DNA of 64,000 nt. Source: Halichondria panicea. Taxonomy: Eukaryota > Porifera > Demospongiae > Suberitida > Halichondriidae. Positions 1-64,000 of this stretch are shown piece after piece (the stretch's first letter is position 1; the number at the start of each line of letters is the position of its first letter). A program made the position numbers and the translations under genes. The notes beneath the pieces were generated by a model. The model searched no databases. It had not been told where the DNA came from and saw only the letters and a list, made by a program, of their open reading frames with translations. The DNA lies in assembly GCF_963675165.1 (NCBI RefSeq), contig NC_087380.1, positions 6,084,071 to 6,148,070 on the forward strand, read 5' to 3'.

Positions 1-2070
1 TAGATCATGCGTGATCAGAGCCCCACGTGTACATTTTAAATACTTATTTTTCCCAAATGCTCGTCTTTCAACTTTCAATTGTTTTCCTTACTAACTTTCA
101 CCAACCCTTTCTTCACTTAACCCTTTCTAAGTTTTCCCGTTTCAGTATTTAATCTCCTTGTTCCAATTATTATAATAACGTACTGCTTTTCAATTACGGC
201 TCCCACAATCTTAGCATATCCTCTTTGCTCCCTACTTCCTACAGTATGATAAATAAAGTTTCATTTCTGCATGAGATCCCCCCTTGAGTACATTGCTTGT
301 CGTTATTTCCTGCTTTGGTCGCTAAGCTGTACAAGTAGCAAATGTGTCAGTGTCTTGATTAGAATTAGATATTGCAATGCACAGTTGTACAACTTATTGT
401 ACATGCATTTTTACATGTTTTGCTGCGTGATTGTAAAGCCCTGTACGTATTGAGGGTGTTTATGTTTCGTAGAGAACAGAGCCAATACGATTAATTGAGT
501 GAGCAATGTTGAACCTTCACACAGGCTATTTGATAACAATTGTATGACTGCATTAAAACCTCTAACTGTGATATTTACACTTCGTAGTGGAAGGTATGTG
601 GATTGCAACACTCATCATCAACAACGTTTTCCTACTACATTCCTGTCGTTCCCCCAGCTGCACTTGTGTGGATGCATCCTCACACGTTGACTATTCCTTG
701 AGGGGGAATCATGTCGTATGATATCAAGTTACGCACTGTGATGCACTGTGGATGGAAGTTTGAGATCAGACATAGCTCAATGCTTTACGTTTATTGTACA
801 CTCGTGTACTTAGTTGTATTATAACACTTTATGGTATTTTACACCAACGTTTTTTCAAGCATTTTAGCCAATATTATTAGGATACTTTGGTGCATGGGGC
901 ACCAAGAGAATACAGGTTGTAGTTGAGGCATTCACTAGCAATTAACTGCTCAATGATACATAACTCTACCATACAGCTAAGCATGCAAATACGTGTAACT
1001 GCACGAGGACCTAAACAATGAAGCTCTATATAAGTACAATGTATAACAAACTGTTATGCAATGACGGAGACGGATGGGATAGGGGAGGATTGTTAACGAG
1101 GAAGTATAATTATGGTCATGTCCATGAGGGGAAAACGACTTTACCTTGCTCGCTGTTATATTTCTCTTGAAGGGGATCGGAGATTTCCCTTGAGATGAAC
1201 ACATGCACATGTGTAGTGTTTCACAAGAGCTCAGAGTGCCCCCTACTAGACTAGTAATAGGGATTCACGACTAAAAAGTATGCATGATCATCTAACTGTG
1301 CACCGGAACCCATGGAATTAAGATATGAACTGACGTGTGTACAGTGTATTAGTTATTGATAATTAATACTTTCGATACACATACTTAATTAACTCTCTGA
1401 AAAAACAAACATTACATAGGGATGTTATCAATAAAGTTGTTTAATTTTCCTGATTGTCATTTCGAAAGATGAGCCACCCCCTCCAGTACCTGTACTGATT
1501 ATGTGATTTGTTTACGTGGTTCTTTGTGCATGCTTTTTGTTTCTATTTAGACTCATGAATGTATACATGTTTTGATGAAGTAACAGTATCCCATACTTAA
1601 TGTTTGTAATAAATGTAATTGAATCTATCCATCCGGCTAGTTTAATTGAGCAATCTGAAGTATTATAATTGTTTACGTACCTGTGTGTTAAAATGTTATT
1701 ATAGAATGGAGCGTAAAGTGACCATTCCGAGTATAGGTTTTGCACTTGATCATGCATGTCACAATGCACATACCATTCTGTTACTATCGACAAGTACAGT
1801 AGACACTAGACACGAACGTGTACTCAACAGGTATATCAGTATAAGGTACGTGTTATTTTAGGAATAAAACCTTCTCACGTTTGTGATTATATACTTGATC
1901 AGAATGACAGTCAGTATTATTTTACTACAATCAATGGTGTACTTATGTTTCAATATTGTAAATACTGTCTCCTTTTAGCCCACAGAATCTTACCTTGCAC
2001 CTTACAGTATGTTTTTCATTCCAGGGAATGGGCGAGTAGTGTGTTTTTGTGAGTGAAAATGCATTAGGTC

Positions 2071-3031
2071 CAGTGGCGGATCCAGAGGGCCGGGGGGTCC
2101 ATGGGGTCCCTTGACCCCCCCTTTTGAAGTTAACTTTAGAAGGCTTAGGCCACAACAAGAGGTAGTTCTGTTTCTGATCAGGTTGCTTCCCTGAATAGGT
2201 GAGGCCAGGAGGGACAACAGCAACTGAGCCACACATATTTGCAGTGTCATCACTTTTTTATTTTTCACAGTTTGTCTTTAAAAACGGTTTACAACACAAT
2301 AATAACATCTAAATAACATACAGGAAGAGGTATTTTAGGCTTTGGCAACCAGAACATTGAACTAAGAATTGTCTCTATATCAAACACCTATATAATTATG
2401 TCATTGCACTAGCTTGAGCCATTGTACATGCTCGCTCTGTATCAAAGCAAAAAAGCAAAATGAGACCACATAATTATTGTGTTAGCATAATAACATCTTT
2501 CATTGCAAAATACAAGATAGTATATACATTAATACAAGATACAAGCACTAGCTTACTGAATATTGAAGTGTTGTAGGTGCTGTACATGTAATTATTGCAA
2601 CACCCACTCAATCTAAAGTGAGTGGGTGTGGTTTGCGCATGCGCATTAGGTGTGTTGCTGAAAAAACAGCCCAGTGAAATATTGAGCGGCGGATGGACCA
2701 GAAACAGAACTACCTCTTATTGTGGCCTTAATGACTCCAGCTAGCTATTTATCAGTTTTTATAGCTATTGTAATTTGATTCAATGATTGTACCTGTTGTT
2801 TTTATGTATCAACTGCCAAAGGAGTGTTCAGGTTAGCCTAGGCTAGCTAGTTGACTGTTCGATCGTAGCGGCTAGCTAGCTCTACGCAAGTCTATTATGG
2901 GACTTCCCCTGGCTGAGTATGGGATTTTCCCTAGTCACGTGTGACCGAAAGTGGGCGTAATCCTTAAAAAATTCGCGCTGCGCGCTCGTTAGTTTGGACC
3001 CCCCCTTTCATTTTTCCTGGATTCGCCACTG
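2071..3031. mobile_element. Non-autonomous DNA transposon, CAGTGGCGG type
   Basis: The ends are 15-base inverted repeats, CAGTGGCGGATCCAG on the left and the complement of CAGTGGCGAATCCAG on the right. AGGTC lies directly outside both ends (2066-2070 and 3032-3036), an apparent 5-base target duplication. The uninterrupted site is seen in unit P4 near 33385 (reversed) and in the other sister units. The interior has G/C-rich subterminal blocks and an internal inverted repeat (about 2148-2180 against 2697-2727) but no transposase frame. The terminal motif recalls hAT elements, but those usually make 8-base duplications, so the superfamily is open. Confidence 0.8.
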
Positions 3032-3223
3032 AGGTCTAGTTTTAAATCAACTGTTTATGTAGTTGGTGTCTGAGCTGACAATAACATAGCTGTAGTAATT
3101 TCTGGGCCAGGAAATAGAAATTCTTAGTACACATGTGCTAGCTGAATTTGTTCGGTTTCTGTATGGACAATATTAAGTGGTTACTTCCATTATTGTGGTT
3201 AAGTATATGTATGTGATTGTGCA

Positions 3224-3267
3224 TGCTCTCTCTCTCTCTCTCCCTCTCTCTCTCTTGCTCTCTCTAG
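3224..3267. repeat. CT-rich microsatellite before an exon relic
   Basis: An interrupted (CT)n run ends in CTCTAG, directly before the exon relic at 3268. It occupies the place of a splice-acceptor pyrimidine tract. The matching tract in P2 (about 15475-15495) is short, while in P3 and P4 the same place holds long (GA)n runs. Confidence 0.7.
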
Positions 3268-3352
3268 ATGGTCCCCGAAGACTTTAACATCAAAATCTCA
3301 CGTGCTCAAGATTCTTGGAGAGAGTGAGAAAATAGAACTGAGACCAAGGTGC
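3268..3352 (+). pseudogene. Relic of exon E, disrupted copy
   Basis: Starts right after a pyrimidine-rich AG acceptor. Aligned with the copy at 15496-15586 it keeps a readable stretch ending LRPRCLDVDSF with conservative changes (GESEKIE here, GDSDRTE there). It carries an extra C near the start and a 12-base insertion, and lacks the GT donor seen at the end of the P2 copy. I do not recognise the protein. It is on the strand opposite gene A1. Confidence 0.4.
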
Positions 3353-3894
3353 TTGGATGTGGACTCTTTCTTAATGTATAGGGTATTATTGTAAATCTGG
3401 TGTAATGCAGTAGTTAACAGTTGATTCAGCTTGTTGGAGATTTTTAACAAAAACTCTATTCACTTTGCCTGATGTACTTTGTTCAAGAGACAATAATTGT
3501 ACTGTGTATACGTGTTATTGCAGTAATTTTACTCGTAAATGTCATAGAAACATTGTTTGTTTATAAAATCAACATTTTCATAAATAAAGCAGTGAAGTAC
3601 ATGTACATAAAAATAAATAAATAAATATAACCAAGTAGTCTATTATAATAATTATGTTCACAGAACACAACGAATAGTACAGAAAAATCTATACAACGAC
3701 AACATACATCATTGTACTCTTGTAGTTCATTCAGACTAATATAGTCAAGTGATTTCGATGCCTTGATCATTTTAATCTAAATTTCTAAATTTGTTACTCA
3801 GATTCCATTTTTGAATTTACCTGTCTGTTTAATTCGTCTAAATTTCAACTTTATCTAATATAGAATGGCGAGGGTCTTTTTCTGTTCCTCTTTA

Positions 3895-4943
3895 CTACTG
3901 AAAGTAAGTGTAAGCGGGGGAATCGATGCCTAAACGAGTGTTAACCCACTGGCTTGTAGTGATCATGTTCGTTGTTGGGAGGTTTAATCCTTCAGTTAAG
4001 CTAGCGGCGTTGAGGACATCTGTATAGAGGTTTAGTGCAACGTAGGGGTAATGTTTGCACTCGGGGCGTAGTATGATAGAGGGGGTTAGGACCACACGGT
4101 TACAGGGGGCGGAGGAGTTACATTCACAATGCTGTTGGGCCAACTGTGGATGGGAACAAGCAATTATATAATCATGTTATCTCTTTTCTTCACTTAGTAC
4201 ATTAAAGAAAGCTGTATAATTATTGTTTAGGATTAAATGCACTTTCTATGAGGGTCTAATTTCTCACCACTGTTTTGTAATCGCTAAGCACAGCTGTGAT
4301 GAGATCGTCAACTCCTTGCATTTGATCTCGTGGCTCGTCTTGAAGCTGATTGGGTGATTGTGAAGCCAGTCTGGCCAGATCAGTATATCCCTGGAGCGCA
4401 GCCATCGAATTCCAAATGTTGTTGTTGCTGCTATCAATGCCGTATGCTTTTGTGATCTCTGGTGTGCTGCACTGGTGCTCTAGATCAATCTGCAACAAGG
4501 AAGATGAAGGTTAATTAACTAGCTCTACATTATTTTGGTTGTAGTTAATAAATTTAAATGTTTACTCTTTTTATACTGGAACAATAGACTAATTATTATT
4601 AGCCACTTACGAAATTTCTGTAGCTTCTTTGCACAATTTTACTGTAATCATCGAGCAGAAATAATCCTTTAAGCAGATAGCCAGCAGCCACTGCAAACTC
4701 GGGACCTTCGCCAGGTGCACTGCAGTTAAACCCTGAGGCTGAGAGCTGAGATTCAGCGATAGCAGCAGGTTCTTGTGTGGGTGTTGAATTGGTGGGGCTC
4801 GTAGTGTTGTAGCTTTCAGCTATGCTTTCCGTTGTGTTTGTGATCAGCTCTCCTGCACTTTCTGTGTTTGGTAGTGGTGCTGCAATGGCTCCACATAATG
4901 CAGACAGCACAACAGCAAAGCATAGGATAAGGTTGGCATTCAT
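3895..4943 (-). CDS. Secreted family A protein A1 (3 exons)
   Basis: Exons on the minus strand are 4943-4611, 4489-4268 and 4143-3895, giving 267 residues. Both introns (121 and 124 bases) have GT-AG ends and fall between codons (phase 0). The start MNANLILCF opens a clear signal peptide ending near GAIAA. Residues about 30-60 form a Ser/Thr/Asn-rich stalk with several N-glycosylation sequons. Then come three helix-like segments and six cysteines (one in exon 1, one in exon 2, four in exon 3, including an HCEC pair). The start is fixed by identity with A3 and A4 and by a TATA box 112 bases upstream. No known family recognised. Function unknown; a secreted signal or effector is inference. It appears intact. 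Confidence 0.85.
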
Positions 4944-5054
4944 GATGAGATTGGGGGTGTTGAATTTTTTAAAGAAATTTCTGTTTTTTCACTTCGTCAC
5001 AAGTAGTTTACAAGATTGTAAAGTTTTCATGCTCTTCCATGATAAAGAAACTCG

Positions 5055-5062
5055 TATTTATA
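5055..5062 (-). promoter_or_regulatory. TATA box of gene A1
   Basis: TATAAATA on the minus strand, followed by an AGTTTCTTTATC-like block that recurs before A3 and A4. It lies 112 bases before the ATG, the same distance as in A3. Confidence 0.7.
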
Positions 5063-5270
5063 CAGATCTAGAGAAACCTTTCCAGTAGAGGTACTAGTGG
5101 AAATGAAATGCGGTTCTTCTTGGGTTTCTTGGATGTTTCGCAATTGTTTATGGATTAGGTTGCCGATGATAATAACTATATAGGAGGTCATAATTGGACA
5201 GTTATAGACATACAGGAGCACATGAAAACATCAGCCCAAGCTCCTCTTACAGAGAGTCCTCTTCAAACAA

Positions 5271-7164
5271 CCATGGCAGTTGAAGAGTCTCCAACTTTGC
5301 TGCATAGTCAGACCAGACTCACCTCCTATGCATAGGGTGTCCCAGATTTAGCACCCAGTCCCTTGTCCCCAAAGGAAACTGCCATTAACCTCAGATATCC
5401 CGGATTTTCAAGGTTGCTTCTCTGAGCTGGGCTACTAAGCTCCAATAAAGTTTATCATGCCTGGAAAAGCTTGGACTTGGAACCATTGAAAACAATGAAC
5501 AAAAACATAACTTAGCTCCTTACCAGATACAGAGCTCTAATAAGTGGCGGGGCTCATTTGCCTGCACAATTAAGAATTACATCATTATTATTTGAGCATG
5601 TGCAGTGAGACTATAGTGAAGCCACAATCATTGAGAGCTGAGCAACAATTATATCTTCTGTTAGGAAAGTATGGAAAATATGAATTGTTGATTATGTGCT
5701 TAAATTATTGTGAATTCCTCAAAATTTGCCTCCTATAGCGGCCAGCCACTCGAGGCTAACGCCCCCGTGTTGTCCCCGAAATTTGGCTGGGGAAGTTGGC
5801 ACTTATGCTGATATGACAGGTGTCTCCGTACGTGTGTGCGTGTAGCTTTACTTTGTGTATACATTCTTGTTTCCTACTCCACGTCAGCTTCTCAATAAAC
5901 AATAACGTCTGTTGTTGGGAAATCTCTAGTGTTCGTGTGAAATTTCACTTAGTTTTAAAGTCTACCTCCCTGAAATCTTTGAGAGATAGATGCAGTCTAT
6001 TTTTAACTATAGGCTGCATTCATATTAAATGAGGTGTGAAGGTCATTAATATTAACAGCTTTGATGGTGCTATGCCATTTTTGTTTCTTCCGAGTAGTTC
6101 TTATACATGCATGAACACAGAACATGAACTGTTTGAAATCATGTTGTTAAATAATTATGTCAACAATTTGGATATACGTGAGTGATATACCGTTGAAGTA
6201 TTTCTATGGTACTTGGTCACCAAATTTGGATGTGGAAACAAGTCTAGAGAGGTTACAATAACTAAGGCACCGTAGCTTTGCTCTTAAGCAACGTTTCACT
6301 TTAATCGTTTGTGGTGATGTCGTCCTACAATGATTTTTGTTAATCCTATAGCCATACTTGACGATGCGTAGGAGCATATGAGGGGATGAGCGTCTTATTA
6401 TGCGGATTCTGTATCGTCTAGCTATGTACAAATCATGCCATATATGTAAAACCGCTAAGTGCTGCTGACATTTTTCATTGTTTACGATTATTAGATCCAA
6501 GCGCGTTATCAACCAGACATCTACAGAGCACTTAGCATATTATAAACAAGGAGTGTGTGGCATAGACGATAGTGAGTCCGCATAGTATACTATGCATAGT
6601 AAGACGCTCCATCTCCTCATGTGCTCCTGGTATTATGAATTGTATGTGGTGCATGCACTCTATTTATGCATCGTTGGCGTCCTTGTAGTCATATACGTTC
6701 ATCGTAATCTAGTCAGACGTTATCGTATACATCTATCTGTAAGGTCGTACTTTGGGAGGGAGTTCCTCCAGTTCCAACTCTAACACTATACGCTAACCCT
6801 AACCCTATTAGGCCACTGCGATCGATATATTAACTGTAGGCCCTAAATGTGCGTGTAAATGTGTGGTGCAGTGTATCCTGTGGCTACATGAATGACTGCA
6901 TGTAGTCGCACACTTTCATATTCCTCCGGACCTAAATAGCAACCTGTTGGGGATTTATTGTATAGTATATAGACTATGTCATTTTTAGTTTGATAATGGT
7001 TTGTGTGTGTATATATGCATGTGCATGCTTCAATGTCCTTCAATTTCAATTACTATTGACTCTTTTCCAAGAAACGATTGTTACCAAGGCTTTTCCTTAT
7101 GTACCATTTGTCACGGTTCAATAGTATATCCTCCTTGTTCGAATAGCTGATAGTTGCCTGGGAA
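5271..7164. other. Intergenic spacer between units P1 and P2
   Basis: No gene seen. 5813-6790 is an inverted copy of the 39245-40480 repeat block; long stretches match on the opposite strand, such as 5813-5975 with 40310-40470. 6791-6806 has two and a half CCCTAA units, too few to call telomeric. Confidence 0.6.
5813..6790 (-). repeat. Inverted copy of the 39-40 kb tandem repeat
   Basis: Matches 39245-40480 in reverse orientation with small indels. The shared blocks include the segments around AAATTTCACTTAGTTTTAAA and ATTTGGATGTGGAAAC. It holds only short, unconserved reading frames. Confidence 0.7.
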
Positions 7165-9485
7165 ATTGTTAGGTCATACGTGATCAGAGCCCACATGTTA
7201 AATAATTGATGCTCGTCTTTCAATTGTCTTCCTTACTAACTTCCACCAACCCTTTCTCCACTTAACCCTTTCTAAGTTTTCCCGTTTTAGTATTTAGTCT
7301 CCTTGTTCCAATAACGTACTGCTTTTCAATTACGACTTCCATGCAGTCTTAGCATCTCCTCTTTGCTCCCTACTTCCTACAGTATGATAATTAAGTTCGT
7401 TTCTGCATGAGATCCCCCTTGAGTACATTTTGCTTGTCAATACGTATTTCCTGCTTTGGTCGCTAAGCTAAGCTATACAAGTGGAAAATGTGTCATTGTC
7501 TTGTGCATTAGAATTGGATATTGAAATGCACGAGTGCAATGTATCAAATAATGCCATTGGAGTGACGTCAGGTCCGCAGGCCCTGAGGGCAATCCGCATT
7601 ACATTGCTCCAGTGCTATAATTGGTGGTCAGGCAACAATTCTCATTACGATCTGAGCTCACTGCATGATAGCCAATGTATAGATACGTTTAATGATTAGC
7701 ATAATTATATCGAGTCTGGTGTAAGGGGTAATTACGTTTCCTGTGTTAATTAGGCAATATCAGAAGCCATATATGTCCACCATTAGGAAGCAGCCAAAAA
7801 ATAAGCAGAATGTCATGGTCTATCATTAAGACGCCGTATAACTATAATTGTACGTTTACGTGTTTTGCTTCGTTGTTATTTTTTATGTAAAGCCCAGTAT
7901 GTATTGAGGGTGTTTATGTTTCGTAGAGAACACAGCCAGGACAATTAATTGAGTGGGCAATGTTGAACCTTTATACAATATTTTATCTGGGCTAATTGGA
8001 GTATGACTGCATGCATAGCATGAAAAACCCCCTGCGATATTTACATTACGTAGTGGAAGATATGTGGATTGCAGCACTCATCATCAACAATGTTTTCCTA
8101 CTACATTCCTGCCGTTCCCCCAGCTGCACTTGTGTGGATGCATCCTCACATGGTGACTATTCCTTGAAGGGAGATCATGTCGTATGATATCAAGTTACGC
8201 ACTGTGATGCACTGTGGGTAGAAGTTTGAGATCAGATATAGCTCAATGCTTTACGTTTATTGTACACTCATTATAGTTAGTTGTGTCCATTACCACTTTT
8301 AATTAAGGCTATTTACACCAACGTTTTTTCAATCATTTTTTAGCCAATATTGGGATAATTTGGTAGGGGGGCACCAAGAGAATACAGGTTGTAGATGAGG
8401 CACTTACTAGCAATTAACTGCTCAATCTATACCATGCAGCTAAGGATGCAAATACTTGTAATTGCACGACTCGAGGACCTAAACAATGAAGCTCTACGTA
8501 CAATGTATACATAAACTGTTATGCAATGATGGAGACGGATGGGACAGGGAGGATTGTGAACGAGGAAGTATATTATGGTCATGTGCATGAGGGGAAAACG
8601 ACTTTACCTTGCGTGCTGTTTGAAGAGGAAACTATACTTGATTCTGTCCTCACATGGACTATAGCTTAGAGAAAGCTGATATTGAGAACTTAGAGGCTTC
8701 ACATTTAATATCAAGGATTCTGTTTGCAAACAGCTTAATCACTTAAACTACCATCAGCTGATTTTGGTGGTTTTGTACAACCATACAAATGAATGCCTAG
8801 GGCATGATTCAGGTTGCACACACACACACACACACACACACCACAAGGTGCATGCTATTTCACTGAGTATAAAAATTTACTCCCTTAGCGTAATTGGAAA
8901 TCCCATATCCTATAGCTCAGTATCACGTACACCACCTGTTTCCGGTAGATCAATTGCTGTTTTGTTTTGGCACCTGCTTAGTTGGCGTGCCTTCATTGCT
9001 CTGTTACAACTTTCCCCTTCAGGGTTCCATCATGTGACCCATTCGATCGTGAATATGTGTTTGTTTAATTGATTGCCACTTTTTGTACTAGGGGAAAACC
9101 CCAACGTACTTTCATATGATGTAGATGCATGTAATGTGAATCCCTTGAGGTGCCTGGCTTGTGTCTAAAGGGGAATTTCCCTTGAGATGAACACACATGT
9201 GTAGTATTTCACAAGAGCTCAAAAGTGTCCCCTACTATACTAGTAATAGGGATTCACGAGTCAAAAGTATTCTCCATGGATGGTCATCTAGCTGTGCACT
9301 GGGACCCATGGAATTAAGATATGAACTGACGTGTGTATTAGATAATTAATACTTTCGATACACATACTTAACTAGAGCACTAAAGTGCAAACTCTCGGCC
9401 AGCTAGTGACATGATTAAGAAACCATATATAAATGCAGTGCATGTAGTCTACATGTAGTGATGTATGACTGAGCTGTACGTCTAG

Positions 9486-9722
9486 CATGCACAGCAACCC
9501 AGGAGCAATAAAACAGATGCTGATTTTAGTGGTACAGATGCTGATTTTAGTGGTACATATGCACTGTGGATCACAGCAAAGAAGTTTGGAGTCTCAGAGA
9601 AGTATGGCTCCTGTAGTGTAGCAGTCTGCTACAGAGACAGCAAGTCAGACACAATTATAGCTTTCTATTTTAGCGACCCTTTTCCATTGTTCTTGGTACG
9701 GGATCACTTCAGCTGTAAATAG
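9486..9722 (+). other. Orphan protein-like reading frame
   Basis: Seventy-eight codons are open without an early ATG, preceded by a possible AG acceptor (CAACCCAG). The composition is protein-like and contains an in-frame 21-base direct duplication encoding TDADFSG twice. Residues such as FSGTYALWITAKKFG and YGSCSVAVCYRD faintly recall an Ig-like strand pattern, but I cannot assign a family. It may be an exon fragment carried by the surrounding insertion. Confidence 0.3.
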
Positions 9723-10059
9723 GTTTTCACTTACTCACTTACTTTGAACCTTCTATCATTGTGCATGCAAAAAATAAAAAGCTGTAGAATAGGTAGGGTG
9801 CCTCGAATAAAGGCCGTGTGTAGTTAGCTAGCTGCCAACAACGTGTAAGCGTGTAAGTTCAAGATTTTTAGCTTTTGCTCGCTTTTATTCGACAACGAAG
9901 CTTTACTACCTTGTTGTGTTGAGGCTATCCATAGCACAAACACAGTGCTATCGCATCCAGCCTCCAGGTGAGTAGACTCAGAATACACAGACAGACAGAC
10001 ACAGGGGGAGGTCACTACTATGCACACTACACTACCGTTCGCTACCGCGGTCAAGATGT

Positions 10060-10104
10060 GGTCAAAGGGTCAAGGGGGTATTTTAATGATGGTCAAGGGG
10101 TCAA
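10060..10104 (+). repeat. Left subterminal GGTCAA repeats
   Basis: Direct copies of GGTCAAAGGGTCAAGG and GGTCAAGGGGTCAA just inside the left TIR. Each copy is a pair of GGTCAA half-units. They probably bind the element's transposase, by analogy with subterminal repeats of other DNA transposons. Confidence 0.6.
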
Positions 10105-10343
10105 CAAGGTAAATACACCACCAAAAGGTCAAAAGTCAAGACAACAAAGCACTCTTTTAGTGGACTTTGAACTCATTAAGCTAACCGGGAAATTCAAAAT
10201 CCAATGCGCACACTAGCTCAATAACCACAACCACAACCCACAACCCACAACCCACAACACAACAAGCCACAGACAGGAATTTTACAACACACACATAATT
10301 ACTATCCTGTAGCTACACAGTGCCAGCAAATGAACTCTAATAG

Positions 10344-10715
10344 TCAGTGATCCTTAGCATTCCTATGCAATATGGATTGAAAGAGAGTATAGTCTGGTGT
10401 AGCAACCTCTGACAAAGTTGCCGGATTTAGACAATTGTCAGCCTGCATAAACAAAATTATGTCTACGAAGAACCTGGCTTCATGTTCGGTCCTGAACGTA
10501 TAGGAGATCTTTTTCTTAGGATCCTGATCGATAGAAAAGTACAATTGCTTCTCATCATGTCCCACCATCCACATATCACGTATTAAATACTTCGTAGCAG
10601 TAGGTCCTTCTCTAATTTCCAATTGTTTCTCATTCATCAGAATCACAGCTTGTTTATTGAGCATGCTCATATGTGGCGAATTTTCAGCGATGTGCACAGA
10701 CAGACAGCTTCCCAT
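10344..10715 (-). CDS. Small acylated PTB/PH-like protein inside a transposon
   Basis: An intact single-exon frame of 123 residues starting MGSCLS. Gly2 with Ser6 fits the N-myristoylation consensus and Cys4 could be palmitoylated, so membrane anchoring is likely. Residues about 22-95 alternate hydrophobic strands (VILMNEKQLEI, YLIRDMWMVG, KQLYFSI, ISYTF) and end in a helix (EHEARFFVDIILFMQ). This order resembles PTB, IRS-type PH or FERM-C folds; FRS2-type adaptors also pair an MGSC myristoylation start with a PTB domain. It may act as a membrane-tethered adaptor, which is inference. It lies wholly inside the 55-base-TIR element, so it is either captured host cargo or an element gene. Confidence 0.65.
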   Translation of the reverse strand: MGSCLSVHIAENSPHMSMLNKQAVILMNEKQLEIREGPTATKYLIRDMWMVGHDEKQLYFSIDQDPKKKISYTFRTEHEARFFVDIILFMQADNCLNPATLSEVATPDYTLFQSILHRNAKDH

Positions 10716-11083
10716 AGTGATACTCTTGGAGCAAGATCATGAAGTCATAAAAGTAATATAAGAGGTCCTAGCTAGTGCATGTGCATGCTCCATCCATAAC
10801 CACTACTCCTGACCACTACTCCTGACCAATTCATATGTGGCCAGTGATTAATATGACAGGTCTGTGCATGAATAGTCTTAGATAAATGACATGTTGTACA
10901 ATTTGTGTCAATGAAAATCTCTTTTCTAGAGCTATAATCCTATATCTAGCTAGCTAGAGCTATCACTGTTACATGTATAATATAAATACCTGTACATGTA
11001 GTGGATCCACTGGACCAGTTTATGAGCATGTACACCCTTGCGATAGACATGAATAGTTCAGTCTGTTGCGGCGATAATTGAAT

Positions 11084-11180
11084 GGTCAAGGGGTCAAGAG
11101 CTTAATTTTTTGCAGTCAAGGGGTCAAGCATAATATCTTAGGCTGGTCAAGCGGTCAAGAAGAAAATTGGGGGGTCAAGA
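11084..11180 (+). repeat. Right subterminal GGTCAA repeats
   Basis: Four spaced copies of GGTCAAGGGGTCAAG-like motifs (11084-11098, about 11115-11128, about 11144-11159 and about 11169-11178) run up to the right TIR. They lie in the same orientation as the copies at the left end, not inverted. Confidence 0.6.
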
Positions 11181-14100
11181 ATCTTGACCGCGGTAGCGAA
11201 CGGTAGTGTAGTGTGCATAGTAGTGACCTCCCCCTAAGACAGACTGACTGACTACTATAACCCGTGGCGCCGCGGCGCGCCTCGGGTTAATTAACTCTCT
11301 GAAAAACAAACATTAATTTTGGGATGTTATATCAAGTTGTTTAATTTTCCTGATTTCCATTTCAGGGAAGATGAGCCATGCACCCCCTCCAGTACCTGTA
11401 ATAACTTGCATTATTAAGTTACCTACGTACAATATAGTGGAGGAATTTTTGGAAGCCATTGCTTTTAAGTTTATTCCTAGAGCGTTAGAAAGAGTACATT
11501 TTATTTTGTTTACATTATTATAGTGCGCGTGTTCAGTGCAAATAGAATCATTATTATGATTTGTTTTGCATGCTGTGTATGGATACTACAATATTGTCTC
11601 TTCATGGAACTCTAGGGCTGACTGTATTATGCAACTTGCCGGTGGTCTACTGGGGAGGGGGATATGCTTACTTATCATTGTTCTATCAAATGATTTCATA
11701 CCAGGAAAGATGCAACATTAACGATATTCATTACTTTATTGTAGTAAACAAACAATTTGTTGCCATATGAAGGAAGCTAGTTAGTTAATGACTCACCCTA
11801 CAGGGGATGTAATTGTGATTGGTTGGTTTTGCTGTTGGCGTTTCATCATAGCTCTCTGGAACAAGGAAAAGAAGTGTCGACAGTTTCCTCCCTTTTTGCA
11901 TGCAAACTTTTTGTTTACTTGTTTGTTTAATGGGAGCATGGTATATGGTAATAGATATCTTTACTATCAATACGTAATTTCGTGCTTAAGCGAATCTAGT
12001 TAACATTTTAAGCGTTAGTTATAGTAAGTACGATTAATCTTCATGAAGTTCTGAATTGTCCCGTACGAAGTTTTTGGGTTGTCTCTCGACCATTTATTGG
12101 ATATCATCAGCTATTCTGATGTTTCATCTTATTTTGCGTGCTCATGCATGTATATATATGCACAACTCACATACGTTGCCGCTAATCCAACTACTTAAAC
12201 ACATGTGACTTCGAATGCACTTAATTGCTATGCTGAAACTAAAATTTGCCATCTTACTTTGTACATTAATATTGGAAATAAAAATCTAATGACAACCAAC
12301 AATGTTGTCATTACATTTTTGCCTTATTGTGGAATATTTTAATATACTAGCGTTAATTTTGTTGTCATGTGTATAGTTACCAATGGTATTGTTAGTTGGT
12401 CAGAACTTTTGTCTTGTGTATACATGCATTTAGTACAATATACAGCTGGCATTATCTGTGCATATGGTGCTTTCACATATTTCGCAGCTAGTAAACAACT
12501 TCTGTACCAGTGTATAGTGGGACCTGGATATTAAGTTAATGAACTAGTTTTCACCTCATTAAGTATACGTAACTACGCATAATGTCTAGGAGACTAGAAG
12601 ACTTGCATGCAGCTGTAAAGTGTGCAATTTCAATCACCACCGGATTGTAATCTATAAACGTCAACTGGATAGATGAGGAAACTATAACCGATAGACACCC
12701 TCCCTGTTGCAAGGTTTATTAGCTAATTGTTTGTGTACATTCACGCTGTGTTTTGTTTACCTTTTGAAGCAGATGGCATTTTCACTGTTTTAAGCTACAG
12801 AAACCGTACAAATATTTCTATGGTAGATGTAATCATAATCAATGTGCATTCCTTTCCTGTTTTAATACCAGCAACTTTGTGTACCAGCACTAATACTAAC
12901 TCGCTACATGTATATCCATGATCGTTATTAGCCTTAAGCAAGCTAGTTACACTTCCCATTTTTCGATATAGAATAGATTTCCTTACCAATTTGTTTCCGG
13001 GGTAAACTACCCTGTGACATTGTCCCCATCCGGAAGTACGTTTACATGTGTCACATCAGCTCCTGTCGCTATAATCATTTTGAAACTGATTTAGTGTTGT
13101 ATCATTTGATATTGGTGCTCATACATGTATTAATCCTATGAAACCACCCTAATGATCTATTTCAGTTTTCAGTTCCATAGGATATTTAGTAGGAGCAATG
13201 CAGCTCTGTTCAAGGGAGTTTCATACTTCTCTTAATTTTCTAAATACCCTAGTTATTACTTTTAAACAAACTTTCTAACATTACATTGATCATGTGAACC
13301 ATGTATGAGCCCCTCGGAGCCTGCTTACTGACTGGGCACTCGTTGTCTAGTGTTTGGGTGTTTTCCCTAGAAATGGTGACAGACATCATCAGAACAAGGA
13401 AACCGTGAATATAGTTTAGAGCGTGTGCGTAGTGTTGTTTCTATCGTTTAAGTGGGTTTGTCACTCTGGCTGGATTATAGTGTATACGTGTTTCATAAGC
13501 TGGGCTAGTTGAATTGTATGACCTATCTGTTGTGTGTGTCATAGTTTAGTACAGACGGTTAATTCATGTGCACGTATAAATTTAGCTGGTAAATTAAACA
13601 TATTCACGGCCGTACATAATAATTATGATATTCATTGAACCACTTGAAAGGTGCTCGTTGACATTGTCTAGATGCATATAGTAAACAGTTAAGATTACAG
13701 TAGTTAACTCTGGGTCAAGAAGGGTGGTATACATCCCCTTTGTGCTGGGTCGAGTAAGACATACAAAACTATGCCTTGTTGGATTTATAGACAGGACTGT
13801 AAAACAGTTGTGTGTGTGCTATAATATAGCACATGTATGTGTACAATAATTATAGCCTATATATTGTACACATACACTGAATGCAGTTGGAACCATGTTG
13901 TAAACAAAAGGATGCCTTCAGCGAATACTGAAGCTAGCTTACCCCATTCTACACCATGAGATGATTTGTATAGAAGTGGGTGTCTCCTGATTATGTGATT
14001 TGTTTACGTGGTTCTTTGTGCATGCTTTTTGTTTCTATTTTTAGACTCATGAATGTATACTTTTTTCTTGATGAAGTAACAGTATCCATACTTAATGTTT

Positions 14101-14295
14101 GTAATAAATGTAATTGAATATCTATCCATCCGGCTAGTTTAATTGAGCAATCTGAAGTATTATAATTGTTTACACCTGTGTGTTAAAATGTATTATAGAA
14201 TGGATCGTAAAGTGACCATTCCGAGTTTGCATTTGATCATGCATGTCACAACGCACATACCATTCTGTTACTACCGACAAGTACAGTAGACACTA

Positions 14296-14602
14296 CGCCT
14301 GTGCCAAATATTCCGGAATAATTTTTTATCAGCCTTTTTTACAATTTGAATAATAGAAAATAGATATTCATTGAGTTGCACATGCGCAGTAGCTCAGAAC
14401 ACGCCCACATTTTACATGGCAGTAAATCTGATTGTTAGGTCCAATAAATGTTGAAACCACATTTTTTTGTGCTAAAATTTGCTGCTGAATAATTTGAATA
14501 ATAGGTGTCCTCAATTTGAATAATAGGCTGATGAAGTTGAATAATAGGCTGATCAAGTACGAAGAAATAATTTGAATAATAGGTGAATATTTGGCACAGG
14601 CT
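14296..14602. mobile_element. MITE with TA target site and internal AATTTGAATAATAGG repeats
   Basis: The ends CGCCTGTGCCAAATATTC and the complement of AGCCTGTGCCAAATATTC lie between TA dinucleotides. P1 lacks it at the matching place (about 1800-1812). Inside are about five copies of a TTTGAATAATAG motif, four of them in the right half. A similar motif cluster, without clear ends, occurs at 61845-61890. Confidence 0.75.
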
Positions 14603-15495
14603 TAGTAGACACGGACGTGTACTCAACAATTATATTTGCATTTCACAGTATAAGGTACTTGTTATTTGTAGGAATAAAACCTTCTCACGTTTGTGACTAT
14701 ATACTTGATCAGAATGACAGTCAGTATTATTTTACTACAATCAATGGTGTACTTATGTTTCGATATTGTATGTTGCTAAATACTGTCTCCTTTTAGTCCT
14801 TTTTTGCGGGACTAAAAAGGTGTTCGTGAGCTACTTGAGAAAAACTACAGAATATACCAGTCGCTAACCGTTAAACAGATACGGTATAAGCTTCGTCAAC
14901 CCGTTGTTTTCTGACCATAGCAAATATCAAAGCATTCCAGTGCTATGTACATGTGTTCGCACTACTTACAAAACGCTCCCTATGTAAAATAATGTGCATG
15001 CATGTAACATTGTCATAATTATGTTGTTTGGTTACCATGCATGGTTGTTAAGCATAATTTTATGGGAACCCATGCGTATGTTACTAACAGGGGCTTTCAT
15101 TAATTTGTGTGTGTCTAGTTTGCTCATAATTTGGGAAGGGTATTTGTTAGTCATATACTCTTGACCTGATCTCATCGAGACTATCTACCTTGCAACTGAA
15201 CTAACAGTATGTTTTTCATTCCAGGGAATGGGTGAGTATAATGTGTCAGCTATAGTGTGTTTTTGTGGGTGAAAATGCAATGGGTTAAGTTTTAGTGTAG
15301 TTAGTGTCTGAGCTAACAATAACATAGCTGTATACAATAAGTCATTTTTAGGGAAGAAATAGAAATTCTTTGTCCTAGCACATGTGCATGCTAGCTAAAT
15401 TACTTCTGTTTGGATAATTATTTATAAGTGGTGACTTCCGTTAAGCATGCATCCTTTAAAGATATGGTTGTGCATACTCTTGCTCTCTGTCTTTA

Positions 15496-15586
15496 GATGG
15501 TCCCGAAGGCAAATCTCACGCTCAAGATTCTTGGAGATAGTGATAGAACAGAACTGAGACCAAGGTGCTTGGATGTGGACTCTTTC
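15496..15586 (+). other. Candidate exon E (better preserved copy)
   Basis: Bounded by TTGCTCTCTGTCTTTAG on the left and a GTATGG donor on the right, with an open frame of about 30 codons that reads MVPKANLTLKIL then LRPRCLDVDSF. The relic at 3268 keeps the same frame over the second half with conservative substitutions, which supports past coding. No other exon of this gene is certain. 11353-11399 also looks exon-like, with an AG acceptor and a SHAPPPVP reading before GTAATA. Protein family unknown. Confidence 0.4.
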
Positions 15587-16084
15587 GGTATGGTAATAGT
15601 TGATTCATGATTTGCAGCTGTTGGAAATTTTTAACATCTATTCACTTTGCCTAATGTACTTTGTTCAAGACAATACTTGTGTACGTGTTATTGCAGTAAT
15701 AATTATTTTGCTCGTAAATGTCATAGAAATAATTATTGTTTGTTTATAAAATCATAATTTTCATATAATAAGTACATGTACATGCATGGAAATAAATATA
15801 ACCAAGTAGTCTATTATAATAATTATGTTCACAGAACACAACGAATAGTACAGAAAAATCTATACAACGACAACATACATCTATACAACGACAACATACA
15901 TCATTGTACTCTTGTAGTTCATTCGGACTAATATATATAGTCAAGTGATTTCGATGGCTTGATCAATTTTTAAAACCTAATTTGCTACTATTTCATTTTT
16001 GAATTTACTTACCTGTGTGTAATTTGTTAAATTCGTCTAATTTTCTAATATAGAATGGCGAGGGTCTATTTTTCTTCCTCTTTA

Positions 16085-16942
16085 TTACTGAAAGTAAGTG
16101 TAAGCGGGGGAATCGATGCCTAGGCGAGTGTTCGTGCAACGTAGGGGTAATGTTTGCACCCGGGGCGTAGTATGATAGAGGGGGTTTTTTTCTTCACTTA
16201 GTTTAGTGAAGAAAGCTGTATAATTATTGTTTAGGATTAAATGCACTTTCTATGAGTATTTTTTAGGGTCTAATTTCTCACCACTGTTTTGTAATTGCTA
16301 AGCACAGCTGAGATGAGATCATCAACTCCTTGCATTTGATCTCGTGGCTCGTCTTGAAGCTGATTGGCTGATTGTGAAGCCAGTATGGCCAGATCAGCCT
16401 ATCCTTGGAGCGCGGCCATCGAATTCCAAATGTTGTTGTTGCTGCTATCAATGCCGTATGCTTTTGTGATCTCTGGTGTGCTGCACTGGTGCTCTAGATC
16501 AATCTGCAACAAGGTAGAGCCTGGTTAATTAACTAGCTCTACATGTGGTTGTTATTATGTTTACTCTTTCACTATAAACATGAAACAATAAACTAATCAT
16601 TATAGCCACTTACGAAATTTCTGTATAGCTTCTTTGCACAATTTTGCTGTAATCATCGAGCAGAAATAATCCTTCAAGCAGATAGCCAGCAGCCACTTCA
16701 AACTCGGGACCTTCGCCAGGTGCACTGCAGTTGAACCCTGAGGCTGAGAGCTGAGATTGAGCGATAGCAGCAGGCTCTTGTGTGGGCGTACGCGTTGAAT
16801 TAGTGGTGGTCGTAGTGTTGTAGCTTTCAGTTGTGTTTGTGATCAGCTCTCCTGCACTTTCTGTGTTTGGTAGCGGTGCTGCAATGGTTCCATATAGTGC
16901 AGACAGCACAAAAGCAAAGCATAGGATAAGGTTGGCATTCAT
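16085..16942 (-). pseudogene. Family A pseudogene A2
   Basis: Exon 1 (16942-16614) and exon 2 (16503-16282) align with A1, but the gene is broken in several ways. Two extra bases near the end of exon 1 (in AGCTATACAG) shift the frame. A TAT codon in exon 2 has become TAG, seen as CCTATCC on the plus strand near 16400. Exon 3 (about 16188-16085) has lost roughly 90 internal bases and also its start, including the splice acceptor. The TATA box and signal peptide are still intact. The decay is specific to this unit, since the three sisters are open. Confidence 0.9.
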
Positions 16943-17024
16943 GATGGGATTGGTGGTGTTGATTTTGCAGACTTCTTCAAAAGTAGTTTGCAAGTTTTCA
17001 TGCTCTTTCATGAAAAGAAACTCT

Positions 17025-17032
17025 TATTTATA
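17025..17032 (-). promoter_or_regulatory. TATA box of pseudogene A2
   Basis: TATAAATA on the minus strand, in the same setting as in A1, A3 and A4 but only 83 bases from the ATG because of small deletions. Confidence 0.6.
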
Positions 17033-17189
17033 CCAAAATTCCAGCCAAATCTCACTGCGAAACCTTTCCAGTAGAGCTAACTCTAAGGAAATGCAGTTCT
17101 CTATGGTGTCGAAATTGTTTGTGGATTAGGTTACCGATACTATAGTTCTTAAGCCCCGTTTCTTGTAGAATATATCTAGTATTACTGTG

Positions 17190-17335
17190 TAGATCAAGGT
17201 GGTAGAGGTCATAATAAATCGCTTACTGTCCCGTTTGCAAACTACACTGTGTCTATCATTTTCACTGCATGTATTGCATAACTGAAATTACTCATGCATC
17301 ATCGCACCATAAGGTTATTCATAGCAGCTTTGATA
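17190..17335 (+). repeat. Left inverted repeat beside gene C
   Basis: Matches the complement of 20240-20410, including TTACTGTCCCGTTTGCAAAC and TCGCACCATAAGGTTATTCA. With the oppositely oriented A units outside, it makes the junction of the large palindrome. Confidence 0.75.
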
Positions 17336-17429
17336 AGGAAATAAGTATTCGCTGCATGGGATTTTCTGATTGCAGAATATATTGGTCATACATGCATGGG
17401 GGAATGGAAGAAAATAGCTTTAAAATGAC

Positions 17430-17437
17430 TATAAAAA
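17430..17437 (+). promoter_or_regulatory. TATA box of gene C1
   Basis: TATAAAAA 101 bases before the ATG, with a TATATATA run just downstream (17446-17452). The spacing matches the other secreted-protein genes. Confidence 0.6.
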
Positions 17438-17537
17438 TGCTCATTATATATACCTGTCTCAGTTTACTTCTTCTCAACAAACAAATCACTTCAGAGAACT
17501 AACCGATCACTTCAGAATCTATCTATATCAGCTGATA

Positions 17538-19107
17538 ATGGCGCCTAGAGTCATCATCATTCTACTATTCAGTCTTACTTACTCAACTATTACTCTAACA
17601 GCACCTGTGTCTCGATCACAGAATAGTGTCGAAGATGGTAGACCTCAAAGACAGACCTTAAGAATACCTAGGATTGCCTCGGTGATGGAGGCTTCAGACT
17701 CATCTGATGAAAACTGTCCAATATATGGTGACGGAGATTGTGGAAAGATTCAAGATATGCTATGTGCAGCAGAGAAATTTCAGCAAGAGTACAACAAGAG
17801 GCCGGTATGTTCAGTTCTGTAAATTAGTGTTCTTTGTTGTATAGTACATGTACAAATGTGTGTATACGTATTGTAATAAAAGTATGTCCATTTTCAGAGC
17901 CAACCAGCCTCCATGCAATCAGTGGATTCCTGTGCAAGAGTTGATTTCACTCGTACCAACAACATAAGACATTTGTACGATGACTTCAAGACCCTCTCCT
18001 CTATTTTCATGCAAGTGGGACAGGACTTTTCATTTCCAAACTTTGCCGATACTCAGTGTCAAATCAGGCACATCAACTCATATCTGGGAGAAACGGTATA
18101 GTGCATGTATCATAATTATACATAGTGCTAAGCCTAAAGAGAGTTACCTCAGCTATATATAGATTTGTGTATCTTGCAAGGTTGTTTGGAAATTACTCTT
18201 TTAATTATTTGACATGCAGGTTGACTATTTCTGTGAGTACAACAAGACTGAGTGTGGAACAGTTCGTTACGTCTGCAACAACATTGATTTCATCCCCAAT
18301 CCGACATTTAACTACACAAGGGATCAATTTGATGAGGAGTGTTTTGATAATCTCCTTAACTCTCTCCAGATAGCTCTTAACCTGCTCCATCACGTCTATT
18401 TCTCATCTAGTTCGGCAGTTTCAGGACAAAGTATTTGTGCAAGCCATGGTGCTACTTGCTTCAGAGCATCACACGACCAGACAGCCTGGTTGGAATCATT
18501 CAGAGCAACCCTCAGAGAAAGACAACAAAGTCTGCCATCTTCACTTGTAAGTATATAGAACAAGTAATTATAAAGGAGACCACTTTGCAGCATAAATTGC
18601 AGTACACTAACAGTCATGGAGCACAATTGATCATTAATTTATTTATTTATTAGATTACTCACAATGATGTGGAATGCCGACCTGCTATTGTATTTGAACC
18701 GTCGGTGCTCAACTTGTACTCATCCCTGGTTGAGACGAGTCGAGAGCTGTCCACTGTATCAAACCAGAGTGACCTTGTTCAGCAACTGAACTCAACTGTT
18801 TTGCCTCTTCTTCATGATGTAGTGGTGAGTCTTTCGTGTAAAATACTGTTTTCTTCCGCACTTAACAATTTTGGTGCTGGAAATCATGCTCATTTTGATC
18901 TTTCAGGCACCAGTTGTGCGTGAGAAAACAGCATTGAATGAACTGAGTATCACCATTCCTAGCAGCCCGCAAGAACACTCTGAAGATGAAGTAATGGCCA
19001 GCTGCCTTGTAACTCGTCTGAGTATAACGTACGAGGCCCTAATGCACGATCAGCTCCGTCACCATTGGACAGTACTGAACAGAGCGAGAGATACTGGCTG
19101 CGTCTAA
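17538..19107 (+). CDS. Secreted family C protein C1 (5 exons)
   Basis: Exons 17538-17804, 17898-18095, 18220-18546, 18654-18824 and 18907-19107 join to 387 residues. All four introns (82 to 124 bases) are GT-AG and phase 0. The protein opens with a signal peptide (MAPRVIIILLFSLTYSTITL) followed by a basic, acidic-then-cysteine-rich N-terminal part. The mature part has 14 cysteines, six of them in exon 3, and sequons such as NYT and NST. Hydrophobic heptad-like stretches (NNIRHLYDDFKTLSSIF, FDNLLNSLQIALNLLHHVYF, LLHDVV) suggest helices. No known family recognised. It lies at the centre of the palindrome of A units. Relics at 20181 and 44229 show that it is also a duplicating family. Confidence 0.85.
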
Positions 19108-19318
19108 AGCCAGCTGACATGGACTTCACCATGGAAACTATGAACAATGACTTCAGGACACTGTTAACATTTAATGCGGCAATGATTGATTAGATAGCGT
19201 TATTCATTTTTACTACCCAATTTTTTTATGTGTTCTTCTATTTGTAATGTCTCTATTAGATACCTATTATAGTGCACAATAACTAGGTCCTGATAAATTA
19301 TGCTCAGAATAATTTTTA

Positions 19319-19625
19319 GCATATAGGGCAGCAATGTCCAATTTTGGTAAAGATCATTACATTAAGTTTTGCATAAGGACATTTTCAAGGATTAATAATT
19401 ATGATAGTTCAAGTCAGCAAGTTAAAATTAGATAACACTGAGAATCATTAATTATGTCGTGCATGTGTCAGTTGTGTGCTGTGTTTGTTTATGTCTATGT
19501 CTTATAATTATTATGTCGCATTTTTTGGGAAAAATCGGATTTTTTATGAGAATAATAGGCGCATTTTTCAAGAATAGAATAATGGATGAAATACTTTATC
19601 AGGGCCTAACAATATCACATCAATT
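19319..19625 (+). repeat. Dispersed repeat shared with 37850-38125
   Basis: Shared blocks include TTTTGGTAAAGATC, TTACATT(A/G)AGTTTTGCAT and TTTTTTATGAGAATAA. No coding signal. The rest of 19108-20170 holds no gene that I can support. Confidence 0.6.
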
Positions 19626-19756
19626 TTGCACAATCTTGAAAACCTTGCTGTAGCTTGTCTCTACAGCCTTTTTAAAGCTTGTATAAGCTAAAGAAGCAGT
19701 TAGCAAAGCCCCAAGATTCATTTGCAGCAAGAAATGACTCATAGAAAATACATAGC

Positions 19757-19860
19757 TGGCAATTAAAACCTCCCAAGGAAGACAACCTCTCTATAACGGC
19801 CAAATGGCTGTTCCCCAACGCATGCATGGTGTCCGTTTTATGGAGGTTCCACTGTAGATC
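19757..19860 (-). repeat. Fragment of a CAGTGGAACCTCC transposon end
   Basis: Reads on the minus strand TACAGTGGAACCTCCATAAA and continues with a block that also occurs at 58283-58376. The CAGTGGAACCTCC start is typical of pogo/Tigger-type elements. Only one end is present. Confidence 0.5.
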
Positions 19861-20180
19861 GATGTAGATTGATAGTAAGAAAATTGGGCTGTGAGGTTCT
19901 GCTCGTTTTTCCCCCCTGCATGTATACAACCATGCAGCTCTAGTGATAGAGGAGCTAGGTCACCTGCAAGTGGGCACTCATGCAGCTCTACATGTACGTC
20001 TGCATGGTGAATATATTTGGCTATATATATTAGGCCATGCATGTAACTCAACCCAGAGAAAGAGTCCGGTTTGAATAAGTCGAGCCTTATATACATGAAG
20101 TCAGCTATTAATCTGTTTGTTTGTTGGACTGATTCGACATTAATTGTCTTTTGCCAGATGTGTCGGGATAGTGTTCTTGA

Positions 20181-20234
20181 CCTAGCAGCCCGCAACAACA
20201 CTCTGAAGATGAAGCAATGGCCAGCTGCCTTGTA
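20181..20234 (+). pseudogene. Fragment of family C exon 5
   Basis: Matches 18959-19013 (AGCAGCCCGCAA.AACACTC, ATGGCCAGCTGCCTTGTA) with few changes, then stops matching. It adjoins the right inverted repeat beside gene C. Confidence 0.75.
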
Positions 20235-20239
20235 TTGAA

Positions 20240-20410
20240 GAGGACAAAACTGCTATGAATAACCTTATGGTGCGATAATCCACAAGTAATGTCGGTTATG
20301 CAATACATGCAGTGAAAACGATCACACAAAGAGATAAACATGCATAGTGCATGTTTGCAAACGGGACAGTAAATGATTGTTATGACCTCTCAAGCACCTT
20401 GATCTACGTC
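20240..20410 (-). repeat. Right inverted repeat beside gene C
   Basis: Complement of 17190-17335. Together they bracket gene C and its fragment, and mark the change of orientation from unit P2 to unit P3. Confidence 0.75.
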
Positions 20411-20874
20411 CACTGTCATACTATGATATACAGGACTATCACACATTAATTATAAATCTATAGTCTTGATACTATCTTGCAAATGGATTGAGGCATTGAT
20501 ACTCATATACCTGCTCCAAAAAATAGTATCTCTTCACACCATAGGTGAGTCATACAATTATAGTCTGATCATGCAACAAAATTAGAGGCTCTTCTGGTAG
20601 TATCAACTGCTATATATGCATGCATAATTATATGCAATGTTGCTGGTTGAAACTCTGCATGTGAGAGGAGCCTGCTGAGTGACGTTTTCATCTACTCCTG
20701 CATGCATCTAACTGCTGAGTTATGTTGAAGAAGCCTGTAATAGAGCTAAGGAAATGCATGTTTTGGTTTTGGTTTTGGTTTCTAGATGTTGATATCTAGA
20801 TTTAGATTACATGCAGAGTAGATTACAACTCTATAGGATATCAAGTCTGTCATAAAAAACACATTAATTTTTAG

Positions 20875-20882
20875 TATAAATA
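20875..20882 (+). promoter_or_regulatory. TATA box of gene A3
   Basis: TATAAATA followed by AGAGTTTCTTTATC, shared with A4. 112 bases before the ATG. Confidence 0.7.
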
Positions 20883-20993
20883 AGAGTTTCTTTATCATGG
20901 AAGAGCATGAACACTTTGCAATCTTGCAAACTACTTGTGAAGAAGTGAAAAAACAGAAAGTTCTTCAAAAAAATCAACAACCCCAATCCTATC

Positions 20994-21988
20994 ATGAATG
21001 CCAATCTTATCTTATGCTTTGCTTTTGTGCTGTCTGCATTATGTGGAGCCATTGCAGCACCGCTACCAAACACAGAAAGTGCAGGAGAGCTGATCACAAA
21101 CACAACTGAAAGCATAGCTGAAAGCTACAACACTACGAGCCCCACCAATTCAACGCCCACAACTGCTGCTGCTATCGCTCAATCTCAGCTCTCAGCCTCA
21201 GGGTTCAACTGCAGTGCACCTGGCGAAGGTCATGACTTTGCAGTGGTTGCTGGCTATCTGCGTGAAGGATTATTTCTGCTCAATGATTACAGCAAATTTG
21301 TGCAAAGAAGCTACAGAAAATTTGTAAGTGGCTAATAATAATATTTATTTCAGGTTATTAGAACACTATAATTATGCATGCATGTATATATATAGAGCTT
21401 GCTAATTAACCAGGCTCTTCCTTATTGCAGATTGATCAAGAGCACCAGTGCAGCACACCAGAGATCACAAACAACAACAACAACGACATTTGGAATTTGA
21501 TGGCCGCGCTTCAGGAATATGCTGATCTGGCCCGACTGGCTCTGCGATCAGCCAATCAGCTTCAAGACAAGCCACGAGATCAAATGCAAGGAGTTGACGA
21601 TCTCATCTCAGCTGTGCTACACGATTACAAAACAGTGGTGAGAAACCATACTCTTAGCAAATCAATTATTTACTATACTAAGTGAGAATATAAAATAGCA
21701 TCATTATCATAATTAATTGCTTGTTCCCATCCACAGTTGGCCCAGCAGCATTGTGAATGTAACTCCTCCGCCCCCTGTAACCGTGTGGTCCTAACTCCAT
21801 CTATTATACTACGCCCCGGGTGCAAACATTACCCCTACGTTGCACGAAACCTCTATACAGATGTCCTTAAGGCCCAAAACATAATAGAAGAACTAAACCT
21901 CCCGACGACAACGAACATGATCACTACAAGCCAGTGGGTTAACACTCGTCTAGGCATCGATTCCCCCGCTTACATTTACTTTCATTAA
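20994..21988 (+). CDS. Secreted family A protein A3 (3 exons)
   Basis: Exons 20994-21323, 21431-21637 and 21737-21988 give 262 residues. Introns of 107 and 99 bases are phase 0. The signal peptide and the six-cysteine pattern match A1. The glycosylated stalk lacks the QEP present in A1 and A4, and exon 2 is five residues shorter than in A1, where a run of Asn codons differs. Exon 3 starts at LAQQHCEC. The stop codon overlaps AATAAA (TTAATAAAG), so the 3-prime untranslated region is probably very short. Intact, and about equally related to A1 and A4. Function unknown. Confidence 0.87.
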
Positions 21989-22497
21989 TAAAGAAGAAAA
22001 AATAGGCCTCACCATTCTATATTAAAATTAGACAAAAATTGCATGTAGAATTGAAAACATAGGTTAATTCGAAAATGGAATTATAGTATAATTATAGCAA
22101 ATTAATTTTAGTGAGATTATAGGCTTCAAAATTGATCAAGCCATCGAAATCACCTGCATGACTATTAGTCCAAATGAACTACAAAAGTAGATGATGTTGT
22201 CTAATTTGTATATAGATTTTTCATTGTGTTCTGTGAACATTATAGCTATAGCTGGTTATATTTATTATTTATTTCCATGTATTTCCCCATGAAATTATGA
22301 TTTATAAAGAAACAAGAAACAACATTTCAGTGACACTAACATAATTATAATAAGCAAAATAACTGCAATAACACATACACAATTATTGTCTTGAACAAAT
22401 AAGTATATACATTGGGAAAAAGAAAACAATTTCTGTTAAAAATCCAACAAGCTGCTATTATAATATGAATCAACTATTATATGAATCAACTATTAAC

Positions 22498-22794
<297 letters not shown>

Positions 22795-23212
22795 AGAGCA
22801 TGCACATCTTTAATTCAAACATACTTATTAACAATCATTGAACATACAGAAGCCAAACAAATTCGGCTATAGCAGGACAAGGATTTCAATTTCCTGGCCA
22901 GGAAATGACTTATTGTACAGCTATGTTATTGTCTGCTCAGACACCAACTATACATAAACAGTTGATCTAAAACTGGACCCAACGCATTTTCCCTACTCAC
23001 AAAACACACTAACACATATACTCACCCATTTCCTGGAATGAAAAACATACTGTTAGTTCAGTTGCAAGGTAGATTGTCTCGGTGAGATCAGGTCAAGGGT
23101 ATGTGATTATATACGTCCCAAAAAGGGCTACAGTTATTAGGAGATGGTTATTTTAGTACCAACGTGTACATATAATTATACATGTTTATTTCTTGAATAT
23201 AGAACTAATATA

Positions 23213-23894
23213 CAGGGCCGTAAGAACCAGGGGGGCTGGGGGGGGCAACTGCCCCCCCCACTCTGAAGACTAGGGGGGCAGAGCCCCCCTGGTTTTTAGA
23301 CTGTGAAATGGGGTGGGGCTCAGAGCCCAGCAGCAGAGAGTCTGGTCCAGTAGATCACAGATATTATACATTGTGGTTTGTTGCAACAACACTGTACAGT
23401 AACTAATGTAAGTTGATCCACATGCAGCTGAAATGTTTAGCTAGAGCTCACTATATGGCATAATTTAAAGTATTTATTATTTTTTCGCCCATGATGAAGA
23501 AGGTATAGGCGAATTAAGACCTTCTTCAATTCTTACGAACGATGACTTCCCAGCGTCTATTCGGCTTACTTTATATACACAAGTAGCTAACTAATTCGCT
23601 TGACCTTGAAGCAGTTACTCGTGACCACTATATATAACATATGTCGAATAAGCTTGAAGCAGTTGCTTGTGACTTTGCTTCCACTAAAACATGTTGAATA
23701 AACTATTTTGGACATTTCTAATAGCTCTCACATGCAGATTATTTCATTTCTAAACTTTGATATCTGAGAACATACAAATGTCAAAAATTTCGCCTCCAGC
23801 ACGGCGAGAGGGACAATTTCCCCCTCCCAGCCTACCCCCTGCGTCACTTTTTTTCTGCCCCCCCCCCCACCTAAAACATCTTCTTACGGCCCTG
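23213..23894. mobile_element. Non-autonomous transposon with CAGGGCCGTAAGAA ends
   Basis: The left end CAGGGCCGTAAGAAC and right end TTCTTACGGCCCTG are inverted repeats, followed inside by G-rich and C-rich runs. The sister unit P4 lacks it (GAACTAACATACGTAAGCTAG near 33595). 682 bases, no transposase frame. I cannot fix the target duplication. Confidence 0.8.
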
Positions 23895-26300
23895 ACATAA
23901 GCTAGTACACATTTGTAGTAAATGCTGAATGTCAAATAGTTCAGATCAAGCATAGTCAGAAATGTGAGAAGGTTCGCTTACGATCCATTCTTTCAGGTAC
24001 GTATTACGTAAACAATCAATACTTACATTCCATGCACTTCAGATTGCTCAATTAAACTAGCCGGATGGATAGATATTCAATTACATTATACACAGAATAT
24101 GTATGGATACTGTTACTTCATCAATACATTCATGAGTCTAAAAATAGAAGTTAAACATAGAAACTTAACAAAAAGCAGGAACAACGTAAACAAATCACAT
24201 AATCAGGAGACAAACACTTCTGCTCACACAGCATACAAAGGTGCTCATACATGGTTCACATGATGTAATGGCCAAAATAGCTGTTTTCGTTTAAGCCATG
24301 CCGTTTATGAGCGTCTAACAATTGAGAGTACATGTAATGGTTTAAAATTATTTTGTTGTAATAACTAGGGTATTTAGAAAATGGAGGAAAGTGTTGAAAC
24401 TCCCTTGAACAGAGCTGCACTGCTCCTACTAACAAAGGGAATGTAAATATCCTATGGACACAAGTCTGATTACACCTACCATGGAAATACTTGTACAGAT
24501 TATGTAGCTTAAAACAGTGAAAACTATCTGCTTCAAAAGGTAAACAAAAACACAGCGTGAGTGCATGTACACAAACAATTAGCTAAACCTTGCAACAGAG
24601 TGTCTATAGGTGTACCATGCGCCTACAATACATCTAGTCTCTACATCTAGGAGACTAGGAATTAATTTACTAAATATTAATCGTGACAAAATAATAATGT
24701 GAAAGCACCATGTACTGATCATGTCAGCTGATATCGATACTCACGACTCTAAATGAATTCATTACCATGCACGTACACAGGACAATACCATCGGCAACTA
24801 GGTATGACAACAAAATTAAAAACATTCTGCTAGTTTTCCAATCAGTATACACATGCGCAGTGTTTGTCATTAATTTTTATTCCCAAAAAGTACGAAGTGA
24901 TATGGCAAATTTTAGTTTCAGCATAGCAATTAAGTGCATACCAAAGTCACTTGTGTTTAAGTAGTTGGATTACCGTAAAGAGGAAGAAGCCGTTCGATGT
25001 CAACAAACATCATAACACTCCATATCTTTAAACACCAAGATATCCATGTTAACAATTAAATGGTCGATTGGGTGGGTCCCCATTAACTAACTTGTACTGC
25101 AACATGTCTATACATGCATTAATTGTTTTACTTACACATCTTTCCTGGGGTAGGAAATCATTTTGATGATAAGCCTAAAAGGCATATAATTATAGCTAAT
25201 AGCTTTCATAATTATAGCACCAAAGTATGGCTAAAAAAGCTCGTAAAAAGTGCGGTGTTGTTTAGTAAAATATGCAGCCTTTAAACAAATAGCATGAGTT
25301 ACAATAAACGTACAACACTGAATCTCAAACTTCCACCCACAGTGCATCACAGTGCGTAACTTGATATCATACGACATGATCCCCCCTCATGGAATAGTCA
25401 CCATGCGAGGACGCATCCACACAAGTGCAGCTGGGGGAACGACAGGAATGTAGTAGGAAAACATTGTTGATGATGAGTGCTGCAATCCACATACCTTCCA
25501 CTATGTAGTGTAAATATCGCAGTTAGGGTTTTTTCATGCAATCATAGAATTGTTCCCATCTGGTATTAAGGTTCAACATTGCTCATTTATAAGTATTAAA
25601 TGCCTGGCTGTGTTTAAATCATTGCATGAAAAGAAAGAAAAAACCAACAAACATGTACGTACAATAATCTTGGCAAGTTGGGATATATAGACTAGGGTGA
25701 TCGATGTCTGCTCATTTTTTTTCAAACACTACATGTAACTTACACCCGACTCAATATGTGTGCTTACAATATTAACAGGTGTTTATACATGCATTGGCTA
25801 TCATAGATTGATCTCAGATCCGGTGTCATGAGCATTGTGTTGCCTGACCACCACAAATAATTTATTGGCACTAGAGCAATGTAATGTCCTCAGGGCATTG
25901 CACTCGTGCAATGCAATAACTAATACTAACGCACAATTAAGACATTGACACATTTGCCACTTGTACAGCTTAGCGACCAAAGCAGGAAATATTGATAAGA
26001 ACTACCACTGCACACAATGAACTCGAAGGGCGGCATGATGATCTCATTGATACTGTAAAGCAGGGAGCAAGGAGTAGATGCTAAGATTTGGAAGCTGTAC
26101 AATATTAAGCAAGCAGTTATTTATTAATTGGAACAAGGAGCTAGATTTAATACTGAAACGAATACTGAAAAAGACTGAAAAACTGAGTGGAGAAAGGGTT
26201 GGTGGAAGTTAGTAATGAACGAGCAGTTGGGGAAAATTAGGCTCTGATCACGCATGATCTAACAATTTCCCAGGCAACTATCAGTGTTCGAACAAGAAGG

Positions 26301-28236
26301 ATACTATCGAATAAGGCAGGATGACTGTGACAAAAGTAGTTCTGTAATGAAAACACCGCGGATGCTGATGCCTCGATGGATATGTCAAAGCTACATCTAT
26401 TTAATACCGTATAGCAGGTATAATTCACTTTCGCGGAATGACCGTTAGAAAGGTTTTCACGGCTTTTTACAGCATTGCATGGTATAAATGTTCATTTATA
26501 TTAAAATACGTATTTAATCGGCCTTGAATCGAGGCTAGACAAATATGTCCAAACGTCGACCTTTGAACCTTGCAAATAAAATCACGTTTTAACAAACTGT
26601 CAAATCACCATTAATTTTTCTTCAGAGCAGTTTGAGATGAGAGCTAGCTAGCTATAGCGCTAGCTAGGGCCTGGAGCCAGGGGGAGCAAACTGCAGTCGC
26701 TGCAGTGCTGGCCCCCTTGTGGTGAACTATGTATCATCTACTATCTATATGGTACAAGTATTAAAATAGTCTTAGACTCTAGGCCTATATGTACACAATA
26801 CTGAGCTAGCTGGTATAGATACATGGCTGATGTAGATCTAGTATCAGTAATTTTTGTAAAGACAGACCCTTTGCACCACCTCCACTCTTGTTTCTTCTTT
26901 TCCACTATGTCCATTTACTCCATACGTTTTACTATCTCACTGTTTTTTCACTATTATTTTCCCAGGCTGTACTGTACAACTGAAAACAATCGAGATCTGC
27001 AACGTCTCGTCTACAAAGAGTCTGTTATCTGTTGTCGTTCACTTCTCATTTCTGGATTCTTTACCCATGTTCCAGTGCATCATTACTGTGTGGCTTGCTA
27101 CAGTACATATTTTTTTTTATCTTCAGTGGAGTTCTACTGGGGCTATTGGGACAGACCAAGCATTGTTCTTGGGACCGATGCTATAGGACAAATCAGACTG
27201 CTTGTATACAGTGAAGAGGCGAACACAGATATATATATATATATGGCAGAATGTTCTTTCATAACTTTATGATTTTTTTGTGCAATCAAATGTTTGCTGT
27301 ATTAATCTTTAGTCTTACAACATGTTGGGATGAGCACATTAATTTTAATACCCTGCATGGATCTAAATGCATGCATGTAAAGTCTCATGTGCTTTGCGCA
27401 TAATCCTCTGGAGCCACCCCCACATCAGAGACAAAATTAATTATAAGGTCAAAGTTAATGGTCTTTAGTTTAGGCTCTGGGCTCGGGCAGAGGAGGTAGG
27501 ACACGCATCACGTGCGATTTAGAAAGGATTTGTGTATGAAAAGTAAACAGCAGCGATTCCACGGTAATTTCCTCTAAAATTTTAGCTATCATGTAGTGAA
27601 AGGATATAGTACTAACTTATGGATCAGCGATCCCAGTGGGATCCCGGCTCAATAGCTTGAAATTCACCATCAAACCTAGTGGTTTTTACTGTACATTTTT
27701 ACTGTGCATCCGAGGGACAAGATCATCAACTCATCGACCCCTACGTGACGCAGACATTACTCTTGCAACGGAAGAGGGCCTGATCCCTCAACTGTAACTG
27801 TTTCCAATAAATTATTATGTACATGTATACATGCTCTTTTTCCTATTATTATAATAATTTATTATTACCACACAAAAAAAACATAAGCTACTACAGAGAG
27901 CTGTCTATAGGGAGGTTAACTAAGGTTGGTTGCCATCATCCATAACAGTTACAATATTTGAGATTGCTAGAAGGTGATGTGAGCTTGCTAGAGAGCACAG
28001 CAGTAGATCTACCACAGGCACCATAGCTAGCTAGCTACACTGAAATATAAATGTAAGGAAAGGTTAAAGGTCAAGAGCCTAACGTAAACATTGTATGCCA
28101 CACATTCCATTGCCATGTGACACACGTCGCGTCCTGGGCTCTCGGTATAGGTACGTAGTAGACTACTAAACAATGGCCAATACTATATACTAGCTTCTTC
28201 AGTGCTCGATTATTTTTAGCTCTAATAAGTAAGAAA
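26301..28236. other. Spacer between unit P3 and the glycosyltransferase-like gene
   Basis: Holds half of a CCGTATAGCGGG-type MITE (26407-26500) and otherwise unique sequence. 26823-27272 is open for 149 codons, but the translation is Phe/Tyr/Ser-rich, and two pyrimidine-rich AG sites inside it (TTATTTTCCCAG near 26965 and TATCTTCAG near 27127) suggest exon edges instead. I cannot assemble a convincing product. Confidence 0.4.
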
Positions 28237-29169
28237 ATGAGGCTACTATTGTTGTTTTTGCTTGGCAGTGTTATACTACTATTAATGTATACCAGGATTC
28301 CGATTAAGCAATTCAATGATTCTCGAGTTCAATTTGTCTATCTAACGCAAACAGAAAACTGCATTCCAACTTATCTAAAGTCTCCTGAAGTGATCGGAGA
28401 CTCTGAAGCATGTCAGTGTGATGTCATTATCCTCAGTTACAAACATAAGTGCGCTGACACATCATTGCCTCATGTCCAATACATATTTAACTCCAGTCTG
28501 ACCTGGACCGTTGGAAGAAACTTGCTTTACAAAGCAGCCATGAAAAGGGAAAAAAAGTACCTATACTACATTTTCATGGACGACGATGTTCAACTGATAA
28601 AGGCGGATAACAAAAGTACACAGAATCCGTGGAGAATGTCCGAGGAGTCTCTCAATATCTTCCAACCTGCTGTAGTTTTCTCAATTTTTGGGGGCGAAAA
28701 AAGGATCCAGAGTGAAACTCTTCCCACGCTATTGAATTGTGAGCTCACAGGATACATACAAGTATACGACATGGATGCAATCTTTAGCGCCTTTCATTAT
28801 CAAGCGATCGACCACATACTTCCATACACAACGAAGTACGATTCAGTGAGCTGGTGGTTCTCACAAATGTATATTATCATCAAGTGTAACATCCTATTTA
28901 AGGATGAAGCAGTTATCGATTCTCGCATTAGAGTAACAAACCCAAAGCACCGCGATTACTCACGGAAATATAGGTTGTTCATGCAGGATGTCATTAATCA
29001 AATTGTCTCTGACATTCGATCAGAAACACCAGAAGAGTATCGAAAATCAGTTGAGCCAATTTTGCAGCAATGGTTAACAAATCGTAAACCAAAGGGTTTG
29101 TTAGGGCGACAAACTTGCAAGCGTGATCTATTTGTACATCCATATAGGCCTTACGAGAATCTGGCTTAA
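28237..29169 (+). CDS. Type II membrane glycosyltransferase-like protein
   Basis: A single exon of 310 residues. Residues 2-18 are a hydrophobic anchor (LLLLFLLGSVILLL), preceded only by MR, giving the type II topology usual for Golgi glycosyltransferases. The segment TWTVGRNLLYKAA (about 89-101) followed by YYIFMDDDVQL (110-120) has the GRN and DXD-like acidic motif of nucleotide-sugar-binding GT-A folds. Later SWWFSQMYI and a conserved-looking basic C-terminal half complete a compact catalytic domain. Asn85 (NSS) is a sequon. Family and acceptor are unknown to me. The gene lies between the right-hand A units and is not repeated in the window. It has no introns, unlike its neighbours. Length is plausible for a whole enzyme. 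Confidence 0.7.
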   Translation: MRLLLLFLLGSVILLLMYTRIPIKQFNDSRVQFVYLTQTENCIPTYLKSPEVIGDSEACQCDVIILSYKHKCADTSLPHVQYIFNSSLTWTVGRNLLYKAAMKREKKYLYYIFMDDDVQLIKADNKSTQNPWRMSEESLNIFQPAVVFSIFGGEKRIQSETLPTLLNCELTGYIQVYDMDAIFSAFHYQAIDHILPYTTKYDSVSWWFSQMYIIIKCNILFKDEAVIDSRIRVTNPKHRDYSRKYRLFMQDVINQIVSDIRSETPEEYRKSVEPILQQWLTNRKPKGLLGRQTCKRDLFVHPYRPYENLA

Positions 29170-29800
29170 AAAGTAATATAATTATATATCGGTGAAATTT
29201 GGGACGAACTGTGGATCTTAGAACCAACTATACAGTCATGTGGTTATTATACAGATTTTTTGCTATCGAATCTAATAATAACAACAAATTTCGTATACTT
29301 ATTTGTGTGGCATTCAAACTGAAAATGTGTTGTGCAAATTAAAATACCAGTGATCAACTCATCTGCACATTCAAGAATAAACAGTGGGATACTATAAATT
29401 ATAGTAATAATTATTTCTAATCCTCCAATGGAAGCGCCAATAGTTGAACTTTCAGTACCTGCACTCAAATAGATCATATCACTTTTACTTTAGTAAAAAT
29501 GTGTACCAAAAAAAATCTACTCTCTTTGGTTGTTGCACTGTATGGTGGCAGAATCATCTTTTCTTGAGGTCCTCACTCGTACTCCTGGTATACTGGTAAG
29601 CCACAAAACAAATGATATCATATAGACTAGACATGCATAACAATAGATTCATGTACACATGCAAGTCTGGTAACAATAGATACATGTACACAAGTCTTTT
29701 CTTAATTCTCATTAATTATAGATAGATACACACTTTCTAATTTATACTATACTGTCTGTGCTATACTACTGTCAGTGCTTAAATTCTCTCTTACTCTGTG

Positions 29801-29954
29801 CCTTTGAAAAAGGTTTGCTCCCACTGTTTGGCTACAGGCCATTTAAATAACATGCAGTTGCTTCAGTATCGTTGATTATACTTATCTCACAGACTACTGA
29901 CTATATGCCTTTGACAAAGGTTTGCTCCCACTGTTTGGCTACAGGCCATTTAAG
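29801..29954 (+). repeat. Short tandem duplication
   Basis: Two copies, about 106 bases apart, of a 47-base block containing AAAGGTTTGCTCCCACTGTT and TGGCTACAGGCCATTTAA. 29170-30270 holds no gene I can support. 30130-30245 is a G/C-rich palindromic patch. Confidence 0.7.
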
Positions 29955-30269
29955 ACGATCAGTATACACTATTAACTGTGGACACCCTTTTCTTGTGAAA
30001 CAATTAAAGCACATTGCAATTTATTTATTATAACACTCTAATACTTTTGAGCGAAAGCAAAAACATGACGAGAGGCATTAGCAAGCGCACGCTTGCAACA
30101 CTCGTTCTCCTGGTAGAACATTGCGCTGCTATCTCGAGGGGGGCCCTAAATCACTATGGGAGGGGGGCCTATATATCACTAGCGCAATAGGCCCCCCCCA
30201 TAACACCCCAAATCGCTAGCGTTTTAGGGCCGGGGGCCCCAAAATAAGGGAGAGGCCATATCACTTCTA

Positions 30270-31020
30270 CACCGGTACTGTAAAGCAGGGAGCAAGGAGT
30301 AGATGGAAGCTGTGTACAATATTAAACCAGCAGTTATTAATTGGAACAAGGAGATTTAATACTGAAACGAATACTGCATGGAATGGACTGAAAAACTGAG
30401 TGGAGAAAGGGTTGGTGGAAGTTAGGCAATTGAATGAGCATTGGGAAAAATTAAAATGTCAGGCTCTGATCACGCATGATCTAACAATTTCCCAGGCAAC
30501 TATCAATTAAGAAGGATACTATCGAATAAGGCAGGATGACTGTGACAAAAGTAGTTCTGTAATGAAAACACTGCGGATATACTGATGCCTCGGTGGATAT
30601 GTCAAAGCTACGTACTGTATAGCAGGTATACTTCACTTTCGCGGAATGACCGTTAAAAAGGTTTTCACGGATTTAATTTTGCGGCTTTTTACAGCATTGC
30701 AATATTAAATGCGTGGGTATAAATGTTCACGGTATACATGCCTAAATCAGCAAAAACCAATCACTTATATACCCTCGAAATATACCCGCAATATGGTACA
30801 AACATGATATTTGCTGCTGCTCAATCAAAATCTCCTCTTGAAGTGAAGGTGTGGGGAGAAGTATGCATGCAGAGGAAACACAAAAATTATTTTGCAATTG
30901 CAATCCAGGAGGCGGCCTATAGAAATCTTGTTTACACAACAAATCTTTGAGTCACTGTGTAACCAACCATCTACGGTCCACACAGTGACACACACATACA
31001 CAAACACGAAGCTTACGCAT
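30270..31020 (-). repeat. Orphan end of another A unit
   Basis: Matches the end of P3 (26050-26500) and of P4 (36320-36440 and 37005-37690), in the same orientation. It abuts the promoter side of A4. It looks like the remains of a further tandem unit whose middle was deleted. Confidence 0.65.
30615..30796. mobile_element. CCGTATAGCGGG-type MITE copy
   Basis: The ends CTGTATAGCAGGTAT and ATACCCGCAATATGG are imperfect inverted repeats. The interior matches 37251-37436 (TTTCGCGGAATGACCGTTA). Also half-present at 26407. Confidence 0.65.
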
Positions 31021-31198
31021 GTTGGTGCTGGTTGACACCCTGTAAGAAGAGCCTGCGGAGTGATGTATTCATCTGCTCCTGCATCTAACTGCCGAATTAT
31101 GTTGAAGAAGCCTTTCCAGTAGAGCTAAGGAAATGAATGTTTTGGTTTTGGTTTCAAGATGTTGAATACATGTCATAAAAGTCCGCATGACATTTTAG

Positions 31199-31206
31199 TA
31201 TAAATA
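31199..31206 (+). promoter_or_regulatory. TATA box of gene A4
   Basis: TATAAATA followed by AGAGTTTCTTTATC, as in A3. 105 bases before the ATG. Confidence 0.7.
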
Positions 31207-31310
31207 AGAGTTTCTTTATCGTGGAAGAGCATGAAAACTTAACAACCTTGCAAACTAACTTGTGAAGAAGAGAAAAAACAGAAACAGAAATCAACATCCC
31301 CGATCCCATC

Positions 31311-32318
31311 ATGAATGCCAACGTTATGCTATGCTTTGCTTTTGTGCTGTCTGCACTATGTGGAGCCATTGCAGCACCACTACCAAACACAGAAAGTGCA
31401 GGAGAGCTGATCACAAACACAACTGAAAGCATAGCTGAAAGCTACAACACTACGAGCCCCACCAACTCAACACCTACACAAGAACCTGCTGCTATCGCTC
31501 AATCTCAGTTCTCAGCCTCAGGGTTCAACTGCAGTACACCTGGCGAAGGTCCCGAGTTTGCAGTGGCTGCTGGCGGTCTGCGTGAAGGATTATTTCTGCT
31601 CGATGATTACAGCAAAATTGTACAAAGATGCTACAGAAATTTCGTAAGTGGCTAATTATTCCAGGTTATAATAATAATATGAAGAACACTATATAATTAT
31701 GCATGATGTATATAATTATGCATGATGTATAGAACTAGTTAATTAACCAGGCTCTTCCTTGTTGCAGATTGATCGAGAGTACCAGTGCAGCACACGAGAG
31801 ATCACAAATAACAACAACAACGACATTTGGAATTTGATGGCCGCGCTTCAGGAATATGCTGATCTGGCCCGACTGGCTTTGCGATCAGCCAATCAGCTTC
31901 AAGACAAGCCACGAGATCCAATGCAAGGAGTTGACGATCTCATCTTAGCTGTGCTACACGATTACAAAACAGTGGTGAGAAACCATACTCTTAGCAAATC
32001 AATATTATTTACTATACTAAGTGAGAAAATAAAATAGCATCATTATCATTAATTGCTTGTTCCCATCCACAGTTGGCCCAGCAGCATTGTGAATGTAACT
32101 CCTCCGCCCCCTGTCACCGTGTGGTCCTAACCCCCTCTATACTACGCCCCGGGTGCAAATATTACCCCTACGTTGCACGAAACCTCTATACAGATGTCCT
32201 CAAGGCCCAAAACATAACAAAAGGACTAAACCTCCCAACAACGAACACGATCACTACAAGCCAGTGGGTTAACACTCGCCTAGGCATCGATTCCCCCGCT
32301 TACACTTACTTTCAGTAA
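31311..32318 (+). CDS. Secreted family A protein A4 (3 exons)
   Basis: Exons 31311-31643, 31768-31974 and 32073-32318 give 261 residues with phase-0 introns of 124 and 98 bases. Signal peptide, stalk with NTT and NST sequons, and the six conserved cysteines are all present. A seventh cysteine (KIVQRCYRNF, replacing Ser) just before the first splice site would leave an unpaired thiol or allow dimer formation. The stop codon again overlaps AATAAA. Very close to A3 through exons 2 and 3. Intact. Function unknown. Confidence 0.87.
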
Positions 32319-32729
32319 TAAAGAAGAAAAAATAGGCCTCACCATTCTATATTAAAATTAGACAAAAATTGCATGTAGAATTGAAAACATAGGTTAATTC
32401 GAAAATGGAATAAAATTATATATAGTAGTCTATATAGCAAATTAATTTTAGTGAGATTAGGAATTAAAATTGATCAAGCCATCGAAATCATCTGCATGAC
32501 TATTAGTCAAGTGAACTACAAAAGTAGATAATGTTGTCCTTGTATAGATTTTTCATTGTGTTCTGTGAACATTATAGGCTATTCATTTGGTTATTTATTT
32601 ATTTCCATGTATTTCCCCATAAAATGATGATTTATAAAGAAACAAGAAACAACATTTCAGTGACACTAACATATAATGCAAAATAACTGTAATAACACAT
32701 ACACAATTATTGTCTTGAACAAATAAGTA

Positions 32730-33163
32730 CCATATAGCGGGTATATTTCGAGGGTATAAATGTTTGCGGTTTTCGCGGATTGAGCCTGTACCGTGAAAAT
32801 TTATGCCCACGAAAATTTATATCTTATTGAATAGTAGTCATCGTGTTCAGTATTATTGACCACACCTATCGACAACAATCAAAAGACAAGGACGCCGGTA
32901 TAGCTCAGATTGTTTTGTGCTGGTGCATGGTATTCCCTGACCATGGTGTGCACAGCAAACGTTCTGCTAGAGGTGGAGGACATAGTGCCTCACCGATTCT
33001 ATACAGGCTATAGGCCTGGATTCGAGGCTAACAGTGTGGACGTACAGCTGCATGTTGATGTGCGTATGCGCCAAAAGGCAGACCACGAAATTAAAATCCG
33101 CGAAATCCCTTGTAGAGATCTATCCGCGAAAATTTATACACTCGAAATATACCCGCTATACGG
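32730..33163. mobile_element. CCGTATAGCGGG-type MITE with TA target site
   Basis: The ends CCATATAGCGGGTATATTTC and the complement of CCGTATAGCGGGTATATTTC sit between TA dinucleotides. Unit P3 has the empty site (AAATAAGTATATACATTGGG, 22398-22417). The 434-base interior is unlike the short family members at 30615 and 37251. It includes an open stretch (NVLLEVEDIVPHRFYTGYRP) that may be a captured fragment, but this is weak. Confidence 0.8.
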
Positions 33164-33182
33164 TATAATTATACATTGGGAA

Positions 33183-33304
<122 letters not shown>

Positions 33305-36300
33305 ATGCACATCTTTAATGCATACATACTTAACCACAATCATGGAACATACAAAAGCCAAACAAATTCGGCTAAAACTGGACCCAATGCATTTTCACTC
33401 ACAAAAACAATACTCGCTATTCCCTGGAATGAAAAACATACTGTTAGTTCATGTTGCAAGGTAGATCGCCTCGGTGAGATCAGGTCATGGGTATATGTGT
33501 ATATATGTCCCAAAAAGGGATACAGTTATTAAAGGAGATGGTTATTTTAGTACCAACGTGTACATATAATTATACATGTTTATTTCTTGAATATAGAACT
33601 AACATACGTAAGCTAGTACACATTTGTAGTAAATGCTGAATGTCAAATAGTTCAGATCAAGCATAGTCAGAAATGTGAGAAGGTTCGCTTACGATCCATC
33701 TTTCAGGTGTACGTATTACGTAATTACCAATCAATACTTACATTCCACGCACTTCAGATTGCTCAATTAAACTAGCCGGATGGATAGATATTCAATTACA
33801 TTATACACAAAATATGTATGGATACTGTTACTTTATCAATACATTCACGAGTACAAAAATAGAAGTTAAACATAGAAACTGAACAAAAAGCATGAACCAC
33901 GTAAACAAATCACATAATCAGGAGACAAACACTTCTGCTCACACAGCATACAAATCACCTCATGCCGTATAGAATGGGGTGAGCTAGCTTCAGTTTCGTT
34001 TACAACACGGTTCTATTTTAGTGTATGTGTACAAACACGCACAACTCACTTCTGTTATATCTATTAATAACTGTCTATCAACAAGACACAATTGTGTACG
34101 TCTTACTCGACCCAGCACAAAGGGGGTATAAGACCACTCTTCTTGACCCAGAGTTAACAACTGCAATCTTCTGTTCGCTATACGCATCTGGACAATGTCA
34201 ACGAGCACATTTCAAGTACAGTTCAATGAATATCATAATTAGTATGGCCGTTTTAATTTGCCCGCTAAATTTATACGTGCACATGAATTAACTGTCTGTA
34301 CTAAACTATGACACACACACCAGGTAGGTCATACAATTCAACTAGGCCAGCTTATGAAATACGTCTACACTATATAATCCAGCCAGAGTGACAAACCCAC
34401 TTAAACGGTAGAAACAACACTACGCATACGCTCTAAACTATATTCACGGCTTCCTCGTTCTAATAACGTCTGTCACCATTTCTAGGTAAAACATCGGAAC
34501 ACTAGACAACGAGTGCCCAGTCAGTAAGCAGGCCCCGAGGTGCTCGTACATGGTTCACATGATGTAATGGCCAACTTAGCTGTTTTCGGGAAATATTTTG
34601 TTACGCCATGCCGTTTATGAGCGTCTAACAATTGAGTACATTTTGTTGTAATAACTAGGGTATTTTGAAAATGGAGGAAAGTGTTGAAACTCCCTTGAAC
34701 AGAGCTGCACTGCTCCTACTAACAAAAGGAATGTAAATATCCTATGGACACAAGTTGATCTGATTACACCTACCATGGAAATACTTGTACAGATTATGTA
34801 GCTTAAAACAGTGAAAACTATCTGCTTCAAAAGGTAAACAAAAACACAGCATGAGTGTACACAAACAATTAGCTAAACCTTGCAACAGAGTGTCTATAGG
34901 TGTACCATGTGCCTACAATACATCTATAGTCTCTACATATAGGAGACTAGGAATTAATTTAATCGTGACGAAATAATACTGTGAAAGCACCATGCACTGA
35001 TCATGTCAGCTGATATCGATACTCACGACTCTAAATGAATTCATTACCATGCATGTACACAGGACAATACCATCGGCAACTAGGTATGACAACAAAATTA
35101 AAAACATTCTGCTAGTTTTCAATCAGTATGCACATGCGCAGTGTTTGTCATTAATTTTTATTCCCAAAAAGTACGAAGTGATATGGCAAATTTTAGTTTC
35201 AGCATAGCAATTACGTGCATACCAAAGTCACTTGTGTTTAAGTAGTTGGATTACCGTAAAGAGGAAGAAGCCGTTTGATGTCAACAAACATCATAACACT
35301 CCATATCTTTAAACACCAAGATATCCATGTTAACAATTAAATGGTCAATTGGGTGGGTCCCCATTAACTAACTTGTACTGCAACATGTCTATACATGCAT
35401 TAATTGTTTTACTTACCCATCTTTCCTGGGGTAGGAAATCATTTTGATGATAAGCCTAAAAAGTATAATTATAGCTAATAGCTTTCATAATTTATAGCAC
35501 CAAAGTATGGCTAAAAAAGCTCGTAAAAAGTGCGGTGTTGTGTAGTAAACCATGCAGCCTTGATATACAATTAAACAAATAGCGTGAGTTATATACAATA
35601 AACGTACAACACTGAATCTCAAACTTCCACCCACAGTGCATCACAGTGCGTAACTTGATATCATACGACATGATCCCCCCTCAAGGAATAGTCACCACGT
35701 GTACAGCTGGGGGGAAAGCAGGAATGTAGTAGGAAAACATTGTTGAATGAGTGCTGCAATCCACATACCTTCCACTATGTAGTGTAATATCGCAGTTAGG
35801 GTTTTTTCGTGCAGTCATAGAATTGTTCCAATCTGGTATTAAGGTTCAACATTGCTCACTTATAAATATTAAATGCCTGGCTGTGTTTAAATCCTTGCAT
35901 GAAAAGAAAGAAAAAACCAACAAACACATACGTACAATAATCTTAAGCAAGTTGGGATATAGACTAGGGTGATCAATGTCTGCTTATTTTTTTAAAAACA
36001 CTACATGTACTACAGTAACTTACACCCGACTCAATATGTGTGCTTACAATATTAACAGGTGTTTATACATTGGCTATCATAGATTGATCTCATGTCATGA
36101 GCATTGTGTTGCCTGACCACCACAAATAATTTATTGGCACTAGAGCAATGTAATGTCCTCAGGGCATTGCACTCGTGCATGCAATGCAATAACTATTACT
36201 AACGCACAATTAAGACATTGACACATTTGCCACTTGTACAGCTTAGCGACCAAAGCAGGAAATATTAACAAGAACCACCACACACAATGTACTCGAAGGG

Positions 36301-37250
36301 CGGCATGACGATCTCATTGATACTGTAAAGCAGGGAGCAAGGAGTAGATGCTAAGATTTGGAAGCTGTACAATATTAAGCAAGCAGTTATTTATAAATTA
36401 ATTGGAACAAGGAGCTAGATTTAATACTGAAACGAATACTGAAACAGACTGAATGAAAGCACCAAAGGTGTTGATGCCTCCGTGGAGATGCCAAAGCTAC
36501 ATAACATAAAGCTACTAATAGCCACATGATTAATTTTGCTGCATGCAAAAACTCTGAGAGTGGGTAATGATCGACCATGATTGTTGTTAAAAACGATCGA
36601 TGCCAAAAGTTCAAGTCTAAAATTAATGTGGCCGGCTGCATAATAGCAGAGCCTTGCAGCTCTCTTCTCACTCTTGCAGCTACCAATAGCTAGCGTTCTA
36701 GTGCAGAGCTAACTACTAAGTAGAGTAGCAACACCGTAAACAAGTTTGGCTACGTGCTCTTCTGAAAAGGCTGCAATGGCATTCCAAGTAAGCAAAACTA
36801 GGCATAACTCGAGAACGAAGCATTATTTCGCAAATCAGCCACGAATTAAAATCCAAGTAAACATGACTAGAAGCCTATAGAAACTCTTACTTGCACTTGA
36901 TTCATCCTTGAGCAGCTGTAGCAGTCTACACACACACACACACACACACACAGACACAAACACACTACCGTATACCTCGCTTGCGCATGCGCACCGAGGC
37001 ATAAAAACTGAGTGGAGAAAGGGTTGGTGGAAGTTAGTAATGAAGGCAATTGAACGAGCAGTTGGGAAAAATTAAAATGTCAGGCTCTGATCACGCATGA
37101 TCTAACAATTTCCCAGGAAACCATCAGTTGTTCGAACAAGAAGGATAGTATCGAATAAGGCAGGATGGCTGTGACAAAAGTAGTTCTGTAATGAAAACAC
37201 CGCGGATGCTGATGCCTCGATGGATATGTCAAAGCTACATCTATTTAATA

Positions 37251-37436
37251 CCGTATAGCAGGTATAATTCACTTTCGCGGAATGACCGTTAGAAAGGTTT
37301 TCACGGATTTAATTTTCGCGGCTTTTTACAGCATTGCATTGCAATATTAAATTCGTGTGTATAAATGTTCACGGTATACATGCCTAAATTAGCAAAAACC
37401 AATCACTTATACCCTCGAATTATACCCGCTATACGG
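37251..37436. mobile_element. Short CCGTATAGCGGG-type MITE
   Basis: 186 bases with ends CCGTATAGCAGGTATAATTC and TTATACCCGCTATACGG between TA dinucleotides. Its interior has the TTTCGCGG and CACGG words typical of this family. Confidence 0.75.
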
Positions 37437-38608
37437 TACAAACATGATATTTGCTGCATGCTCAACCAAAACCTCCGAAGTGAAGGTGTGGGGAGAGATG
37501 GGGAGAGAAGGCTGCATGCAGGGGAAACACAAAGATTATTTTGCAAATGCAATCCAAGAAAACAGCCTATAGAAATCTTGTTTACACTTCATTGATCTTT
37601 GAGTCACTGTGTAACCATCTACGGTACACACAGTGACATACACATACACAAACATGAAGCTTACACATGCGCACACTTAAGGCATAACAATTTGTAACAT
37701 CAATTAGCCTCTTTTAGAAACGACCCTAATCGTTAGGGGTCATTTATTATTAGAGAGAGTCAATGGTATGGGTAATGCAGACTCTGAAATTAAAGTCACC
37801 AATAATAAGCCTTATGCTTTGAATAATTTTGTGTCTAAAGAGAAATAATTATAGAGGCATCAATGTCCATTTTTGGTAAAGATCCTTACATTGAGTTTTG
37901 CATAACACTATTTTCAGGGCCAAAAAATGGCTGAAGGTGAAGATTATGGATCAGTTCAAGTCATCTAGATAACACTGAGAACTGATCATGATATTAAATG
38001 TGTCAGTGCTGTGTGCTGTGTTTATGTCTGTGCTGTGTTTATGTCTATCGTCTTAATTATGTTATGTCACATTTTTTGGCAGATTTTTTATGAGAATAAA
38101 GTAATTTATCAGGGCCTAGTCACCAAGGCATATTGGTTAACCCTTACCTTCTGATGACTCAATAATTGAGACATAAATGCATGCACTGTGTCCATCAGAA
38201 ATGTCACAGACAGCGCAAAAAAGTTGCTAAATTGATGCAGCGTAATTTTTTACCCATGTTTTGGCACGCCCCTCGCCCAAGTGTGTATTGGGGATCTTAA
38301 GAAACGGCAAAAGCCCCTATTCATCGGGGTTCGAAGGGGCCCGTGCTCCTCACTTTGATTCGGCATTTTTAAGGTTTAAGCACTCTCGAGTAGCTGAGAG
38401 AGTGTATGCTATATATATAGTTTCGTCCCAACCTTATCATACATATGTCATGACATTTGTTTATTTTATTATTAAAGGTTTAGCAATTAATGCAAGGATA
38501 CAACAAATAGCTATAAAGCTAGGGTGAAGTGTGTCCTATAATTAAAACTTAAAACCCATACGTTTTAATAGCTACAACATGTCAACTAAGTGAGAATACA
38601 AATATGAC
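37437..38608. other. Repeat-rich spacer
   Basis: 37850-38125 is a copy of the 19319-19625 repeat. 38261-38527 is open for 88 codons without recognisable features. No supported gene. Confidence 0.5.
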
Positions 38609-39130
38609 TTAAATGAACATAATTATACTAGCACAGTCTACTAGAGCAAATTCCTTGTGGCTAACCAGCTTATTCCATACTGCGATTGCATGAGGAAAAA
38701 AGGAGAATTTGTACAACGATGTTCTACATTTGTAGGGGACCAGAGAGAAACAGTTAACTGTTCTGCTGCTGTACATCATATTTCTTTTAGTTGTTGGATT
38801 GTTTGGGAAGTCAGTCAGATTGTGAAGTATTTTGAACAGGTGGCAGAGCACAGCAGCAAGGCGCCTCAGCTGCAGAGAAGGAAGCCTGGTCAAGGTGAGC
38901 AATTCTTCACTTCTCAAATTCCATTTCTTCAAACAGACTCTCATAGCGAATCTCTGGACTTTTCTAGATTGTTGATTTCCGACTTCTGAAATGGGTTCCA
39001 CACAGAGGAAGCGTATTCAAGATGTGGTCTCACAGAGGATGTATACAACTTTAATAGTGTTGTTGGAGAAGAATTGTCGTCATAGTCGTTTTGCAGTTCT
39101 AAGAGTACTTTGAGGTCGCCGAAAACATCA
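38609..39130 (-). pseudogene. 3-prime end of a non-LTR retrotransposon reverse transcriptase
   Basis: On the minus strand the translation runs TLLKLYTSSVRPHLEYASSV, then WNPF and LEK, and after a one-base deletion VQRFAMRVCLKKWN with LTRLPSLQLRRL and FFPHAIAVWNKLV. This is the thumb and C-terminal tail of LINE reverse transcriptases of the CR1/Jockey kind, where a domain ending in RPHLEYAS...WNP...LE.VQRF is characteristic. The frameshift lies near 38967. Everything upstream of the tail is missing, as expected of a 5-prime-truncated insertion. Confidence 0.8.
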
Positions 39131-39244
39131 AGACCGTGAAAAATGGGAAGGTTTCACTACGGTATTGGGTGTAGCTACTAAAATTGAGGTCAGTGGGTGG
39201 GTTAGGGGGTTGGAACTGGAGGAACTCACAAAGTACGGCCTAGC

Positions 39245-40300
39245 CTTATGTACAGATGTATACGACGTCAGAATAGATGAAGAAAGACGTACATGACTAC
39301 AAGGACGCCAATTCACAATCATAAACAGAGTGCATAAGGTATATAGATCTAGCTACAGATCATTAAGTATAATTCTGGCTATAAATAAGGATTAAAATGA
39401 GTTCATTGTAGGACTTCACATCAACACAAAAAATTCCAACAAAAGGAGTCACTATAGCTAGTGAAATGGAGTAATTTTACTTTTATTAGTTGTTGTAACC
39501 TAGCTCTCTGACTAGTTTCCACATCCAAAATTGGTGATCAAGTACCATAGAAATATAACGGTCATTCATAATTATACTCATGTATTCTAAATTGTTGTAC
39601 ATAATTTGTTTAACAAATTAGTTTCAATTAAACAGAGAGATAACGACCAGTTCCCAGAACTACTCGGAGGAAGTACATAAATAGCATAGCACCAATGAAA
39701 CTGTTTATACTAATTTCACACCTCATTTAATACGAACATGCAGCCTAGTACATGTTAAATGCACCACCATACATCTTATGTACAGATGTATATGACGTCG
39801 GAATAGATGACGAAAGACGTACATGACTACAAGGACGCCAACAATGCATGAACATAGTGCATTAGGTATATAGATCTAACTACAGATCATTAAGTATAAT
39901 TATGGCTATAGGATCAAAATGAGTTCATTGTAGGACTTCATCACCACAAAAATTCCAACAAAAGGAGTCACTATATATAGTTAGTGAAATGGAGTAATTT
40001 TACTTTTATTAGTTGTTGTAAAACCTAGCTCTCCGACTTGTTTCCACATCCAAGATTGGTGATCAAGTACCATAGAAATACTTTAACGGTATATACATTC
40101 ATAATTATACATTCATAATTATACTCATGTATTCTAAATTGTTGAACATAATTTGTTTAACAAATTAGTTTCAATTAAACAGAGAGATAACGACCAGTTC
40201 CCAGAACTACTCGGAGGAAGTACATAAATAGCATACACCAATGAAACTGTTTATACTAATTTCACACCTCATTTAATACGAACATGCAGCCTAGTACATG
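39245..40300 (+). repeat. Tandem duplication of a 530-base unit
   Basis: 39245-39774 and 39775-40300 are direct copies with about 5 percent differences by eye. A third partial copy lies at 40596-40745. The tail 40310-40480 plus this block form the inverted partner of 5813-6790. No coding content seen. Confidence 0.8.
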
Positions 40301-40745
40301 TTAAGTACACCATCGATTTTAACTAAGTGAAATTTCACGCAAACACTACTACATTGAACAACAGACGTTATTGTGTATTGAGAGGCTGACGTGGAGTAGG
40401 AAACAAGAATGTATACATACAAGGTAAAAGCTACACGCACACACGTACGAAGGCACCTGTCATATAAAGCAGTCACTACAACAGACACTGTATAATTATA
40501 CGAACTGTAAATGAACTATGAGACAGCAATCTGGGCGACTGCATGCTCCCCTCCCCAACACACATGCAATATTTAGAACAAGCCTACAATTACAAAGTAT
40601 TCTAAATTGTTGTACATAATTTGTTTAACAAATTAGTTTCAATTAAACAGAGAGATAACGACCAGTTCCCAGAACTACTCGGAGGAAGTACATAAATAGC
40701 ATAGCACCAATGAAACTGTTTATACTAATTTCACACCTCATTTAA

Positions 40746-42078
40746 AATGTTTATATAGGGATATGGACTACGTTAGCTGACTCTGATTTGAATTATTACC
40801 CCGTGCGTGTGCAGCGCGCAGCAGGGATAGAGTGATTGATGTGTGTGTATTGATGTGTGTGTCTGTGCAGCAAAATTCATCATGATAATTATAATCAATG
40901 TGTGTATAAAGCTAGCTATTAGTAGTTTTATGTTATGTAGCTTTGGCACCTCCACCGAGGCATCAGCACCCGCGATGCTTTCATTTTTTTTATAGGGGAA
41001 AGTAGCTACATACTTCATGCTGTGCTCTCTAGGAATGCAGCATTGTTCAAAGAGATGCATATTGCATATAGGATAATTATATGACCTTGTAACTAAAGCT
41101 CATGTACACACCGTAATTCTATCACATTTCACATCAAAGCCATGTAATGTATACCTGTTTCAAAATTCATTAGCACATAAACAAAGGATCACCAAAAACA
41201 AGATTAAGTGAGTAGTCAGTTTGCATGCATAACTAACTAGTCTATACAGCTTTACATTGTGTGAGAAATTGAAGAATGCAAGTTCAGAATAAAACATTGC
41301 ACTCTCTTTTGCTATAATTATTATGTAAGAGAAATGCAATTATTTTATTATTATAGATTGTCGTAAACAGTAGTTATGAGGGTCATGTCTGGTGTATGCA
41401 AGAGATCCTGCATTGTTGCTAGGTGATTGTTTTGGTGATATGCATAGAATCTACACTTTATGCAATAATGCTGTCACTACAATACTATTCTCATTCTGAG
41501 TGGGTGTGCATGCGTTGTAATGATACATGACTGTGCTTGTAATTGCTATAACAGACTTTCCACTCACCTAAACGGTGATCCCACTAAGCCCGTACTAAAA
41601 ATGGGGGTGTGATGCGTGACTGTGCATGCATGTTAAATTGCATCTGAGTGCATTAGTGATAGTGAGCATATACTAGGAACCAAACATAACTAAAAAGAAT
41701 CTCTGTTGCCAACAGGGCGGCATGTGGCAACCTTACAGTGCAGTGATTCCACGCACGGGATCACGTATAATAATGCGTTCTATAATCTGAAGACGATGCC
41801 GGAAAATTTGGAGTATCCAGGGAAAACACCTAAAAAGCTTCCACGAAAATATCTGTACTGAAATTCTGATCGAGGTGATAGACGGAAATATTAAGCTTCC
41901 TATATATGGAAACTATCCAACTAATATTTTGCCTATAATTATAGGTATGTACATACGCAGCCATACACCATATCCTGTTGCTAGGTGATTTATGTTAGCT
42001 GTAATACGATTCCCGCCTTTCACCGTCTATATTAATATTTCGTCACACACAGATAATGCGAAGGAGTGCATGGGGCAG
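40746..42078. other. Spacer upstream of gene B1
   Basis: 40895-40990 is a copy of a dispersed repeat also found at 36445-36620 and 52245-52410. 41480-41680 recurs at 47340-47990. 41700-42078 is shared, inverted, with the upstream side of B2. No gene seen. Confidence 0.5.
41977..41988 (+). promoter_or_regulatory. Conserved GTTGCTAGGTGA motif upstream of B1
   Basis: The 12-base word occurs about 190 bases before the B1 ATG, again at 41415-41426, at 48034-48045 and upstream of B3 at 53765-53776. A damaged form lies upstream of B2 (46717-46732, minus). GTTGCTAGG resembles an RFX half site. That it regulates transcription is inference. Confidence 0.4.
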
Positions 42079-42085
42079 TATAAAA
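42079..42085 (+). promoter_or_regulatory. TATA box of gene B1
   Basis: TATAAAA, 91 bases before the ATG. Confidence 0.65.
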
Positions 42086-42169
42086 TGAGAGAAGTTAGGC
42101 AAATTTATAACTATACAGCTTCAAGGAGATAGAAACAGTGCAAAGCATTGCAGTTTAGGCTCACCCAAA

Positions 42170-43025
42170 ATGTCTTCTACATCTTTTATTGCTACAACTT
42201 TGGTGATGCTTGTCAGTTATGGGATGGCACAACCTACAGACTCGGCATTATTCAATCTCTATAGCGGAGTGCTTGTGCAGAGCCAAGTATTGGTAAGTTC
42301 AGTCTGCATGCATGCAAAGTTAATACTGTACTTGAGTATAGTCCTGCTTATAATGTATTGCATGTTCTATAATAAGTGACAAATGTAATTCGAACTAACT
42401 TGAAAGGCAATGATACAAATGATGATTGATCACTATAACTTGCAGCTTCGTGCACAAGACAATGTGAACAAGTCCATCATTCCCTTCAAAGATGCATGTA
42501 CAGTTTGTGGCAGCAAAGCTTTTTACAACCAAATGCTCACTGTTGCACTGATACACAACAAGTACCAGACAGCTAAAGCAAGGAACTCAGATAGTCAACT
42601 ACTACCAGGATTGGCAGCTGTACTGAACAAACTTTCATCACAAACATGCTATTTGGTAAGCACAGTAAGTACAATCAGCTCATTGTAAAAAGTATCTACA
42701 CATTACTGCATGCATATCTAATCCAAAAGACCGATAATATAGTTATCGCACTAACCTGTCATTATACTTTCTGCAGCTGAAAATTGACCTTGGAGATGAA
42801 TTTGACTGCAACATTACCGCCATCCTGAGATTGAAAGCAATACTTGAGATTCACTTTGCTACGGAAATAGCACAGGAGATGATGGACGTTTATGCAAAAT
42901 CAAAGATGAATAACCGGCTTCAAGATCATTCAGAAGACTGGATTAACTGCAATACATGTAACAGTTCAACACTTCCAATACTCAAAAAACTTTATTTTCC
43001 TGAATCCCTTACATGCAGATGCTAG
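42170..43025 (+). CDS. Secreted family B protein B1 (3 exons)
   Basis: Exons 42170-42292, 42446-42655 and 42777-43025 give 193 residues. Both introns (153 and 121 bases) are phase 0. The exon 2 acceptor is taken as the CTTGCAG before LRAQDN, by analogy with B3. A signal peptide ends near SYGMAQ. The mature chain has eight cysteines: CTVC and TC in exon 2, then FDC, NCNTC and a terminal CRC in exon 3. Leu/Ile-rich segments (LLPGLAAVLNKL, ILRLKAILEIHFA) look helical. NIT, NKS and NSS are sequons. Nearly identical to B2, which lies inverted 2.7 kb away. No known family recognised. Confidence 0.85.
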
Positions 43026-43655
43026 ATATTATAGGTCAAAAGACCGATAATTACTTTTATGTGCTGTAAACTCACTTTCACAGGCTATATAATTATATGA
43101 TTTATAAATACATGGATGACAAATTAATGAGTTCTGTACTCACTATAGATCTAGCATGGGTACGTATATATACAGGTCAACCCGACCTCATGACAAATTA
43201 CGCTCAAGCGTAGCAACTGTTTAACAATTACAGTTGCATAAGCAAGTAAAAATGCTTCAGCGATAACTAGATCTATGTGGTACTTAAACCATGCATGAAC
43301 TTAATCTGAGTGGCATCTGCCTCCTATATTATTGGTTTGTGTCTTGTGTCATTAAAGATATATATATGCAGCAGGCCATTTGCCGCCAATGAATCAAAAA
43401 AATAAATACTTTTGCGTGTATTAATTTCTGCGAATGAGAGCAAAATCACCAAAAATTTGTATACTCGCAGATAATTGGGTGAACTCATTAAAACCTACTT
43501 TCAAACGCTATGAATAACACAACTTAGCAGAATTTTAATACCAGCAAAATGGGCTGAAAAGTAAAATCGCAGACAACATGTGTGTATATGTGTGTGTGTG
43601 TGTGTGGACACAAAAATGAGCTTTTTGAGCGAACTAGACACTTCCATGGACTGCT
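43026..43655. other. Spacer after gene B1
   Basis: No gene seen. 43605-43670 and 43985-44110 recur at 57478-57546 and 57575-57665, with a short (TG)n run before each block, so this is a dispersed repeat. Confidence 0.5.
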
Positions 43656-43895
43656 TTAACTGCTAATGAGACAGTATACAGGAGAGTAGGAGATCATGCC
43701 ATTGATAATGGCCAGTAGAGGAGGACACTCAATGGCTATAGAAGAAAGATAATTGTTACTATAATTATTGTATACGCATATACGTATAATGTGTTGGACC
43801 TCCGATGAAGTGGATACTTTTATGCTTTTCTCTAACAAGTCCATCAGTGTAGGCAATGACTCCATTCATTAGTGGTGGTAAATCAGAACAAGCTC
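43656..43895 (-). pseudogene. Two truncated sushi (CCP) domain exons
   Basis: On the minus strand an exon-like block starts at 43895 after TTCTATTTCAG and reads ACSDLPPLMNGVIAYTDG. A second starts at 43735 after TTCTTCTATAG and reads IECPPLLAIINGMISYSP. Both match the start of sushi domains (Cys, PP, NG, then Tyr), and both begin in phase 1, as sushi exons do. Neither continues to the second half of the domain; stops intervene. This looks like a remnant of a complement-control-type or adhesion gene. Confidence 0.55.
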
Positions 43896-44228
43896 CTGAA
43901 ATAGAACATGCATTCAACAAATAATTTTTAAATTTTCTACTTACGCTGACACACTTTGAAAAATAATTGGCTAGTATATAGTTACATAGGCGATCTTCGA
44001 AGGCGATAAGTTTTCTAATCAATCTATAATCGTTGCCTTATAGAGTCACGATCATTCCCCATGATGATAATGTAATAAGGTCATTATGGTAAAAAGTTAT
44101 TGTGTCCGTTTTGCTGTTGTGCGCATGCAATGAAGCTCAACGCGTAGGGTGAATGCTCTGTGCTACGAGGATGTTTCTTGCTCTGTTCAGTCATGGATAG
44201 TAGAAAGAGAAATCTCTTCTCTACTATT

Positions 44229-45040
44229 CATGATTCAGTACAGTCCATTAGTGAGAGCTGATCGTGCATTAGGGTATCGTTCGTTATGCTCAGACAAGTT
44301 ACAAGGCAGCAGCTGGCCATTGCTTCATCTTATGCAGAATGTTGTGTGGGCTACTAGGAATGATGCAGTTCATTTGATGCTGTTTTCTCACGCACAACTG
44401 ATGCCTTAAAGAAAATGATTTCTAGCAGAAAATAGAATCAGATTCCAGTTGCAGAAGCAAAGAGAAAAAGTACTGATTATGGCTTTGGTAAGCAAGCATA
44501 CACCAAAGACTCACATGAAGAAGAGGCAGAACAGTTTCTAAACAAAATTACTCTGGTTTGATACAGTGGACAACTCTCAACTCGTCTTAACTATAGGGAT
44601 GAGTCGAGTGGTCTATAGCTCCTTAACTTGCTGTCACATGTACAAGTTGAGCACAGACGGTTCGAAGACAATAGTAGATCTGCATTCCTGAGTAATCTGA
44701 CAATCAATTGTGCTACATGACTGGATCAACATAATACTATTTACGCTGAAAGTGGTCTAGCTACTTAACTTGCTCTTACAAGTACAAGTGCATGCATGTA
44801 GATGGCAGACTTTGCTGTCTTTTCTCTGAGGGTTGCTCTGAACAATACCAACGAGCTAAGTTGTCTGGTGTGTGATGCTCTGAAGTAAGTAGCACCATAG
44901 CTCGCGCAAATACTTTGTCCTAAAACACTGCAGACGTACACGTGGATGAGAAATAGATGTAATGGAGGTTAAACACCATCTGGAGAGAGATTATCAAAAC
45001 AATCCACTAAATTGATCCCTTGCAATGTGTAGATAAAATA
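44229..45040 (-). pseudogene. Family C pseudogene C2
   Basis: Minus-strand blocks match C1 exons in order: exon 3 at about 45040-44810, part of exon 4 at about 44665-44600 (CCGTC.GTGCTCAACTTGTA), and exon 5 at about 44407-44229 (CAGTTGTGCGTGAGAAAACA). Small indels and stops break every frame. Exons 1 and 2 were not found. It lies between the inverted B1 and B2 genes. Confidence 0.8.
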
Positions 45041-45737
45041 ATGCGTGATCACAGACGTCTACCATGTGCGCACGCATGCACACTCAGTATCGTGATATTG
45101 GTGACTGCATGTGTACTATACTCACAGAATTAGAAGTAGTCAACCAGTAAAATAAAACAAATCAGGAATCCCCTCACTCAAAATAGTGGCTTGCTGTGAG
45201 CAGGAGACTAGCTAGTCTTAATCAGCTCTTGTTTGAGATCCTTGCTTGTCTGGCCCCACAAGCAGTACTATTATAATCTGGAGGATCCGTCCAAATTTAA
45301 AGATCGTTAATGACACAAGACACAAACGAATAGAGGGTTGGGATCGAGGCTAGATACCAGCCATCGTGCAGGGCTTAGCCTCGAGACCAGGTTTAATGGG
45401 CCTCGGAAAACGCAACATTCCATCTAGTGTGTGCATGCTCTTTACCGTTTAAAAACCAAATCCGAGTCTCATCTCGGAGTCTCGTGCAGTAAGGATCAGA
45501 ATACCTGCTTAGTAACTTAAGCAATCATCATTTGGGCAGTGGCTGCCTTTGATCAGAACTTGTCATGAGCTGGGTTGACCTTGTACCTATGGCTATGCAG
45601 AGACAGTTAGATAGTGAGTACTGCCACTCATTATTAATAAGTGTATTAAATTGTCATCCAATTAAATATGCATATAGCCTGTAAAAGCAGCAATTACAAT
45701 TTAAAAGTATAATGGTGTCTGACCTATATCTAGATAT
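45041..45737. other. Spacer between pseudogene C2 and gene B2
   Basis: No gene seen. 45335-45405 contains two GCCTCGAGACCAG-like words in opposite orientation, related to the MITE at 47474. Confidence 0.4.
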
Positions 45738-46600
45738 CTAGCATCTGCATGTAAGGGATTTATAATAATAAAGCTTTCTGAGTATTGGAAGTGTTGAACT
45801 GTTACATGTATTGCAGTTAATCCAATCTTCTGAACGATCTTGAAGCCGGTTATTCATCTTTGATTCTGCATAAACATCCATCAAATCCTGTGTTGTTTCC
45901 GTAGCGAAATGAATCTCAAGTATTGCTTTCAATCTCAGGATGGCGGTAATGTCGCAGTCAAATTCATCTCCAAGATCAATTTTCAGCTGCAGAAAGTATG
46001 ACAGGTTAGTGCGATAATAGTCCTTTGGAATGCTAAACCAATAATGTAGAAATCTGTACAATGAGCTGATTGTACAGAACAAAGTATTTGTACTTCTGTG
46101 CTTACCAAATGGCATGTTTGTGATGAAAGTTTGTTCAGTACAGCTGCCAATCCTGGTAGTAGTTGACTATCTGAGTTCCTTGCTTTAGCTGTCTGGTACT
46201 TGTTGTGTATCAGTGCAACAGTGAGCATTTGGTTGTAAAAAGCTTTGCTGCCACAAACTGTACAGTGCGGTGCATCTTTGAATGGAATGATGGACTTGTT
46301 GTTCACATTGTCTTGTCCACGAAGCTGCAAGTTATAGTGATCAATCATCATTTGTATCATTGCCTTTCAAGTTAGTTCGAATTACATTTGTCACTTATTA
46401 TAGAACATGCAATACATTATAAGCAGGACTATACTCAAGTACAGTATTAACTTTGCATGCATGCAGACTGAACTTACCAATACTCGGCTCTGCACGAGCA
46501 CTCCGCTATAGAGATTGAATAATGCCGAGTCTGTAGGTTGTGCCATCCCATAACTCACAAGCATCACCAAAGTTGTAGCAATAAAAGATGTAGAAGACAT
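45738..46600 (-). CDS. Secreted family B protein B2 (3 exons)
   Basis: Minus-strand exons 46600-46478, 46324-46106 and 45986-45738 give 196 residues with phase-0 introns of 153 and 119 bases. Differs from B1 by an extra Asn in NNKS, an extra two-residue PH before CTVCGSK, and scattered substitutions concentrated in exon 3 (for example HFATETTQDLMDV against HFATEIAQEMMDV). All eight cysteines are kept. An in-frame ATG at 46693 would add 31 residues, but the start at 46600 is preferred because it matches B1 and opens the signal peptide. Intact. Confidence 0.85.
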
Positions 46601-46670
46601 TTTGATAGCTGCATGTGATGCTTTGCACTGCTTATAAGCTGTAGTTGATGAATTTGCCCAACTTCTCCTG

Positions 46671-46678
46671 TTTTTATA
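46671..46678 (-). promoter_or_regulatory. TATA box of gene B2
   Basis: TATAAAAA on the minus strand, 71 bases before the chosen ATG. It lies downstream of the alternative ATG at 46693, which further argues against that start. Confidence 0.65.
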
Positions 46679-47339
46679 CCCACTCCTTCGCATTATGTAT
46701 TACAGCTAGCATAAAGCACCTCAATATAGCAACAGGATATGGTGTACATGCATGGCTTTACCTATAATAGGCATAAAATTGGTCATGATCACTTTTTGGT
46801 TTTCATAGGAAGCTAAAGTACAAGTATAATGTTTCCATCTCATTACCACCTCGGAGTTTCAGTTCAGATATTTGCTACGTATTTAAATATGTGTTAGGTG
46901 TTTCCCTGGATACTCAAATTCTTCGTCCTCAGATTAGTTAGAAAATACTACGTATTTGTATACGTGTTCCCATGCGTGAAATCACTGCACTGTAAGGTTG
47001 CCATGAATGCCCAGTTGATAACAGGCTTCCCGTTTTACTAATCCTGGTTGGAATCCGGAATAAACCTATATCCGCGTTGAACTTCGTGTAACGGGCCTAA
47101 TCCGGGTTCTAGTTCAGATTAGCACCTCTGGAAGTGTGTCAGAAGCGGTTTAGCTGTGAGTAAACACAAAGAGCTAATTCAGAGGTGTTGTGCATGTTTG
47201 TGGGTGTTGTTCCTGAAGTAAGCCTGTAGCTAATGTTTGCTGGATTCGACCCAGATTTGGTGTCGTGCAAACATGCAGGGCTTAACGGTTCTTATAAAGT
47301 TTGTTTGGTCTAGTATGCCCGAATGGTGTGAGTGGGTGC

Positions 47340-48060
47340 ATGGATTACAATATACTTTTTCTCAACTGAGTGTGTGTGCATAATATGGTACATTCCTGTG
47401 CTTGTAATTGCTATACAGACTTTCCACTCACCTAAATGGAGCTTTGTTCTGCATGTGTTCACCAGGGTTTCATCTAGCCTCGAAACCAGCCGTTCGTTAT
47501 CTGAAAGAACGCCTGGTCAAGTTCCAATGTAGAACTCGTCTAATTGGTACAGGAATTTCTTGGACCGATAATTGCCCGCAACAACCATACTGGCTATAGT
47601 ATTGTTGTGTTTATGGTTACCGCAATCGTGTTCACAACTACTCAAGCCTAACCATTCGCTGACTCAACTAAACAAGTTCTACATTGAAACTTGCATGACC
47701 AGGCGTTCTTTCAGATAACGAACGATTGGTCTCGAGGCTAAGGGAGTGACCTTTCACCCCAAAATGTATGAGATCATCACATTACTGTCTATGATGTGCA
47801 ATATGTAACTACATCTACCGTTATGCACTAGCATAATAGGGGGTGTGGGCCAAGGGAATGACCTAACATTTTGCGGTGTACTTACGCGCACCCAAACCTC
47901 CCCCACAAACTTTTAATCCTGAGCCCGTACTACGTACAATAGGTTGATGTGTGACTGCATAATTATGTTGAATCCCATCTGAGTGCATTAAGATCTGATG
48001 GTCATGTTTGGTGCATGCACAACATCCTGCAATGTTGCTAGGTGATTGTTGTGCATATAG
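47340..48060 (+). repeat. Orphan copy of the B-gene upstream region
   Basis: Matches 41480-41680 and 41390-41450 in direct orientation (ACTTTCCACTCACCTAAA, ATCTGAGTGCATTA, GTTGCTAGGTGATTGTT), interrupted by the MITE at 47474. No B gene follows. 48126-48223 is an exon-like open stretch after CATTCTCTTACAG, but it has no B similarity. Confidence 0.6.
47474..47744. mobile_element. MITE with about 60-base TIRs (GCCTCGARACCA)
   Basis: The left arm has TAGCCTCGAAACCAGCC and CGTTCGTTATCTGAAAGAAC; the right arm is its complement (47691-47744). It interrupts the repeat block shared with 41480-41680. Confidence 0.75.
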
Positions 48061-48431
48061 AATCTACAGTTTATGTAAACTAATTAACTGCAACAACTAT
48101 AGCAAAAATCACATTCTCTTACAGAATATAGCTGAAGAGAGTGCAATAACTGAACCTCATGCTGCTCAATGTTTTCTTTCATCCTGTGCCCGAATAACTG
48201 CTTCCATAATTATAGTTAAATGATCACACCTGCATCTGCTAACTATTCTTATAGGCACTGTATATGTATAGTTGATAATATCTACATGGGAAGTACATAT
48301 GGGAAAAGTGCCTCAGAGGAGGTAATACTATGGGACTATAGTATATTTATTTTTAAACATGTGCAACTTACTTAGTATCCCATTATCCAAGCAAATTAAA
48401 GTCAAGTCTATAGGTTTATGCATGCGCACTA

Positions 48432-48572
48432 GTATAGTTAGATTAGTGTCCATGTGATTTAGAAGCCCTCAACCACTTGAATGTAGTGTCCTCGCTATGT
48501 ACGCTCGGGATACTAAATCAGTGCCTTTGGGCTTCTAAATCCCATAGACACCTAGTGTCTAACTATTATTTA
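48432..48572. mobile_element. Small palindromic MITE-like element
   Basis: ATAGTTAGATTAGTGTCC and ATTTAGAAGCCC on the left face GGGCTTCTAAAT and the complement of ATAGTTAGACACTAGGTGTC on the right. About 140 bases. The rest of 48060-49195 holds no gene I can support; 48753-48947 is a hydrophobic frame in a local tandem repeat. Confidence 0.55.
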
Positions 48573-49195
48573 AAAGCAGTTGGGGTTATCTGCACAGTCC
48601 AGGTTGTGTGATTAATGAAGCCAGCTTATAATAATTATATGTTGTGTTTATACTTCATTCGCCGGTTTGGCAACAGTCACTAGTGGGAGCGGTTGTTAAG
48701 CATTTGATTGCAGCGACCGTGAGTGGTGGTTGGAAGCTAGTGGTTATATTGTGTGGCTTTGATGAGGCAACCCAAGTTGCATGAGATTATGACTGTAGTA
48801 ATGGACAGTATTTACTCTTATGTTATTTATGTAGTCATCATTTGTCTCTTATGTATCATTTACTCTTATGTTCTTTATGTGATTATCAATTACGCATGCG
48901 TATACTTATTCTATGTTGGGGCCCTGCGTGCCCACTGTATGGGGTGATATCCTCGCCCACGGTTGCAATCAATCAGAGTTTATTATGCCTACTTGTGACA
49001 GTCTAGCGTGCGGCCGACTAGCTTATAAATAGGGCTAGTTACTACAATGACAATCTTCTGTAATAACACAATATAGAATAATACCCTCGATTCTTGACAG
49101 CAAAAGCACTTACGATGCATCATCGTATTTTAGTGTAATTTTAACAGAAATGTCTGTTATTTCTAAAAGATTATGTTAACATGTTGTAACGAATA

Positions 49196-49596
49196 CAGTA
49201 GACTCTCGCTATTTCGGCTCTCTGAAGTACGGCCACCTCGATATACCGGCCATTTGGTTCGGCACGGATTACTATATAGATATAATTATGTTTGCTGCAC
49301 AAAGTTCACTCTGAAGTACGGCCACTCGCTATTCCGTATACGGGCCAGTGCTGGCTACCCAACGTATATTACGGGCTGGATATGACGTTTTAGGTGTAGT
49401 TTGGCTGGATTACACTTAATAGAGAACAGAATAATTCATTGTCCTTCATTATCCTTGAGACAAGAACTGCAAAATTAGCCATTAGATTCAAGGTAAGGTC
49501 GTTTTTAACAGCCGCGGCTATTTCCTGAAATACAGCCACCTCGCTATTCTGGCCAAGCATGGTCCTAAGGGTGATCGGATTAGCGAGAGTCTACCG
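49196..49596. mobile_element. MITE with AGTAGACTCTCGCTA ends
   Basis: The left end CAGTAGACTCTCGCTA and right end complement CGGTAGACTCTCGCTA lie between TA dinucleotides. Inside are scrambled GAAGTACGGCCAC words. A related left end occurs at about 49817 (GTAAGACTCTCGTTAATCCG). Typical of pogo/Tigger-derived miniature elements. Confidence 0.65.
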
Positions 49597-49946
49597 TACG
49601 TTTTTACTGTGTATATAGTTAAATTGTTAAATAGGGGGATGATTGTCTTTAGCAGTGTGCATGCCAATCGTTATGCATGAGGAAAATATTGTATCTGTTC
49701 GCTAATAAGAGAGAGTTGTGTACATGCATGTGCATGGCAGCTTCTGTGATTATGCTCATAAAATAATCATTCCTCCGAGATTGTGCTCGGAAGTATATTC
49801 CTCATGATCATAGATACAGTAAGACTCTCGTTAATCCGGTTACCCTTGGGACAGAGCAGTTTGGCCGCAATAGTGAGGTGGCTGGATTTCAGAAAGTGGC
49901 CGTGGCTAATTCGCGGTCCCTACCTCGAATCCAATCCTAAATTAAT

Positions 49947-50504
49947 CCGACTAGAAAAACATTTGCAATGTGAAAAATTGCTAGGATTGGCCAAGGGAAC
50001 CACAAAAAAGCGTGGAAACAAGAAATCAGACGAGAGCATAACTCCAATCCGTTACAACGTCAATCACATGTACTGGTAGTTTTCCCATGTTTTCCCAGCC
50101 AATATGCCACGCAATTTTTACTGGTGGAGTAATGACCAATCCCTATATATTTATTATACATCCATTTTGGAATGTGCGGGCACATAATCATGATGATTTG
50201 TGATGAATTGATGTTCCTAATACATGCAGTGTTGAGCACAGGTATACACACAGTCCATCCATGCGTAGTAACATGCACGGACTGTACTGGTGACCTGCAT
50301 GGAATGATGTGGTGGATGTGGAAGCTGGTAGATATATAGATCTGGAACACTGTCTATTATTTAATATACTATGTATTGTACAAATTCATGACGTTGTAAC
50401 GGATTGGAGTTATGCTCTCGTCTGATTTCTTGTTTCCACGCTTTTTTGTGGTTCCCCTGGCCAATCCTAGCAATTTTTCACATTGCAAATGTTTTTCTAG
50501 TCGG
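49947..50504. repeat. Near-perfect inverted repeat with coding-like arms
   Basis: 49947-50062 and 50389-50504 are complements over 116 bases with a single mismatch noted. Each arm is open in the same frame and reads LQCEKLLGLAKGTTKKRGNK then KSDESITPIRYNV. The 326-base loop has no feature. I do not recognise the peptide. Confidence 0.7.
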
Positions 50505-50969
50505 GTTCCCTTTCTTTTTCAGTACAGTTTACGTATCATGACATGCATAAGTGGAACGTCAAGAGGCAGTACAGAAGTTCAAGAAGAGAAGACAGGACTA
50601 ATCAGATATCTTCTCGAATATCTCTCTCCGGTTTATTAGCCACGCCTATTTATTAATTGGCCACAACGCAATTGCTGAGTCATTAAAGATGGCGGAATTG
50701 TCTAGGTAAGAGAAATAGAGACTGAGAGGTCATCTGCCTGATGGCTGTACTTGGAGCAAATGCTGGGCAAGAAACTTACTTACTCACTTACTTACTTACT
50801 TAGTCAGTCAGACAAAGAGCGGTGAAACGTCGAAATAGTACAATTTTTAAAATGACAATATTCAAATGTTCATGGATTATGAAATGAGAGATACAAAGAG
50901 AGAAAAGGCTAAATAAACTATCTGTCTAGCCAGTTCCTTGATGTGGCCTTTCCCTGCACAGATATAGAA

Positions 50970-51375
50970 CAGTTTGTATGGTGTGTAATCAGTGCCAAAA
51001 TAGGAATGCAAAAATTAGAAGCAAAAGTTCACAAAATTTTGACCACAACCCACAGAACTGCAACCACAACTGACAAAACTGTAACCACAACTCAAAAATG
51101 GGTTCAACATCAATTGGATGCAAGGGCAGTGATCAGAGGAGGTGCAACATCCGCGTGTCATCTGCATGTCTTTAACACACACATTCCGAACTTTGACCTA
51201 AGGAATGTGTGTGTTAAAGACATGCGGATGTCGTACCTCCTCTGGGCAGTGATAGCTGTGGGCTTGAAATGAGAAAGGAAATGATTGGAATTGATGTAGT
51301 TACATGGAATGGAGACTTTGGGCACACGTCAGAGGATGTAGGACACACTTAACCTTTGGTGACCTTTCAATTAAC
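50970..51375 (+). repeat. Dispersed repeat, copy 1 (inverted partner at 52465-52765)
   Basis: Matches the complement of 52465-52765. One frame reads VWCVISAKIGMQKLEA then HRTATTTDKTVTTTQK and is open in both copies; another gives CMVCNQCQNRNAKIRS but is stopped at the same TGA in both. It may come from a transposase-like gene. It is interrupted by the 51134-51244 MITE. Confidence 0.6.
51134..51244. mobile_element. Palindromic MITE with 9-base target duplication
   Basis: Starts CAGAGGAGGT, ends ACCTCCTCTG, and is almost entirely a long palindrome around TTTAACACACACATTCC. GGCAGTGAT is duplicated on both sides (51125-51133, 51245-51253), while the partner repeat near 52590 has it once. A 9-base duplication points to a Mutator-type element. 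Confidence 0.85.
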
Positions 51376-51758
51376 ATTACAGTTGTCAATAATTATACAG
51401 AGGCTATAAAAAAGAGAAGATAAACATTTTATCCATCAGGGGGAAAGCTCTTGTTCACCTAGTGTACGTAACAGAGCCGCTAGGACCTCTCTTTCAAATC
51501 CAATTATACCTTTAATTTATGCTCATAATGTGTATATGGTGGGCATCATCTGTTTTCAAACGTGTTGCCATTCAGCCTTAACAAGTTAAGTCGCATGATT
51601 GTACTACAAGTATGTCATAATTATGAATGTCACTTGTACTACAACTACGTTATTATAAAAATAAACAGTCATAGACAAATTATGTAGAAATATAAATACA
51701 AAATTAAGGAAGGTCCAATTTCTTTCACATTAGTCCGTAATGATTCAGCGAATACTAG

Positions 51759-51973
51759 CTATATACCTTTATTCATAAAATTTGAAAAGTCTACAATATT
51801 TTTGTGTATAATCGGTAGTGAAATAACGTTGAAGCACGCAGCAGCAGTTGGTAGAAAACGATTTTCTTGGAGGAGCTCCACTTTAATTGGTAGACAATCC
51901 CATGGAGGCAGGCAGTGATGTCCAGTGCAAAATTGCAGTATGTCCTCTACTGTAGCATCATTACCATCACCAC
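51759..51973 (-). pseudogene. Isolated C-terminal exon of a HECT ubiquitin ligase-like gene
   Basis: The minus strand reads GDGNDATVEDILQFCTGHHC, LPPWDCLPIKVELLQENRF, then LPTAAACFNVISLP and a stop at 51759-51761. This is the HECT C-lobe pattern (LQF.TG..., PP, LPTA..CFN...LP) with the catalytic cysteine in the CFN motif, as in the G2E3-like branch. It follows a TTGTAG acceptor in phase 1. The exon is open and could be functional, but no earlier HECT exons were found upstream; mobile repeats occupy that side. Called a fragment, though a gene with a very long intron is possible. Confidence 0.6.
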
Positions 51974-52094
51974 CTACAATGATATTAATTGATAACTATA
52001 ACAATGTAAGCACAGCGGGTGCTGATGCCTCATGCTAGCTATTAAATTTACATTTGGTATACAACCATAATCATAATAGTCACTGTTCCCCCAG

Positions 52095-52282
52095 TTTGCT
52101 GCCCGCTTTCCGATGAACTATTCCAACAGTTAGCTAATTCTGTTGACCCTCTAGATGGTTTTGGTACTGATTCTTGTCTAAAGGGTGTAGATCTTTATTG
52201 TAAAGCTTTAGAATTTTGTGTATCAAATGATTGTGTAATGTTGATGCAGCCATACTTGAACTTTTGCATAGATCGTTTTTAA
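52095..52282 (+). other. Exon-like open stretch of unknown family
   Basis: After CACTGTTCCCCCAG the sequence is open for 61 codons to a TAA, reading CCPLSDELFQQLANSVDPLD, GFGTDSCLKGVDLYCKALEF and further Cys-containing sequence. Its last part (from about 52245) belongs to a dispersed repeat also at 36530-36620. It could be a terminal exon or transposon-derived. No ATG partner found. Confidence 0.3.
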
Positions 52283-52464
52283 CAACAGTAATGGTCGATC
52301 ATTACCCACTCTCTGAGTTTGCATGCAGTCATCATAATAATTATAATGTGTGTATTATGTTATTAGCTTTGGCACCTACACCGTGGCATCAGCACCCGCA
52401 GTGCTTTCATTATTGTATGATGCATGAAACATCCATCTTCTCTTTTCTTTTTATAGCCTCCTTT

Positions 52465-52765
52465 TAAAAGGTCACCAAAGGTTAAGTGTGTCTTACATCC
52501 TCTGATGTGCCCGAAGTCTCCATTCCATGTAACTGAATCAATTCCAATCATTTCCTATGTACTTTCCCATTTCAAGCCCACAGCTATCACTGCCCGTGCA
52601 TCCAGTTTCATTGATGCACCCATTTTTTGAGTTGTGGTTACAGTTTTGTCAGTTGTGGTTGCAGTTCTGTGGGTTGTGGTCATAATTTTGTGAACTTCTG
52701 CTTCTAATTTTTGCATTCCTATTTTGGCACTGATTACACACCATACAGTTTGAACATGAGTCAAA
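52465..52765 (-). repeat. Dispersed repeat, copy 2
   Basis: Inverted partner of 50970-51375, without the palindromic MITE. It serves as the empty-site reference for it. Confidence 0.6.
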
Positions 52766-52974
52766 ATAATTGCTAAACACGGGCAAACCCACTGCCATAT
52801 ACCTCCGTGTATAGGCCTCATAATTATTCTCCTGTTCACAGACTAAGTGCAGAATCCATTCCAATTCCCCATGCTATATACAAGTACACACTCCCATGCA
52901 TGTTATATGTAAGTCTGAATGTATGTTGATGCCCCGGCCCCTCCCATCTATTCAACGGAAAAAGTAAATGTATA

Positions 52975-53168
52975 CCATATAGCCAGTAATTTTCGGCAGA
53001 CAAAACATTCGTGGTTGAGCAACATTTAGTCACTTCGAAGATACTTGCTGTTTGGACTGCAGGTAAAGGTAAACAAGGTCGCTTCATTCGTAGGTAAATA
53101 TTCGTGGTCTGAGCTCCAACCACGAAAACCACGAATATTTTGTCCCCCGGAAATTACCAGCTATACGG
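52975..53168. mobile_element. CCGTATAGC-type MITE
   Basis: 194 bases with ends CCATATAGCCAGTAATTTTC and GGAAATTACCAGCTATACGG between TA dinucleotides. The interior has ATTCGTGG/CCACGAAT words. A lone right end of this kind occurs at 61990-62020. Confidence 0.75.
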
Positions 53169-53994
53169 TAGTTAAGGCCAATTGAGAGCATCTTCAGCAA
53201 TCTGTCATCGTTTATTCCACAATCTAGTTCTATCACTGCATGTATACGTTGCATGCATGCGGATTTAGCAGTGCATGTAGATCTAGTTGTTGCCAAGAGG
53301 CATGCATGCATGCACTCGCATTATATGGTACAGGGGTTTGTACGAGATGAGGCAGTCTAATACAATACTTACATAGCCTTATGTTTAATTCACAAGACTA
53401 CGTGGAAAAGTACAGATGTAATACAGCACTCAAAAGAGCAATTGCGTAATACTACATGGCACATCACTTGCATGGTATTTTCCTATAGTTATAGCCTATA
53501 ATGTACAGATATAGATGCGTGTCTACACCTATATCCGCTTGCACATAATAAGGCTCTAACTAGGGAAATACCCGTGATGTCGACACAGCCTATACAAATA
53601 AACTAATAAATATAAGTTGCTAGGCATCCGAGGAAGTATGTCTGACAATAGCCATAATGATTAACTTGTTTTGAATTAGCATGATGTAATTAACACTGCT
53701 ATGGCATTACATTCATATGAATGAAGCCTCATACAATTGCTAGTAAGAAGGCATACTACAGCTTGTTGCTAGGTGACTGTAGCGGTTTGCCTATAGAATC
53801 TGGATGCCATTCTCGGTATGCTTATGCAACTGATATTATGTTTATTTCTAGGTGTTTTCTTACTGAGAATACTATTACAATATCCATGTGAACAAGAACT
53901 GTACCACTATATACGTAAGTTTTGGGACAGTAAAATGGAAACTATGCAATAGTTATCCTGATTGCAACAGCTGATTCTAGTAGCCCAAGACGAG
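53169..53994. other. Spacer upstream of gene B3
   Basis: No gene seen. The GTTGCTAGGTGA motif lies at 53765-53776, about 330 bases before the B3 ATG, followed by a TATAGAATCTGGATG block related to sequence upstream of B1. Confidence 0.5.
53765..53776 (+). promoter_or_regulatory. GTTGCTAGGTGA motif upstream of B3
   Basis: Identical to the motif upstream of B1, although the two genes are otherwise strongly diverged. This suggests the word is under constraint. Confidence 0.4.
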
Positions 53995-54003
53995 TATATA
54001 TAA
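53995..54003 (+). promoter_or_regulatory. TATA box of gene B3
   Basis: TATATATAA, 96 bases before the ATG. Confidence 0.6.
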
Positions 54004-54098
54004 GCACAAGTGTTATGATGAGCTTTCATCAGACAGAAGAACAGGAGTGACCAGCTAAAAGATTCAAACTTCAAATTCACTCCACTTCAACAATCACA

Positions 54099-55012
54099 AT
54101 GGCCAACTTCATCTGTTTCCTCACTGCATCCCTCTTGTTGATGTTTAGCCTAGCTTGTGTTGCTCAAGTCCCACCGAGCAACAAAAATGTCATGGATCTC
54201 TACAGTGGAATAAAAGCTCAGGAGACGATATTGGTAAGCAATGTAGAAGCACACACACATAATTATAGATTCATGTAAAGGCAATAGCTAGAGATATATA
54301 TACACCAAGTTCATGGAACACATGCAGAAGAACTTGTATTAGCCATGATTATGATTATTTAATTTTGTATCGCAGATAAATGGAAGATACATGAACAAAT
54401 CACTCATCCCAGTCGAGGAGGCCCTTGGATGCTCACAGTGTGGCGGCAATAACGATTGTCTAATTCCCTGTAATACTTTCTATCGTCTTCTTCACTCCAT
54501 CACTGAGATCCACGAGGAGCACCAGAAGTTGCAGGCTGTTCGAGAACAGAATGCCGACGACAAGCAGATAGAACTGTTGAGCATTATCTTGAACAGACTC
54601 AGCAACCAAGCGTGTGCCCTGGTAAGCTTGCTGTATATACTTAATAAAATTCGGCATGAGAATGAGGCGGAAAGTGCTGCACTAGTTTCTTCTATGATTA
54701 TAATTGCATCATGTCTATTAGTATAATTATGTGCTTCCTCTATTTTCACAGCTAATCTCAAAACTTGGTGTGGACAACTTCAGTTGCACTTACTCTGAGT
54801 TGATGAAGACGAAAGCTAAACTGGAAATACTGTTTGTTGGCAGAAAAGTCAGCAACATTCTCGACATTCTTGATATGCAGCAACAGGAGTTGAGGTTGAA
54901 AAATGAACCCGACAGATGGACGGAGGAATTGGTTTGCAACATTACTGATATGTCCCTAATGAGAGTAATCAACAGTGCTTTCGGAAGGCCTCTTCTGTGC
55001 CCAAGTTCTTAA
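54099..55012 (+). CDS. Secreted family B protein B3, diverged (3 exons)
   Basis: Exons 54099-54233, 54376-54621 and 54752-55012 give 213 residues. Introns of 142 and 130 bases are phase 0 and fall at the same places as in B1 and B2. A signal peptide (MANFICFLTASLLLMFSLAC) precedes VAQ. Homology to B1 is clear but remote: LYSG at the end of exon 1, NKSLIP against NKSIIP at the start of exon 2, and a C-x2-C after it. In exon 3 the shared pattern is LG..F.C....L...KA.LEI.F, then RL and D.W. It has eight cysteines, but four cluster in exon 2 (CSQC, DC, PC) and the terminal CRC of B1 is missing, so disulfide pairing must differ. Intact. Confidence 0.85.
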
Positions 55013-57471
<2,459 letters not shown>

Positions 57472-58720
57472 ATGGCCATGGACACAAAAATGAGTTGTTT
57501 GAGCAAACTAGACACTTTCATGGACTGCTTAAACTGCTAATGAGATAATGTTCAAACGAATCCACAAAAAAACACTGTTTTCTAATCGATCTAATCGTTG
57601 CTTTATAGATTCACAATCATTCCCCATTCACCCAAAATGACAATGATAATAAGGCCATTGTGCAATGAAGCTTGTTACATATGGCTTTGATAAGAGGGTG
57701 ATAGAATTACTGTGTTTACGTGAGCTTAAGAGTATCAGGTTAAACAGGTAATATCATATCCTGTGCAATAATCTTTGAACAATGCTGCATTCCTAGAGAG
57801 CACCGCTAAAAAAATGTATCATCAAAATGGAGGGAGTAGCCACTTTCCCTATAGAAGTACACTTAGCCAGGATGGGATCGTTAAGAATGCTGTCATTCAT
57901 ACACATTTACGTCAAGGATTACAGACGTATAAAAATTGCATAAATATTAACAGAAGTCTCCTTACGTGAATAAGAGTTTTCTTGAATGGCTGAGCCAATC
58001 AATGGAAGGAATTGTTACAACACTCAGTCTTACACCACGGCTTGCAACAGTGTGATAATGATACGTAGCGAAGGTCAATGGGTTAATCTGTGCATGGTAC
58101 TCAGTTTTGCTTGCACTCCAGCTCAGGTGATGAATGCATGTGTGTAGCATGCACGTGGACATGTGAAAACCGTGTGGGGCCTTTATGACCTAAACTGAAT
58201 ATAGCTATAGCAGCTGTTTTGAAACTGGACTACAATGAATTAACGATGGACACCATGCATGTAGGGTATAATTTTATTTGTACAGTGGAACCTCCATAGA
58301 ACAGACACCATTGGGGAACAGCCTTTTAGCTGTTATAGAGAGGTGGTCTTCCTTGGGAGGTTTCGATTGCCAGCCATGCACGGGGTGGATCAATGCCATA
58401 GAACCGATTTCTATCATACTGCTTGTCTCGTACATTAGATAGGCCTATACTCTTTCATGCCAGCTGAAGATATTGCATTGGCATTTGTAATAGCAAGAAT
58501 CTCTTTAGTAATATCCTGTTCAAAGGCTGAGTACAAATTTTCCCCATTCAAATTGTCCATGGTTACCACTTTTAAAAGAATTCCACTAGCATGAGTAGCA
58601 TGAGTACAAGCTCCTCAAATTACAATGAGCATGCAGATAATCTCTGGCTGCATGGTGGAGAGCAAACTTGCATTCTTGTATTACCTAATTATTGCTCCAT
58701 ACAAGCTAGCTATAGTGGAG
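57472..58720. other. Spacer upstream of gene D
   Basis: 57478-57665 repeats the 43605-44110 block, and 57690-58180 shares blocks with 63350-63760. 58283-58376 is a CAGTGGAACCTCC transposon-end fragment shared with 19757-19860. No gene seen. Confidence 0.5.
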
Positions 58721-58730
58721 TATATAAAAA
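58721..58730 (+). promoter_or_regulatory. TATA box of gene D
   Basis: TATATAAAAA, 96 bases before the ATG, followed by a TTCAGTCAGTCAGACC stretch that could hold the start site. Confidence 0.65.
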
Positions 58731-58825
58731 GAACATTTCTTTGGTTCAGTCAGTCAGACCAAAACACCTCCAAGAAAACAACTTCTTCGATTGCACAGCC
58801 TATATAAAGCTCACCACTCTCCGAA

Positions 58826-59516
58826 ATGGCTTCTTCAATCCGTATGCTCTTTGCAGCAGCTGTACTGCTATTCACCACCTGCAAGGCAGCCCCCATCGTT
58901 AGGAGACAATCAACTAATGAGTCGGATGCACTAACAAATTATGCTCTAGGACTGATTATTGGAACTCATATTGCAGTAAGTTACTATACAATAGAAGATT
59001 TCTATGGAACACTATTTTATTTAATGCATATGGAAAAATATTAATCCTTGTTTTCTTCTTTAGAATGCCTCACTTGTTGACCGCCTCACAAATCACTCGG
59101 CGAACCTCTCAGAGTCCGCCTTTGGTGCAGTCCGGATCGCTTGTACTCTCCACTCTGGCTACAAGAACATTGACGCTCTCTCACCCAACGACTCTGCTGA
59201 CGCCTTGATTATACTCATTTCTGAGAAGATCCAAGAAGACGCTTGTGAATTGCTCAAGGAAGAAGTTGGTCCCTCTGTTTTTAGTCTGGATTGTGGGAGT
59301 GAGAGTGTGTTTAGTGATTTGGACAACATCTGTGCTCTCTGGGACTACTCGGTCATGGCTCAGTCAAATGCCGACAACTTGAAGGTTGTCACGGGAACTC
59401 GATGCGATTCCGATGAGTCTATGAAGATAAAATGTGACGAATGGATTTGCAATCATAATCTTCAAGACAACGATTCTATTATGAGGGCTAGCCTCACCCC
59501 TGAAGAGTGTCCATAA
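58826..59516 (+). CDS. Secreted family D protein (2 exons)
   Basis: Exons 58826-58975 and 59064-59516 give 200 residues. The single 88-base intron is phase 0. A signal peptide (MASSIRMLFAAAVLLFTTC) is followed by APIVRRQS, where the dibasic RR could be a processing site. The mature chain has eight cysteines in exon 2 (IACTL, DACEL, LDCGS, NICAL, TRCDS, KCDEWIC, ECP). NES, NAS and NHS are sequons. Segments such as DALIILISEKIQEDACELL look like amphipathic helices. No known family recognised. It shares signal, size, intron phase and promoter layout with families A to C, but no clear sequence similarity. Intact and single-copy here. Confidence 0.85.
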
Positions 59517-60055
59517 ACCACAGTATAAATTTCATCCCTTATCAAATTACAATAATAATTATTACCAATTGATCATATTTTCTCTGTTGTTAGAGATTCA
59601 CACAATTAAAATTATTATTATTTCTTTGCTATGGAATAGTTATCAGAATTTCATTGAATGACATTGTGGCTTATATCTGAACTTATTTTGTCTGCATGAT
59701 TGTGTATTGCATGGACAGGTGTCACAGTGTTTGTGAGTTTCAATAATTATGGTAAGCTCGTGCACACTTAGCAACACACCGACCTTGGTGCTCCGGTGTA
59801 GATTCTCAGTTGGTACGTACTATAATGAAATTATGTATTGAGCAATTCTATAAGCCAATGGGATTAAACAGCTGGATGGATGTTTCCACAGTAGTTATCT
59901 TTTAACTGTGTGGGCCCAGATTGCTTTTCATAGCTCCAAATCCATCAGTTTTTTGGCATACTACAGTGATAGTACTGGCGTCATCGTTTTCATCTTTCGT
60001 ACACACTATATGCATGGACTTAATTCAGTGTAGTACTGTATTGTGAAGGATTTAC
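59517..60055. other. Spacer after gene D
   Basis: No gene or clear repeat seen. Confidence 0.4.
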
Positions 60056-60569
60056 ATTTGCGAACGTTGCAAGTGCTTATACCATGCACCTCACAGATAT
60101 TTGATTAAACTTCTCTGCAATCTTTATTTTGGTACTGAAGGTGCATTGGTGATGCAATTACAGTATAAGCAGTGGCTAATATTAGATTGTTTGTTTTGCC
60201 AACTGCGTGGGAGACAAATCCTCAACAAGTGGCCGTCACATAAACTCAGCACCAAGCAATTGAAGCATTGCGTATTAAATTGCTCATTGTTTTTAAATGC
60301 TGTCATATTCAGTCTCTTGGCAACAACATGGTTTGAGTGATTTGATATAGATCATCCATTTATGTGATATGCATGCATGTCTAAAAATGGCTGTAGATTT
60401 GTTTTTGGGAGTTTTGAAGTGGTTAAGCTATATATAGAGTAACTACTAGCATCTTATATGGTACTGTATACACTGTTCTGTGTCTTGCTTTGCCAACTTT
60501 GAAGTTTAATCAAATATCTGTGCATGAGATGCATGGTATATATTAAGCATTTCTACAAAGTTTGCAAAT
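60056..60569. mobile_element. Element with about 60-90-base imperfect TIRs
   Basis: The left part ATTTGCGAACGTTGCAAGTG with AGATATTTGATTAAACTTC faces its complement (GAAGTTTAATCAAATATCT and a closing GTTTGCAAAT). A 79-codon frame (60101-60340) lies inside, overlapping the left repeat, and has no recognised domain. Confidence 0.6.
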
Positions 60570-60929
60570 TTAGTTCTTGCATGTTCTGCGAAGGTTTGTT
60601 TGTGCAGTTTTAGTGACTAAAAGGCTAAAAACTCTCCAGCGCATGCTGACTGTTAGAATTACTGACCTTTTTTAAATGATGAATGCACATGCTGACTGTT
60701 TAGTAGAAGTGACGACCTTTTTTAGGTAAAATTCAGAGTCTTTGTCCTGCTCAACTAACTGTGCTTACTGGAACCCCTCTTTCAAGAATCCTAATCCGCC
60801 ACTAGGCATCCATATGATATAATTATATACAGGTAAGCAGACTCACATATTATAAACAGACATGCACCAAATGACTATACTATACCCACTGGCCGAGGTA
60901 CGGCCTCGGGTAAAAAGCAGATTTCTTCC

Positions 60930-62760
60930 ACTGCATTTACACACAGTGCAACATGCTATATACAGATTACTGGATTGCTTTGAGATCTGCCCACTCACTG
61001 GCCAACAAGTAAACAATCCTCAAATGTAATGTGCATTGATACTGCAGCAGAAGATATATGGCTTCACCATAGGCACGATTTCATTGGTATACAATTTTGT
61101 TTTGTTTACATTCTGAAACTTTAAAATTGTCCCCGGCAGTCAGTGTATAGCATAATATTGCATGCAAACAAACATCCAATGATATGTGGTAAACACTTGG
61201 GTGTAACATCCATTAATTTCATCCACTGCATTTACACACAGTGCAGCATGCCATGCATATATTGCACTGCAATATAATTATGGTAGGTAGTGATGCAACA
61301 TGCCATAATTTATACAGAGCACTGGATTGCTTTGATCTTCCCACTCACTGGGCAACAAGGACCTTTGTAAACAATATCATTTGAGGTTTATGATGTGTGT
61401 TGATACAGTTAATAGCTCTTTGGCTTCACCATAGTAGAGTTAGGTACGATTTGGTACAATTTTGTTTACATTCCTTTAAAATTATCCCCGGCAGTCAGTG
61501 TAGTACAATATTGCATGTAAACACACAATGTAAACATTATTTTGTACAATTGTCCCCGGCAGTCACTGACTGCAATATTGTACTATAGTATATATAGTAC
61601 AATAATTATTGTATGTAAACATTTGGGTGTAGCGTATTCATTTAATTAGCAAATTTGTCCTTAAGTATGTGTATCAGTCATAGTTTTGTACCGAGTCAAC
61701 GATTAAACACACTCAAACAAAGCAACATGATGGGTAATACTGCCATTCAAAAATCCCCAAAACAACCTTGCTTACTGTAATAACACTTTTAGCAATTCCA
61801 ATTCCAACATTCCAACACTGTAACTGTTAGAGAAGAGTAGGCCTGAGCTAATTATTCAATCAATTTTGCCTATTATTCAAATCTTTTATTCTCACTTTCT
61901 TAGAAATCACCTAACCCAGAAGCAAGAAACTCTCACCATTCAGTCAATAACTGATTTCTAACACTGTTTTTCAGATAAACGAATTTTTTACCCCACGAAA
62001 ATTACCCGCTATATGGTACTCGACTTAATCTTGTTTTTGGTGACCTCCTTTCTTTGTGTTTAGTAAACTATGTGAAAGCATAGTACATGCATGGCTTTGA
62101 TGTGAAACGTGAAGAATTACTGTCATCTTAAACAGGTCATAATATCCTGTGCAATGTACACAATGCTGCATTCATAGAGAGAACCTGCCAGAATGTATCA
62201 TCAAAGTAAGGAGAGGGAGTAGCCACTTTCCCTAGATAGTTCAATAACTTCCGCTCTCTGTGAAAATGTTATCCCTACGATACTTATAAAAAAACATTAA
62301 GCACAAAATTATAGCTATACGTAGGGTATTCCATATAAGTGTATGTTTAGCCTGCTGATAGCAATTTGCTTACCGACACATGTTTCTAGTTGAATTCATG
62401 CTGTTTAAAGTTGAGGTAAATGGCTTCATGCACCTCAACTCAGTTTACATGCCTTGGCATCTATAATAATAGGGGGAGCACATGTATTAGTTATTGCCCA
62501 GCCAGAGTGCAACATGCCATATATTGCACGAGGGCGCCTGCAATAACTAACTTGTTGCCCAATGACGTTAAACTCGTCTGACTGGTCATATAAATCGTAA
62601 TAAAAGACATGGATATCTCTTAAAGAAATCTACTGCATTTACACACAGTGCAAGTGCATATAATCCAGTGCATTATGCCATATAATGCAGTGCAATAGCA
62701 ACATGCCATATACTGAGCACTGGATTGCTTTGATCTGCCCACTCACTGGGCAACAAGTAA
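60930..62760 (+). repeat. Irregular tandem repeat family
   Basis: Blocks recur at 60930-61175, 61220-61590 and 62627-62760. They contain TGCATTTACACACAGTGCA, CTGGATTGCTTTGATCT, CCCACTCACTGGGCAACAAG and CCCCGGCAGTCA. The copies are broken and unevenly spaced. No coding content. 61845-61890 has CCTATTATTCAAAT words like those in the 14296 MITE. Confidence 0.65.
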
Positions 62761-63158
62761 TCAAAGGAACCTGATAGAAACAGGATACTAGTATAGACTC
62801 ACTGCTTGACAGATGTTATTGCTCCATGAAATACTTGAAAGGGGAGCCTTGGGTCTCTCCTATGCAATTGACGTATTAACTGATGATTACATCGAATCAC
62901 AATACTCTCAGATTTCAAGCTTGTCCCTCTTAACCTTGAATTGTAATGCATTCATGCATGCATTCCATGCATTGAAATGACGGTGTATAGCGAGATTGTA
63001 TATAGTTTTATATAGGTCTGTGCCAAGCTCATGGAATTAGTACATGGTAATGTTCAGTTATATAGGTGTATATAGTAGTTAACACACGGCCATGTGTTGA
63101 CTGTACATGTATGTATATATACGTATGTTTAGTGACATTTTTCTTTTTGTGGTTGTAG

Positions 63159-63218
63159 AAATGGCGTGATGGCCATGGTGCCTTTCAGAACATCATTCCA
63201 GCCTCCACTGGAGCAGCC
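63159..63218 (+). pseudogene. Isolated GAPDH-like exon fragment
   Basis: After TTTTTGTGGTTGTAG, twenty codons read KWRDGHGAFQNIIPASTGAA. This matches the conserved GAPDH segment WRDGRGAxQNIIPASTGAAKA, just C-terminal to the catalytic cysteine region. The match ends exactly there; the following sequence (from 63238) is a repeat shared with 62020-62080. No other GAPDH exon lies in the window, so this is probably a transposed or duplicated exon, not a working gene. Confidence 0.7.
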
Positions 63219-64000
63219 TGGCAAGGCATGTACACTTTAATGTAAACTAACTATACCCACTTAATCTTGTTTGTAGTGACCTTTTTTTGTGTTCAGCAAA
63301 CTATTTTAAACAGCCATACATGCATCTGTATCAATATGTCTTTGATGTGAAACGTGACTGATGTGTGCATGCATGTACGTGAGCTTTACAGCATCAAGTG
63401 AAACAGGTCATATCCTGATATGAACAGCGCTACATTCCTAGAGAGCAACTGCCAAAATGTCTCATCGAAGTAGAGGGGAGGAGAATTCCTAGAGATACGT
63501 ACACTTAACTTAGCCAAGGAATCATTAAAAATACCGTCGTACATGCACAGTTACGTCAAGGCTTACATTTAGAATACAATTACAGGCCTGAGAAAATTGA
63601 AATCTCATTACGTGGATGGGAGTTGTCTCAAAATGCTGGGCCAGGATGGAAGGAATCGTTACAATACTGCATGTTGTTATTCATACATCACGGCTTGCAT
63701 ATATACATCGTGGAATGATTATGCAACAGTGTGATCATGATACGTAGCTAAGGTGATTGAGATTCAGCTGCACATGTGTGTAGACAAACAGTCTGTCCTT
63801 GTACACACGACCAATGTCAATTAAATGGATGTAATATCCAAATTTTTACCTTACATCATTGAATGGTTGAATGCAATAATAAATATAATTATGTTTCTTT
63901 TCACCTTACACAGTGACTGTAAATTGAATAATAGTATTATATCGTCACAAAAATGTAGATCTTTATAATGATGCTATATTATACGATACGGAAGGCCGTG
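63219..64000. other. Repeat-rich right edge
   Basis: 63240-63300 shares blocks with 62020-62080 and 57220-57250. 63350-63760 shares blocks with 57690-58180. No gene seen. Confidence 0.5.

What the first reader, a model, noticed from the sequence alone, without database searches (positions are those of the whole stretch)
3895..59516. Cluster of unrecognised secreted Cys-containing proteins with only phase-0 introns
Seven intact genes in four families (A, B, C, D) share a signal peptide, sequons, an even or near-even Cys count (6 or 7, 8, 14, 8), helix-like segments, a TATA box 70-115 bases before the ATG, and introns that all fall between codons (15 of 15 in the intact genes). Phase-0-only structure in short secreted helical proteins is the classic gene architecture of vertebrate helical cytokines. 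I find no recognised family. A cytokine-like or other immune or recognition effector cluster in an early animal would be new. The structural analogy is inference.
Basis: partly seen in the sequence, partly recalled or inferred. Interest (0 to 1): 0.88.

Follow-up and report, generated by a model that had tools for sequence, protein, structure and literature searches.

The report
Sponge cluster of orphan secreted proteins
The window holds part of a cluster of duplicated genes in a breadcrumb sponge that encode secreted cysteine-containing proteins of unknown function; two of the families probably share an ancestor, but whether any of them are cytokine-like signals is still open.

Summary
The gene models hold: seven intact genes in families A-D, 15 of 15 introns GT-AG and phase 0. 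An eighth intact gene, C3, was missed. The genome is Halichondria panicea; NCBI records match D and C2 letter for letter, and an A paralogue, all named 'uncharacterized protein'. The window cuts a cluster of about 190 kb: at least 13 A (11 intact), 4 B, 3 C and 5 D copies. Every paralogue pair that could be computed has dN/dS below 1. Family and PDB searches gave only weak, sub-threshold hits.

C and D are probably homologous (8, 18 and 23 of 3000 shuffles for C1, C2, C3; modest after allowing for 17 pairs tested), with a shared DRW..VCN ending and a similar first intron. A and B are linked to nothing. My best reading is secreted recognition or defence proteins. 'Four-helix cytokine' is neither shown nor excluded.

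The parts
3895..4943 (-). A1, intact, 3 exons (4943-4611, 4489-4268, 4143-3895), 267 aa
   Evidence: dN/dS against seven paralogues 0.16-0.71
16085..16942 (-). A2, broken A copy (frame lost at the end of exon 1, in-frame stop in exon 2, much of exon 3 missing); low end approximate
   Evidence: (L030)
17538..19107 (+). B1, intact, 5 exons (17538-17804, 17898-18095, 18220-18546, 18654-18824, 18907-19107), 387 aa, head to head with A2
   Evidence: three more intact copies outside the window
20994..21988 (+). A3, intact, 3 exons, 262 aa
31311..32318 (+). A4, intact, 3 exons, 261 aa, 7 mature Cys
42170..43025 (+).
44252..45121 (-). degenerate B-like remnant with several stops
   Evidence: C4:6128322-6129191
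45738..46600 (-). C1, intact, 3 exons, 196 aa
54099..55012 (+). C2, intact, 3 exons, 213 aa; equals NCBI LOC135335637
58826..59516 (+). D, intact, 2 exons, 200 aa; equals NCBI LOC135335607

Best explanation
A tandemly expanded cluster of sponge genes for secreted, cysteine-containing, at least partly helical proteins. They most likely act outside the cell as recognition or defence proteins: made from TATA promoters, secreted, and read by, or acting on, neighbouring sponge cells or microbes. Shown here: open spliced genes, signal-peptide-like starts, phase-0 introns, TATA motifs, tandem expansion, dN/dS below 1 in all computed pairs. Probable: C and D share an ancestor, with D lacking the second intron. 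Inferred: the extracellular ligand or effector role, inducibility, disulphide pairing, glycosylation.
For: Gene models and agreement with NCBI records. At least 13 A, 4 B, 3 C and 5 D copies over C4:5.98-6.17 Mb. dN/dS: A 0.16-0.82 (28 pairs of 8 of the 11 intact copies), B 0.41-0.55 (3 pairs of 3 of 4 copies), C1-C3 0.46, D 0.18-0.40 (10 pairs of 5 copies). C-D: local scores reached by 8, 18 and 23 of 3000 shuffles for C1, C2 and C3 against D; ACxLL in C2 and D, DRW(x0-4)VCN in C2 and the L069 D-relative, and the last cysteine align. Cysteines differ in twos: C1 and C2 share 6 and each has 2 of its own; D has 8, the L069 relative keeps 6. TATA in 8 of 8. All 4 B copies found stand head to head with an A copy (one of the four A copies broken), 0.6-0.9 kb away.
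Against: No expression, induction or binding data. No clear excess of NF-kB, STAT, IRF or AP-1 motifs within 500 bases upstream: NF-kB 0 of 9 starts (broken A2 included), STAT 2, IRF 1, AP-1 2. hhalign gives no significant link between any two families (best C-D, E 0.088). Selection looks purifying, so there is no arms-race signature. Secreted orphan families are common in animals (recalled) and can be structural or digestive.
Confidence: 0.4

Rival explanations
1. True cytokine analogues: four-helix-bundle ligands that bind surface receptors (the sponge's receptor kinases, or a receptor upstream of its STAT) and trigger signalling.
For: Helical C2 prediction; phase-0-only genes, as reported for IL-10 family genes (PMC12652433) and fish type I interferon genes (PMC4929537) (passages); STAT domain exons in this genome on C11; the H. 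[quoted passage not shown] many kinase-domain matches on contig C3 (not shown here to be receptors).
Against: pLDDT 53 and generic helical matches only. The FERM_F2 (JAK) search found nothing, but no control rang either, so it says nothing. CRLF3 is reported absent in Porifera and IL6 found only in vertebrates (PMC6797617, PMC13203501, passages). The two papers also differ on whether JAK predates Bilateria. A and B are not linked to C/D.
Confidence: 0.18
2. Secreted direct effectors (antimicrobial or membrane-active proteins) rather than signals.
For: Copy-number expansion with broken copies, cysteine-containing secreted products, no named relatives in other organisms found.
Against: Mature products of 176-366 aa are large for peptide-type effectors; charge was not computed.
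Confidence: 0.2
3. Reproductive or self/non-self recognition proteins evolving in a sponge-specific way.
For: Tandem, apparently lineage-restricted, secreted; copies diverge moderately.
Against: dN/dS below 1 in every pair that could be computed; no expression or polymorphism data.
Confidence: 0.12
4. Ordinary matrix, carrier or housekeeping secreted proteins; phase 0 and helices carry no meaning.
For: Only 9 independent introns; helical periodicity not above shuffles in B1, C1 and D1.
Against: TATA motifs before all 8 intact genes and tandem expansion are not what one expects of a plain carrier (inference).
Confidence: 0.1

Closest known systems
Helical cytokines (IL-6, IL-10, interferon groups) of vertebrates
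   Same: Signal-peptide-like start, cysteines, tandem clusters, phase-0 introns; [quoted passage not shown]
   Different: No sequence or profile match; fold not tested with confidence; B is long (366 aa mature); receptor side unknown; common descent is not implied
NCBI 'uncharacterized protein' LOC135335607, LOC135335637, LOC135335595 of Halichondria panicea
   Same: D, C2 and an A paralogue themselves
   Different: Names only; the families, the cluster, the C-D relation and C3 are not described in the titles, abstract starts and passages I saw
Insect odorant-binding proteins (six-Cys helical secreted carriers in tandem arrays; recalled)
   Same: Secreted; six-Cys core in C and in D; C2 predicted helical at low confidence
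   Different: The C-x3-C spacing recalled as their signature is absent from the conserved cysteines of C and D

Membership tests
Helical (four-helix-bundle) cytokines | Up-up-down-down four-helix bundle | tested here: inconclusive
Helical (four-helix-bundle) cytokines | Sequence or profile similarity to a known cytokine family | tested here: inconclusive
   No cytokine family in Pfam at E up to 10 for A1, B1, C1, C2, D (three weak unrelated hits, E 0.1-0.16); PDB by sequence: C none, D three unrelated (E 0.088-2), A three (E 0.61-0.89), none named a cytokine; B not run; cytokines are often beyond such searches
Helical (four-helix-bundle) cytokines | Secreted, with N-terminal signal peptide and cysteines | tested here: met
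   Hydrophobic starts with likely cleavage sites and 6-14 mature Cys; judged by eye and a simple script, no signal-peptide program
Helical (four-helix-bundle) cytokines | Phase-0 introns (common, not diagnostic) | tested here: met
   15 of 15 in seven genes plus 2 of 2 in C3
Helical (four-helix-bundle) cytokines | Receptor binding and downstream signalling | not testable with these tools
   STAT exons exist in the genome; JAK FERM_F2 search uninformative
One superfamily A+B+C+D | Detectable common ancestry | tested here: inconclusive
   C-D 8-23 of 3000 shuffles; A-B 462 of 3000; of the other cross pairs the best are A against the second half of B (23 of 300) and C2 against the L069 relative (31 of 300), the rest 70 of 300 or more; halves of B not alike
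Odorant-binding proteins | Six-Cys signature with C-x3-C (recalled) | tested here: not met
   Conserved Cys of D: 77, 111, 127, 140, 179, 199; of C (C2 numbering): 64, 67, 125, 139, 189, 210

The most novel reading that the evidence does not exclude
A sponge evolved, or kept from the animal root, a chromosomal cluster of helical-cytokine-like ligands: C and D as short four-helix bundles with phase-0 genes, and A and B as divergently transcribed partner ligands. These would signal through sponge receptor kinases or the STAT pathway, giving the first ligand side for a pathway known in sponges only from its inner parts.
Probability: 0.18. Interest if true: 0.88.

Novelty: new variant of a known kind. 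Interest (0 to 1): 0.52.

Why it matters
JAK and STAT are reported from sponges, but IL6 only from vertebrates and the receptors IL6R and CRLF3 not from sponges (PMC13203501, PMC6797617; passages). [quoted passage not shown] A tandem cluster of secreted orphan proteins with TATA promoters is a concrete, testable candidate set for that missing ligand side, or otherwise for sponge defence and recognition. The C-D pair gives a start for tracing a deeper sponge superfamily.

Tried and rejected
Internal duplication of B (two A-like halves): suggested by exon layout and a MAFFT alignment, but the halves are no more alike than shuffles, and exon-by-exon scores are weak (best B exon 4 against A exon 3, z 3.3 among 28 comparisons, and not the exon predicted). 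Dropped.

A and C as one family on the strength of exon lengths: no sequence support.

A second locus on C5: the C-like hit (L017, E 0.38) looks non-coding by eye; the A-like hit is a broken exon-1 fragment with frame changes. Chance or relic.

Relatives elsewhere: three protein searches gave 3, 4 and 4 proteins. Three are named Halichondria panicea records; the rest are unnamed pieces whose organism I do not know. In one search only the 8000 candidates sharing most words were scored. A GTDB contig scan with D gave 34 pattern matches and no relative. No other sponge genome could be searched directly, so 'sponge-specific' is not shown beyond that.

Promoter motifs for NF-kB, STAT, IRF, AP-1: single hits, no clear excess. 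PDB matches to the C2 model (ribosomal uS15 pieces, a designed dimer, Dps) are what a low-confidence helical model gives. A kinase neighbourhood on C3 (L071): open frames listed, no domain search made, nothing concluded.

Full report
What was checked. I rebuilt each gene from the sequence. All seven splice into open frames with GT-AG introns, and all 15 introns fall between codons. A whole-genome search with the C2 protein pointed to a further copy in the window, which proved an intact eighth gene, C3, at 42170-43025 (+), with two more phase-0 introns. A2 (16942 down to about 16085, -) is broken, and a degenerate B remnant lies near 44252-45121 (-).

Identity of the genome and outside support. 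The window is C4:6084071-6148070 of a 131.5 Mb assembly. The D protein equals the NCBI record LOC135335607 of Halichondria panicea over 200 of 200 residues, on a contig of 7,813,905 bases, the length of C4. C2 equals LOC135335637 over 213 of 213. An A-family record, LOC135335595, is 89% identical to A1 over its whole length and equals the spliced product of copies L027 and L028. B was found only as single-exon pieces, so its splicing rests on the sequence and on three further copies with the same exon layout. The three records are called 'uncharacterized protein'.

The cluster. Searching the genome exon by exon (the tool says counts are lower bounds) and remodelling the copies gives: A 13 copies, 11 intact; B 4, all intact; C 3, all intact; D 4 close copies plus one at about 44% (L069) in the array. 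An identical D copy lies 0.8 Mb away (L064), next to a piece matching the tail of C2, so probably part of a segmental duplication. Apart from that copy and weak hits on C5, the matches lie between C4:5.98 and 6.17 Mb, A and B at one end, then C, then D. The 4 B copies found all stand head to head with an A copy, 0.6-0.9 kb apart, one of these A copies being the broken A2. Joint duplication explains this; a shared promoter region is possible. dN/dS is 0.16-0.82 (A, 28 pairs of 8 copies), 0.41-0.55 (B, 3 pairs), 0.46 (C1-C3) and 0.18-0.40 (D, 10 pairs); C2 against C1 or C3 is saturated at synonymous sites. By exon, B ranges from 0.17 to 0.80. These are coding genes under mostly purifying selection, with no sign of positive selection at this resolution.

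More than chance? The TATA motif is strong: 8 of 8 intact genes have TATAWA at 66-119 bases before the ATG, against 7.9% of 18,272 stretches of 51 bases anywhere in the window. Phase 0 is weaker than it looks, because the 15 introns are 9 independent ones. Helical periodicity beats shuffles in A1 (0 of 500), D5 (5) and C2 (18) but not in B1 (69), D1 (137) or C1 (286 of 500).

Relations among the families. Local alignment scores of C1, C2 and C3 against D are reached by 8, 18 and 23 of 3000 shuffles. What adds weight: the alignments are colinear; they share an ACxLL segment (C2 and D), the ending DRW(x0-4)VCN (C2 and the L069 D-relative) and a last cysteine; the first intron follows the N-terminal helix-like stretch in both; and where C has its second intron (ACAL|LISK), D reads through (ACELLKEE). 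Cysteines differ in twos: C1 and C2 share six and have two private ones each, D has eight and L069 keeps six. I take C and D as probably homologous. Against this: the profile comparison is not significant (E 0.088), and comparisons of C1 and C2 with L069 are at or near chance (129 of 300; 319 of 3000). A and B show no such link to C, D or each other.

Likely function. Secreted, cysteine-containing, TATA-driven, tandemly expanded, without named relatives in the searches made: the balance favours an extracellular recognition or defence role (0.4 as stated). A cytokine-like signal is the boldest version the evidence allows (about 0.18). Background: JAK and STAT are reported in Porifera while IL6 is found only in vertebrates and IL6R from Mollusca on (PMC13203501, passages). 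CRLF3 is reported absent in Porifera; the same paper, citing others, puts the four-helix bundle in cnidarian ancestors and JAK in Bilateria (PMC6797617, passages), so the two papers disagree on JAK. H. [quoted passage not shown] In this genome STAT exons are present on C11; the JAK domain search was uninformative. Phase-0 architecture is reported for IL-10 family genes (PMC12652433) and fish type I interferons (PMC4929537) (passages). Seven literature searches listed no paper that, by title and abstract start, describes these families or a sponge four-helix cytokine; the library holds open-licence papers only, and only the top rows of each search were seen.

Verdict. The finding is a well-formed orphan secreted gene cluster with clear experiments attached, hence interest 0.52.

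Noticed in passing
   Followed up: yes
16942-17538 and three more sites on C4 (5.984, 6.003, 6.022 Mb): The 4 B copies found all stand head to head with an A copy 0.6-0.9 kb away, so a shared two-way promoter is possible.
   Followed up: partly
C4:6.953-6.960 Mb (L059, L064, L016): Identical D coding sequence next to a piece matching the end of C2, about 0.8 Mb from the window and in inverted orientation; looks like a segmental copy of the stretch from C2 to D.
   Followed up: partly
L069 898-1668 (-), C4:6168-6169 kb: Divergent D relative with a Pro/Thr-rich C-terminal tail that D lacks, keeping 6 of 8 cysteines.
   Followed up: partly
28162-29169 (+): Open frame of 335 codons with an N-terminal hydrophobic stretch and an FMDDDV motif; no significant Pfam match; glycosyltransferase-like by eye only.
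   Followed up: partly
38609-39153 (-): Open frames resembling the C-terminal part of a non-LTR retrotransposon reverse transcriptase (recalled resemblance); no Pfam match for the longest piece.
   Followed up: no
22500-22800, 33190-33330, 57350-57475: Long GA tracts (giving spurious Arg-Glu and Ser-Leu open frames) and a GT/GC tract.
   Followed up: no
L070 about 1400-1600 (C5:4.5414 Mb): Relic of A exon 1 with frame changes on another contig.
   Followed up: partly
contig C3, about 0.87-2.46 Mb: Dense array of kinase-domain matches; could be the sponge receptor-kinase expansion, not tested.
   Followed up: no
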